DNA of 64,000 bases from Pythium myriotylum (taxonomy: Eukaryota > Oomycota > Peronosporomycetes > Pythiales > Pythiaceae), in contig JALJCQ010000020.1 of the NCBI GenBank assembly GCA_023091665.1, positions 248,001 to 312,000 of the forward strand, written 5' to 3'. The position numbers and the translations under genes were made by a program. Below the pieces are notes generated by a model. That model ran no database searches. It was not told where the DNA came from and saw nothing but the letters and a program-made list of their open reading frames with translations. Shown here in pieces: positions 1 through 64,000 of the stretch (the stretch's first letter is position 1; every line of letters starts with the position of its first letter).

Positions 1-2
1 GG

Positions 3-152
3 TGTGGCAAAGATGCCTCGTCTGTATCTCATAAATGCGACGTGTGCGGTCGTCCAAACCACGATATTTTGTGGGATTCCTGTGGAGGAAGGCTTCGGTG
101 CCAGTGTGCGCTGCATCACGTGTGTGCCGCTTCTTCAGGCGCCCTCTGTTGA
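3..152 (+). CDS. Possible 3' end of a Cys/His-rich (zinc-binding?) protein gene, 5' part outside the window
   Basis: The frame is open from the left edge and ends at a TGA at 150-152, giving 49 residues with no internal start. Eight are Cys (residues 1, 12, 15, 27, 33, 35, 41, 49) and four are His (10, 20, 38, 39). The layout is a Cys-x2-Cys pair, then Cys-x5-Cys-x-Cys, then His-His-x-Cys, which resembles a zinc-coordinating treble-clef or RING/PHD-like tail. I cannot assign a family. An overlapping frame at 4-228 (74 aa, with an ATG) has no recognisable motif, and I prefer the Cys-rich frame on composition alone. It might be the last exon of a host gene, a pseudogene end, or chance. It is the only non-array coding candidate in the window. 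Confidence 0.3.
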   Translation, partial: CGKDASSVSHKCDVCGRPNHDILWDSCGGRLRCQCALHHVCAASSGALC

Positions 153-620
153 GTATCGTCATTACTCGTTGTCTGCGGACTGCGGACACACCAGACTCAT
201 CGGGCTGAACCACAATGGGATGTGCTAGTTAGTCCGTTGACTCCGACGAGTCCGTTGTGTCCGTTGTGTCCTACACTGAAGACTACAAGGCAAAACGCCT
301 AGTACTAGACCCTGTAGGAGAAGATGTATGTATAGGATAAAACTGCGAACATATACTGACTCTCCAACTTACCTTCGACGATTCAAGTGGCTCCAGCTTA
401 ACAAAGAGCCTGCATAATCTTAACAGGTTATAAGCCCAATGAACGACTACGTCAAGCTTGCCGATGGGAACTATTGCCATTAGTAATACAACATACAAGT
501 ACATCTGATGCGCAAGGGACTTCTCGCGCGCATCGTATGCCCAAAGAGTGACAAGACCTATGATCGACCAACCGGTGACTTGGTTTGAACACGATCTCAA
601 GGCACTTGGTATCATCGCCG
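153..620. other. Unique flank between the putative gene end and the tRNA array; no gene seen
   Basis: About 470 bp of non-repetitive sequence. I see no convincing gene, RNA or mobile element. Two short tandem repeats are present: TGCGGAC twice at 174-187, and GTCCGTTGT twice at 250-267 followed by GTCC. A 110-codon minus-strand frame at 283-615 has no recognisable motif and crosses nearly to the array junction, so I do not call it. The region is less GC-rich than the array and lacks its GT/AC tracts. Confidence 0.6.
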
Positions 621-1214
621 CGGGGGCCTCCCCTTCAGCTCTCCTCCCTTCTCGTGCTTGCCACGTCTACGCCACGCGGTTGGAACCAAACAACCAGCCC
701 ACGCGCCGTCGCAATACTTACTCTCACCCACATCCCAACCAACAAGATGATGGAGACGGAGGACACGACAGCCTCCACATGGAGTGTACACTCGATGCAG
801 AGACAGAGCGTGGAGGTAGCGGGCTACAGCCAGTCCAACCAGCCCAACACACTGGGTTGGCGTCCTGCGTATGGATATCCTCTTCCGCCAGTCCTCGCCC
901 TCTTGATCGTCGTGTTCTCGGTTCTGGCCCGGTGCATCGTCCTTGGTGTGGTCTGGCGGGGGTGGATACCTGCTACCTGGTCTACGTTACTCCTCGAGGA
1001 GTTTCGGGCTTCGCTGGTGGGTGGCCGCCCGTGTGGGCGCGGGAGTGCGGTGGAGGTGTGCGTGTGTGTGTGTGCGTGTGTGTGTAAGAGAGGGTGTGTG
1101 TGGGTGTGAGGGAGAATGTGTGGGTGTGGGTGTGAGAGAGGGTGTGTGTGGTGTGTGCGAAGGTGGCAGAAGGTGCTATAATGTGCAAAAAGGTGGAGCA
1201 AAGTATCAATGGAG

Positions 1215-1225
1215 GGGATCGAACC
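1215..1225 (-). promoter_or_regulatory. Internal B box of the tRNA gene (first copy)
   Basis: GGTTCGATCCC fits the B-box consensus GGTTCGANNCC, the main TFIIIC contact. It lies 11 to 21 bases right of the tRNA start in every copy. Confidence 0.85.
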
Positions 1226-1258
1226 CTCGATCTCAAGCGTGTGAAGCTTGCGTCCTAA

Positions 1259-1269
1259 CCACTAGACGA
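1259..1269 (-). promoter_or_regulatory. Internal A box of the tRNA gene (first copy)
   Basis: TCGTCTAGTGG fits the eukaryotic A-box consensus TRGYNNARNNG except for C at the second base (tRNA position 9). It lies 55 to 65 bases right of the tRNA start in every copy. Confidence 0.75.
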
Positions 1270-1961
1270 CACTGACACTCACACGGATACCCCCGCCCAA
1301 ACACCTCCACAATTAATACTCAACAAAACACACAACACACAAACGCACAACACACAACACACACTCCAACCACAACACAACACAACACACTCACTCCACC
1401 AACGTCCAATACCACCTCCCCCATCTCCCAAACCCCCACCCTACATGCGCGCATGGTGTACGTAACCTTCCAGGCCCTCTCCTTTCCACCGCGTATCTCT
1501 CCAATGTGCTCACCGTCGGTTTGGCTCGTCCTCAGCCGAGGTCCATCACCAACCAGTCATCCCACTACACCCTTCTACAACAAAACAAACGCTGTCTCGT
1601 TTGAAACAACCTCGCACTGCCACCCACGCCACCCACGCCACGCCACCGACGCCACCCACGTCGCTTCTCGGGGGCCTCCCCTTCAGCTCTCCTCCCTTCT
1701 CGTGCTTGCCACGTCTACGCCACGCGGTTGGAACCAAACAACCAGCCCACGCGCCGTCGCAATACTTACTCTCACCCACATCCCAACCAACAAGATGATG
1801 GAGACGGAGGACACGACAGCCTCCACATGGAGTGTACACTCGATGCAGAGACAGAGCGTGGAGGTAGCGGGCTACAGCCAGTCCAACCAGCCCAACACAC
1901 TGGGTTGGCGTCCTGCGTATGGATATCCTCTTCCACCAGTCCTCGCCCTCTTGATCGTCGT

Positions 1962-2003
1962 GTTCTCGGTTCTGGCCCGGTGGTTCTCGGTTCTGGCCCG
2001 GTG
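1962..2003 (+). repeat. 21-bp tandem duplication inside a unit
   Basis: Two adjacent copies (1962-1982 and 1983-2003) of a motif that starts GTTCTCGG and ends CCCGGTG. Most units have one copy. Confidence 0.93.
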
Positions 2004-2250
2004 CATCGTCCTTGGTGTGGTCTGGCGGGGGTGGATACCTGCTACCTGGTCTACGTTACTCCTCGAGGAGTTTCGGGCTTCGCTGGTGGGTGGCCGCCCG
2101 TGTGGGCGCGGGAGTGCGGTGGAGGTGTGCGTGTGTGTGGGTGCGTGTGTGTGTGAGGGAGAATGTGTGGGTGTGGGTGTGAGAGAGGGTGTGTGTGGTG
2201 TGTGCGAAGGTGGCAGAAGGTGCTATAATGTGCAAAAAGGTGGAGCAAAG

Positions 2251-2323
2251 TATCAATGGAGGGGATCGAACCCTCGATCTCAAGCGTGTGAAGCTTGCGT
2301 CCTAACCACTAGACGACACTGAC
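2251..2323 (-). tRNA. tRNA-Val-CAC: tRNA-Val(CAC), copy 2
   Basis: Same gene as at 1204-1276. Unit 1453-2499 (1,047 bp) is the most rearranged: two 9-bp motifs, 21-bp duplication, 22-bp GT-tract loss, 2-bp AC-tract loss, and A at 1935 where most units have G. Confidence 0.92.
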
Positions 2324-3017
2324 ACTCACACGGATACCCCCGCCCAAACACCTCCACAATTAATACTCAACAAAACACACAACACACAAACGCACAACAC
2401 ACAACACACACTCCAACCACAACACAACACAACACACTCACTCCACCAACGTCCAATACCACCTCCCCCATCTCCCAAACCCCCACCCTACATGCGCGCA
2501 TGGTGTACGTAACCTTCCAGGCCCTCTCCTTTCCACCGCGTATCTCTCCAATGTGCTCACCGTCGGTTTGGCTCGTCCTCAGCCGAGGTCCATCACCAAC
2601 CAGTCATCCCACTACACCCTTCTACAACAAAACAAACGCTGTCTCGTTTGAAACAACCTCGCACTGCCACCCACGCCACCCACGCCACCCACGCCACGCC
2701 ACCGACGCCACCCACGTCGCTTCTCGGGGGCCTCCCCTTCAGCTCTCCTCCCTTCTCGTGCTTGCCACGTCTACGCCACGCGGTTGGAACCAAACAACCA
2801 GCCCACGCGCCGTCGCAATACTTACTCTCACCCACATCCCAACCAACAAGATGATGGAGACGGAGGACACGACAGCCTCCACATGGAGTGTACACTCGAT
2901 GCAGAGACAGAGCGTGGAGGTAGCGGGCTACAGCCAGTCCAACCAGCCCAACACACTGGGTTGGCGTCCTGCGTATGGATATCCTCTTCCACCAGTCCTC
3001 GCCCTCTTGATCGTCGT

Positions 3018-3059
3018 GTTCTCGGTTCTGGCCCGGTGGTTCTCGGTTCTGGCCCGGTG
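3018..3059 (+). repeat. 21-bp tandem duplication inside a unit
   Basis: Same duplication as at 1962, unit 2500. Confidence 0.93.
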
Positions 3060-3328
3060 CATCGTCCTTGGTGTGGTCTGGCGGGGGTGGATACCTGCTA
3101 CCTGGTCTACGTTACTCCTCGAGGAGTTTCGGGCTTCGCTGGTGGGTGGCCGCCCGTGTGGGCGCGGGAGTGCGGTGGAGGTGTGCGTGTGTGTGTGTGC
3201 GTGTGTGTGTAAGAGAGGGTGTGTGTGGGTGTGAGGGAGAATGTGTGGGTGTGGGTGTGAGAGAGGGTGTGTGTGGTGTGTGCGAAGGTGGCAGAAGGTG
3301 CTATAATGTGCAAAAAGGTGGAGCAAAG

Positions 3329-3401
3329 TATCAATGGAGGGGATCGAACCCTCGATCTCAAGCGTGTGAAGCTTGCGTCCTAACCACTAGACGACACTGA
3401 C
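3329..3401 (-). tRNA. tRNA-Val-CAC: tRNA-Val(CAC), copy 3
   Basis: Same gene as at 1204-1276. Unit 2500-3579 (1,080 bp) has the 21-bp duplication and the edge-specific A at 2991. Confidence 0.92.
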
Positions 3402-4097
3402 ACTCACACGGATACCCCCGCCCAAACACCTCCACAATTAATACTCAACAAAACACACAACACACACAAACGCACAACACACAACACACACTCCAACCAC
3501 AACACAACACAACACACTCACTCCACCAACGTCCAATACCACCTCCCCCATCTCCCAAACCCCCACCCTACATGCGCGCATGGTGTACGTAACCTTCCAG
3601 GCCCTCTCCTTTCCACCGCGTATCTCTCCAATGTGCTCACCGTCGGTTTGGCTCGTCCTCAGCCGAGGTCCATCACCAACCAGTCATCCCACTACACCCT
3701 TCTACAACAAAACAAACGCTGTCTCGTTTGAAACAACCTCGCACTGCCACCCACGCCACCCACGCCACCCACGCCACGCCACCGACGCCACCCACGTCGC
3801 TTCTCGGGGGCCTCCCCTTCAGCTCTCCTCCCTTCTCGTGCTTGCCACGTCTACGCCACGCGGTTGGAACCAAACAACCAGCCCACGCGCCGTCGCAATA
3901 CTTACTCTCACCCACATCCCAACCAACAAGATGATGGAGACGGAGGACACGACAGCCTCCACATGGAGTGTACACTCGATGCAGAGACAGAGCGTGGAGG
4001 TAGCGGGCTACAGCCAGTCCAACCAGCCCAACACACTGGGTTGGCGTCCTGCGTATGGATATCCTCTTCCACCAGTCCTCGCCCTCTTGATCGTCGT

Positions 4098-4139
4098 GTT
4101 CTCGGTTCTGGCCCGGTGGTTCTCGGTTCTGGCCCGGTG
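4098..4139 (+). repeat. 21-bp tandem duplication inside a unit
   Basis: Same duplication as at 1962, unit 3580. Confidence 0.93.
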
Positions 4140-4394
4140 CATCGTCCTTGGTGTGGTCTGGCGGGGGTGGATACCTGCTACCTGGTCTACGTTACTCCTC
4201 GAGGAGTTTCGGGCTTCGCTGGTGGGTGGCCGCCCGTGTGGGCGCGGGAGTGCGGTGGAGGTGTGCGTGTGTGTGTAAGAGAGGGTGTGTGTGGGTGTGA
4301 GGGAGAATGTGTGGGTGTGGGTGTGAGAGAGGGTGTGTGTGGTGTGTGCGAAGGTGGCAGAAGGTGCTATAATGTGCAAAAAGGTGGAGCAAAG

Positions 4395-4467
4395 TATCAA
4401 TGGAGGGGATCGAACCCTCGATCTCAAGCGTGTGAAGCTTGCGTCCTAACCACTAGACGACACTGAC
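4395..4467 (-). tRNA. tRNA-Val-CAC: tRNA-Val(CAC), copy 4
   Basis: Same gene as at 1204-1276. Unit 3580-4645 (1,066 bp) has the 21-bp duplication, a unique 14-bp GT-tract loss near 4270, and the edge-specific A at 4071. Confidence 0.92.
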
Positions 4468-4636
4468 ACTCACACGGATACCCCCGCCCAAACACCTCCA
4501 CAATTAATACTCAACAAAACACACAACACACACAAACGCACAACACACAACACACACTCCAACCACAACACAACACAACACACTCACTCCACCAACGTCC
4601 AATACCACCTCCCCCATCTCCCAAACCCCCACCCTA

Positions 4637-4648
4637 CATGCGCGCATG
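4637..4648. repeat. 12-bp perfect palindrome CATGCGCGCATG, once per unit
   Basis: The sequence equals its own reverse complement and alternates pyrimidine and purine throughout, so it could form a cruciform or Z-DNA. It recurs at every unit start (from 10 bases before the unit coordinate used here to 2 after it, minus one) and I see no variant. Confidence 0.85.
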
Positions 4649-4812
4649 GTGTACGTAACCTTCCAGGCCCTCTCCTTTCCACCGCGTATCTCTCCAATGT
4701 GCTCACCGTCGGTTTGGCTCGTCCTCAGCCGAGGTCCATCACCAACCAGTCATCCCACTACACCCTTCTACAACAAAACAAACGCTGTCTCGTTTGAAAC
4801 AACCTCGCACTG

Positions 4813-4862
4813 CCACCCACGCCACCCACGCCACCCACGCCACGCCACCGACGCCACCCACG
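4813..4862 (+). repeat. CCACCCACG minisatellite (9-bp period), degenerate on the right
   Basis: Three tandem copies of the 9-bp motif are followed by diverged copies (CCACG, CCACCGACG, CCACCCACG). Seven units have two leading copies instead of three: those starting at 1453, 27088, 32374, 33424, 38664, 48854 and 61536. This accounts for the 1,050-bp class. Confidence 0.9.
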
Positions 4863-5031
4863 TCGCTTCTCGGGGGCCTCCCCTTCAGCTCTCCTCCCTT
4901 CTCGTGCTTGCCACGTCTACGCCACGCGGTTGGAACCAAACAACCAGCCCACGCGCCGTCGCAATACTTACTCTCACCCACATCCCAACCAACAAGATGA
5001 TGGAGACGGAGGACACGACAGCCTCCACATG

Positions 5032-5043
5032 GAGTGTACACTC
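5032..5043. repeat. 12-bp perfect palindrome GAGTGTACACTC, once per unit
   Basis: Self-complementary and present in every unit. It occurs twice in units carrying the 121-bp duplication because it lies inside the duplicated segment. Confidence 0.85.
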
Positions 5044-5238
5044 GATGCAGAGACAGAGCGTGGAGGTAGCGGGCTACAGCCAGTCCAACCAGCCCAACAC
5101 ACTGGGTTGGCGTCCTGCGTATGGATATCCTCTTCCGCCAGTCCTCGCCCTCTTGATCGTCGTGTTCTCGGTTCTGGCCCGGTGCATCGTCCTTGGTGTG
5201 GTCTGGCGGGGGTGGATACCTGCTACCTGGTCTACGTT

Positions 5239-5252
5239 ACTCCTCGAGGAGT
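5239..5252. repeat. 14-bp perfect palindrome ACTCCTCGAGGAGT, once per unit
   Basis: Self-complementary over 14 bp, roughly 200 bp to the left of the tRNA (downstream in its transcription direction). It could be a dimeric protein-binding site or a cruciform seed. No function can be assigned from sequence alone. Confidence 0.85.
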
Positions 5253-5305
5253 TTCGGGCTTCGCTGGTGGGTGGCCGCCCGTGTGGGCGCGGGAGTGCGG
5301 TGGAG

Positions 5306-5409
5306 GTGTGCGTGTGTGTGTGTGCGTGTGTGTGTAAGAGAGGGTGTGTGTGGGTGTGAGGGAGAATGTGTGGGTGTGGGTGTGAGAGAGGGTGTGTGTG
5401 GTGTGTGCG
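5306..5409 (+). repeat. GT-rich tract downstream of the tRNA
   Basis: The first 31 bases (5306-5336) alternate strictly purine-pyrimidine. The rest is GT/GGG-rich with several GGG runs. It is the most length-variable part of the unit: 22-bp loss in units 1453, 36568, 53079 and 62586; 14-bp loss in unit 3580; 26-bp duplication in unit 53079; base changes in units 40794 and 41974. Confidence 0.85.
5365..5377 (+). promoter_or_regulatory. Yeast-Rap1-like / telomere-like motif in the GT tract (reference unit)
   Basis: AATGTGTGGGTGT fits the reverse complement of the budding-yeast Rap1 site as I remember it (RRTGTRTGGGTGT). It recurs in each unit because this part of the tract is conserved. In GT-rich DNA such a match is easy by chance, and the organism may have no Rap1-type factor, so this is a weak call. 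Confidence 0.2.
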
Positions 5410-5436
5410 AAGGTGGCAGAAGGTGCTATAATGTGC

Positions 5437-5441
5437 AAAAA
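5437..5441 (-). terminator. RNA polymerase III T5 terminator (reference unit)
   Basis: Five consecutive T on the minus strand, separated from the tRNA 3' end by 12 nt. A run of four or more T is the usual Pol III stop. The same run sits 17 to 13 bases left of the tRNA start in each unit I inspected, for example 1187-1191 in the first unit. Confidence 0.8.
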
Positions 5442-5453
5442 GGTGGAGCAAAG

Positions 5454-5526
5454 TATCAATGGAGGGGATCGAACCCTCGATCTCAAGCGTGTGAAGCTTG
5501 CGTCCTAACCACTAGACGACACTGAC
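5454..5526 (-). tRNA. tRNA-Val-CAC: tRNA-Val(CAC), copy 5
   Basis: Same gene as at 1204-1276, in the reference unit 4646-5704 (1,059 bp). Anticodon at 5491-5493. Confidence 0.92.
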
Positions 5527-5560
5527 ACTCACACGGATACCCCCGCCCAAACACCTCCAC

Positions 5561-5568
5561 AATTAATA
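5561..5568 (-). promoter_or_regulatory. TATA-like element TATTAATT upstream of the tRNA (reference unit)
   Basis: Read on the minus strand it lies at -42 to -35 relative to tRNA base 1. It is the only AT-rich stretch in the upstream region. Upstream TATA-like elements assist TFIIIB placement on tRNA genes in plants and fission yeast. Its role here is inferred from position. The equivalent in the first unit is 1311-1318. Confidence 0.45.
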
Positions 5569-5570
5569 CT

Positions 5571-5645
5571 CAACAAAACACACAACACACACAAACGCAC
5601 AACACACAACACACACTCCAACCACAACACAACACAACACACTCA
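5571..5645 (+). repeat. AC-rich tract upstream of the tRNA
   Basis: Repeats of CACAA and CACACA with a single ACGCAC in the middle, roughly the inverted complement of the GT tract on the other side of the tRNA. Length variants: 2-bp loss in the spacers after the tRNAs at 1204, 2251, 18367's successor 19426, 52830 and 59169; 24-bp loss after 34223; 17-bp loss after 57068. Confidence 0.8.
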
Positions 5646-6512
5646 CTCCACCAACGTCCAATACCACCTCCCCCATCTCCCAAACCCCCACCCTACATGC
5701 GCGCATGGTGTACGTAACCTTCCAGGCCCTCTCCTTTCCACCGCGTATCTCTCCAATGTGCTCACCGTCGGTTTGGCTCGTCCTCAGCCGAGGTCCATCA
5801 CCAACCAGTCATCCCACTACACCCTTCTACAACAAAACAAACGCTGTCTCGTTTGAAACAACCTCGCACTGCCACCCACGCCACCCACGCCACCCACGCC
5901 ACGCCACCGACGCCACCCACGTCGCTTCTCGGGGGCCTCCCCTTCAGCTCTCCTCCCTTCTCGTGCTTGCCACGTCTACGCCACGCGGTTGGAACCAAAC
6001 AACCAGCCCACGCGCCGTCGCAATACTTACTCTCACCCACATCCCAACCAACAAGATGATGGAGACGGAGGACACGACAGCCTCCACATGGAGTGTACAC
6101 TCGATGCAGAGACAGAGCGTGGAGGTAGCGGGCTACAGCCAGTCCAACCAGCCCAACACACTGGGTTGGCGTCCTGCGTATGGATATCCTCTTCCGCCAG
6201 TCCTCGCCCTCTTGATCGTCGTGTTCTCGGTTCTGGCCCGGTGCATCGTCCTTGGTGTGGTCTGGCGGGGGTGGATACCTGCTACCTGGTCTACGTTACT
6301 CCTCGAGGAGTTTCGGGCTTCGCTGGTGGGTGGCCGCCCGTGTGGGCGCGGGAGTGCGGTGGAGGTGTGCGTGTGTGTGTGTGCGTGTGTGTGTAAGAGA
6401 GGGTGTGTGTGGGTGTGAGGGAGAATGTGTGGGTGTGGGTGTGAGAGAGGGTGTGTGTGGTGTGTGCGAAGGTGGCAGAAGGTGCTATAATGTGCAAAAA
6501 GGTGGAGCAAAG

Positions 6513-6585
6513 TATCAATGGAGGGGATCGAACCCTCGATCTCAAGCGTGTGAAGCTTGCGTCCTAACCACTAGACGACACTGAC
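6513..6585 (-). tRNA. tRNA-Val-CAC: tRNA-Val(CAC), copy 6
   Basis: Same gene as at 1204-1276. Unit 5705-6763, 1,059 bp, reference type. Confidence 0.92.
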
Positions 6586-7571
6586 ACTCACACGGATACC
6601 CCCGCCCAAACACCTCCACAATTAATACTCAACAAAACACACAACACACACAAACGCACAACACACAACACACACTCCAACCACAACACAACACAACACA
6701 CTCACTCCACCAACGTCCAATACCACCTCCCCCATCTCCCAAACCCCCACCCTACATGCGCGCATGGTGTACGTAACCTTCCAGGCCCTCTCCTTTCCAC
6801 CGCGTATCTCTCCAATGTGCTCACCGTCGGTTTGGCTCGTCCTCAGCCGAGGTCCATCACCAACCAGTCATCCCACTACACCCTTCTACAACAAAACAAA
6901 CGCTGTCTCGTTTGAAACAACCTCGCACTGCCACCCACGCCACCCACGCCACCCACGCCACGCCACCGACGCCACCCACGTCGCTTCTCGGGGGCCTCCC
7001 CTTCAGCTCTCCTCCCTTCTCGTGCTTGCCACGTCTACGCCACGCGGTTGGAACCAAACAACCAGCCCACGCGCCGTCGCAATACTTACTCTCACCGACA
7101 TCCCAACCAACAAGATGATGGAGACGGAGGACACGACAGCCTCCACATGGAGTGTACACTCGATGCAGAGACAGAGCGTGGAGGTAGCGGGCTACAGCCA
7201 GTCCAACCAGCCCAACACACTGGGTTGGCGTCCTGCGTATGGATATCCTCTTCCGCCAGTCCTCGCCCTCTTGATCGTCGTGTTCTCGGTTCTGGCCCGG
7301 TGCATCGTCCTTGGTGTGGTCTGGCGGGGGTGGATACCTGCTACCTGGTCTACGTTACTCCTCGAGGAGTTTCGGGCTTCGCTGGTGGGTGGCCGCCCGT
7401 GTGGGCGCGGGAGTGCGGTGGAGGTGTGCGTGTGTGTGTGTGCGTGTGTGTGTAAGAGAGGGTGTGTGTGGGTGTGAGGGAGAATGTGTGGGTGTGGGTG
7501 TGAGAGAGGGTGTGTGTGGTGTGTGCGAAGGTGGCAGAAGGTGCTATAATGTGCAAAAAGGTGGAGCAAAG

Positions 7572-7644
7572 TATCAATGGAGGGGATCGAACCCTCGATC
7601 TCAAGCGTGTGAAGCTTGCGTCCTAACCACTAGACGACACTGAC
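7572..7644 (-). tRNA. tRNA-Val-CAC: tRNA-Val(CAC), copy 7
   Basis: Same gene as at 1204-1276. Unit 6764-7822, 1,059 bp, with the C-to-G variant at 7097. Confidence 0.92.
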
Positions 7645-8176
7645 ACTCACACGGATACCCCCGCCCAAACACCTCCACAATTAATACTCAACAAAACACA
7701 CAACACACACAAACGCACAACACACAACACACACTCCAACCACAACACAACACAACACACTCACTCCACCAACGTCCAATACCACCTCCCCCATCTCCCA
7801 AACCCCCACCCTACATGCGCGCATGGTGTACGTAACCTTCCAGGCCCTCTCCTTTCCACCGCGTATCTCTCCAATGTGCTCACCGTCGGTTTGGCTCGTC
7901 CTCAGCCGAGGTCCATCACCAACCAGTCATCCCACTACACCCTTCTACAACAAAACAAACGCTGTCTCGTTTGAAACAACCTCGCACTGCCACCCACGCC
8001 ACCCACGCCACCCACGCCACGCCACCGACGCCACCCACGTCGCTTCTCGGGGGCCTCCCCTTCAGCTCTCCTCCCTTCTCGTGCTTGCCACGTCTACGCC
8101 ACGCGGTTGGAACCAAACAACCAGCCCACGCGCCGTCGCAATACTTACTCTCACCCACATCCCAACCAACAAGATG

Positions 8177-8418
8177 ATGGAGACGGAGGACACGACAGCC
8201 TCCACATGGAGTGTACACTCGATGCAGAGACAGAGCGTGGAGGTAGCGGGCTACAGCCAGTCCAACCAGCCCAACACACTGGGTTGGCGTCCTGCGTATG
8301 GAGACGGAGGACACGACAGCCTCCACATGGAGTGTACACTCGATGCAGAGACAGAGCGTGGAGGTAGCGGGCTACAGCCAGTCCAACCAGCCCAACACAC
8401 TGGGTTGGCGTCCTGCGT
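8177..8418 (+). repeat. 121-bp tandem duplication inside a unit
   Basis: Copies at 8177-8297 and 8298-8418 are identical by eye. The duplicated segment runs from ATGGAGACGG to just before ATGGATATCC, so both boundaries share ATGGA. This looks like a microhomology-mediated or slippage duplication. It contains the GAGTGTACACTC palindrome. Confidence 0.93.
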
Positions 8419-8751
8419 ATGGATATCCTCTTCCGCCAGTCCTCGCCCTCTTGATCGTCGTGTTCTCGGTTCTGGCCCGGTGCATCGTCCTTGGTGTGGT
8501 CTGGCGGGGGTGGATACCTGCTACCTGGTCTACGTTACTCCTCGAGGAGTTTCGGGCTTCGCTGGTGGGTGGCCGCCCGTGTGGGCGCGGGAGTGCGGTG
8601 GAGGTGTGCGTGTGTGTGTGTGCGTGTGTGTGTAAGAGAGGGTGTGTGTGGGTGTGAGGGAGAATGTGTGGGTGTGGGTGTGAGAGAGGGTGTGTGTGGT
8701 GTGTGCGAAGGTGGCAGAAGGTGCTATAATGTGCAAAAAGGTGGAGCAAAG

Positions 8752-8824
8752 TATCAATGGAGGGGATCGAACCCTCGATCTCAAGCGTGTGAAGCTTGCG
8801 TCCTAACCACTAGACGACACTGAC
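8752..8824 (-). tRNA. tRNA-Val-CAC: tRNA-Val(CAC), copy 8
   Basis: Same gene as at 1204-1276. Unit 7823-9002, 1,180 bp because of the 121-bp internal duplication. Confidence 0.92.
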
Positions 8825-9520
8825 ACTCACACGGATACCCCCGCCCAAACACCTCCACAATTAATACTCAACAAAACACACAACACACACAAACGCACAA
8901 CACACAACACACACTCCAACCACAACACAACACAACACACTCACTCCACCAACGTCCAATACCACCTCCCCCATCTCCCAAACCCCCACCCTACATGCGC
9001 GCATGGTGTACGTAACCTTCCAGGCCCTCTCCTTTCCACCGCGTATCTCTCCAATGTGCTCACCGTCGGTTTGGCTCGTCCTCAGCCGAGGTCCATCACC
9101 AACCAGTCATCCCACTACACCCTTCTACAACAAAACAAACGCTGTCTCGTTTGAAACAACCTCGCACTGCCACCCACGCCACCCACGCCACCCACGCCAC
9201 GCCACCGACGCCACCCACGTCGCTTCTCGGGGGCCTCCCCTTCAGCTCTCCTCCCTTCTCGTGCTTGCCACGTCTACGCCACGCGGTTGGAACCAAACAA
9301 CCAGCCCACGCGCCGTCGCAATACTTACTCTCACCCACATCCCAACCAACAAGATGATGGAGACGGAGGACACGACAGCCTCCACATGGAGTGTACACTC
9401 GATGCAGAGACAGAGCGTGGAGGTAGCGGGCTACAGCCAGTCCAACCAGCCCAACACACTGGGTTGGCGTCCTGCGTATGGATATCCTCTTCCGCCAGTC
9501 CTCGCCCTCTTGATCGTCGT

Positions 9521-9562
9521 GTTCTCGGTTCTGGCCCGGTGGTTCTCGGTTCTGGCCCGGTG
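9521..9562 (+). repeat. 21-bp tandem duplication inside a unit
   Basis: Same duplication as at 1962, unit 9003. Confidence 0.93.
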
Positions 9563-9831
9563 CATCGTCCTTGGTGTGGTCTGGCGGGGGTGGATACCTG
9601 CTACCTGGTCTACGTTACTCCTCGAGGAGTTTCGGGCTTCGCTGGTGGGTGGCCGCCCGTGTGGGCGCGGGAGTGCGGTGGAGGTGTGCGTGTGTGTGTG
9701 TGCGTGTGTGTGTAAGAGAGGGTGTGTGTGGGTGTGAGGGAGAATGTGTGGGTGTGGGTGTGAGAGAGGGTGTGTGTGGTGTGTGCGAAGGTGGCAGAAG
9801 GTGCTATAATGTGCAAAAAGGTGGAGCAAAG

Positions 9832-9904
9832 TATCAATGGAGGGGATCGAACCCTCGATCTCAAGCGTGTGAAGCTTGCGTCCTAACCACTAGACGACAC
9901 TGAC
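9832..9904 (-). tRNA. tRNA-Val-CAC: tRNA-Val(CAC), copy 9
   Basis: Same gene as at 1204-1276. Unit 9003-10082, 1,080 bp, first of four consecutive units with the 21-bp duplication. Confidence 0.92.
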
Positions 9905-10600
9905 ACTCACACGGATACCCCCGCCCAAACACCTCCACAATTAATACTCAACAAAACACACAACACACACAAACGCACAACACACAACACACACTCCAAC
10001 CACAACACAACACAACACACTCACTCCACCAACGTCCAATACCACCTCCCCCATCTCCCAAACCCCCACCCTACATGCGCGCATGGTGTACGTAACCTTC
10101 CAGGCCCTCTCCTTTCCACCGCGTATCTCTCCAATGTGCTCACCGTCGGTTTGGCTCGTCCTCAGCCGAGGTCCATCACCAACCAGTCATCCCACTACAC
10201 CCTTCTACAACAAAACAAACGCTGTCTCGTTTGAAACAACCTCGCACTGCCACCCACGCCACCCACGCCACCCACGCCACGCCACCGACGCCACCCACGT
10301 CGCTTCTCGGGGGCCTCCCCTTCAGCTCTCCTCCCTTCTCGTGCTTGCCACGTCTACGCCACGCGGTTGGAACCAAACAACCAGCCCACGCGCCGTCGCA
10401 ATACTTACTCTCACCCACATCCCAACCAACAAGATGATGGAGACGGAGGACACGACAGCCTCCACATGGAGTGTACACTCGATGCAGAGACAGAGCGTGG
10501 AGGTAGCGGGCTACAGCCAGTCCAACCAGCCCAACACACTGGGTTGGCGTCCTGCGTATGGATATCCTCTTCCGCCAGTCCTCGCCCTCTTGATCGTCGT

Positions 10601-10642
10601 GTTCTCGGTTCTGGCCCGGTGGTTCTCGGTTCTGGCCCGGTG
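10601..10642 (+). repeat. 21-bp tandem duplication inside a unit
   Basis: Same duplication as at 1962, unit 10083. Confidence 0.93.
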
Positions 10643-10911
10643 CATCGTCCTTGGTGTGGTCTGGCGGGGGTGGATACCTGCTACCTGGTCTACGTTACTC
10701 CTCGAGGAGTTTCGGGCTTCGCTGGTGGGTGGCCGCCCGTGTGGGCGCGGGAGTGCGGTGGAGGTGTGCGTGTGTGTGTGTGCGTGTGTGTGTAAGAGAG
10801 GGTGTGTGTGGGTGTGAGGGAGAATGTGTGGGTGTGGGTGTGAGAGAGGGTGTGTGTGGTGTGTGCGAAGGTGGCAGAAGGTGCTATAATGTGCAAAAAG
10901 GTGGAGCAAAG

Positions 10912-10984
10912 TATCAATGGAGGGGATCGAACCCTCGATCTCAAGCGTGTGAAGCTTGCGTCCTAACCACTAGACGACACTGAC
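10912..10984 (-). tRNA. tRNA-Val-CAC: tRNA-Val(CAC), copy 10
   Basis: Same gene as at 1204-1276. Unit 10083-11162, 1,080 bp, 21-bp duplication, plus an A-to-G change at 11042 in the AC tract shared only with unit 19675. Confidence 0.92.
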
Positions 10985-11680
10985 ACTCACACGGATACCC
11001 CCGCCCAAACACCTCCACAATTAATACTCAACAAAACACACGACACACACAAACGCACAACACACAACACACACTCCAACCACAACACAACACAACACAC
11101 TCACTCCACCAACGTCCAATACCACCTCCCCCATCTCCCAAACCCCCACCCTACATGCGCGCATGGTGTACGTAACCTTCCAGGCCCTCTCCTTTCCACC
11201 GCGTATCTCTCCAATGTGCTCACCGTCGGTTTGGCTCGTCCTCAGCCGAGGTCCATCACCAACCAGTCATCCCACTACACCCTTCTACAACAAAACAAAC
11301 GCTGTCTCGTTTGAAACAACCTCGCACTGCCACCCACGCCACCCACGCCACCCACGCCACGCCACCGACGCCACCCACGTCGCTTCTCGGGGGCCTCCCC
11401 TTCAGCTCTCCTCCCTTCTCGTGCTTGCCACGTCTACGCCACGCGGTTGGAACCAAACAACCAGCCCACGCGCCGTCGCAATACTTACTCTCACCCACAT
11501 CCCAACCAACAAGATGATGGAGACGGAGGACACGACAGCCTCCACATGGAGTGTACACTCGATGCAGAGACAGAGCGTGGAGGTAGCGGGCTACAGCCAG
11601 TCCAACCAGCCCAACACACTGGGTTGGCGTCCTGCGTATGGATATCCTCTTCCGCCAGTCCTCGCCCTCTTGATCGTCGT

Positions 11681-11722
11681 GTTCTCGGTTCTGGCCCGGT
11701 GGTTCTCGGTTCTGGCCCGGTG
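11681..11722 (+). repeat. 21-bp tandem duplication inside a unit
   Basis: Same duplication as at 1962, unit 11163. Confidence 0.93.
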
Positions 11723-11991
11723 CATCGTCCTTGGTGTGGTCTGGCGGGGGTGGATACCTGCTACCTGGTCTACGTTACTCCTCGAGGAGTTTCGGGCTTC
11801 GCTGGTGGGTGGCCGCCCGTGTGGGCGCGGGAGTGCGGTGGAGGTGTGCGTGTGTGTGTGTGCGTGTGTGTGTAAGAGAGGGTGTGTGTGGGTGTGAGGG
11901 AGAATGTGTGGGTGTGGGTGTGAGAGAGGGTGTGTGTGGTGTGTGCGAAGGTGGCAGAAGGTGCTATAATGTGCAAAAAGGTGGAGCAAAG

Positions 11992-12064
11992 TATCAATGG
12001 AGGGGATCGAACCCTCGATCTCAAGCGTGTGAAGCTTGCGTCCTAACCACTAGACGACACTGAC
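11992..12064 (-). tRNA. tRNA-Val-CAC: tRNA-Val(CAC), copy 11
   Basis: Same gene as at 1204-1276. Unit 11163-12242, 1,080 bp, 21-bp duplication. Confidence 0.92.
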
Positions 12065-12760
12065 ACTCACACGGATACCCCCGCCCAAACACCTCCACAA
12101 TTAATACTCAACAAAACACACAACACACACAAACGCACAACACACAACACACACTCCAACCACAACACAACACAACACACTCACTCCACCAACGTCCAAT
12201 ACCACCTCCCCCATCTCCCAAACCCCCACCCTACATGCGCGCATGGTGTACGTAACCTTCCAGGCCCTCTCCTTTCCACCGCGTATCTCTCCAATGTGCT
12301 CACCGTCGGTTTGGCTCGTCCTCAGCCGAGGTCCATCACCAACCAGTCATCCCACTACACCCTTCTACAACAAAACAAACGCTGTCTCGTTTGAAACAAC
12401 CTCGCACTGCCACCCACGCCACCCACGCCACCCACGCCACGCCACCGACGCCACCCACGTCGCTTCTCGGGGGCCTCCCCTTCAGCTCTCCTCCCTTCTC
12501 GTGCTTGCCACGTCTACGCCACGCGGTTGGAACCAAACAACCAGCCCACGCGCCGTCGCAATACTTACTCTCACCCACATCCCAACCAACAAGATGATGG
12601 AGACGGAGGACACGACAGCCTCCACATGGAGTGTACACTCGATGCAGAGACAGAGCGTGGAGGTAGCGGGCTACAGCCAGTCCAACCAGCCCAACACACT
12701 GGGTTGGCGTCCTGCGTATGGATATCCTCTTCCGCCAGTCCTCGCCCTCTTGATCGTCGT

Positions 12761-12802
12761 GTTCTCGGTTCTGGCCCGGTGGTTCTCGGTTCTGGCCCGG
12801 TG
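12761..12802 (+). repeat. 21-bp tandem duplication inside a unit
   Basis: Same duplication as at 1962, unit 12243. Confidence 0.93.
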
Positions 12803-13071
12803 CATCGTCCTTGGTGTGGTCTGGCGGGGGTGGATACCTGCTACCTGGTCTACGTTACTCCTCGAGGAGTTTCGGGCTTCGCTGGTGGGTGGCCGCCCGT
12901 GTGGGCGCGGGAGTGCGGTGGAGGTGTGCGTGTGTGTGTGTGCGTGTGTGTGTAAGAGAGGGTGTGTGTGGGTGTGAGGGAGAATGTGTGGGTGTGGGTG
13001 TGAGAGAGGGTGTGTGTGGTGTGTGCGAAGGTGGCAGAAGGTGCTATAATGTGCAAAAAGGTGGAGCAAAG

Positions 13072-13144
13072 TATCAATGGAGGGGATCGAACCCTCGATC
13101 TCAAGCGTGTGAAGCTTGCGTCCTAACCACTAGACGACACTGAC
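13072..13144 (-). tRNA. tRNA-Val-CAC: tRNA-Val(CAC), copy 12
   Basis: Same gene as at 1204-1276. Unit 12243-13322, 1,080 bp, last of the four-unit 21-bp duplication run. Confidence 0.92.
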
Positions 13145-14130
13145 ACTCACACGGATACCCCCGCCCAAACACCTCCACAATTAATACTCAACAAAACACA
13201 CAACACACACAAACGCACAACACACAACACACACTCCAACCACAACACAACACAACACACTCACTCCACCAACGTCCAATACCACCTCCCCCATCTCCCA
13301 AACCCCCACCCTACATGCGCGCATGGTGTACGTAACCTTCCAGGCCCTCTCCTTTCCACCGCGTATCTCTCCAATGTGCTCACCGTCGGTTTGGCTCGTC
13401 CTCAGCCGAGGTCCATCACCAACCAGTCATCCCACTACACCCTTCTACAACAAAACAAACGCTGTCTCGTTTGAAACAACCTCGCACTGCCACCCACGCC
13501 ACCCACGCCACCCACGCCACGCCACCGACGCCACCCACGTCGCTTCTCGGGGGCCTCCCCTTCAGCTCTCCTCCCTTCTCGTGCTTGCCACGTCTACGCC
13601 ACGCGGTTGGAACCAAACAACCAGCCCACGCGCCGTCGCAATACTTACTCTCACCGACATCCCAACCAACAAGATGATGGAGACGGAGGACACGACAGCC
13701 TCCACATGGAGTGTACACTCGATGCAGAGACAGAGCGTGGAGGTAGCGGGCTACAGCCAGTCCAACCAGCCCAACACACTGGGTTGGCGTCCTGCGTATG
13801 GATATCCTCTTCCGCCAGTCCTCGCCCTCTTGATCGTCGTGTTCTCGGTTCTGGCCCGGTGCATCGTCCTTGGTGTGGTCTGGCGGGGGTGGATACCTGC
13901 TACCTGGTCTACGTTACTCCTCGAGGAGTTTCGGGCTTCGCTGGTGGGTGGCCGCCCGTGTGGGCGCGGGAGTGCGGTGGAGGTGTGCGTGTGTGTGTGT
14001 GCGTGTGTGTGTAAGAGAGGGTGTGTGTGGGTGTGAGGGAGAATGTGTGGGTGTGGGTGTGAGAGAGGGTGTGTGTGGTGTGTGCGAAGGTGGCAGAAGG
14101 TGCTATAATGTGCAAAAAGGTGGAGCAAAG

Positions 14131-14203
14131 TATCAATGGAGGGGATCGAACCCTCGATCTCAAGCGTGTGAAGCTTGCGTCCTAACCACTAGACGACACT
14201 GAC
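14131..14203 (-). tRNA. tRNA-Val-CAC: tRNA-Val(CAC), copy 13
   Basis: Same gene as at 1204-1276. Unit 13323-14381, 1,059 bp, C-to-G variant at 13656. Confidence 0.92.
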
Positions 14204-15189
14204 ACTCACACGGATACCCCCGCCCAAACACCTCCACAATTAATACTCAACAAAACACACAACACACACAAACGCACAACACACAACACACACTCCAACC
14301 ACAACACAACACAACACACTCACTCCACCAACGTCCAATACCACCTCCCCCATCTCCCAAACCCCCACCCTACATGCGCGCATGGTGTACGTAACCTTCC
14401 AGGCCCTCTCCTTTCCACCGCGTATCTCTCCAATGTGCTCACCGTCGGTTTGGCTCGTCCTCAGCCGAGGTCCATCACCAACCAGTCATCCCACTACACC
14501 CTTCTACAACAAAACAAACGCTGTCTCGTTTGAAACAACCTCGCACTGCCACCCACGCCACCCACGCCACCCACGCCACGCCACCGACGCCACCCACGTC
14601 GCTTCTCGGGGGCCTCCCCTTCAGCTCTCCTCCCTTCTCGTGCTTGCCACGTCTACGCCACGCGGTTGGAACCAAACAACCAGCCCACGCGCCGTCGCAA
14701 TACTTACTCTCACCCACATCCCAACCAACAAGATGATGGAGACGGAGGACACGACAGCCTCCACATGGAGTGTACACTCGATGCAGAGACAGAGCGTGGA
14801 GGTAGCGGGCTACAGCCAGTCCAACCAGCCCAACACACTGGGTTGGCGTCCTGCGTATGGATATCCTCTTCCGCCAGTCCTCGCCCTCTTGATCGTCGTG
14901 TTCTCGGTTCTGGCCCGGTGCATCGTCCTTGGTGTGGTCTGGCGGGGGTGGATACCTGCTACCTGGTCTACGTTACTCCTCGAGGAGTTTCGGGCTTCGC
15001 TGGTGGGTGGCCGCCCGTGTGGGCGCGGGAGTGCGGTGGAGGTGTGCGTGTGTGTGTGTGCGTGTGTGTGTAAGAGAGGGTGTGTGTGGGTGTGAGGGAG
15101 AATGTGTGGGTGTGGGTGTGAGAGAGGGTGTGTGTGGTGTGTGCGAAGGTGGCAGAAGGTGCTATAATGTGCAAAAAGGTGGAGCAAAG

Positions 15190-15262
15190 TATCAATGGAG
15201 GGGATCGAACCCTCGATCTCAAGCGTGTGAAGCTTGCGTCCTAACCACTAGACGACACTGAC
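15190..15262 (-). tRNA. tRNA-Val-CAC: tRNA-Val(CAC), copy 14
   Basis: Same gene as at 1204-1276. Unit 14382-15440, reference type. Confidence 0.92.
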
Positions 15263-16248
15263 ACTCACACGGATACCCCCGCCCAAACACCTCCACAATT
15301 AATACTCAACAAAACACACAACACACACAAACGCACAACACACAACACACACTCCAACCACAACACAACACAACACACTCACTCCACCAACGTCCAATAC
15401 CACCTCCCCCATCTCCCAAACCCCCACCCTACATGCGCGCATGGTGTACGTAACCTTCCAGGCCCTCTCCTTTCCACCGCGTATCTCTCCAATGTGCTCA
15501 CCGTCGGTTTGGCTCGTCCTCAGCCGAGGTCCATCACCAACCAGTCATCCCACTACACCCTTCTACAACAAAACAAACGCTGTCTCGTTTGAAACAACCT
15601 CGCACTGCCACCCACGCCACCCACGCCACCCACGCCACGCCACCGACGCCACCCACGTCGCTTCTCGGGGGCCTCCCCTTCAGCTCTCCTCCCTTCTCGT
15701 GCTTGCCACGTCTACGCCACGCGGTTGGAACCAAACAACCAGCCCACGCGCCGTCGCAATACTTACTCTCACCCACATCCCAACCAACAAGATGATGGAG
15801 ACGGAGGACACGACAGCCTCCACATGGAGTGTACACTCGATGCAGAGACAGAGCGTGGAGGTAGCGGGCTACAGCCAGTCCAACCAGCCCAACACACTGG
15901 GTTGGCGTCCTGCGTATGGATATCCTCTTCCGCCAGTCCTCGCCCTCTTGATCGTCGTGTTCTCGGTTCTGGCCCGGTGCATCGTCCTTGGTGTGGTCTG
16001 GCGGGGGTGGATACCTGCTACCTGGTCTACGTTACTCCTCGAGGAGTTTCGGGCTTCGCTGGTGGGTGGCCGCCCGTGTGGGCGCGGGAGTGCGGTGGAG
16101 GTGTGCGTGTGTGTGTGTGCGTGTGTGTGTAAGAGAGGGTGTGTGTGGGTGTGAGGGAGAATGTGTGGGTGTGGGTGTGAGAGAGGGTGTGTGTGGTGTG
16201 TGCGAAGGTGGCAGAAGGTGCTATAATGTGCAAAAAGGTGGAGCAAAG

Positions 16249-16321
16249 TATCAATGGAGGGGATCGAACCCTCGATCTCAAGCGTGTGAAGCTTGCGTCC
16301 TAACCACTAGACGACACTGAC
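16249..16321 (-). tRNA. tRNA-Val-CAC: tRNA-Val(CAC), copy 15
   Basis: Same gene as at 1204-1276. Unit 15441-16499, reference type. Confidence 0.92.
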
Positions 16322-17307
16322 ACTCACACGGATACCCCCGCCCAAACACCTCCACAATTAATACTCAACAAAACACACAACACACACAAACGCACAACAC
16401 ACAACACACACTCCAACCACAACACAACACAACACACTCACTCCACCAACGTCCAATACCACCTCCCCCATCTCCCAAACCCCCACCCTACATGCGCGCA
16501 TGGTGTACGTAACCTTCCAGGCCCTCTCCTTTCCACCGCGTATCTCTCCAATGTGCTCACCGTCGGTTTGGCTCGTCCTCAGCCGAGGTCCATCACCAAC
16601 CAGTCATCCCACTACACCCTTCTACAACAAAACAAACGCTGTCTCGTTTGAAACAACCTCGCACTGCCACCCACGCCACCCACGCCACCCACGCCACGCC
16701 ACCGACGCCACCCACGTCGCTTCTCGGGGGCCTCCCCTTCAGCTCTCCTCCCTTCTCGTGCTTGCCACGTCTACGCCACGCGGTTGGAACCAAACAACCA
16801 GCCCACGCGCCGTCGCAATACTTACTCTCACCCACATCCCAACCAACAAGATGATGGAGACGGAGGACACGACAGCCTCCACATGGAGTGTACACTCGAT
16901 GCAGAGACAGAGCGTGGAGGTAGCGGGCTACAGCCAGTCCAACCAGCCCAACACACTGGGTTGGCGTCCTGCGTATGGATATCCTCTTCCGCCAGTCCTC
17001 GCCCTCTTGATCGTCGTGTTCTCGGTTCTGGCCCGGTGCATCGTCCTTGGTGTGGTCTGGCGGGGGTGGATACCTGCTACCTGGTCTACGTTACTCCTCG
17101 AGGAGTTTCGGGCTTCGCTGGTGGGTGGCCGCCCGTGTGGGCGCGGGAGTGCGGTGGAGGTGTGCGTGTGTGTGTGTGCGTGTGTGTGTAAGAGAGGGTG
17201 TGTGTGGGTGTGAGGGAGAATGTGTGGGTGTGGGTGTGAGAGAGGGTGTGTGTGGTGTGTGCGAAGGTGGCAGAAGGTGCTATAATGTGCAAAAAGGTGG
17301 AGCAAAG

Positions 17308-17380
17308 TATCAATGGAGGGGATCGAACCCTCGATCTCAAGCGTGTGAAGCTTGCGTCCTAACCACTAGACGACACTGAC
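17308..17380 (-). tRNA. tRNA-Val-CAC: tRNA-Val(CAC), copy 16
   Basis: Same gene as at 1204-1276. Unit 16500-17558, reference type. Confidence 0.92.
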
Positions 17381-18366
17381 ACTCACACGGATACCCCCGC
17401 CCAAACACCTCCACAATTAATACTCAACAAAACACACAACACACACAAACGCACAACACACAACACACACTCCAACCACAACACAACACAACACACTCAC
17501 TCCACCAACGTCCAATACCACCTCCCCCATCTCCCAAACCCCCACCCTACATGCGCGCATGGTGTACGTAACCTTCCAGGCCCTCTCCTTTCCACCGCGT
17601 ATCTCTCCAATGTGCTCACCGTCGGTTTGGCTCGTCCTCAGCCGAGGTCCATCACCAACCAGTCATCCCACTACACCCTTCTACAACAAAACAAACGCTG
17701 TCTCGTTTGAAACAACCTCGCACTGCCACCCACGCCACCCACGCCACCCACGCCACGCCACCGACGCCACCCACGTCGCTTCTCGGGGGCCTCCCCTTCA
17801 GCTCTCCTCCCTTCTCGTGCTTGCCACGTCTACGCCACGCGGTTGGAACCAAACAACCAGCCCACGCGCCGTCGCAATACTTACTCTCACCCACATCCCA
17901 ACCAACAAGATGATGGAGACGGAGGACACGACAGCCTCCACATGGAGTGTACACTCGATGCAGAGACAGAGCGTGGAGGTAGCGGGCTACAGCCAGTCCA
18001 ACCAGCCCAACACACTGGGTTGGCGTCCTGCGTATGGATATCCTCTTCCGCCAGTCCTCGCCCTCTTGATCGTCGTGTTCTCGGTTCTGGCCCGGTGCAT
18101 CGTCCTTGGTGTGGTCTGGCGGGGGTGGATACCTGCTACCTGGTCTACGTTACTCCTCGAGGAGTTTCGGGCTTCGCTGGTGGGTGGCCGCCCGTGTGGG
18201 CGCGGGAGTGCGGTGGAGGTGTGCGTGTGTGTGTGTGCGTGTGTGTGTAAGAGAGGGTGTGTGTGGGTGTGAGGGAGAATGTGTGGGTGTGGGTGTGAGA
18301 GAGGGTGTGTGTGGTGTGTGCGAAGGTGGCAGAAGGTGCTATAATGTGCAAAAAGGTGGAGCAAAG

Positions 18367-18439
18367 TATCAATGGAGGGGATCGAACCCTCGATCTCAAG
18401 CGTGTGAAGCTTGCGTCCTAACCACTAGACGACACTGAC
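18367..18439 (-). tRNA. tRNA-Val-CAC: tRNA-Val(CAC), copy 17
   Basis: Same gene as at 1204-1276. Unit 17559-18617, reference type. Confidence 0.92.
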
Positions 18440-19425
18440 ACTCACACGGATACCCCCGCCCAAACACCTCCACAATTAATACTCAACAAAACACACAACA
18501 CACACAAACGCACAACACACAACACACACTCCAACCACAACACAACACAACACACTCACTCCACCAACGTCCAATACCACCTCCCCCATCTCCCAAACCC
18601 CCACCCTACATGCGCGCATGGTGTACGTAACCTTCCAGGCCCTCTCCTTTCCACCGCGTATCTCTCCAATGTGCTCACCGTCGGTTTGGCTCGTCCTCAG
18701 CCGAGGTCCATCACCAACCAGTCATCCCACTACACCCTTCTACAACAAAACAAACGCTGTCTCGTTTGAAACAACCTCGCACTGCCACCCACGCCACCCA
18801 CGCCACCCACGCCACGCCACCGACGCCACCCACGTCGCTTCTCGGGGGCCTCCCCTTCAGCTCTCCTCCCTTCTCGTGCTTGCCACGTCTACGCCACGCG
18901 GTTGGAACCAAACAACCAGCCCACGCGCCGTCGCAATACTTACTCTCACCCACATCCCAACCAACAAGATGATGGAGACGGAGGACACGACAGCCTCCAC
19001 ATGGAGTGTACACTCGATGCAGAGACAGAGCGTGGAGGTAGCGGGCTACAGCCAGTCCAACCAGCCCAACACACTGGGTTGGCGTCCTGCGTATGGATAT
19101 CCTCTTCCGCCAGTCCTCGCCCTCTTGATCGTCGTGTTCTCGGTTCTGGCCCGGTGCATCGTCCTTGGTGTGGTCTGGCGGGGGTGGATACCTGCTACCT
19201 GGTCTACGTTACTCCTCGAGGAGTTTCGGGCTTCGCTGGTGGGTGGCCGCCCGTGTGGGCGCGGGAGTGCGGTGGAGGTGTGCGTGTGTGTGTGTGCGTG
19301 TGTGTGTAAGAGAGGGTGTGTGTGGGTGTGAGGGAGAATGTGTGGGTGTGGGTGTGAGAGAGGGTGTGTGTGGTGTGTGCGAAGGTGGCAGAAGGTGCTA
19401 TAATGTGCAAAAAGGTGGAGCAAAG

Positions 19426-19498
19426 TATCAATGGAGGGGATCGAACCCTCGATCTCAAGCGTGTGAAGCTTGCGTCCTAACCACTAGACGACACTGAC
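19426..19498 (-). tRNA. tRNA-Val-CAC: tRNA-Val(CAC), copy 18
   Basis: Same gene as at 1204-1276. Unit 18618-19674, 1,057 bp: one CA dinucleotide is missing from the AC tract. Confidence 0.92.
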
Positions 19499-20482
19499 AC
19501 TCACACGGATACCCCCGCCCAAACACCTCCACAATTAATACTCAACAAAACACACAACACACAAACGCACAACACACAACACACACTCCAACCACAACAC
19601 AACACAACACACTCACTCCACCAACGTCCAATACCACCTCCCCCATCTCCCAAACCCCCACCCTACATGCGCGCATGGTGTACGTAACCTTCCAGGCCCT
19701 CTCCTTTCCACCGCGTATCTCTCCAATGTGCTCACCGTCGGTTTGGCTCGTCCTCAGCCGAGGTCCATCACCAACCAGTCATCCCACTACACCCTTCTAC
19801 AACAAAACAAACGCTGTCTCGTTTGAAACAACCTCGCACTGCCACCCACGCCACCCACGCCACCCACGCCACGCCACCGACGCCACCCACGTCGCTTCTC
19901 GGGGGCCTCCCCTTCAGCTCTCCTCCCTTCTCGTGCTTGCCACGTCTACGCCACGCGGTTGGAACCAAACAACCAGCCCACGCGCCGTCGCAATACTTAC
20001 TCTCACCCACATCCCAACCAACAAGATGATGGAGACGGAGGACACGACAGCCTCCACATGGAGTGTACACTCGATGCAGAGACAGAGCGTGGAGGTAGCG
20101 GGCTACAGCCAGTCCAACCAGCCCAACACACTGGGTTGGCGTCCTGCGTATGGATATCCTCTTCCGCCAGTCCTCGCCCTCTTGATCGTCGTGTTCTCGG
20201 TTCTGGCCCGGTGCATCGTCCTTGGTGTGGTCTGGCGGGGGTGGATACCTGCTACCTGGTCTACGTTACTCCTCGAGGAGTTTCGGGCTTCGCTGGTGGG
20301 TGGCCGCCCGTGTGGGCGCGGGAGTGCGGTGGAGGTGTGCGTGTGTGTGTGTGCGTGTGTGTGTAAGAGAGGGTGTGTGTGGGTGTGAGGGAGAATGTGT
20401 GGGTGTGGGTGTGAGAGAGGGTGTGTGTGGTGTGTGCGAAGGTGGCAGAAGGTGCTATAATGTGCAAAAAGGTGGAGCAAAG

Positions 20483-20555
20483 TATCAATGGAGGGGATCG
20501 AACCCTCGATCTCAAGCGTGTGAAGCTTGCGTCCTAACCACTAGACGACACTGAC
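20483..20555 (-). tRNA. tRNA-Val-CAC: tRNA-Val(CAC), copy 19
   Basis: Same gene as at 1204-1276. Unit 19675-20733, 1,059 bp, with the rare A-to-G at 20613 in the AC tract. Confidence 0.92.
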
Positions 20556-21541
20556 ACTCACACGGATACCCCCGCCCAAACACCTCCACAATTAATACTC
20601 AACAAAACACACGACACACACAAACGCACAACACACAACACACACTCCAACCACAACACAACACAACACACTCACTCCACCAACGTCCAATACCACCTCC
20701 CCCATCTCCCAAACCCCCACCCTACATGCGCGCATGGTGTACGTAACCTTCCAGGCCCTCTCCTTTCCACCGCGTATCTCTCCAATGTGCTCACCGTCGG
20801 TTTGGCTCGTCCTCAGCCGAGGTCCATCACCAACCAGTCATCCCACTACACCCTTCTACAACAAAACAAACGCTGTCTCGTTTGAAACAACCTCGCACTG
20901 CCACCCACGCCACCCACGCCACCCACGCCACGCCACCGACGCCACCCACGTCGCTTCTCGGGGGCCTCCCCTTCAGCTCTCCTCCCTTCTCGTGCTTGCC
21001 ACGTCTACGCCACGCGGTTGGAACCAAACAACCAGCCCACGCGCCGTCGCAATACTTACTCTCACCCACATCCCAACCAACAAGATGATGGAGACGGAGG
21101 ACACGACAGCCTCCACATGGAGTGTACACTCGATGCAGAGACAGAGCGTGGAGGTAGCGGGCTACAGCCAGTCCAACCAGCCCAACACACTGGGTTGGCG
21201 TCCTGCGTATGGATATCCTCTTCCGCCAGTCCTCGCCCTCTTGATCGTCGTGTTCTCGGTTCTGGCCCGGTGCATCGTCCTTGGTGTGGTCTGGCGGGGG
21301 TGGATACCTGCTACCTGGTCTACGTTACTCCTCGAGGAGTTTCGGGCTTCGCTGGTGGGTGGCCGCCCGTGTGGGCGCGGGAGTGCGGTGGAGGTGTGCG
21401 TGTGTGTGTGTGCGTGTGTGTGTAAGAGAGGGTGTGTGTGGGTGTGAGGGAGAATGTGTGGGTGTGGGTGTGAGAGAGGGTGTGTGTGGTGTGTGCGAAG
21501 GTGGCAGAAGGTGCTATAATGTGCAAAAAGGTGGAGCAAAG

Positions 21542-21614
21542 TATCAATGGAGGGGATCGAACCCTCGATCTCAAGCGTGTGAAGCTTGCGTCCTAACCAC
21601 TAGACGACACTGAC
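21542..21614 (-). tRNA. tRNA-Val-CAC: tRNA-Val(CAC), copy 20
   Basis: Same gene as at 1204-1276. Unit 20734-21792, reference type. Confidence 0.92.
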
Positions 21615-22600
21615 ACTCACACGGATACCCCCGCCCAAACACCTCCACAATTAATACTCAACAAAACACACAACACACACAAACGCACAACACACAACAC
21701 ACACTCCAACCACAACACAACACAACACACTCACTCCACCAACGTCCAATACCACCTCCCCCATCTCCCAAACCCCCACCCTACATGCGCGCATGGTGTA
21801 CGTAACCTTCCAGGCCCTCTCCTTTCCACCGCGTATCTCTCCAATGTGCTCACCGTCGGTTTGGCTCGTCCTCAGCCGAGGTCCATCACCAACCAGTCAT
21901 CCCACTACACCCTTCTACAACAAAACAAACGCTGTCTCGTTTGAAACAACCTCGCACTGCCACCCACGCCACCCACGCCACCCACGCCACGCCACCGACG
22001 CCACCCACGTCGCTTCTCGGGGGCCTCCCCTTCAGCTCTCCTCCCTTCTCGTGCTTGCCACGTCTACGCCACGCGGTTGGAACCAAACAACCAGCCCACG
22101 CGCCGTCGCAATACTTACTCTCACCCACATCCCAACCAACAAGATGATGGAGACGGAGGACACGACAGCCTCCACATGGAGTGTACACTCGATGCAGAGA
22201 CAGAGCGTGGAGGTAGCGGGCTACAGCCAGTCCAACCAGCCCAACACACTGGGTTGGCGTCCTGCGTATGGATATCCTCTTCCGCCAGTCCTCGCCCTCT
22301 TGATCGTCGTGTTCTCGGTTCTGGCCCGGTGCATCGTCCTTGGTGTGGTCTGGCGGGGGTGGATACCTGCTACCTGGTCTACGTTACTCCTCGAGGAGTT
22401 TCGGGCTTCGCTGGTGGGTGGCCGCCCGTGTGGGCGCGGGAGTGCGGTGGAGGTGTGCGTGTGTGTGTGTGCGTGTGTGTGTAAGAGAGGGTGTGTGTGG
22501 GTGTGAGGGAGAATGTGTGGGTGTGGGTGTGAGAGAGGGTGTGTGTGGTGTGTGCGAAGGTGGCAGAAGGTGCTATAATGTGCAAAAAGGTGGAGCAAAG

Positions 22601-22673
22601 TATCAATGGAGGGGATCGAACCCTCGATCTCAAGCGTGTGAAGCTTGCGTCCTAACCACTAGACGACACTGAC
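22601..22673 (-). tRNA. tRNA-Val-CAC: tRNA-Val(CAC), copy 21
   Basis: Same gene as at 1204-1276. Unit 21793-22851, reference type. Confidence 0.92.
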
Positions 22674-23659
22674 ACTCACACGGATACCCCCGCCCAAACA
22701 CCTCCACAATTAATACTCAACAAAACACACAACACACACAAACGCACAACACACAACACACACTCCAACCACAACACAACACAACACACTCACTCCACCA
22801 ACGTCCAATACCACCTCCCCCATCTCCCAAACCCCCACCCTACATGCGCGCATGGTGTACGTAACCTTCCAGGCCCTCTCCTTTCCACCGCGTATCTCTC
22901 CAATGTGCTCACCGTCGGTTTGGCTCGTCCTCAGCCGAGGTCCATCACCAACCAGTCATCCCACTACACCCTTCTACAACAAAACAAACGCTGTCTCGTT
23001 TGAAACAACCTCGCACTGCCACCCACGCCACCCACGCCACCCACGCCACGCCACCGACGCCACCCACGTCGCTTCTCGGGGGCCTCCCCTTCAGCTCTCC
23101 TCCCTTCTCGTGCTTGCCACGTCTACGCCACGCGGTTGGAACCAAACAACCAGCCCACGCGCCGTCGCAATACTTACTCTCACCCACATCCCAACCAACA
23201 AGATGATGGAGACGGAGGACACGACAGCCTCCACATGGAGTGTACACTCGATGCAGAGACAGAGCGTGGAGGTAGCGGGCTACAGCCAGTCCAACCAGCC
23301 CAACACACTGGGTTGGCGTCCTGCGTATGGATATCCTCTTCCGCCAGTCCTCGCCCTCTTGATCGTCGTGTTCTCGGTTCTGGCCCGGTGCATCGTCCTT
23401 GGTGTGGTCTGGCGGGGGTGGATACCTGCTACCTGGTCTACGTTACTCCTCGAGGAGTTTCGGGCTTCGCTGGTGGGTGGCCGCCCGTGTGGGCGCGGGA
23501 GTGCGGTGGAGGTGTGCGTGTGTGTGTGTGCGTGTGTGTGTAAGAGAGGGTGTGTGTGGGTGTGAGGGAGAATGTGTGGGTGTGGGTGTGAGAGAGGGTG
23601 TGTGTGGTGTGTGCGAAGGTGGCAGAAGGTGCTATAATGTGCAAAAAGGTGGAGCAAAG

Positions 23660-23732
23660 TATCAATGGAGGGGATCGAACCCTCGATCTCAAGCGTGTGA
23701 AGCTTGCGTCCTAACCACTAGACGACACTGAC
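23660..23732 (-). tRNA. tRNA-Val-CAC: tRNA-Val(CAC), copy 22
   Basis: Same gene as at 1204-1276. Unit 22852-23910, reference type. Confidence 0.92.
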
Positions 23733-24718
23733 ACTCACACGGATACCCCCGCCCAAACACCTCCACAATTAATACTCAACAAAACACACAACACACACAA
23801 ACGCACAACACACAACACACACTCCAACCACAACACAACACAACACACTCACTCCACCAACGTCCAATACCACCTCCCCCATCTCCCAAACCCCCACCCT
23901 ACATGCGCGCATGGTGTACGTAACCTTCCAGGCCCTCTCCTTTCCACCGCGTATCTCTCCAATGTGCTCACCGTCGGTTTGGCTCGTCCTCAGCCGAGGT
24001 CCATCACCAACCAGTCATCCCACTACACCCTTCTACAACAAAACAAACGCTGTCTCGTTTGAAACAACCTCGCACTGCCACCCACGCCACCCACGCCACC
24101 CACGCCACGCCACCGACGCCACCCACGTCGCTTCTCGGGGGCCTCCCCTTCAGCTCTCCTCCCTTCTCGTGCTTGCCACGTCTACGCCACGCGGTTGGAA
24201 CCAAACAACCAGCCCACGCGCCGTCGCAATACTTACTCTCACCCACATCCCAACCAACAAGATGATGGAGACGGAGGACACGACAGCCTCCACATGGAGT
24301 GTACACTCGATGCAGAGACAGAGCGTGGAGGTAGCGGGCTACAGCCAGTCCAACCAGCCCAACACACTGGGTTGGCGTCCTGCGTATGGATATCCTCTTC
24401 CGCCAGTCCTCGCCCTCTTGATCGTCGTGTTCTCGGTTCTGGCCCGGTGCATCGTCCTTGGTGTGGTCTGGCGGGGGTGGATACCTGCTACCTGGTCTAC
24501 GTTACTCCTCGAGGAGTTTCGGGCTTCGCTGGTGGGTGGCCGCCCGTGTGGGCGCGGGAGTGCGGTGGAGGTGTGCGTGTGTGTGTGTGCGTGTGTGTGT
24601 AAGAGAGGGTGTGTGTGGGTGTGAGGGAGAATGTGTGGGTGTGGGTGTGAGAGAGGGTGTGTGTGGTGTGTGCGAAGGTGGCAGAAGGTGCTATAATGTG
24701 CAAAAAGGTGGAGCAAAG

Positions 24719-24791
24719 TATCAATGGAGGGGATCGAACCCTCGATCTCAAGCGTGTGAAGCTTGCGTCCTAACCACTAGACGACACTGAC
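24719..24791 (-). tRNA. tRNA-Val-CAC: tRNA-Val(CAC), copy 23
   Basis: Same gene as at 1204-1276. Unit 23911-24969, reference type. Confidence 0.92.
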
Positions 24792-25777
24792 ACTCACACG
24801 GATACCCCCGCCCAAACACCTCCACAATTAATACTCAACAAAACACACAACACACACAAACGCACAACACACAACACACACTCCAACCACAACACAACAC
24901 AACACACTCACTCCACCAACGTCCAATACCACCTCCCCCATCTCCCAAACCCCCACCCTACATGCGCGCATGGTGTACGTAACCTTCCAGGCCCTCTCCT
25001 TTCCACCGCGTATCTCTCCAATGTGCTCACCGTCGGTTTGGCTCGTCCTCAGCCGAGGTCCATCACCAACCAGTCATCCCACTACACCCTTCTACAACAA
25101 AACAAACGCTGTCTCGTTTGAAACAACCTCGCACTGCCACCCACGCCACCCACGCCACCCACGCCACGCCACCGACGCCACCCACGTCGCTTCTCGGGGG
25201 CCTCCCCTTCAGCTCTCCTCCCTTCTCGTGCTTGCCACGTCTACGCCACGCGGTTGGAACCAAACAACCAGCCCACGCGCCGTCGCAATACTTACTCTCA
25301 CCCACATCCCAACCAACAAGATGATGGAGACGGAGGACACGACAGCCTCCACATGGAGTGTACACTCGATGCAGAGACAGAGCGTGGAGGTAGCGGGCTA
25401 CAGCCAGTCCAACCAGCCCAACACACTGGGTTGGCGTCCTGCGTATGGATATCCTCTTCCGCCAGTCCTCGCCCTCTTGATCGTCGTGTTCTCGGTTCTG
25501 GCCCGGTGCATCGTCCTTGGTGTGGTCTGGCGGGGGTGGATACCTGCTACCTGGTCTACGTTACTCCTCGAGGAGTTTCGGGCTTCGCTGGTGGGTGGCC
25601 GCCCGTGTGGGCGCGGGAGTGCGGTGGAGGTGTGCGTGTGTGTGTGTGCGTGTGTGTGTAAGAGAGGGTGTGTGTGGGTGTGAGGGAGAATGTGTGGGTG
25701 TGGGTGTGAGAGAGGGTGTGTGTGGTGTGTGCGAAGGTGGCAGAAGGTGCTATAATGTGCAAAAAGGTGGAGCAAAG

Positions 25778-25850
25778 TATCAATGGAGGGGATCGAACCC
25801 TCGATCTCAAGCGTGTGAAGCTTGCGTCCTAACCACTAGACGACACTGAC
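25778..25850 (-). tRNA. tRNA-Val-CAC: tRNA-Val(CAC), copy 24
   Basis: Same gene as at 1204-1276. Unit 24970-26028, reference type. Confidence 0.92.
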
Positions 25851-26836
25851 ACTCACACGGATACCCCCGCCCAAACACCTCCACAATTAATACTCAACAA
25901 AACACACAACACACACAAACGCACAACACACAACACACACTCCAACCACAACACAACACAACACACTCACTCCACCAACGTCCAATACCACCTCCCCCAT
26001 CTCCCAAACCCCCACCCTACATGCGCGCATGGTGTACGTAACCTTCCAGGCCCTCTCCTTTCCACCGCGTATCTCTCCAATGTGCTCACCGTCGGTTTGG
26101 CTCGTCCTCAGCCGAGGTCCATCACCAACCAGTCATCCCACTACACCCTTCTACAACAAAACAAACGCTGTCTCGTTTGAAACAACCTCGCACTGCCACC
26201 CACGCCACCCACGCCACCCACGCCACGCCACCGACGCCACCCACGTCGCTTCTCGGGGGCCTCCCCTTCAGCTCTCCTCCCTTCTCGTGCTTGCCACGTC
26301 TACGCCACGCGGTTGGAACCAAACAACCAGCCCACGCGCCGTCGCAATACTTACTCTCACCCACATCCCAACCAACAAGATGATGGAGACGGAGGACACG
26401 ACAGCCTCCACATGGAGTGTACACTCGATGCAGAGACAGAGCGTGGAGGTAGCGGGCTACAGCCAGTCCAACCAGCCCAACACACTGGGTTGGCGTCCTG
26501 CGTATGGATATCCTCTTCCGCCAGTCCTCGCCCTCTTGATCGTCGTGTTCTCGGTTCTGGCCCGGTGCATCGTCCTTGGTGTGGTCTGGCGGGGGTGGAT
26601 ACCTGCTACCTGGTCTACGTTACTCCTCGAGGAGTTTCGGGCTTCGCTGGTGGGTGGCCGCCCGTGTGGGCGCGGGAGTGCGGTGGAGGTGTGCGTGTGT
26701 GTGTGTGCGTGTGTGTGTAAGAGAGGGTGTGTGTGGGTGTGAGGGAGAATGTGTGGGTGTGGGTGTGAGAGAGGGTGTGTGTGGTGTGTGCGAAGGTGGC
26801 AGAAGGTGCTATAATGTGCAAAAAGGTGGAGCAAAG

Positions 26837-26909
26837 TATCAATGGAGGGGATCGAACCCTCGATCTCAAGCGTGTGAAGCTTGCGTCCTAACCACTAGAC
26901 GACACTGAC
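26837..26909 (-). tRNA. tRNA-Val-CAC: tRNA-Val(CAC), copy 25
   Basis: Same gene as at 1204-1276. Unit 26029-27087, reference type. Confidence 0.92.
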
Positions 26910-27886
26910 ACTCACACGGATACCCCCGCCCAAACACCTCCACAATTAATACTCAACAAAACACACAACACACACAAACGCACAACACACAACACACACT
27001 CCAACCACAACACAACACAACACACTCACTCCACCAACGTCCAATACCACCTCCCCCATCTCCCAAACCCCCACCCTACATGCGCGCATGGTGTACGTAA
27101 CCTTCCAGGCCCTCTCCTTTCCACCGCGTATCTCTCCAATGTGCTCACCGTCGGTTTGGCTCGTCCTCAGCCGAGGTCCATCACCAACCAGTCATCCCAC
27201 TACACCCTTCTACAACAAAACAAACGCTGTCTCGTTTGAAACAACCTCGCACTGCCACCCACGCCACCCACGCCACGCCACCGACGCCACCCACGTCGCT
27301 TCTCGGGGGCCTCCCCTTCAGCTCTCCTCCCTTCTCGTGCTTGCCACGTCTACGCCACGCGGTTGGAACCAAACAACCAGCCCACGCGCCGTCGCAATAC
27401 TTACTCTCACCCACATCCCAACCAACAAGATGATGGAGACGGAGGACACGACAGCCTCCACATGGAGTGTACACTCGATGCAGAGACAGAGCGTGGAGGT
27501 AGCGGGCTACAGCCAGTCCAACCAGCCCAACACACTGGGTTGGCGTCCTGCGTATGGATATCCTCTTCCGCCAGTCCTCGCCCTCTTGATCGTCGTGTTC
27601 TCGGTTCTGGCCCGGTGCATCGTCCTTGGTGTGGTCTGGCGGGGGTGGATACCTGCTACCTGGTCTACGTTACTCCTCGAGGAGTTTCGGGCTTCGCTGG
27701 TGGGTGGCCGCCCGTGTGGGCGCGGGAGTGCGGTGGAGGTGTGCGTGTGTGTGTGTGCGTGTGTGTGTAAGAGAGGGTGTGTGTGGGTGTGAGGGAGAAT
27801 GTGTGGGTGTGGGTGTGAGAGAGGGTGTGTGTGGTGTGTGCGAAGGTGGCAGAAGGTGCTATAATGTGCAAAAAGGTGGAGCAAAG

Positions 27887-27959
27887 TATCAATGGAGGGG
27901 ATCGAACCCTCGATCTCAAGCGTGTGAAGCTTGCGTCCTAACCACTAGACGACACTGAC
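27887..27959 (-). tRNA. tRNA-Val-CAC: tRNA-Val(CAC), copy 26
   Basis: Same gene as at 1204-1276. Unit 27088-28137, 1,050 bp: one 9-bp motif fewer. Confidence 0.92.
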
Positions 27960-28945
27960 ACTCACACGGATACCCCCGCCCAAACACCTCCACAATTAAT
28001 ACTCAACAAAACACACAACACACACAAACGCACAACACACAACACACACTCCAACCACAACACAACACAACACACTCACTCCACCAACGTCCAATACCAC
28101 CTCCCCCATCTCCCAAACCCCCACCCTACATGCGCGCATGGTGTACGTAACCTTCCAGGCCCTCTCCTTTCCACCGCGTATCTCTCCAATGTGCTCACCG
28201 TCGGTTTGGCTCGTCCTCAGCCGAGGTCCATCACCAACCAGTCATCCCACTACACCCTTCTACAACAAAACAAACGCTGTCTCGTTTGAAACAACCTCGC
28301 ACTGCCACCCACGCCACCCACGCCACCCACGCCACGCCACCGACGCCACCCACGTCGCTTCTCGGGGGCCTCCCCTTCAGCTCTCCTCCCTTCTCGTGCT
28401 TGCCACGTCTACGCCACGCGGTTGGAACCAAACAACCAGCCCACGCGCCGTCGCAATACTTACTCTCACCCACATCCCAACCAACAAGATGATGGAGACG
28501 GAGGACACGACAGCCTCCACATGGAGTGTACACTCGATGCAGAGACAGAGCGTGGAGGTAGCGGGCTACAGCCAGTCCAACCAGCCCAACACACTGGGTT
28601 GGCGTCCTGCGTATGGATATCCTCTTCCGCCAGTCCTCGCCCTCTTGATCGTCGTGTTCTCGGTTCTGGCCCGGTGCATCGTCCTTGGTGTGGTCTGGCG
28701 GGGGTGGATACCTGCTACCTGGTCTACGTTACTCCTCGAGGAGTTTCGGGCTTCGCTGGTGGGTGGCCGCCCGTGTGGGCGCGGGAGTGCGGTGGAGGTG
28801 TGCGTGTGTGTGTGTGCGTGTGTGTGTAAGAGAGGGTGTGTGTGGGTGTGAGGGAGAATGTGTGGGTGTGGGTGTGAGAGAGGGTGTGTGTGGTGTGTGC
28901 GAAGGTGGCAGAAGGTGCTATAATGTGCAAAAAGGTGGAGCAAAG

Positions 28946-29018
28946 TATCAATGGAGGGGATCGAACCCTCGATCTCAAGCGTGTGAAGCTTGCGTCCTAA
29001 CCACTAGACGACACTGAC
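28946..29018 (-). tRNA. tRNA-Val-CAC: tRNA-Val(CAC), copy 27
   Basis: Same gene as at 1204-1276. Unit 28138-29196, reference type. Confidence 0.92.
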
Positions 29019-30004
29019 ACTCACACGGATACCCCCGCCCAAACACCTCCACAATTAATACTCAACAAAACACACAACACACACAAACGCACAACACACA
29101 ACACACACTCCAACCACAACACAACACAACACACTCACTCCACCAACGTCCAATACCACCTCCCCCATCTCCCAAACCCCCACCCTACATGCGCGCATGG
29201 TGTACGTAACCTTCCAGGCCCTCTCCTTTCCACCGCGTATCTCTCCAATGTGCTCACCGTCGGTTTGGCTCGTCCTCAGCCGAGGTCCATCACCAACCAG
29301 TCATCCCACTACACCCTTCTACAACAAAACAAACGCTGTCTCGTTTGAAACAACCTCGCACTGCCACCCACGCCACCCACGCCACCCACGCCACGCCACC
29401 GACGCCACCCACGTCGCTTCTCGGGGGCCTCCCCTTCAGCTCTCCTCCCTTCTCGTGCTTGCCACGTCTACGCCACGCGGTTGGAACCAAACAACCAGCC
29501 CACGCGCCGTCGCAATACTTACTCTCACCCACATCCCAACCAACAAGATGATGGAGACGGAGGACACGACAGCCTCCACATGGAGTGTACACTCGATGCA
29601 GAGACAGAGCGTGGAGGTAGCGGGCTACAGCCAGTCCAACCAGCCCAACACACTGGGTTGGCGTCCTGCGTATGGATATCCTCTTCCGCCAGTCCTCGCC
29701 CTCTTGATCGTCGTGTTCTCGGTTCTGGCCCGGTGCATCGTCCTTGGTGTGGTCTGGCGGGGGTGGATACCTGCTACCTGGTCTACGTTACTCCTCGAGG
29801 AGTTTCGGGCTTCGCTGGTGGGTGGCCGCCCGTGTGGGCGCGGGAGTGCGGTGGAGGTGTGCGTGTGTGTGTGTGCGTGTGTGTGTAAGAGAGGGTGTGT
29901 GTGGGTGTGAGGGAGAATGTGTGGGTGTGGGTGTGAGAGAGGGTGTGTGTGGTGTGTGCGAAGGTGGCAGAAGGTGCTATAATGTGCAAAAAGGTGGAGC
30001 AAAG

Positions 30005-30077
30005 TATCAATGGAGGGGATCGAACCCTCGATCTCAAGCGTGTGAAGCTTGCGTCCTAACCACTAGACGACACTGAC
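30005..30077 (-). tRNA. tRNA-Val-CAC: tRNA-Val(CAC), copy 28
   Basis: Same gene as at 1204-1276. Unit 29197-30255, reference type. Confidence 0.92.
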
Positions 30078-31063
30078 ACTCACACGGATACCCCCGCCCA
30101 AACACCTCCACAATTAATACTCAACAAAACACACAACACACACAAACGCACAACACACAACACACACTCCAACCACAACACAACACAACACACTCACTCC
30201 ACCAACGTCCAATACCACCTCCCCCATCTCCCAAACCCCCACCCTACATGCGCGCATGGTGTACGTAACCTTCCAGGCCCTCTCCTTTCCACCGCGTATC
30301 TCTCCAATGTGCTCACCGTCGGTTTGGCTCGTCCTCAGCCGAGGTCCATCACCAACCAGTCATCCCACTACACCCTTCTACAACAAAACAAACGCTGTCT
30401 CGTTTGAAACAACCTCGCACTGCCACCCACGCCACCCACGCCACCCACGCCACGCCACCGACGCCACCCACGTCGCTTCTCGGGGGCCTCCCCTTCAGCT
30501 CTCCTCCCTTCTCGTGCTTGCCACGTCTACGCCACGCGGTTGGAACCAAACAACCAGCCCACGCGCCGTCGCAATACTTACTCTCACCCACATCCCAACC
30601 AACAAGATGATGGAGACGGAGGACACGACAGCCTCCACATGGAGTGTACACTCGATGCAGAGACAGAGCGTGGAGGTAGCGGGCTACAGCCAGTCCAACC
30701 AGCCCAACACACTGGGTTGGCGTCCTGCGTATGGATATCCTCTTCCGCCAGTCCTCGCCCTCTTGATCGTCGTGTTCTCGGTTCTGGCCCGGTGCATCGT
30801 CCTTGGTGTGGTCTGGCGGGGGTGGATACCTGCTACCTGGTCTACGTTACTCCTCGAGGAGTTTCGGGCTTCGCTGGTGGGTGGCCGCCCGTGTGGGCGC
30901 GGGAGTGCGGTGGAGGTGTGCGTGTGTGTGTGTGCGTGTGTGTGTAAGAGAGGGTGTGTGTGGGTGTGAGGGAGAATGTGTGGGTGTGGGTGTGAGAGAG
31001 GGTGTGTGTGGTGTGTGCGAAGGTGGCAGAAGGTGCTATAATGTGCAAAAAGGTGGAGCAAAG

Positions 31064-31136
31064 TATCAATGGAGGGGATCGAACCCTCGATCTCAAGCGT
31101 GTGAAGCTTGCGTCCTAACCACTAGACGACACTGAC
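31064..31136 (-). tRNA. tRNA-Val-CAC: tRNA-Val(CAC), copy 29
   Basis: Same gene as at 1204-1276. Unit 30256-31314, reference type. Confidence 0.92.
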
Positions 31137-32122
31137 ACTCACACGGATACCCCCGCCCAAACACCTCCACAATTAATACTCAACAAAACACACAACACAC
31201 ACAAACGCACAACACACAACACACACTCCAACCACAACACAACACAACACACTCACTCCACCAACGTCCAATACCACCTCCCCCATCTCCCAAACCCCCA
31301 CCCTACATGCGCGCATGGTGTACGTAACCTTCCAGGCCCTCTCCTTTCCACCGCGTATCTCTCCAATGTGCTCACCGTCGGTTTGGCTCGTCCTCAGCCG
31401 AGGTCCATCACCAACCAGTCATCCCACTACACCCTTCTACAACAAAACAAACGCTGTCTCGTTTGAAACAACCTCGCACTGCCACCCACGCCACCCACGC
31501 CACCCACGCCACGCCACCGACGCCACCCACGTCGCTTCTCGGGGGCCTCCCCTTCAGCTCTCCTCCCTTCTCGTGCTTGCCACGTCTACGCCACGCGGTT
31601 GGAACCAAACAACCAGCCCACGCGCCGTCGCAATACTTACTCTCACCCACATCCCAACCAACAAGATGATGGAGACGGAGGACACGACAGCCTCCACATG
31701 GAGTGTACACTCGATGCAGAGACAGAGCGTGGAGGTAGCGGGCTACAGCCAGTCCAACCAGCCCAACACACTGGGTTGGCGTCCTGCGTATGGATATCCT
31801 CTTCCGCCAGTCCTCGCCCTCTTGATCGTCGTGTTCTCGGTTCTGGCCCGGTGCATCGTCCTTGGTGTGGTCTGGCGGGGGTGGATACCTGCTACCTGGT
31901 CTACGTTACTCCTCGAGGAGTTTCGGGCTTCGCTGGTGGGTGGCCGCCCGTGTGGGCGCGGGAGTGCGGTGGAGGTGTGCGTGTGTGTGTGTGCGTGTGT
32001 GTGTAAGAGAGGGTGTGTGTGGGTGTGAGGGAGAATGTGTGGGTGTGGGTGTGAGAGAGGGTGTGTGTGGTGTGTGCGAAGGTGGCAGAAGGTGCTATAA
32101 TGTGCAAAAAGGTGGAGCAAAG

Positions 32123-32195
32123 TATCAATGGAGGGGATCGAACCCTCGATCTCAAGCGTGTGAAGCTTGCGTCCTAACCACTAGACGACACTGAC
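32123..32195 (-). tRNA. tRNA-Val-CAC: tRNA-Val(CAC), copy 30
   Basis: Same gene as at 1204-1276. Unit 31315-32373, reference type. Confidence 0.92.
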
Positions 32196-33172
32196 ACTCA
32201 CACGGATACCCCCGCCCAAACACCTCCACAATTAATACTCAACAAAACACACAACACACACAAACGCACAACACACAACACACACTCCAACCACAACACA
32301 ACACAACACACTCACTCCACCAACGTCCAATACCACCTCCCCCATCTCCCAAACCCCCACCCTACATGCGCGCATGGTGTACGTAACCTTCCAGGCCCTC
32401 TCCTTTCCACCGCGTATCTCTCCAATGTGCTCACCGTCGGTTTGGCTCGTCCTCAGCCGAGGTCCATCACCAACCAGTCATCCCACTACACCCTTCTACA
32501 ACAAAACAAACGCTGTCTCGTTTGAAACAACCTCGCACTGCCACCCACGCCACCCACGCCACGCCACCGACGCCACCCACGTCGCTTCTCGGGGGCCTCC
32601 CCTTCAGCTCTCCTCCCTTCTCGTGCTTGCCACGTCTACGCCACGCGGTTGGAACCAAACAACCAGCCCACGCGCCGTCGCAATACTTACTCTCACCCAC
32701 ATCCCAACCAACAAGATGATGGAGACGGAGGACACGACAGCCTCCACATGGAGTGTACACTCGATGCAGAGACAGAGCGTGGAGGTAGCGGGCTACAGCC
32801 AGTCCAACCAGCCCAACACACTGGGTTGGCGTCCTGCGTATGGATATCCTCTTCCGCCAGTCCTCGCCCTCTTGATCGTCGTGTTCTCGGTTCTGGCCCG
32901 GTGCATCGTCCTTGGTGTGGTCTGGCGGGGGTGGATACCTGCTACCTGGTCTACGTTACTCCTCGAGGAGTTTCGGGCTTCGCTGGTGGGTGGCCGCCCG
33001 TGTGGGCGCGGGAGTGCGGTGGAGGTGTGCGTGTGTGTGTGTGCGTGTGTGTGTAAGAGAGGGTGTGTGTGGGTGTGAGGGAGAATGTGTGGGTGTGGGT
33101 GTGAGAGAGGGTGTGTGTGGTGTGTGCGAAGGTGGCAGAAGGTGCTATAATGTGCAAAAAGGTGGAGCAAAG

Positions 33173-33245
33173 TATCAATGGAGGGGATCGAACCCTCGAT
33201 CTCAAGCGTGTGAAGCTTGCGTCCTAACCACTAGACGACACTGAC
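33173..33245 (-). tRNA. tRNA-Val-CAC: tRNA-Val(CAC), copy 31
   Basis: Same gene as at 1204-1276. Unit 32374-33423, 1,050 bp: one 9-bp motif fewer. Confidence 0.92.
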
Positions 33246-34222
33246 ACTCACACGGATACCCCCGCCCAAACACCTCCACAATTAATACTCAACAAAACAC
33301 ACAACACACACAAACGCACAACACACAACACACACTCCAACCACAACACAACACAACACACTCACTCCACCAACGTCCAATACCACCTCCCCCATCTCCC
33401 AAACCCCCACCCTACATGCGCGCATGGTGTACGTAACCTTCCAGGCCCTCTCCTTTCCACCGCGTATCTCTCCAATGTGCTCACCGTCGGTTTGGCTCGT
33501 CCTCAGCCGAGGTCCATCACCAACCAGTCATCCCACTACACCCTTCTACAACAAAACAAACGCTGTCTCGTTTGAAACAACCTCGCACTGCCACCCACGC
33601 CACCCACGCCACGCCACCGACGCCACCCACGTCGCTTCTCGGGGGCCTCCCCTTCAGCTCTCCTCCCTTCTCGTGCTTGCCACGTCTACGCCACGCGGTT
33701 GGAACCAAACAACCAGCCCACGCGCCGTCGCAATACTTACTCTCACCCACATCCCAACCAACAAGATGATGGAGACGGAGGACACGACAGCCTCCACATG
33801 GAGTGTACACTCGATGCAGAGACAGAGCGTGGAGGTAGCGGGCTACAGCCAGTCCAACCAGCCCAACACACTGGGTTGGCGTCCTGCGTATGGATATCCT
33901 CTTCCGCCAGTCCTCGCCCTCTTGATCGTCGTGTTCTCGGTTCTGGCCCGGTGCATCGTCCTTGGTGTGGTCTGGCGGGGGTGGATACCTGCTACCTGGT
34001 CTACGTTACTCCTCGAGGAGTTTCGGGCTTCGCTGGTGGGTGGCCGCCCGTGTGGGCGCGGGAGTGCGGTGGAGGTGTGCGTGTGTGTGTGTGCGTGTGT
34101 GTGTAAGAGAGGGTGTGTGTGGGTGTGAGGGAGAATGTGTGGGTGTGGGTGTGAGAGAGGGTGTGTGTGGTGTGTGCGAAGGTGGCAGAAGGTGCTATAA
34201 TGTGCAAAAAGGTGGAGCAAAG

Positions 34223-34295
34223 TATCAATGGAGGGGATCGAACCCTCGATCTCAAGCGTGTGAAGCTTGCGTCCTAACCACTAGACGACACTGAC
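34223..34295 (-). tRNA. tRNA-Val-CAC: tRNA-Val(CAC), copy 32
   Basis: Same gene as at 1204-1276. Unit 33424-34449 is the shortest complete unit (1,026 bp): one 9-bp motif fewer plus a 24-bp AC-tract loss near 34350. Confidence 0.92.
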
Positions 34296-35257
34296 ACTCA
34301 CACGGATACCCCCGCCCAAACACCTCCACAATTAATACTCAACAAAACACACAACACACACTCCAACCACAACACAACACAACACACTCACTCCACCAAC
34401 GTCCAATACCACCTCCCCCATCTCCCAAACCCCCACCCTACATGCGCGCATGGTGTACGTAACCTTCCAGGCCCTCTCCTTTCCACCGCGTATCTCTCCA
34501 ATGTGCTCACCGTCGGTTTGGCTCGTCCTCAGCCGAGGTCCATCACCAACCAGTCATCCCACTACACCCTTCTACAACAAAACAAACGCTGTCTCGTTTG
34601 AAACAACCTCGCACTGCCACCCACGCCACCCACGCCACCCACGCCACGCCACCGACGCCACCCACGTCGCTTCTCGGGGGCCTCCCCTTCAGCTCTCCTC
34701 CCTTCTCGTGCTTGCCACGTCTACGCCACGCGGTTGGAACCAAACAACCAGCCCACGCGCCGTCGCAATACTTACTCTCACCCACATCCCAACCAACAAG
34801 ATGATGGAGACGGAGGACACGACAGCCTCCACATGGAGTGTACACTCGATGCAGAGACAGAGCGTGGAGGTAGCGGGCTACAGCCAGTCCAACCAGCCCA
34901 ACACACTGGGTTGGCGTCCTGCGTATGGATATCCTCTTCCGCCAGTCCTCGCCCTCTTGATCGTCGTGTTCTCGGTTCTGGCCCGGTGCATCGTCCTTGG
35001 TGTGGTCTGGCGGGGGTGGATACCTGCTACCTGGTCTACGTTACTCCTCGAGGAGTTTCGGGCTTCGCTGGTGGGTGGCCGCCCGTGTGGGCGCGGGAGT
35101 GCGGTGGAGGTGTGCGTGTGTGTGTGTGCGTGTGTGTGTAAGAGAGGGTGTGTGTGGGTGTGAGGGAGAATGTGTGGGTGTGGGTGTGAGAGAGGGTGTG
35201 TGTGGTGTGTGCGAAGGTGGCAGAAGGTGCTATAATGTGCAAAAAGGTGGAGCAAAG

Positions 35258-35330
35258 TATCAATGGAGGGGATCGAACCCTCGATCTCAAGCGTGTGAAG
35301 CTTGCGTCCTAACCACTAGACGACACTGAC
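35258..35330 (-). tRNA. tRNA-Val-CAC: tRNA-Val(CAC), copy 33
   Basis: Same gene as at 1204-1276. Unit 34450-35508, reference type. Confidence 0.92.
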
Positions 35331-36316
35331 ACTCACACGGATACCCCCGCCCAAACACCTCCACAATTAATACTCAACAAAACACACAACACACACAAAC
35401 GCACAACACACAACACACACTCCAACCACAACACAACACAACACACTCACTCCACCAACGTCCAATACCACCTCCCCCATCTCCCAAACCCCCACCCTAC
35501 ATGCGCGCATGGTGTACGTAACCTTCCAGGCCCTCTCCTTTCCACCGCGTATCTCTCCAATGTGCTCACCGTCGGTTTGGCTCGTCCTCAGCCGAGGTCC
35601 ATCACCAACCAGTCATCCCACTACACCCTTCTACAACAAAACAAACGCTGTCTCGTTTGAAACAACCTCGCACTGCCACCCACGCCACCCACGCCACCCA
35701 CGCCACGCCACCGACGCCACCCACGTCGCTTCTCGGGGGCCTCCCCTTCAGCTCTCCTCCCTTCTCGTGCTTGCCACGTCTACGCCACGCGGTTGGAACC
35801 AAACAACCAGCCCACGCGCCGTCGCAATACTTACTCTCACCCACATCCCAACCAACAAGATGATGGAGACGGAGGACACGACAGCCTCCACATGGAGTGT
35901 ACACTCGATGCAGAGACAGAGCGTGGAGGTAGCGGGCTACAGCCAGTCCAACCAGCCCAACACACTGGGTTGGCGTCCTGCGTATGGATATCCTCTTCCG
36001 CCAGTCCTCGCCCTCTTGATCGTCGTGTTCTCGGTTCTGGCCCGGTGCATCGTCCTTGGTGTGGTCTGGCGGGGGTGGATACCTGCTACCTGGTCTACGT
36101 TACTCCTCGAGGAGTTTCGGGCTTCGCTGGTGGGTGGCCGCCCGTGTGGGCGCGGGAGTGCGGTGGAGGTGTGCGTGTGTGTGTGTGCGTGTGTGTGTAA
36201 GAGAGGGTGTGTGTGGGTGTGAGGGAGAATGTGTGGGTGTGGGTGTGAGAGAGGGTGTGTGTGGTGTGTGCGAAGGTGGCAGAAGGTGCTATAATGTGCA
36301 AAAAGGTGGAGCAAAG

Positions 36317-36389
36317 TATCAATGGAGGGGATCGAACCCTCGATCTCAAGCGTGTGAAGCTTGCGTCCTAACCACTAGACGACACTGAC
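36317..36389 (-). tRNA. tRNA-Val-CAC: tRNA-Val(CAC), copy 34
   Basis: Same gene as at 1204-1276. Unit 35509-36567, reference type. Confidence 0.92.
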
Positions 36390-37353
36390 ACTCACACGGA
36401 TACCCCCGCCCAAACACCTCCACAATTAATACTCAACAAAACACACAACACACACAAACGCACAACACACAACACACACTCCAACCACAACACAACACAA
36501 CACACTCACTCCACCAACGTCCAATACCACCTCCCCCATCTCCCAAACCCCCACCCTACATGCGCGCATGGTGTACGTAACCTTCCAGGCCCTCTCCTTT
36601 CCACCGCGTATCTCTCCAATGTGCTCACCGTCGGTTTGGCTCGTCCTCAGCCGAGGTCCATCACCAACCAGTCATCCCACTACACCCTTCTACAACAAAA
36701 CAAACGCTGTCTCGTTTGAAACAACCTCGCACTGCCACCCACGCCACCCACGCCACCCACGCCACGCCACCGACGCCACCCACGTCGCTTCTCGGGGGCC
36801 TCCCCTTCAGCTCTCCTCCCTTCTCGTGCTTGCCACGTCTACGCCACGCGGTTGGAACCAAACAACCAGCCCACGCGCCGTCGCAATACTTACTCTCACC
36901 GACATCCCAACCAACAAGATGATGGAGACGGAGGACACGACAGCCTCCACATGGAGTGTACACTCGATGCAGAGACAGAGCGTGGAGGTAGCGGGCTACA
37001 GCCAGTCCAACCAGCCCAACACACTGGGTTGGCGTCCTGCGTATGGATATCCTCTTCCGCCAGTCCTCGCCCTCTTGATCGTCGTGTTCTCGGTTCTGGC
37101 CCGGTGCATCGTCCTTGGTGTGGTCTGGCGGGGGTGGATACCTGCTACCTGGTCTACGTTACTCCTCGAGGAGTTTCGGGCTTCGCTGGTGGGTGGCCGC
37201 CCGTGTGGGCGCGGGAGTGCGGTGGAGGTGTGCGTGTGTGTGGGTGCGTGTGTGTGTGAGGGAGAATGTGTGGGTGTGGGTGTGAGAGAGGGTGTGTGTG
37301 GTGTGTGCGAAGGTGGCAGAAGGTGCTATAATGTGCAAAAAGGTGGAGCAAAG

Positions 37354-37426
37354 TATCAATGGAGGGGATCGAACCCTCGATCTCAAGCGTGTGAAGCTTG
37401 CGTCCTAACCACTAGACGACACTGAC
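37354..37426 (-). tRNA. tRNA-Val-CAC: tRNA-Val(CAC), copy 35
   Basis: Same gene as at 1204-1276. Unit 36568-37604, 1,037 bp: 22-bp GT-tract loss and C-to-G at 36901. Confidence 0.92.
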
Positions 37427-38412
37427 ACTCACACGGATACCCCCGCCCAAACACCTCCACAATTAATACTCAACAAAACACACAACACACACAAACGCAC
37501 AACACACAACACACACTCCAACCACAACACAACACAACACACTCACTCCACCAACGTCCAATACCACCTCCCCCATCTCCCAAACCCCCACCCTACATGC
37601 GCGCATGGTGTACGTAACCTTCCAGGCCCTCTCCTTTCCACCGCGTATCTCTCCAATGTGCTCACCGTCGGTTTGGCTCGTCCTCAGCCGAGGTCCATCA
37701 CCAACCAGTCATCCCACTACACCCTTCTACAACAAAACAAACGCTGTCTCGTTTGAAACAACCTCGCACTGCCACCCACGCCACCCACGCCACCCACGCC
37801 ACGCCACCGACGCCACCCACGTCGCTTCTCGGGGGCCTCCCCTTCAGCTCTCCTCCCTTCTCGTGCTTGCCACGTCTACGCCACGCGGTTGGAACCAAAC
37901 AACCAGCCCACGCGCCGTCGCAATACTTACTCTCACCGACATCCCAACCAACAAGATGATGGAGACGGAGGACACGACAGCCTCCACATGGAGTGTACAC
38001 TCGATGCAGAGACAGAGCGTGGAGGTAGCGGGCTACAGCCAGTCCAACCAGCCCAACACACTGGGTTGGCGTCCTGCGTATGGATATCCTCTTCCGCCAG
38101 TCCTCGCCCTCTTGATCGTCGTGTTCTCGGTTCTGGCCCGGTGCATCGTCCTTGGTGTGGTCTGGCGGGGGTGGATACCTGCTACCTGGTCTACGTTACT
38201 CCTCGAGGAGTTTCGGGCTTCGCTGGTGGGTGGCCGCCCGTGTGGGCGCGGGAGTGCGGTGGAGGTGTGCGTGTGTGTGTGTGCGTGTGTGTGTAAGAGA
38301 GGGTGTGTGTGGGTGTGAGGGAGAATGTGTGGGTGTGGGTGTGAGAGAGGGTGTGTGTGGTGTGTGCGAAGGTGGCAGAAGGTGCTATAATGTGCAAAAA
38401 GGTGGAGCAAAG

Positions 38413-38485
38413 TATCAATGGAGGGGATCGAACCCTCGATCTCAAGCGTGTGAAGCTTGCGTCCTAACCACTAGACGACACTGAC
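38413..38485 (-). tRNA. tRNA-Val-CAC: tRNA-Val(CAC), copy 36
   Basis: Same gene as at 1204-1276. Unit 37605-38663, 1,059 bp, C-to-G at 37938. Confidence 0.92.
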
Positions 38486-39462
38486 ACTCACACGGATACC
38501 CCCGCCCAAACACCTCCACAATTAATACTCAACAAAACACACAACACACACAAACGCACAACACACAACACACACTCCAACCACAACACAACACAACACA
38601 CTCACTCCACCAACGTCCAATACCACCTCCCCCATCTCCCAAACCCCCACCCTACATGCGCGCATGGTGTACGTAACCTTCCAGGCCCTCTCCTTTCCAC
38701 CGCGTATCTCTCCAATGTGCTCACCGTCGGTTTGGCTCGTCCTCAGCCGAGGTCCATCACCAACCAGTCATCCCACTACACCCTTCTACAACAAAACAAA
38801 CGCTGTCTCGTTTGAAACAACCTCGCACTGCCACCCACGCCACCCACGCCACGCCACCGACGCCACCCACGTCGCTTCTCGGGGGCCTCCCCTTCAGCTC
38901 TCCTCCCTTCTCGTGCTTGCCACGTCTACGCCACGCGGTTGGAACCAAACAACCAGCCCACGCGCCGTCGCAATACTTACTCTCACCGACATCCCAACCA
39001 ACAAGATGATGGAGACGGAGGACACGACAGCCTCCACATGGAGTGTACACTCGATGCAGAGACAGAGCGTGGAGGTAGCGGGCTACAGCCAGTCCAACCA
39101 GCCCAACACACTGGGTTGGCGTCCTGCGTATGGATATCCTCTTCCGCCAGTCCTCGCCCTCTTGATCGTCGTGTTCTCGGTTCTGGCCCGGTGCATCGTC
39201 CTTGGTGTGGTCTGGCGGGGGTGGATACCTGCTACCTGGTCTACGTTACTCCTCGAGGAGTTTCGGGCTTCGCTGGTGGGTGGCCGCCCGTGTGGGCGCG
39301 GGAGTGCGGTGGAGGTGTGCGTGTGTGTGTGTGCGTGTGTGTGTAAGAGAGGGTGTGTGTGGGTGTGAGGGAGAATGTGTGGGTGTGGGTGTGAGAGAGG
39401 GTGTGTGTGGTGTGTGCGAAGGTGGCAGAAGGTGCTATAATGTGCAAAAAGGTGGAGCAAAG

Positions 39463-39535
39463 TATCAATGGAGGGGATCGAACCCTCGATCTCAAGCGTG
39501 TGAAGCTTGCGTCCTAACCACTAGACGACACTGAC
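39463..39535 (-). tRNA. tRNA-Val-CAC: tRNA-Val(CAC), copy 37
   Basis: Same gene as at 1204-1276. Unit 38664-39713, 1,050 bp: the only unit combining the 9-bp loss with C-to-G (38988). Confidence 0.92.
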
Positions 39536-40231
39536 ACTCACACGGATACCCCCGCCCAAACACCTCCACAATTAATACTCAACAAAACACACAACACACA
39601 CAAACGCACAACACACAACACACACTCCAACCACAACACAACACAACACACTCACTCCACCAACGTCCAATACCACCTCCCCCATCTCCCAAACCCCCAC
39701 CCTACATGCGCGCATGGTGTACGTAACCTTCCAGGCCCTCTCCTTTCCACCGCGTATCTCTCCAATGTGCTCACCGTCGGTTTGGCTCGTCCTCAGCCGA
39801 GGTCCATCACCAACCAGTCATCCCACTACACCCTTCTACAACAAAACAAACGCTGTCTCGTTTGAAACAACCTCGCACTGCCACCCACGCCACCCACGCC
39901 ACCCACGCCACGCCACCGACGCCACCCACGTCGCTTCTCGGGGGCCTCCCCTTCAGCTCTCCTCCCTTCTCGTGCTTGCCACGTCTACGCCACGCGGTTG
40001 GAACCAAACAACCAGCCCACGCGCCGTCGCAATACTTACTCTCACCCACATCCCAACCAACAAGATGATGGAGACGGAGGACACGACAGCCTCCACATGG
40101 AGTGTACACTCGATGCAGAGACAGAGCGTGGAGGTAGCGGGCTACAGCCAGTCCAACCAGCCCAACACACTGGGTTGGCGTCCTGCGTATGGATATCCTC
40201 TTCCGCCAGTCCTCGCCCTCTTGATCGTCGT

Positions 40232-40273
40232 GTTCTCGGTTCTGGCCCGGTGGTTCTCGGTTCTGGCCCGGTG
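40232..40273 (+). repeat. 21-bp tandem duplication inside a unit
   Basis: Same duplication as at 1962, unit 39714. Confidence 0.93.
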
Positions 40274-40542
40274 CATCGTCCTTGGTGTGGTCTGGCGGGG
40301 GTGGATACCTGCTACCTGGTCTACGTTACTCCTCGAGGAGTTTCGGGCTTCGCTGGTGGGTGGCCGCCCGTGTGGGCGCGGGAGTGCGGTGGAGGTGTGC
40401 GTGTGTGTGTGTGCGTGTGTGTGTAAGAGAGGGTGTGTGTGGGTGTGAGGGAGAATGTGTGGGTGTGGGTGTGAGAGAGGGTGTGTGTGGTGTGTGCGAA
40501 GGTGGCAGAAGGTGCTATAATGTGCAAAAAGGTGGAGCAAAG

Positions 40543-40615
40543 TATCAATGGAGGGGATCGAACCCTCGATCTCAAGCGTGTGAAGCTTGCGTCCTAACCA
40601 CTAGACGACACTGAC
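40543..40615 (-). tRNA. tRNA-Val-CAC: tRNA-Val(CAC), copy 38
   Basis: Same gene as at 1204-1276. Unit 39714-40793, 1,080 bp, 21-bp duplication. Confidence 0.92.
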
Positions 40616-41147
40616 ACTCACACGGATACCCCCGCCCAAACACCTCCACAATTAATACTCAACAAAACACACAACACACACAAACGCACAACACACAACA
40701 CACACTCCAACCACAACACAACACAACACACTCACTCCACCAACGTCCAATACCACCTCCCCCATCTCCCAAACCCCCACCCTACATGCGCGCATGGTGT
40801 ACGTAACCTTCCAGGCCCTCTCCTTTCCACCGCGTATCTCTCCAATGTGCTCACCGTCGGTTTGGCTCGTCCTCAGCCGAGGTCCATCACCAACCAGTCA
40901 TCCCACTACACCCTTCTACAACAAAACAAACGCTGTCTCGTTTGAAACAACCTCGCACTGCCACCCACGCCACCCACGCCACCCACGCCACGCCACCGAC
41001 GCCACCCACGTCGCTTCTCGGGGGCCTCCCCTTCAGCTCTCCTCCCTTCTCGTGCTTGCCACGTCTACGCCACGCGGTTGGAACCAAACAACCAGCCCAC
41101 GCGCCGTCGCAATACTTACTCTCACCCACATCCCAACCAACAAGATG

Positions 41148-41389
41148 ATGGAGACGGAGGACACGACAGCCTCCACATGGAGTGTACACTCGATGCAGAG
41201 ACAGAGCGTGGAGGTAGCGGGCTACAGCCAGTCCAACCAGTCCAACACACTGGGTTGGCGTCCTGCGTATGGAGACGGAGGACACGACAGCCTCCACATG
41301 GAGTGTACACTCGATGCAGAGACAGAGCGTGGAGGTAGCGGGCTACAGCCAGTCCAACCAGCCCAACACACTGGGTTGGCGTCCTGCGT
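41148..41389 (+). repeat. 121-bp tandem duplication inside a unit
   Basis: Copies at 41148-41268 and 41269-41389 with the same boundaries as at 8177. The first copy has a private C-to-T at 41241. Confidence 0.93.
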
Positions 41390-41722
41390 ATGGATATCCT
41401 CTTCCGCCAGTCCTCGCCCTCTTGATCGTCGTGTTCTCGGTTCTGGCCCGGTGCATCGTCCTTGGTGTGGTCTGGCGGGGGTGGATACCTGCTACCTGGT
41501 CTACGTTACTCCTCGAGGAGTTTCGGGCTTCGCTGGTGGGTGGCCGCCCGTGTGGGCGCGGGAGTGCGGTGGAGGTGTGCGTGTGTGTGTGTGCGTGTGT
41601 GTGTAAGAGAGGGTGTGTGTGTGTGTGAGGGAGAATGTGTGGGTGTGGGTGTGAGAGAGGGTGTGTGTGGTGTGTGCGAAGGTGGCAGAAGGTGCTATAA
41701 TGTGCAAAAAGGTGGAGCAAAG

Positions 41723-41795
41723 TATCAATGGAGGGGATCGAACCCTCGATCTCAAGCGTGTGAAGCTTGCGTCCTAACCACTAGACGACACTGAC
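41723..41795 (-). tRNA. tRNA-Val-CAC: tRNA-Val(CAC), copy 39
   Basis: Same gene as at 1204-1276. Unit 40794-41973, 1,180 bp: 121-bp duplication, private C-to-T at 41241 in its first copy, and G-to-T at 41622 in the GT tract. Confidence 0.92.
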
Positions 41796-42327
41796 ACTCA
41801 CACGGATACCCCCGCCCAAACACCTCCACAATTAATACTCAACAAAACACACAACACACACAAACGCACAACACACAACACACACTCCAACCACAACACA
41901 ACACAACACACTCACTCCACCAACGTCCAATACCACCTCCCCCATCTCCCAAACCCCCACCCTACATGCGCGCATGGTGTACGTAACCTTCCAGGCCCTC
42001 TCCTTTCCACCGCGTATCTCTCCAATGTGCTCACCGTCGGTTTGGCTCGTCCTCAGCCGAGGTCCATCACCAACCAGTCATCCCACTACACCCTTCTACA
42101 ACAAAACAAACGCTGTCTCGTTTGAAACAACCTCGCACTGCCACCCACGCCACCCACGCCACCCACGCCACGCCACCGACGCCACCCACGTCGCTTCTCG
42201 GGGGCCTCCCCTTCAGCTCTCCTCCCTTCTCGTGCTTGCCACGTCTACGCCACGCGGTTGGAACCAAACAACCAGCCCACGCGCCGTCGCAATACTTACT
42301 CTCACCCACATCCCAACCAACAAGATG

Positions 42328-42569
42328 ATGGAGACGGAGGACACGACAGCCTCCACATGGAGTGTACACTCGATGCAGAGACAGAGCGTGGAGGTAGCGG
42401 GCTACAGCCAGTCCAACCAGCCCAACACACTGGGTTGGCGTCCTGCGTATGGAGACGGAGGACACGACAGCCTCCACATGGAGTGTACACTCGATGCAGA
42501 GACAGAGCGTGGAGGTAGCGGGCTACAGCCAGTCCAACCAGCCCAACACACTGGGTTGGCGTCCTGCGT
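42328..42569 (+). repeat. 121-bp tandem duplication inside a unit
   Basis: Copies at 42328-42448 and 42449-42569. The only case that shares its unit with the 21-bp duplication. Confidence 0.93.
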
Positions 42570-42612
42570 ATGGATATCCTCTTCCGCCAGTCCTCGCCCT
42601 CTTGATCGTCGT

Positions 42613-42654
42613 GTTCTCGGTTCTGGCCCGGTGGTTCTCGGTTCTGGCCCGGTG
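42613..42654 (+). repeat. 21-bp tandem duplication inside a unit
   Basis: Same duplication as at 1962, in the 1,201-bp unit 41974 that also has the 121-bp duplication. Confidence 0.93.
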
Positions 42655-42923
42655 CATCGTCCTTGGTGTGGTCTGGCGGGGGTGGATACCTGCTACCTGG
42701 TCTACGTTACTCCTCGAGGAGTTTCGGGCTTCGCTGGTGGGTGGCCGCCCGTGTGGGCGCGGGAGTGCGGTGGAGGTGTGCGTGTGTGTGTGTGCGTGTG
42801 TGTGTAAGAGAGGGTGCGTGTGTGTGTGAGGGAGAATGTGTGGGTGTGGGTGTGAGAGAGGGTGTGTGTGGTGTGTGCGAAGGTGGCAGAAGGTGCTATA
42901 ATGTGCAAAAAGGTGGAGCAAAG

Positions 42924-42996
42924 TATCAATGGAGGGGATCGAACCCTCGATCTCAAGCGTGTGAAGCTTGCGTCCTAACCACTAGACGACACTGAC
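42924..42996 (-). tRNA. tRNA-Val-CAC: tRNA-Val(CAC), copy 40
   Basis: Same gene as at 1204-1276. Unit 41974-43174 is the longest (1,201 bp): it carries both the 121-bp and 21-bp duplications, and its GT tract derives from that of unit 40794 with a further change. Confidence 0.92.
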
Positions 42997-43692
42997 ACTC
43001 ACACGGATACCCCCGCCCAAACACCTCCACAATTAATACTCAACAAAACACACAACACACACAAACGCACAACACACAACACACACTCCAACCACAACAC
43101 AACACAACACACTCACTCCACCAACGTCCAATACCACCTCCCCCATCTCCCAAACCCCCACCCTACATGCGCGCATGGTGTACGTAACCTTCCAGGCCCT
43201 CTCCTTTCCACCGCGTATCTCTCCAATGTGCTCACCGTCGGTTTGGCTCGTCCTCAGCCGAGGTCCATCACCAACCAGTCATCCCACTACACCCTTCTAC
43301 AACAAAACAAACGCTGTCTCGTTTGAAACAACCTCGCACTGCCACCCACGCCACCCACGCCACCCACGCCACGCCACCGACGCCACCCACGTCGCTTCTC
43401 GGGGGCCTCCCCTTCAGCTCTCCTCCCTTCTCGTGCTTGCCACGTCTACGCCACGCGGTTGGAACCAAACAACCAGCCCACGCGCCGTCGCAATACTTAC
43501 TCTCACCCACATCCCAACCAACAAGATGATGGAGACGGAGGACACGACAGCCTCCACATGGAGTGTACACTCGATGCAGAGACAGAGCGTGGAGGTAGCG
43601 GGCTACAGCCAGTCCAACCAGCCCAACACACTGGGTTGGCGTCCTGCGTATGGATATCCTCTTCCGCCAGTCCTCGCCCTCTTGATCGTCGT

Positions 43693-43734
43693 GTTCTCGG
43701 TTCTGGCCCGGTGGTTCTCGGTTCTGGCCCGGTG
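43693..43734 (+). repeat. 21-bp tandem duplication inside a unit
   Basis: Same duplication as at 1962, unit 43175. Confidence 0.93.
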
Positions 43735-44003
43735 CATCGTCCTTGGTGTGGTCTGGCGGGGGTGGATACCTGCTACCTGGTCTACGTTACTCCTCGAGGA
43801 GTTTCGGGCTTCGCTGGTGGGTGGCCGCCCGTGTGGGCGCGGGAGTGCGGTGGAGGTGTGCGTGTGTGTGTGTGCGTGTGTGTGTAAGAGAGGGTGTGTG
43901 TGGGTGTGAGGGAGAATGTGTGGGTGTGGGTGTGAGAGAGGGTGTGTGTGGTGTGTGCGAAGGTGGCAGAAGGTGCTATAATGTGCAAAAAGGTGGAGCA
44001 AAG

Positions 44004-44076
44004 TATCAATGGAGGGGATCGAACCCTCGATCTCAAGCGTGTGAAGCTTGCGTCCTAACCACTAGACGACACTGAC
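44004..44076 (-). tRNA. tRNA-Val-CAC: tRNA-Val(CAC), copy 41
   Basis: Same gene as at 1204-1276. Unit 43175-44254, 1,080 bp, 21-bp duplication. Confidence 0.92.
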
Positions 44077-45062
44077 ACTCACACGGATACCCCCGCCCAA
44101 ACACCTCCACAATTAATACTCAACAAAACACACAACACACACAAACGCACAACACACAACACACACTCCAACCACAACACAACACAACACACTCACTCCA
44201 CCAACGTCCAATACCACCTCCCCCATCTCCCAAACCCCCACCCTACATGCGCGCATGGTGTACGTAACCTTCCAGGCCCTCTCCTTTCCACCGCGTATCT
44301 CTCCAATGTGCTCACCGTCGGTTTGGCTCGTCCTCAGCCGAGGTCCATCACCAACCAGTCATCCCACTACACCCTTCTACAACAAAACAAACGCTGTCTC
44401 GTTTGAAACAACCTCGCACTGCCACCCACGCCACCCACGCCACCCACGCCACGCCACCGACGCCACCCACGTCGCTTCTCGGGGGCCTCCCCTTCAGCTC
44501 TCCTCCCTTCTCGTGCTTGCCACGTCTACGCCACGCGGTTGGAACCAAACAACCAGCCCACGCGCCGTCGCAATACTTACTCTCACCCACATCCCAACCA
44601 ACAAGATGATGGAGACGGAGGACACGACAGCCTCCACATGGAGTGTACACTCGATGCAGAGACAGAGCGTGGAGGTAGCGGGCTACAGCCAGTCCAACCA
44701 GCCCAACACACTGGGTTGGCGTCCTGCGTATGGATATCCTCTTCCGCCAGTCCTCGCCCTCTTGATCGTCGTGTTCTCGGTTCTGGCCCGGTGCATCGTC
44801 CTTGGTGTGGTCTGGCGGGGGTGGATACCTGCTACCTGGTCTACGTTACTCCTCGAGGAGTTTCGGGCTTCGCTGGTGGGTGGCCGCCCGTGTGGGCGCG
44901 GGAGTGCGGTGGAGGTGTGCGTGTGTGTGTGTGCGTGTGTGTGTAAGAGAGGGTGTGTGTGGGTGTGAGGGAGAATGTGTGGGTGTGGGTGTGAGAGAGG
45001 GTGTGTGTGGTGTGTGCGAAGGTGGCAGAAGGTGCTATAATGTGCAAAAAGGTGGAGCAAAG

Positions 45063-45135
45063 TATCAATGGAGGGGATCGAACCCTCGATCTCAAGCGTG
45101 TGAAGCTTGCGTCCTAACCACTAGACGACACTGAC
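45063..45135 (-). tRNA. tRNA-Val-CAC: tRNA-Val(CAC), copy 42
   Basis: Same gene as at 1204-1276. Unit 44255-45313, reference type. Confidence 0.92.
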
Positions 45136-45667
45136 ACTCACACGGATACCCCCGCCCAAACACCTCCACAATTAATACTCAACAAAACACACAACACACA
45201 CAAACGCACAACACACAACACACACTCCAACCACAACACAACACAACACACTCACTCCACCAACGTCCAATACCACCTCCCCCATCTCCCAAACCCCCAC
45301 CCTACATGCGCGCATGGTGTACGTAACCTTCCAGGCCCTCTCCTTTCCACCGCGTATCTCTCCAATGTGCTCACCGTCGGTTTGGCTCGTCCTCAGCCGA
45401 GGTCCATCACCAACCAGTCATCCCACTACACCCTTCTACAACAAAACAAACGCTGTCTCGTTTGAAACAACCTCGCACTGCCACCCACGCCACCCACGCC
45501 ACCCACGCCACGCCACCGACGCCACCCACGTCGCTTCTCGGGGGCCTCCCCTTCAGCTCTCCTCCCTTCTCGTGCTTGCCACGTCTACGCCACGCGGTTG
45601 GAACCAAACAACCAGCCCACGCGCCGTCGCAATACTTACTCTCACCGACATCCCAACCAACAAGATG

Positions 45668-45909
45668 ATGGAGACGGAGGACACGACAGCCTCCACATGG
45701 AGTGTACACTCGATGCAGAGACAGAGCGTGGAGGTAGCGGGCTACAGCCAGTCCAACCAGCCCAACACACTGGGTTGGCGTCCTGCGTATGGAGACGGAG
45801 GACACGACAGCCTCCACATGGAGTGTACACTCGATGCAGAGACAGAGCGTGGAGGTAGCGGGCTACAGCCAGTCCAACCAGCCCAACACACTGGGTTGGC
45901 GTCCTGCGT
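45668..45909 (+). repeat. 121-bp tandem duplication inside a unit
   Basis: Copies at 45668-45788 and 45789-45909, in a unit with the C-to-G variant. Confidence 0.93.
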
Positions 45910-46242
45910 ATGGATATCCTCTTCCGCCAGTCCTCGCCCTCTTGATCGTCGTGTTCTCGGTTCTGGCCCGGTGCATCGTCCTTGGTGTGGTCTGGCGGGG
46001 GTGGATACCTGCTACCTGGTCTACGTTACTCCTCGAGGAGTTTCGGGCTTCGCTGGTGGGTGGCCGCCCGTGTGGGCGCGGGAGTGCGGTGGAGGTGTGC
46101 GTGTGTGTGTGTGCGTGTGTGTGTAAGAGAGGGTGTGTGTGGGTGTGAGGGAGAATGTGTGGGTGTGGGTGTGAGAGAGGGTGTGTGTGGTGTGTGCGAA
46201 GGTGGCAGAAGGTGCTATAATGTGCAAAAAGGTGGAGCAAAG

Positions 46243-46315
46243 TATCAATGGAGGGGATCGAACCCTCGATCTCAAGCGTGTGAAGCTTGCGTCCTAACCA
46301 CTAGACGACACTGAC
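46243..46315 (-). tRNA. tRNA-Val-CAC: tRNA-Val(CAC), copy 43
   Basis: Same gene as at 1204-1276. Unit 45314-46493, 1,180 bp, first of three consecutive units with the 121-bp duplication plus C-to-G (45647). Confidence 0.92.
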
Positions 46316-46847
46316 ACTCACACGGATACCCCCGCCCAAACACCTCCACAATTAATACTCAACAAAACACACAACACACACAAACGCACAACACACAACA
46401 CACACTCCAACCACAACACAACACAACACACTCACTCCACCAACGTCCAATACCACCTCCCCCATCTCCCAAACCCCCACCCTACATGCGCGCATGGTGT
46501 ACGTAACCTTCCAGGCCCTCTCCTTTCCACCGCGTATCTCTCCAATGTGCTCACCGTCGGTTTGGCTCGTCCTCAGCCGAGGTCCATCACCAACCAGTCA
46601 TCCCACTACACCCTTCTACAACAAAACAAACGCTGTCTCGTTTGAAACAACCTCGCACTGCCACCCACGCCACCCACGCCACCCACGCCACGCCACCGAC
46701 GCCACCCACGTCGCTTCTCGGGGGCCTCCCCTTCAGCTCTCCTCCCTTCTCGTGCTTGCCACGTCTACGCCACGCGGTTGGAACCAAACAACCAGCCCAC
46801 GCGCCGTCGCAATACTTACTCTCACCGACATCCCAACCAACAAGATG

Positions 46848-47089
46848 ATGGAGACGGAGGACACGACAGCCTCCACATGGAGTGTACACTCGATGCAGAG
46901 ACAGAGCGTGGAGGTAGCGGGCTACAGCCAGTCCAACCAGCCCAACACACTGGGTTGGCGTCCTGCGTATGGAGACGGAGGACACGACAGCCTCCACATG
47001 GAGTGTACACTCGATGCAGAGACAGAGCGTGGAGGTAGCGGGCTACAGCCAGTCCAACCAGCCCAACACACTGGGTTGGCGTCCTGCGT
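46848..47089 (+). repeat. 121-bp tandem duplication inside a unit
   Basis: Copies at 46848-46968 and 46969-47089, same haplotype as the preceding unit. Confidence 0.93.
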
Positions 47090-47422
47090 ATGGATATCCT
47101 CTTCCGCCAGTCCTCGCCCTCTTGATCGTCGTGTTCTCGGTTCTGGCCCGGTGCATCGTCCTTGGTGTGGTCTGGCGGGGGTGGATACCTGCTACCTGGT
47201 CTACGTTACTCCTCGAGGAGTTTCGGGCTTCGCTGGTGGGTGGCCGCCCGTGTGGGCGCGGGAGTGCGGTGGAGGTGTGCGTGTGTGTGTGTGCGTGTGT
47301 GTGTAAGAGAGGGTGTGTGTGGGTGTGAGGGAGAATGTGTGGGTGTGGGTGTGAGAGAGGGTGTGTGTGGTGTGTGCGAAGGTGGCAGAAGGTGCTATAA
47401 TGTGCAAAAAGGTGGAGCAAAG

Positions 47423-47495
47423 TATCAATGGAGGGGATCGAACCCTCGATCTCAAGCGTGTGAAGCTTGCGTCCTAACCACTAGACGACACTGAC
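47423..47495 (-). tRNA. tRNA-Val-CAC: tRNA-Val(CAC), copy 44
   Basis: Same gene as at 1204-1276. Unit 46494-47673, 1,180 bp, 121-bp duplication, C-to-G at 46827. Confidence 0.92.
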
Positions 47496-48027
47496 ACTCA
47501 CACGGATACCCCCGCCCAAACACCTCCACAATTAATACTCAACAAAACACACAACACACACAAACGCACAACACACAACACACACTCCAACCACAACACA
47601 ACACAACACACTCACTCCACCAACGTCCAATACCACCTCCCCCATCTCCCAAACCCCCACCCTACATGCGCGCATGGTGTACGTAACCTTCCAGGCCCTC
47701 TCCTTTCCACCGCGTATCTCTCCAATGTGCTCACCGTCGGTTTGGCTCGTCCTCAGCCGAGGTCCATCACCAACCAGTCATCCCACTACACCCTTCTACA
47801 ACAAAACAAACGCTGTCTCGTTTGAAACAACCTCGCACTGCCACCCACGCCACCCACGCCACCCACGCCACGCCACCGACGCCACCCACGTCGCTTCTCG
47901 GGGGCCTCCCCTTCAGCTCTCCTCCCTTCTCGTGCTTGCCACGTCTACGCCACGCGGTTGGAACCAAACAACCAGCCCACGCGCCGTCGCAATACTTACT
48001 CTCACCGACATCCCAACCAACAAGATG

Positions 48028-48269
48028 ATGGAGACGGAGGACACGACAGCCTCCACATGGAGTGTACACTCGATGCAGAGACAGAGCGTGGAGGTAGCGG
48101 GCTACAGCCAGTCCAACCAGCCCAACACACTGGGTTGGCGTCCTGCGTATGGAGACGGAGGACACGACAGCCTCCACATGGAGTGTACACTCGATGCAGA
48201 GACAGAGCGTGGAGGTAGCGGGCTACAGCCAGTCCAACCAGCCCAACACACTGGGTTGGCGTCCTGCGT
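48028..48269 (+). repeat. 121-bp tandem duplication inside a unit
   Basis: Copies at 48028-48148 and 48149-48269, third consecutive unit of this haplotype. Confidence 0.93.
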
Positions 48270-48602
48270 ATGGATATCCTCTTCCGCCAGTCCTCGCCCT
48301 CTTGATCGTCGTGTTCTCGGTTCTGGCCCGGTGCATCGTCCTTGGTGTGGTCTGGCGGGGGTGGATACCTGCTACCTGGTCTACGTTACTCCTCGAGGAG
48401 TTTCGGGCTTCGCTGGTGGGTGGCCGCCCGTGTGGGCGCGGGAGTGCGGTGGAGGTGTGCGTGTGTGTGTGTGCGTGTGTGTGTAAGAGAGGGTGTGTGT
48501 GGGTGTGAGGGAGAATGTGTGGGTGTGGGTGTGAGAGAGGGTGTGTGTGGTGTGTGCGAAGGTGGCAGAAGGTGCTATAATGTGCAAAAAGGTGGAGCAA
48601 AG

Positions 48603-48675
48603 TATCAATGGAGGGGATCGAACCCTCGATCTCAAGCGTGTGAAGCTTGCGTCCTAACCACTAGACGACACTGAC
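48603..48675 (-). tRNA. tRNA-Val-CAC: tRNA-Val(CAC), copy 45
   Basis: Same gene as at 1204-1276. Unit 47674-48853, 1,180 bp, 121-bp duplication, C-to-G at 48007. Confidence 0.92.
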
Positions 48676-49652
48676 ACTCACACGGATACCCCCGCCCAAA
48701 CACCTCCACAATTAATACTCAACAAAACACACAACACACACAAACGCACAACACACAACACACACTCCAACCACAACACAACACAACACACTCACTCCAC
48801 CAACGTCCAATACCACCTCCCCCATCTCCCAAACCCCCACCCTACATGCGCGCATGGTGTACGTAACCTTCCAGGCCCTCTCCTTTCCACCGCGTATCTC
48901 TCCAATGTGCTCACCGTCGGTTTGGCTCGTCCTCAGCCGAGGTCCATCACCAACCAGTCATCCCACTACACCCTTCTACAACAAAACAAACGCTGTCTCG
49001 TTTGAAACAACCTCGCACTGCCACCCACGCCACCCACGCCACGCCACCGACGCCACCCACGTCGCTTCTCGGGGGCCTCCCCTTCAGCTCTCCTCCCTTC
49101 TCGTGCTTGCCACGTCTACGCCACGCGGTTGGAACCAAACAACCAGCCCACGCGCCGTCGCAATACTTACTCTCACCCACATCCCAACCAACAAGATGAT
49201 GGAGACGGAGGACACGACAGCCTCCACATGGAGTGTACACTCGATGCAGAGACAGAGCGTGGAGGTAGCGGGCTACAGCCAGTCCAACCAGCCCAACACA
49301 CTGGGTTGGCGTCCTGCGTATGGATATCCTCTTCCGCCAGTCCTCGCCCTCTTGATCGTCGTGTTCTCGGTTCTGGCCCGGTGCATCGTCCTTGGTGTGG
49401 TCTGGCGGGGGTGGATACCTGCTACCTGGTCTACGTTACTCCTCGAGGAGTTTCGGGCTTCGCTGGTGGGTGGCCGCCCGTGTGGGCGCGGGAGTGCGGT
49501 GGAGGTGTGCGTGTGTGTGTGTGCGTGTGTGTGTAAGAGAGGGTGTGTGTGGGTGTGAGGGAGAATGTGTGGGTGTGGGTGTGAGAGAGGGTGTGTGTGG
49601 TGTGTGCGAAGGTGGCAGAAGGTGCTATAATGTGCAAAAAGGTGGAGCAAAG

Positions 49653-49725
49653 TATCAATGGAGGGGATCGAACCCTCGATCTCAAGCGTGTGAAGCTTGC
49701 GTCCTAACCACTAGACGACACTGAC
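49653..49725 (-). tRNA. tRNA-Val-CAC: tRNA-Val(CAC), copy 46
   Basis: Same gene as at 1204-1276. Unit 48854-49903, 1,050 bp: one 9-bp motif fewer. Confidence 0.92.
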
Positions 49726-50711
49726 ACTCACACGGATACCCCCGCCCAAACACCTCCACAATTAATACTCAACAAAACACACAACACACACAAACGCACA
49801 ACACACAACACACACTCCAACCACAACACAACACAACACACTCACTCCACCAACGTCCAATACCACCTCCCCCATCTCCCAAACCCCCACCCTACATGCG
49901 CGCATGGTGTACGTAACCTTCCAGGCCCTCTCCTTTCCACCGCGTATCTCTCCAATGTGCTCACCGTCGGTTTGGCTCGTCCTCAGCCGAGGTCCATCAC
50001 CAACCAGTCATCCCACTACACCCTTCTACAACAAAACAAACGCTGTCTCGTTTGAAACAACCTCGCACTGCCACCCACGCCACCCACGCCACCCACGCCA
50101 CGCCACCGACGCCACCCACGTCGCTTCTCGGGGGCCTCCCCTTCAGCTCTCCTCCCTTCTCGTGCTTGCCACGTCTACGCCACGCGGTTGGAACCAAACA
50201 ACCAGCCCACGCGCCGTCGCAATACTTACTCTCACCCACATCCCAACCAACAAGATGATGGAGACGGAGGACACGACAGCCTCCACATGGAGTGTACACT
50301 CGATGCAGAGACAGAGCGTGGAGGTAGCGGGCTACAGCCAGTCCAACCAGCCCAACACACTGGGTTGGCGTCCTGCGTATGGATATCCTCTTCCGCCAGT
50401 CCTCGCCCTCTTGATCGTCGTGTTCTCGGTTCTGGCCCGGTGCATCGTCCTTGGTGTGGTCTGGCGGGGGTGGATACCTGCTACCTGGTCTACGTTACTC
50501 CTCGAGGAGTTTCGGGCTTCGCTGGTGGGTGGCCGCCCGTGTGGGCGCGGGAGTGCGGTGGAGGTGTGCGTGTGTGTGTGTGCGTGTGTGTGTAAGAGAG
50601 GGTGTGTGTGGGTGTGAGGGAGAATGTGTGGGTGTGGGTGTGAGAGAGGGTGTGTGTGGTGTGTGCGAAGGTGGCAGAAGGTGCTATAATGTGCAAAAAG
50701 GTGGAGCAAAG

Positions 50712-50784
50712 TATCAATGGAGGGGATCGAACCCTCGATCTCAAGCGTGTGAAGCTTGCGTCCTAACCACTAGACGACACTGAC
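50712..50784 (-). tRNA. tRNA-Val-CAC: tRNA-Val(CAC), copy 47
   Basis: Same gene as at 1204-1276. Unit 49904-50962, reference type. Confidence 0.92.
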
Positions 50785-51770
50785 ACTCACACGGATACCC
50801 CCGCCCAAACACCTCCACAATTAATACTCAACAAAACACACAACACACACAAACGCACAACACACAACACACACTCCAACCACAACACAACACAACACAC
50901 TCACTCCACCAACGTCCAATACCACCTCCCCCATCTCCCAAACCCCCACCCTACATGCGCGCATGGTGTACGTAACCTTCCAGGCCCTCTCCTTTCCACC
51001 GCGTATCTCTCCAATGTGCTCACCGTCGGTTTGGCTCGTCCTCAGCCGAGGTCCATCACCAACCAGTCATCCCACTACACCCTTCTACAACAAAACAAAC
51101 GCTGTCTCGTTTGAAACAACCTCGCACTGCCACCCACGCCACCCACGCCACCCACGCCACGCCACCGACGCCACCCACGTCGCTTCTCGGGGGCCTCCCC
51201 TTCAGCTCTCCTCCCTTCTCGTGCTTGCCACGTCTACGCCACGCGGTTGGAACCAAACAACCAGCCCACGCGCCGTCGCAATACTTACTCTCACCCACAT
51301 CCCAACCAACAAGATGATGGAGACGGAGGACACGACAGCCTCCACATGGAGTGTACACTCGATGCAGAGACAGAGCGTGGAGGTAGCGGGCTACAGCCAG
51401 TCCAACCAGCCCAACACACTGGGTTGGCGTCCTGCGTATGGATATCCTCTTCCGCCAGTCCTCGCCCTCTTGATCGTCGTGTTCTCGGTTCTGGCCCGGT
51501 GCATCGTCCTTGGTGTGGTCTGGCGGGGGTGGATACCTGCTACCTGGTCTACGTTACTCCTCGAGGAGTTTCGGGCTTCGCTGGTGGGTGGCCGCCCGTG
51601 TGGGCGCGGGAGTGCGGTGGAGGTGTGCGTGTGTGTGTGTGCGTGTGTGTGTAAGAGAGGGTGTGTGTGGGTGTGAGGGAGAATGTGTGGGTGTGGGTGT
51701 GAGAGAGGGTGTGTGTGGTGTGTGCGAAGGTGGCAGAAGGTGCTATAATGTGCAAAAAGGTGGAGCAAAG

Positions 51771-51843
51771 TATCAATGGAGGGGATCGAACCCTCGATCT
51801 CAAGCGTGTGAAGCTTGCGTCCTAACCACTAGACGACACTGAC
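51771..51843 (-). tRNA. tRNA-Val-CAC: tRNA-Val(CAC), copy 48
   Basis: Same gene as at 1204-1276. Unit 50963-52021, reference type. Confidence 0.92.
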
Positions 51844-52829
51844 ACTCACACGGATACCCCCGCCCAAACACCTCCACAATTAATACTCAACAAAACACAC
51901 AACACACACAAACGCACAACACACAACACACACTCCAACCACAACACAACACAACACACTCACTCCACCAACGTCCAATACCACCTCCCCCATCTCCCAA
52001 ACCCCCACCCTACATGCGCGCATGGTGTACGTAACCTTCCAGGCCCTCTCCTTTCCACCGCGTATCTCTCCAATGTGCTCACCGTCGGTTTGGCTCGTCC
52101 TCAGCCGAGGTCCATCACCAACCAGTCATCCCACTACACCCTTCTACAACAAAACAAACGCTGTCTCGTTTGAAACAACCTCGCACTGCCACCCACGCCA
52201 CCCACGCCACCCACGCCACGCCACCGACGCCACCCACGTCGCTTCTCGGGGGCCTCCCCTTCAGCTCTCCTCCCTTCTCGTGCTTGCCACGTCTACGCCA
52301 CGCGGTTGGAACCAAACAACCAGCCCACGCGCCGTCGCAATACTTACTCTCACCCACATCCCAACCAACAAGATGATGGAGACGGAGGACACGACAGCCT
52401 CCACATGGAGTGTACACTCGATGCAGAGACAGAGCGTGGAGGTAGCGGGCTACAGCCAGTCCAACCAGCCCAACACACTGGGTTGGCGTCCTGCGTATGG
52501 ATATCCTCTTCCGCCAGTCCTCGCCCTCTTGATCGTCGTGTTCTCGGTTCTGGCCCGGTGCATCGTCCTTGGTGTGGTCTGGCGGGGGTGGATACCTGCT
52601 ACCTGGTCTACGTTACTCCTCGAGGAGTTTCGGGCTTCGCTGGTGGGTGGCCGCCCGTGTGGGCGCGGGAGTGCGGTGGAGGTGTGCGTGTGTGTGTGTG
52701 CGTGTGTGTGTAAGAGAGGGTGTGTGTGGGTGTGAGGGAGAATGTGTGGGTGTGGGTGTGAGAGAGGGTGTGTGTGGTGTGTGCGAAGGTGGCAGAAGGT
52801 GCTATAATGTGCAAAAAGGTGGAGCAAAG

Positions 52830-52902
52830 TATCAATGGAGGGGATCGAACCCTCGATCTCAAGCGTGTGAAGCTTGCGTCCTAACCACTAGACGACACTG
52901 AC
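52830..52902 (-). tRNA. tRNA-Val-CAC: tRNA-Val(CAC), copy 49
   Basis: Same gene as at 1204-1276. Unit 52022-53078, 1,057 bp: 2-bp AC-tract loss. Confidence 0.92.
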
Positions 52903-53768
52903 ACTCACACGGATACCCCCGCCCAAACACCTCCACAATTAATACTCAACAAAACACACAACACACAAACGCACAACACACAACACACACTCCAACCACA
53001 ACACAACACAACACACTCACTCCACCAACGTCCAATACCACCTCCCCCATCTCCCAAACCCCCACCCTACATGCGCGCATGGTGTACGTAACCTTCCAGG
53101 CCCTCTCCTTTCCACCGCGTATCTCTCCAATGTGCTCACCGTCGGTTTGGCTCGTCCTCAGCCGAGGTCCATCACCAACCAGTCATCCCACTACACCCTT
53201 CTACAACAAAACAAACGCTGTCTCGTTTGAAACAACCTCGCACTGCCACCCACGCCACCCACGCCACCCACGCCACGCCACCGACGCCACCCACGTCGCT
53301 TCTCGGGGGCCTCCCCTTCAGCTCTCCTCCCTTCTCGTGCTTGCCACGTCTACGCCACGCGGTTGGAACCAAACAACCAGCCCACGCGCCGTCGCAATAC
53401 TTACTCTCACCGACATCCCAACCAACAAGATGATGGAGACGGAGGACACGACAGCCTCCACATGGAGTGTACACTCGATGCAGAGACAGAGCGTGGAGGT
53501 AGCGGGCTACAGCCAGTCCAACCAGCCCAACACACTGGGTTGGCGTCCTGCGTATGGATATCCTCTTCCGCCAGTCCTCGCCCTCTTGATCGTCGTGTTC
53601 TCGGTTCTGGCCCGGTGCATCGTCCTTGGTGTGGTCTGGCGGGGGTGGATACCTGCTACCTGGTCTACGTTACTCCTCGAGGAGTTTCGGGCTTCGCTGG
53701 TGGGTGGCCGCCCGTGTGGGCGCGGGAGTGCGGTGGAGGTGTGCGTGTGTGTGGGTGCGTGTGTGTGT

Positions 53769-53820
53769 GAGGGAGAATGTGTGGGTGTGGGTGTGAGGGA
53801 GAATGTGTGGGTGTGGGTGT
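53769..53820 (+). repeat. 26-bp tandem duplication in the GT tract (unique)
   Basis: Copies at 53769-53794 and 53795-53820 of a GAGGGAGAATG...GGGTGT segment. Found only in unit 53079, on top of the 22-bp loss shared with units 1453, 36568 and 62586. Confidence 0.9.
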
Positions 53821-53890
53821 GAGAGAGGGTGTGTGTGGTGTGTGCGAAGGTGGCAGAAGGTGCTATAATGTGCAAAAAGGTGGAGCAAAG

Positions 53891-53963
53891 TATCAATGGA
53901 GGGGATCGAACCCTCGATCTCAAGCGTGTGAAGCTTGCGTCCTAACCACTAGACGACACTGAC
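53891..53963 (-). tRNA. tRNA-Val-CAC: tRNA-Val(CAC), copy 50
   Basis: Same gene as at 1204-1276. Unit 53079-54141, 1,063 bp: 22-bp GT-tract loss plus a unique 26-bp GT-tract duplication, C-to-G at 53412. First of eight consecutive C-to-G units. Confidence 0.92.
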
Positions 53964-54949
53964 ACTCACACGGATACCCCCGCCCAAACACCTCCACAAT
54001 TAATACTCAACAAAACACACAACACACACAAACGCACAACACACAACACACACTCCAACCACAACACAACACAACACACTCACTCCACCAACGTCCAATA
54101 CCACCTCCCCCATCTCCCAAACCCCCACCCTACATGCGCGCATGGTGTACGTAACCTTCCAGGCCCTCTCCTTTCCACCGCGTATCTCTCCAATGTGCTC
54201 ACCGTCGGTTTGGCTCGTCCTCAGCCGAGGTCCATCACCAACCAGTCATCCCACTACACCCTTCTACAACAAAACAAACGCTGTCTCGTTTGAAACAACC
54301 TCGCACTGCCACCCACGCCACCCACGCCACCCACGCCACGCCACCGACGCCACCCACGTCGCTTCTCGGGGGCCTCCCCTTCAGCTCTCCTCCCTTCTCG
54401 TGCTTGCCACGTCTACGCCACGCGGTTGGAACCAAACAACCAGCCCACGCGCCGTCGCAATACTTACTCTCACCGACATCCCAACCAACAAGATGATGGA
54501 GACGGAGGACACGACAGCCTCCACATGGAGTGTACACTCGATGCAGAGACAGAGCGTGGAGGTAGCGGGCTACAGCCAGTCCAACCAGCCCAACACACTG
54601 GGTTGGCGTCCTGCGTATGGATATCCTCTTCCGCCAGTCCTCGCCCTCTTGATCGTCGTGTTCTCGGTTCTGGCCCGGTGCATCGTCCTTGGTGTGGTCT
54701 GGCGGGGGTGGATACCTGCTACCTGGTCTACGTTACTCCTCGAGGAGTTTCGGGCTTCGCTGGTGGGTGGCCGCCCGTGTGGGCGCGGGAGTGCGGTGGA
54801 GGTGTGCGTGTGTGTGTGTGCGTGTGTGTGTAAGAGAGGGTGTGTGTGGGTGTGAGGGAGAATGTGTGGGTGTGGGTGTGAGAGAGGGTGTGTGTGGTGT
54901 GTGCGAAGGTGGCAGAAGGTGCTATAATGTGCAAAAAGGTGGAGCAAAG

Positions 54950-55022
54950 TATCAATGGAGGGGATCGAACCCTCGATCTCAAGCGTGTGAAGCTTGCGTC
55001 CTAACCACTAGACGACACTGAC
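54950..55022 (-). tRNA. tRNA-Val-CAC: tRNA-Val(CAC), copy 51
   Basis: Same gene as at 1204-1276. Unit 54142-55200, 1,059 bp, C-to-G at 54475. Confidence 0.92.
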
Positions 55023-56008
55023 ACTCACACGGATACCCCCGCCCAAACACCTCCACAATTAATACTCAACAAAACACACAACACACACAAACGCACAACA
55101 CACAACACACACTCCAACCACAACACAACACAACACACTCACTCCACCAACGTCCAATACCACCTCCCCCATCTCCCAAACCCCCACCCTACATGCGCGC
55201 ATGGTGTACGTAACCTTCCAGGCCCTCTCCTTTCCACCGCGTATCTCTCCAATGTGCTCACCGTCGGTTTGGCTCGTCCTCAGCCGAGGTCCATCACCAA
55301 CCAGTCATCCCACTACACCCTTCTACAACAAAACAAACGCTGTCTCGTTTGAAACAACCTCGCACTGCCACCCACGCCACCCACGCCACCCACGCCACGC
55401 CACCGACGCCACCCACGTCGCTTCTCGGGGGCCTCCCCTTCAGCTCTCCTCCCTTCTCGTGCTTGCCACGTCTACGCCACGCGGTTGGAACCAAACAACC
55501 AGCCCACGCGCCGTCGCAATACTTACTCTCACCGACATCCCAACCAACAAGATGATGGAGACGGAGGACACGACAGCCTCCACATGGAGTGTACACTCGA
55601 TGCAGAGACAGAGCGTGGAGGTAGCGGGCTACAGCCAGTCCAACCAGCCCAACACACTGGGTTGGCGTCCTGCGTATGGATATCCTCTTCCGCCAGTCCT
55701 CGCCCTCTTGATCGTCGTGTTCTCGGTTCTGGCCCGGTGCATCGTCCTTGGTGTGGTCTGGCGGGGGTGGATACCTGCTACCTGGTCTACGTTACTCCTC
55801 GAGGAGTTTCGGGCTTCGCTGGTGGGTGGCCGCCCGTGTGGGCGCGGGAGTGCGGTGGAGGTGTGCGTGTGTGTGTGTGCGTGTGTGTGTAAGAGAGGGT
55901 GTGTGTGGGTGTGAGGGAGAATGTGTGGGTGTGGGTGTGAGAGAGGGTGTGTGTGGTGTGTGCGAAGGTGGCAGAAGGTGCTATAATGTGCAAAAAGGTG
56001 GAGCAAAG

Positions 56009-56081
56009 TATCAATGGAGGGGATCGAACCCTCGATCTCAAGCGTGTGAAGCTTGCGTCCTAACCACTAGACGACACTGAC
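56009..56081 (-). tRNA. tRNA-Val-CAC: tRNA-Val(CAC), copy 52
   Basis: Same gene as at 1204-1276. Unit 55201-56259, 1,059 bp, C-to-G at 55534. Confidence 0.92.
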
Positions 56082-57067
56082 ACTCACACGGATACCCCCG
56101 CCCAAACACCTCCACAATTAATACTCAACAAAACACACAACACACACAAACGCACAACACACAACACACACTCCAACCACAACACAACACAACACACTCA
56201 CTCCACCAACGTCCAATACCACCTCCCCCATCTCCCAAACCCCCACCCTACATGCGCGCATGGTGTACGTAACCTTCCAGGCCCTCTCCTTTCCACCGCG
56301 TATCTCTCCAATGTGCTCACCGTCGGTTTGGCTCGTCCTCAGCCGAGGTCCATCACCAACCAGTCATCCCACTACACCCTTCTACAACAAAACAAACGCT
56401 GTCTCGTTTGAAACAACCTCGCACTGCCACCCACGCCACCCACGCCACCCACGCCACGCCACCGACGCCACCCACGTCGCTTCTCGGGGGCCTCCCCTTC
56501 AGCTCTCCTCCCTTCTCGTGCTTGCCACGTCTACGCCACGCGGTTGGAACCAAACAACCAGCCCACGCGCCGTCGCAATACTTACTCTCACCGACATCCC
56601 AACCAACAAGATGATGGAGACGGAGGACACGACAGCCTCCACATGGAGTGTACACTCGATGCAGAGACAGAGCGTGGAGGTAGCGGGCTACAGCCAGTCC
56701 AACCAGCCCAACACACTGGGTTGGCGTCCTGCGTATGGATATCCTCTTCCGCCAGTCCTCGCCCTCTTGATCGTCGTGTTCTCGGTTCTGGCCCGGTGCA
56801 TCGTCCTTGGTGTGGTCTGGCGGGGGTGGATACCTGCTACCTGGTCTACGTTACTCCTCGAGGAGTTTCGGGCTTCGCTGGTGGGTGGCCGCCCGTGTGG
56901 GCGCGGGAGTGCGGTGGAGGTGTGCGTGTGTGTGTGTGCGTGTGTGTGTAAGAGAGGGTGTGTGTGGGTGTGAGGGAGAATGTGTGGGTGTGGGTGTGAG
57001 AGAGGGTGTGTGTGGTGTGTGCGAAGGTGGCAGAAGGTGCTATAATGTGCAAAAAGGTGGAGCAAAG

Positions 57068-57140
57068 TATCAATGGAGGGGATCGAACCCTCGATCTCAA
57101 GCGTGTGAAGCTTGCGTCCTAACCACTAGACGACACTGAC
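57068..57140 (-). tRNA. tRNA-Val-CAC: tRNA-Val(CAC), copy 53
   Basis: Same gene as at 1204-1276. Unit 56260-57301, 1,042 bp: unique 17-bp AC-tract loss near 57200, C-to-G at 56593. Confidence 0.92.
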
Positions 57141-58109
57141 ACTCACACGGATACCCCCGCCCAAACACCTCCACAATTAATACTCAACAAAACACACAAC
57201 ACACAACACACACTCCAACCACAACACAACACAACACACTCACTCCACCAACGTCCAATACCACCTCCCCCATCTCCCAAACCCCCACCCTACATGCGCG
57301 CATGGTGTACGTAACCTTCCAGGCCCTCTCCTTTCCACCGCGTATCTCTCCAATGTGCTCACCGTCGGTTTGGCTCGTCCTCAGCCGAGGTCCATCACCA
57401 ACCAGTCATCCCACTACACCCTTCTACAACAAAACAAACGCTGTCTCGTTTGAAACAACCTCGCACTGCCACCCACGCCACCCACGCCACCCACGCCACG
57501 CCACCGACGCCACCCACGTCGCTTCTCGGGGGCCTCCCCTTCAGCTCTCCTCCCTTCTCGTGCTTGCCACGTCTACGCCACGCGGTTGGAACCAAACAAC
57601 CAGCCCACGCGCCGTCGCAATACTTACTCTCACCGACATCCCAACCAACAAGATGATGGAGACGGAGGACACGACAGCCTCCACATGGAGTGTACACTCG
57701 ATGCAGAGACAGAGCGTGGAGGTAGCGGGCTACAGCCAGTCCAACCAGCCCAACACACTGGGTTGGCGTCCTGCGTATGGATATCCTCTTCCGCCAGTCC
57801 TCGCCCTCTTGATCGTCGTGTTCTCGGTTCTGGCCCGGTGCATCGTCCTTGGTGTGGTCTGGCGGGGGTGGATACCTGCTACCTGGTCTACGTTACTCCT
57901 CGAGGAGTTTCGGGCTTCGCTGGTGGGTGGCCGCCCGTGTGGGCGCGGGAGTGCGGTGGAGGTGTGCGTGTGTGTGTGTGCGTGTGTGTGTAAGAGAGGG
58001 TGTGTGTGGGTGTGAGGGAGAATGTGTGGGTGTGGGTGTGAGAGAGGGTGTGTGTGGTGTGTGCGAAGGTGGCAGAAGGTGCTATAATGTGCAAAAAGGT
58101 GGAGCAAAG

Positions 58110-58182
58110 TATCAATGGAGGGGATCGAACCCTCGATCTCAAGCGTGTGAAGCTTGCGTCCTAACCACTAGACGACACTGAC
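58110..58182 (-). tRNA. tRNA-Val-CAC: tRNA-Val(CAC), copy 54
   Basis: Same gene as at 1204-1276. Unit 57302-58360, 1,059 bp, C-to-G at 57635. Confidence 0.92.
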
Positions 58183-59168
58183 ACTCACACGGATACCCCC
58201 GCCCAAACACCTCCACAATTAATACTCAACAAAACACACAACACACACAAACGCACAACACACAACACACACTCCAACCACAACACAACACAACACACTC
58301 ACTCCACCAACGTCCAATACCACCTCCCCCATCTCCCAAACCCCCACCCTACATGCGCGCATGGTGTACGTAACCTTCCAGGCCCTCTCCTTTCCACCGC
58401 GTATCTCTCCAATGTGCTCACCGTCGGTTTGGCTCGTCCTCAGCCGAGGTCCATCACCAACCAGTCATCCCACTACACCCTTCTACAACAAAACAAACGC
58501 TGTCTCGTTTGAAACAACCTCGCACTGCCACCCACGCCACCCACGCCACCCACGCCACGCCACCGACGCCACCCACGTCGCTTCTCGGGGGCCTCCCCTT
58601 CAGCTCTCCTCCCTTCTCGTGCTTGCCACGTCTACGCCACGCGGTTGGAACCAAACAACCAGCCCACGCGCCGTCGCAATACTTACTCTCACCGACATCC
58701 CAACCAACAAGATGATGGAGACGGAGGACACGACAGCCTCCACATGGAGTGTACACTCGATGCAGAGACAGAGCGTGGAGGTAGCGGGCTACAGCCAGTC
58801 CAACCAGCCCAACACACTGGGTTGGCGTCCTGCGTATGGATATCCTCTTCCGCCAGTCCTCGCCCTCTTGATCGTCGTGTTCTCGGTTCTGGCCCGGTGC
58901 ATCGTCCTTGGTGTGGTCTGGCGGGGGTGGATACCTGCTACCTGGTCTACGTTACTCCTCGAGGAGTTTCGGGCTTCGCTGGTGGGTGGCCGCCCGTGTG
59001 GGCGCGGGAGTGCGGTGGAGGTGTGCGTGTGTGTGTGTGCGTGTGTGTGTAAGAGAGGGTGTGTGTGGGTGTGAGGGAGAATGTGTGGGTGTGGGTGTGA
59101 GAGAGGGTGTGTGTGGTGTGTGCGAAGGTGGCAGAAGGTGCTATAATGTGCAAAAAGGTGGAGCAAAG

Positions 59169-59241
59169 TATCAATGGAGGGGATCGAACCCTCGATCTCA
59201 AGCGTGTGAAGCTTGCGTCCTAACCACTAGACGACACTGAC
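59169..59241 (-). tRNA. tRNA-Val-CAC: tRNA-Val(CAC), copy 55
   Basis: Same gene as at 1204-1276. Unit 58361-59417, 1,057 bp: 2-bp AC-tract loss, C-to-G at 58694. Confidence 0.92.
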
Positions 59242-60225
59242 ACTCACACGGATACCCCCGCCCAAACACCTCCACAATTAATACTCAACAAAACACACAA
59301 CACACAAACGCACAACACACAACACACACTCCAACCACAACACAACACAACACACTCACTCCACCAACGTCCAATACCACCTCCCCCATCTCCCAAACCC
59401 CCACCCTACATGCGCGCATGGTGTACGTAACCTTCCAGGCCCTCTCCTTTCCACCGCGTATCTCTCCAATGTGCTCACCGTCGGTTTGGCTCGTCCTCAG
59501 CCGAGGTCCATCACCAACCAGTCATCCCACTACACCCTTCTACAACAAAACAAACGCTGTCTCGTTTGAAACAACCTCGCACTGCCACCCACGCCACCCA
59601 CGCCACCCACGCCACGCCACCGACGCCACCCACGTCGCTTCTCGGGGGCCTCCCCTTCAGCTCTCCTCCCTTCTCGTGCTTGCCACGTCTACGCCACGCG
59701 GTTGGAACCAAACAACCAGCCCACGCGCCGTCGCAATACTTACTCTCACCGACATCCCAACCAACAAGATGATGGAGACGGAGGACACGACAGCCTCCAC
59801 ATGGAGTGTACACTCGATGCAGAGACAGAGCGTGGAGGTAGCGGGCTACAGCCAGTCCAACCAGCCCAACACACTGGGTTGGCGTCCTGCGTATGGATAT
59901 CCTCTTCCGCCAGTCCTCGCCCTCTTGATCGTCGTGTTCTCGGTTCTGGCCCGGTGCATCGTCCTTGGTGTGGTCTGGCGGGGGTGGATACCTGCTACCT
60001 GGTCTACGTTACTCCTCGAGGAGTTTCGGGCTTCGCTGGTGGGTGGCCGCCCGTGTGGGCGCGGGAGTGCGGTGGAGGTGTGCGTGTGTGTGTGTGCGTG
60101 TGTGTGTAAGAGAGGGTGTGTGTGGGTGTGAGGGAGAATGTGTGGGTGTGGGTGTGAGAGAGGGTGTGTGTGGTGTGTGCGAAGGTGGCAGAAGGTGCTA
60201 TAATGTGCAAAAAGGTGGAGCAAAG

Positions 60226-60298
60226 TATCAATGGAGGGGATCGAACCCTCGATCTCAAGCGTGTGAAGCTTGCGTCCTAACCACTAGACGACACTGAC
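60226..60298 (-). tRNA. tRNA-Val-CAC: tRNA-Val(CAC), copy 56
   Basis: Same gene as at 1204-1276. Unit 59418-60476, 1,059 bp, C-to-G at 59751. Confidence 0.92.
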
Positions 60299-61284
60299 AC
60301 TCACACGGATACCCCCGCCCAAACACCTCCACAATTAATACTCAACAAAACACACAACACACACAAACGCACAACACACAACACACACTCCAACCACAAC
60401 ACAACACAACACACTCACTCCACCAACGTCCAATACCACCTCCCCCATCTCCCAAACCCCCACCCTACATGCGCGCATGGTGTACGTAACCTTCCAGGCC
60501 CTCTCCTTTCCACCGCGTATCTCTCCAATGTGCTCACCGTCGGTTTGGCTCGTCCTCAGCCGAGGTCCATCACCAACCAGTCATCCCACTACACCCTTCT
60601 ACAACAAAACAAACGCTGTCTCGTTTGAAACAACCTCGCACTGCCACCCACGCCACCCACGCCACCCACGCCACGCCACCGACGCCACCCACGTCGCTTC
60701 TCGGGGGCCTCCCCTTCAGCTCTCCTCCCTTCTCGTGCTTGCCACGTCTACGCCACGCGGTTGGAACCAAACAACCAGCCCACGCGCCGTCGCAATACTT
60801 ACTCTCACCGACATCCCAACCAACAAGATGATGGAGACGGAGGACACGACAGCCTCCACATGGAGTGTACACTCGATGCAGAGACAGAGCGTGGAGGTAG
60901 CGGGCTACAGCCAGTCCAACCAGCCCAACACACTGGGTTGGCGTCCTGCGTATGGATATCCTCTTCCGCCAGTCCTCGCCCTCTTGATCGTCGTGTTCTC
61001 GGTTCTGGCCCGGTGCATCGTCCTTGGTGTGGTCTGGCGGGGGTGGATACCTGCTACCTGGTCTACGTTACTCCTCGAGGAGTTTCGGGCTTCGCTGGTG
61101 GGTGGCCGCCCGTGTGGGCGCGGGAGTGCGGTGGAGGTGTGCGTGTGTGTGTGTGCGTGTGTGTGTAAGAGAGGGTGTGTGTGGGTGTGAGGGAGAATGT
61201 GTGGGTGTGGGTGTGAGAGAGGGTGTGTGTGGTGTGTGCGAAGGTGGCAGAAGGTGCTATAATGTGCAAAAAGGTGGAGCAAAG

Positions 61285-61357
61285 TATCAATGGAGGGGAT
61301 CGAACCCTCGATCTCAAGCGTGTGAAGCTTGCGTCCTAACCACTAGACGACACTGAC
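61285..61357 (-). tRNA. tRNA-Val-CAC: tRNA-Val(CAC), copy 57
   Basis: Same gene as at 1204-1276. Unit 60477-61535, 1,059 bp, C-to-G at 60810, last of the eight-unit run. Confidence 0.92.
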
Positions 61358-62334
61358 ACTCACACGGATACCCCCGCCCAAACACCTCCACAATTAATAC
61401 TCAACAAAACACACAACACACACAAACGCACAACACACAACACACACTCCAACCACAACACAACACAACACACTCACTCCACCAACGTCCAATACCACCT
61501 CCCCCATCTCCCAAACCCCCACCCTACATGCGCGCATGGTGTACGTAACCTTCCAGGCCCTCTCCTTTCCACCGCGTATCTCTCCAATGTGCTCACCGTC
61601 GGTTTGGCTCGTCCTCAGCCGAGGTCCATCACCAACCAGTCATCCCACTACACCCTTCTACAACAAAACAAACGCTGTCTCGTTTGAAACAACCTCGCAC
61701 TGCCACCCACGCCACCCACGCCACGCCACCGACGCCACCCACGTCGCTTCTCGGGGGCCTCCCCTTCAGCTCTCCTCCCTTCTCGTGCTTGCCACGTCTA
61801 CGCCACGCGGTTGGAACCAAACAACCAGCCCACGCGCCGTCGCAATACTTACTCTCACCCACATCCCAACCAACAAGATGATGGAGACGGAGGACACGAC
61901 AGCCTCCACATGGAGTGTACACTCGATGCAGAGACAGAGCGTGGAGGTAGCGGGCTACAGCCAGTCCAACCAGCCCAACACACTGGGTTGGCGTCCTGCG
62001 TATGGATATCCTCTTCCGCCAGTCCTCGCCCTCTTGATCGTCGTGTTCTCGGTTCTGGCCCGGTGCATCGTCCTTGGTGTGGTCTGGCGGGGGTGGATAC
62101 CTGCTACCTGGTCTACGTTACTCCTCGAGGAGTTTCGGGCTTCGCTGGTGGGTGGCCGCCCGTGTGGGCGCGGGAGTGCGGTGGAGGTGTGCGTGTGTGT
62201 GTGTGCGTGTGTGTGTAAGAGAGGGTGTGTGTGGGTGTGAGGGAGAATGTGTGGGTGTGGGTGTGAGAGAGGGTGTGTGTGGTGTGTGCGAAGGTGGCAG
62301 AAGGTGCTATAATGTGCAAAAAGGTGGAGCAAAG

Positions 62335-62407
62335 TATCAATGGAGGGGATCGAACCCTCGATCTCAAGCGTGTGAAGCTTGCGTCCTAACCACTAGACGA
62401 CACTGAC
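62335..62407 (-). tRNA. tRNA-Val-CAC: tRNA-Val(CAC), copy 58
   Basis: Same gene as at 1204-1276. Unit 61536-62585, 1,050 bp: one 9-bp motif fewer. Confidence 0.92.
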
Positions 62408-63371
62408 ACTCACACGGATACCCCCGCCCAAACACCTCCACAATTAATACTCAACAAAACACACAACACACACAAACGCACAACACACAACACACACTCC
62501 AACCACAACACAACACAACACACTCACTCCACCAACGTCCAATACCACCTCCCCCATCTCCCAAACCCCCACCCTACATGCGCGCATGGTGTACGTAACC
62601 TTCCAGGCCCTCTCCTTTCCACCGCGTATCTCTCCAATGTGCTCACCGTCGGTTTGGCTCGTCCTCAGCCGAGGTCCATCACCAACCAGTCATCCCACTA
62701 CACCCTTCTACAACAAAACAAACGCTGTCTCGTTTGAAACAACCTCGCACTGCCACCCACGCCACCCACGCCACCCACGCCACGCCACCGACGCCACCCA
62801 CGTCGCTTCTCGGGGGCCTCCCCTTCAGCTCTCCTCCCTTCTCGTGCTTGCCACGTCTACGCCACGCGGTTGGAACCAAACAACCAGCCCACGCGCCGTC
62901 GCAATACTTACTCTCACCCACATCCCAACCAACAAGATGATGGAGACGGAGGACACGACAGCCTCCACATGGAGTGTACACTCGATGCAGAGACAGAGCG
63001 TGGAGGTAGCGGGCTACAGCCAGTCCAACCAGCCCAACACACTGGGTTGGCGTCCTGCGTATGGATATCCTCTTCCGCCAGTCCTCGCCCTCTTGATCGT
63101 CGTGTTCTCGGTTCTGGCCCGGTGCATCGTCCTTGGTGTGGTCTGGCGGGGGTGGATACCTGCTACCTGGTCTACGTTACTCCTCGAGGAGTTTCGGGCT
63201 TCGCTGGTGGGTGGCCGCCCGTGTGGGCGCGGGAGTGCGGTGGAGGTGTGCGTGTGTGTGGGTGCGTGTGTGTGTGAGGGAGAATGTGTGGGTGTGGGTG
63301 TGAGAGAGGGTGTGTGTGGTGTGTGCGAAGGTGGCAGAAGGTGCTATAATGTGCAAAAAGGTGGAGCAAAG

Positions 63372-63444
63372 TATCAATGGAGGGGATCGAACCCTCGATC
63401 TCAAGCGTGTGAAGCTTGCGTCCTAACCACTAGACGACACTGAC
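63372..63444 (-). tRNA. tRNA-Val-CAC: tRNA-Val(CAC), copy 59
   Basis: Same gene as at 1204-1276. Unit 62586-63622, 1,037 bp: 22-bp GT-tract loss without the C-to-G change, unlike units 36568 and 53079. Confidence 0.92.
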
Positions 63445-63622
63445 ACTCACACGGATACCCCCGCCCAAACACCTCCACAATTAATACTCAACAAAACACA
63501 CAACACACACAAACGCACAACACACAACACACACTCCAACCACAACACAACACAACACACTCACTCCACCAACGTCCAATACCACCTCCCCCATCTCCCA
63601 AACCCCCACCCTACATGCGCGC

Positions 63623-64000
63623 ATGGTGTACGTAACCTTCCAGGCCCTCTCCTTTCCACCGCGTATCTCTCCAATGTGCTCACCGTCGGTTTGGCTCGTC
63701 CTCAGCCGAGGTCCATCACCAACCAGTCATCCCACTACACCCTTCTACAACAAAACAAACGCTGTCTCGTTTGAAACAACCTCGCACTGCCACCCACGCC
63801 ACCCACGCCACCCACGCCACGCCACCGACGCCACCCACGTCGCTTCTCGGGGGCCTCCCCTTCAGCTCTCCTCCCTTCTCGTGCTTGCCACGTCTACGCC
63901 ACGCGGTTGGAACCAAACAACCAGCCCACGCGCCGTCGCAATACTTACTCTCACCCACATCCCAACCAACAAGATGATGGAGACGGAGGACACGACAGCC
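63623..64000. repeat. Right-hand unit cut off by the window end (first 378 bp)
   Basis: Begins at the usual palindrome and carries three copies of the 9-bp motif. It ends before the GT tract and tRNA. The array therefore continues beyond this window. Confidence 0.95.

Follow-up and report, generated by a model that had tools for sequence, protein, structure and literature searches.

A ~154-kb array of identical tRNA-Val(CAC) genes from an apparently Pythium-like oomycete

Background

What does a genome do with a single tRNA gene that recurs about once per kilobase over tens of kilobases? The question is raised by a stretch of 64,000 nucleotides (the window), described in an earlier note, on the basis of its letters alone, as a single-isoacceptor tRNA-Val(CAC) array in a GC-rich eukaryote, and interpreted there as a new analogue of the Entamoeba arrays that exceeds an obvious need for GUG decoding. 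Our analysis points to an ordinary array of tRNA genes like those found in the oomycetes Phytophthora and Peronospora, which is probably kept uniform by exchange between its units and supplies the tRNA-Val(CAC) of the genome. We put the probability of this reading at roughly 0.87.

Structure, extent and gene identity

The features are as follows (window coordinates, unless preceded by C20, the contig):

1..621, no strand: left flank, outside the array
622..64000 (59 genes), continuing to C20:~402,660 (143 genes in total), minus strand: tRNA-Val(CAC) tandem array
747..1109, plus strand: spacer open frame of 120 aa, convergent with the tRNA; judged not to be a gene
1056..1157, no strand: GT-rich low-complexity spacer stretch, a site of unit-to-unit variation in the aligned distinct units
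1187..1191, minus strand (that of the tRNA): run of five T, 12 nt from the tRNA 3' end, likely a Pol III terminator
1204..1276, minus strand: tRNA-Val(CAC) gene, the first of 59 in the window (end points from Rfam)
8177..8423, no strand: 121-bp tandem duplication within the spacer, in units of 1,162-1,201 bp
63371-63444, minus strand: last tRNA-Val(CAC) gene of the window (ARAGORN end points, which make the tRNA one base longer than those of Rfam)

The description of 59 same-strand genes, one per unit of about 1 kb, was borne out: ARAGORN places all 59 on the minus strand, and the complete units of the window span 1,035-1,201 bp, 30 of the 59 being 1,059 bp long. The start given for the array (position 621) was also right, its left edge lying at about position 622, in the middle of a unit. 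Its length was correctly given as more than 63 kb, but the array proves to be larger. It passes the end of the window and extends from ~248,622 to ~402,660 of contig C20 (471,702 bp), i.e. over ~154 kb with 143 tRNA-Val(CAC) genes, size and copy number being those of the assembly. None of the 143 genes lies on the opposite strand.

The gene sequence is the same in all 59 copies of the window (across 74 bp) and in all 143 copies of the array. In a scan of positions 1-10,000 each of the nine copies scored 62.4 bits against the Rfam tRNA model (gathering score 29), and no 5S match was found in these 10 kb. Both fold and score appear intact, in line with the intact-looking genes of the earlier description. 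Sequence without array units borders the array on both sides within the same contig. Neither the 110-aa ORF of the left flank (286-615, minus strand) nor 273 aa translated from the right flank matched a Pfam family at E<=0.01; by its motifs the right flank may be retroelement-like.

The 40 nt downstream of the tRNA are identical in 143 of 143 copies and include the T5 run, which, in the unit examined, is the sole run of at least five T on the strand of the tRNA. It is a likely Pol III terminator, and the genes of the array are predicted to be transcribed by Pol III.

Uniformity and exchange between units

The spacers, too, vary little. Whole units differ by a mean pairwise substitution divergence of 0.12% (gaps left out), and when the distinct units are aligned, bases differ at 16 columns of the ~1.06 kb. 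At the spacer rate ~1.1 variants would be expected in the 74-bp gene and none is observed, so that selection on the gene does not follow from its invariance. Distinct unit sequences number 23 among the 59 complete units of the window and 47 among the 143 units of the array. The variants are clustered: identical units are neighbours in 33 pairs, versus a mean of 11.5 and a maximum of 20 in 500 shuffles, and the 16 units (of 143) with the 121-bp duplication lie in clusters. Duplication of blocks of several units was considered and rejected, the longest displaced run of four units being inside the shuffle range (maximum five in 500).

These patterns suggest that a unit of ~1.06 kb, which holds one tRNA-Val(CAC) gene with the downstream T5 run, has multiplied in head-to-tail order at a single place in the genome until it reached 143 copies, and that unequal crossing-over or gene conversion among neighbouring units maintains their near-identity.

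The array as source of tRNA-Val(CAC)

A 31-nt gene probe (<=3 mismatches) gave 178 matches genome-wide, which correspond to the 143 in the C20 stretch plus 35 in Val-AAC genes on C17 and C43; the Val-AAC genes as read differ from the probe at three positions. Judged from these match counts no Val-CAC gene was found outside the array, and by count the array is the only source of tRNA-Val(CAC) found. We expect it to act as the supplier of this tRNA, with gene dosage as its probable use.

Whether 143 copies exceed the need for GUG decoding is less clear than had been proposed. With no Val-CAC gene elsewhere by count, the array would serve the commonest valine codon, GTG (270 of 580 in a rough count over 17 unverified ORFs). 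In the same ORFs GTC and GTT together amount to 278, so that usage looks equal, yet the gene matches of Val-CAC are about four times those of Val-AAC (143 versus 35). Dosage alone therefore leaves the number unexplained. As to the origin of the gene, words shared in the D-arm raised the idea of a converted tRNA-Glu, which was rejected: Val-CAC is closer to the Val-AAC gene of the same genome (5 of 73 positions differ) than to Glu-UUC, for which the ungapped count of 45 of 73 is an overstatement because the D-loop differs in length.

Sister arrays and oomycete relatives

Arrays of other tRNAs, which the earlier note had proposed to look for, are indeed present. Eight further arrayed sets were found, each read from a few genes: monomers of Leu-AAG, Arg-ACG, Lys-UUU, Val-UAC, Glu-CUC and Glu-UUC, a Val-AAC/Ser-AGA dimer and a Thr-CGU/Ser-GCU/Trp-CCA trimer. 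Pattern searches placed 87 of 92 Glu matches and 44 of 48 Val-AAC/UAC matches in arrays (two of the 48 are mitochondrial), with 7 and 10 matches for the respective reversed-pattern controls. With two generic patterns for the B box, 652 and 378 matches were obtained, versus 79 and 258 for their reversed controls; 63 of the 3,081 tRNA candidates in the genome were scored. Among 47 scored of 3,815 5S candidates there were 35 matches, mostly ~10.46 kb from their neighbours, and none of them lay at the tRNA arrays seen. When three Val-CAC units were compared with 11 stretches of other arrays (blastn, low-complexity filter on), matches were confined to the Val genes, that to Val-AAC covering the gene plus 3 bp on each side.

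The mitochondrial protein rpl6 matches Globisporangium ultimum at 81% and Pythium insidiosum at 76%, the only species-named entries among the best 120 of 538 matches; unnamed entries among these 120 reach 88%. For a nuclear methyltransferase, the 120 listed of 186 matches included no entry with an oomycete name. The genome thus looks like that of a Pythium-like oomycete, as judged from one mitochondrial protein and on the assumption that its contig is from the same organism. The Entamoeba analogy therefore had the wrong context, since tRNA arrays have been published for the oomycetes P. infestans and P. effusa, and the array is a further example of these.

The array section of the P. infestans account describes monomeric single-isoacceptor arrays, each on one chromosome and with near-identical units, as well as multimeric ones (PMC9584435). 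The Leu-AAG monomer, the Val-AAC/Ser-AGA dimer and the trimer of Thr-CGU, Trp-CCA and Ser-GCU listed there are all shared with the present genome. The units reported in that section are shorter: a Cys unit of 513 nt is present in 271 copies and the Val/Ser unit measures 850 nt, versus 1.06 kb (Val-CAC) and ~1.7 kb (Val/Ser) here. The section does not name a Val-CAC array. The occurrence of the same dimer and trimer in a Pythium-like genome and in Phytophthora suggests that the arrangement predates the split between the two.

For P. effusa, the cluster account in PMC11540230 gives more than 6,000 tRNA genes per isolate, ~99.6% of them in clusters of 10-970 nearly identical genes that undergo expansion and contraction; an Arg cluster of 570 copies and 412 kb is among the largest. 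The likeness to the present array extends to the spacers, in which ORFs between the tRNAs are broken by frameshifts. The clusters described there contain inversions and diverged subgroups, whereas all 143 genes here lie on one strand. No report of a Val-CAC array was found in the literature listings and texts read. The word tRNA does not occur in the main text of either a T2T oomycete paper (PMC11139960) or a Pythium myriotylum paper (PMC9430622), and the "tRNA clusters" in the relevant part of PMC4272539, on tRNA fragments in P. infestans, are groups of similar sequence and not arrays.

Alternative explanations

The array could be a large block of Pol III genes maintained for nuclear organisation or as a boundary. 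Such a role, also raised as a question in PMC9584435, would fit a copy number out of proportion to rough codon use and the array sets in common with P. infestans; copy-number drift through unequal exchange needs no such role, and we consider the structural role unlikely. Quite unlikely, too, is the wider proposal that tRNA arrays form an old, conserved oomycete system, with identical tRNA sets retained in a Pythium-like species and in Phytophthora and with spacers unrelated between arrays, whose length would be held well above translational need because Pol III blocks organise chromosomes.

Inflation of a short array by the assembler is an explanation suggested by the sister arrays. Glu-CUC arrays lie at the start of C16 and the end of C33, and a tRNA array fills most of C43 (65.6 kb), which indicates that such arrays are hard to assemble. 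The 47 distinct unit sequences with their clustered variants, and the non-array sequence on both sides within one contig, nevertheless make an artefact very unlikely here.

Another explanation is the one proposed for the P. effusa clusters, which their authors class as SINE-like (PMC11540230): transposable elements derived from tRNAs would have been annotated as tRNA genes. The disrupted spacer frame of the present array is comparable to the one on which that account remarks. However, two spacer probes (<=3 mismatches) gave 143 and 160 matches genome-wide and identical counts in the C20 stretch alone; thus by count no dispersed spacer copies exist, which argues against the SINE-like label. The unit examined has no A run longer than five and no T run of at least four on the plus strand, the tRNA fold is intact, and among the sister arrays are a dimer and a trimer of different tRNAs, both sets matching those of P. 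infestans. The discussion in PMC11540230 itself holds that each of its elements stays within a single region and can probably not mobilise. A mobile repeat is therefore highly improbable, and the case bears on a published disagreement, between tRNA genes (P. infestans) and SINE-like repeats (P. effusa): the SINE label sits badly with a cluster that is the sole source found of its isoacceptor and whose spacer was not found elsewhere.

That the tRNA is a passenger of a protein-coding repeat is barely credible: although the longest ATG frame on either strand of one tandem unit (237 aa) was matched by just 7 of 300 dinucleotide shuffles and the 120-aa frame has one hydrophobic stretch (residues 51-69, Kyte-Doolittle mean 2.77), a length of 120 aa was attained by 137 of the 300 shuffles, the frame is present in only 74 of 144 spacer copies and is frameshifted by the 121-bp duplication in 16, and it has neither a homologue at E<=0.1 among 12 candidates nor a Pfam family at E<=0.01. 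We thus find no support for a spacer protein, and the absence of any other gene from the array holds as far as homologue, Pfam and Rfam searches reach.

Comparison with Entamoeba and plants

With a probable oomycete origin and published oomycete arrays, Entamoeba becomes a parallel case only. According to PMC2652664, E. histolytica has 25 distinct units with up to five tRNA genes each, some with 5S RNA. Long tandem arrays with repetitive spacers are common to both; the present genome differs in that most of the arrays read have one tRNA per unit, and in being of oomycete type by rpl6, not amoebozoan. Plant tRNA genes are mostly dispersed, according to PMC10701932, which also describes a cluster of four Cys tRNA genes in Arabidopsis; a tandem Ser/Tyr cluster of the same plant is described in PMC12308677. 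Tandem repetition of tRNA genes is shared with both plant clusters, and the Cys cluster likewise consists of a single isoacceptor.

Organization of the tRNA-Val(CAC) array

ARAGORN counts 59 tRNA-Val(CAC) genes in the window, all on the minus strand and 59/59 identical, in agreement with the earlier note, which had described 59 same-strand genes in units of about 1 kb. The commonest unit length is 1,059 bp (30 of the 59 complete units; range 1,035-1,201 bp). The array had been put at more than 63 kb; it indeed continues past the window end, as listed here for contig C20 of the assembly (58.7 Mb, 55 contigs).

C20:248,001-312,000, forward strand, the window
C20:~248,622 to ~402,660, genes on the minus strand, Val-CAC array with 143 tRNA genes, 143/143 identical (neighbouring stretches included)

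Both the left and the right edge fall part-way through a unit, and no further tRNA gene was found outside the array by ARAGORN over C20:228,001-471,702. Each of the nine Val-CAC copies in the 10 kb scanned scores 62.4 bits with the Rfam tRNA model, and the gene is predicted to fold as a cloverleaf. Given the identity, the score and the predicted fold, the genes look intact as far as sequence can tell, and chance does not explain them. Downstream of the gene, at a distance of 12 nt, there is a T5 run of the kind expected for a Pol III terminator, unchanged across 143/143 copies.

A 31-nt gene probe (at most 3 mismatches) had 178 matches genome-wide, on a single strand, which divide by count into 143 in the C20 stretch and 35 of Val-AAC, a near relative of Val-CAC that differs at 5/73 positions. 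The count inside and outside arrays proposed in the earlier note thus comes, with this probe, to 143 inside and none found outside. Two spacer probes gave 143 and 160 matches genome-wide and identical numbers in the C20 stretch alone, so that by count no spacer copy was found elsewhere at the stringency of these probes. By these counts the array would be the only Val-CAC source found.

Other tRNA arrays in the genome

The earlier note had proposed looking for similar arrays of other tRNAs, and eight further sets were found. In each set ARAGORN was used to read several genes; the remaining counts are pattern or model matches.

Further tRNA arrays
Leu-AAG: C1:559-629 kb, 41 B-box matches
Arg-ACG: C1:2,794-2,858 kb, 30 B-box matches
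Lys-UUU: C12, at least 22 matches
Thr-CGU/Ser-GCU/Trp-CCA trimer: C11, at least 29 Thr matches
Val-AAC/Ser-AGA dimer: C17 (1,897-1,904 kb) and C43, 35 Val matches
Val-UAC: C1:1,738-1,779 kb, 9 matches, mostly ~4.04 kb apart
Glu-CUC: C16, 32 matches; C33, 22 matches
Glu-UUC: C33, 33 matches
Further array, known from pattern matches alone: C11:492-519 kb, at least 23 matches

When three Val-CAC units were compared with 11 stretches of these other arrays (blastn, low-complexity filter on), only the Val genes matched, the Val-AAC match extending 3 bp beyond the gene on each side. The Val-UAC spacing is the longest regular one seen, and one copy lies on the opposite strand. On C43 (65.6 kb) the Val matches extend from 7.6 kb almost to the contig end, interrupted by one 9-kb gap, and one Val-AAC copy is missing a base close to the anticodon stem. 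The Glu-CUC arrays lie at the start of C16 and the end of C33; tRNA arrays therefore probably break the assembly there. Matches to 5S rRNA on several contigs recur at ~10.46 kb (47 of 3,815 candidates scored), which suggests that 5S is linked to the rDNA unit, not to the tRNA arrays.

Relation to known arrays

The Val-CAC array is real, large and uniform, and of an already known kind. It belongs with the oomycete arrays of P. infestans, for whose tRNA genes the figures 7,519 and 3,537 are given (PMC9584435), and of P. effusa, where clusters of 10-970 tRNA genes are described (PMC11540230). The Entamoeba arrays of the earlier comparison are a parallel case. The P. effusa authors label their clusters SINE-like, a reading that is unlikely for the units described here. 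The spacer is confined by count to a single location, no other Val-CAC source was found, and multi-tRNA units are common to this genome and P. infestans. For these reasons the sequence evidence favours tRNA genes over SINEs.

Gene dosage fits codon demand only loosely. Among 17 long ORFs surrounding the array, unverified as genes, GTG is the commonest valine codon (270/580; GTC 230, GTT 48, GTA 32), and CAC ranks first in gene matches (CAC 143, AAC 35, UAC 9); yet AAC, with a comparable demand to meet, has a quarter as many genes. The P. infestans authors likewise report no more than a modest correlation (R = 0.41; PMC9584435).

Variation and upkeep of the array

The 143 units comprise 47 distinct sequences; their pairwise substitution divergence averages 0.12%. 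Adjacent units are identical in 33 pairs (shuffle mean 11.5, maximum 20; 500 shuffles), and a 121-bp duplication (16/143 units) and a 21-bp duplication (42/143) are each clustered along the array. Local unequal crossing-over or conversion would give such neighbour identity and clustering; larger displaced blocks of units were not found beyond shuffles. Since the spacer is almost as uniform as the gene (16 columns with base differences), perfect gene identity is by itself no proof of selection.

A spacer frame from window position 747 (plus strand), with one hydrophobic stretch, is 120 aa long in 74/144 copies and 115-391 aa in the others, the 121-bp duplication shifting it in 16/144. A frame of at least 120 aa is reached in 137/300 shuffles of a unit, and searches gave no homologue (E<=0.1) and no Pfam family (E<=0.01). 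The longest ATG frame of the tandem unit (237 aa; reached in 7/300 shuffles) is mildly unusual, but this does not amount to evidence of coding.

Flanks and lineage

Past the right edge lies a long open frame, retroelement-like by its motifs; a 273-aa piece of this flank had no Pfam match. ORFs of ~500-630 aa in stretches on both sides of the array (L009, L010, L021) seem related by eye (RWFR..PSG..GDY, MYSWP/YAWP words), and the three scanned gave no Pfam family at E<=0.01. At L009:808-4192 a gene, kinase-like by eye, contains a ~1.3-kb tandem duplication.

The rpl6 gene and the AT-richness (23.5% GC over the 10 kb read) of the 161-kb contig C2 (stretch L027) mark it as mitochondrial. The named species among the best 120 of 538 rpl6 matches are Globisporangium ultimum (81% identity) and Pythium insidiosum (76%), and matches that carry no species name reach 88%; this one protein suggests a Pythium-like oomycete lineage. 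The spacing of its tRNA matches suggests that C2 is made up of ~72.1-kb unit repeats with inverted copies.
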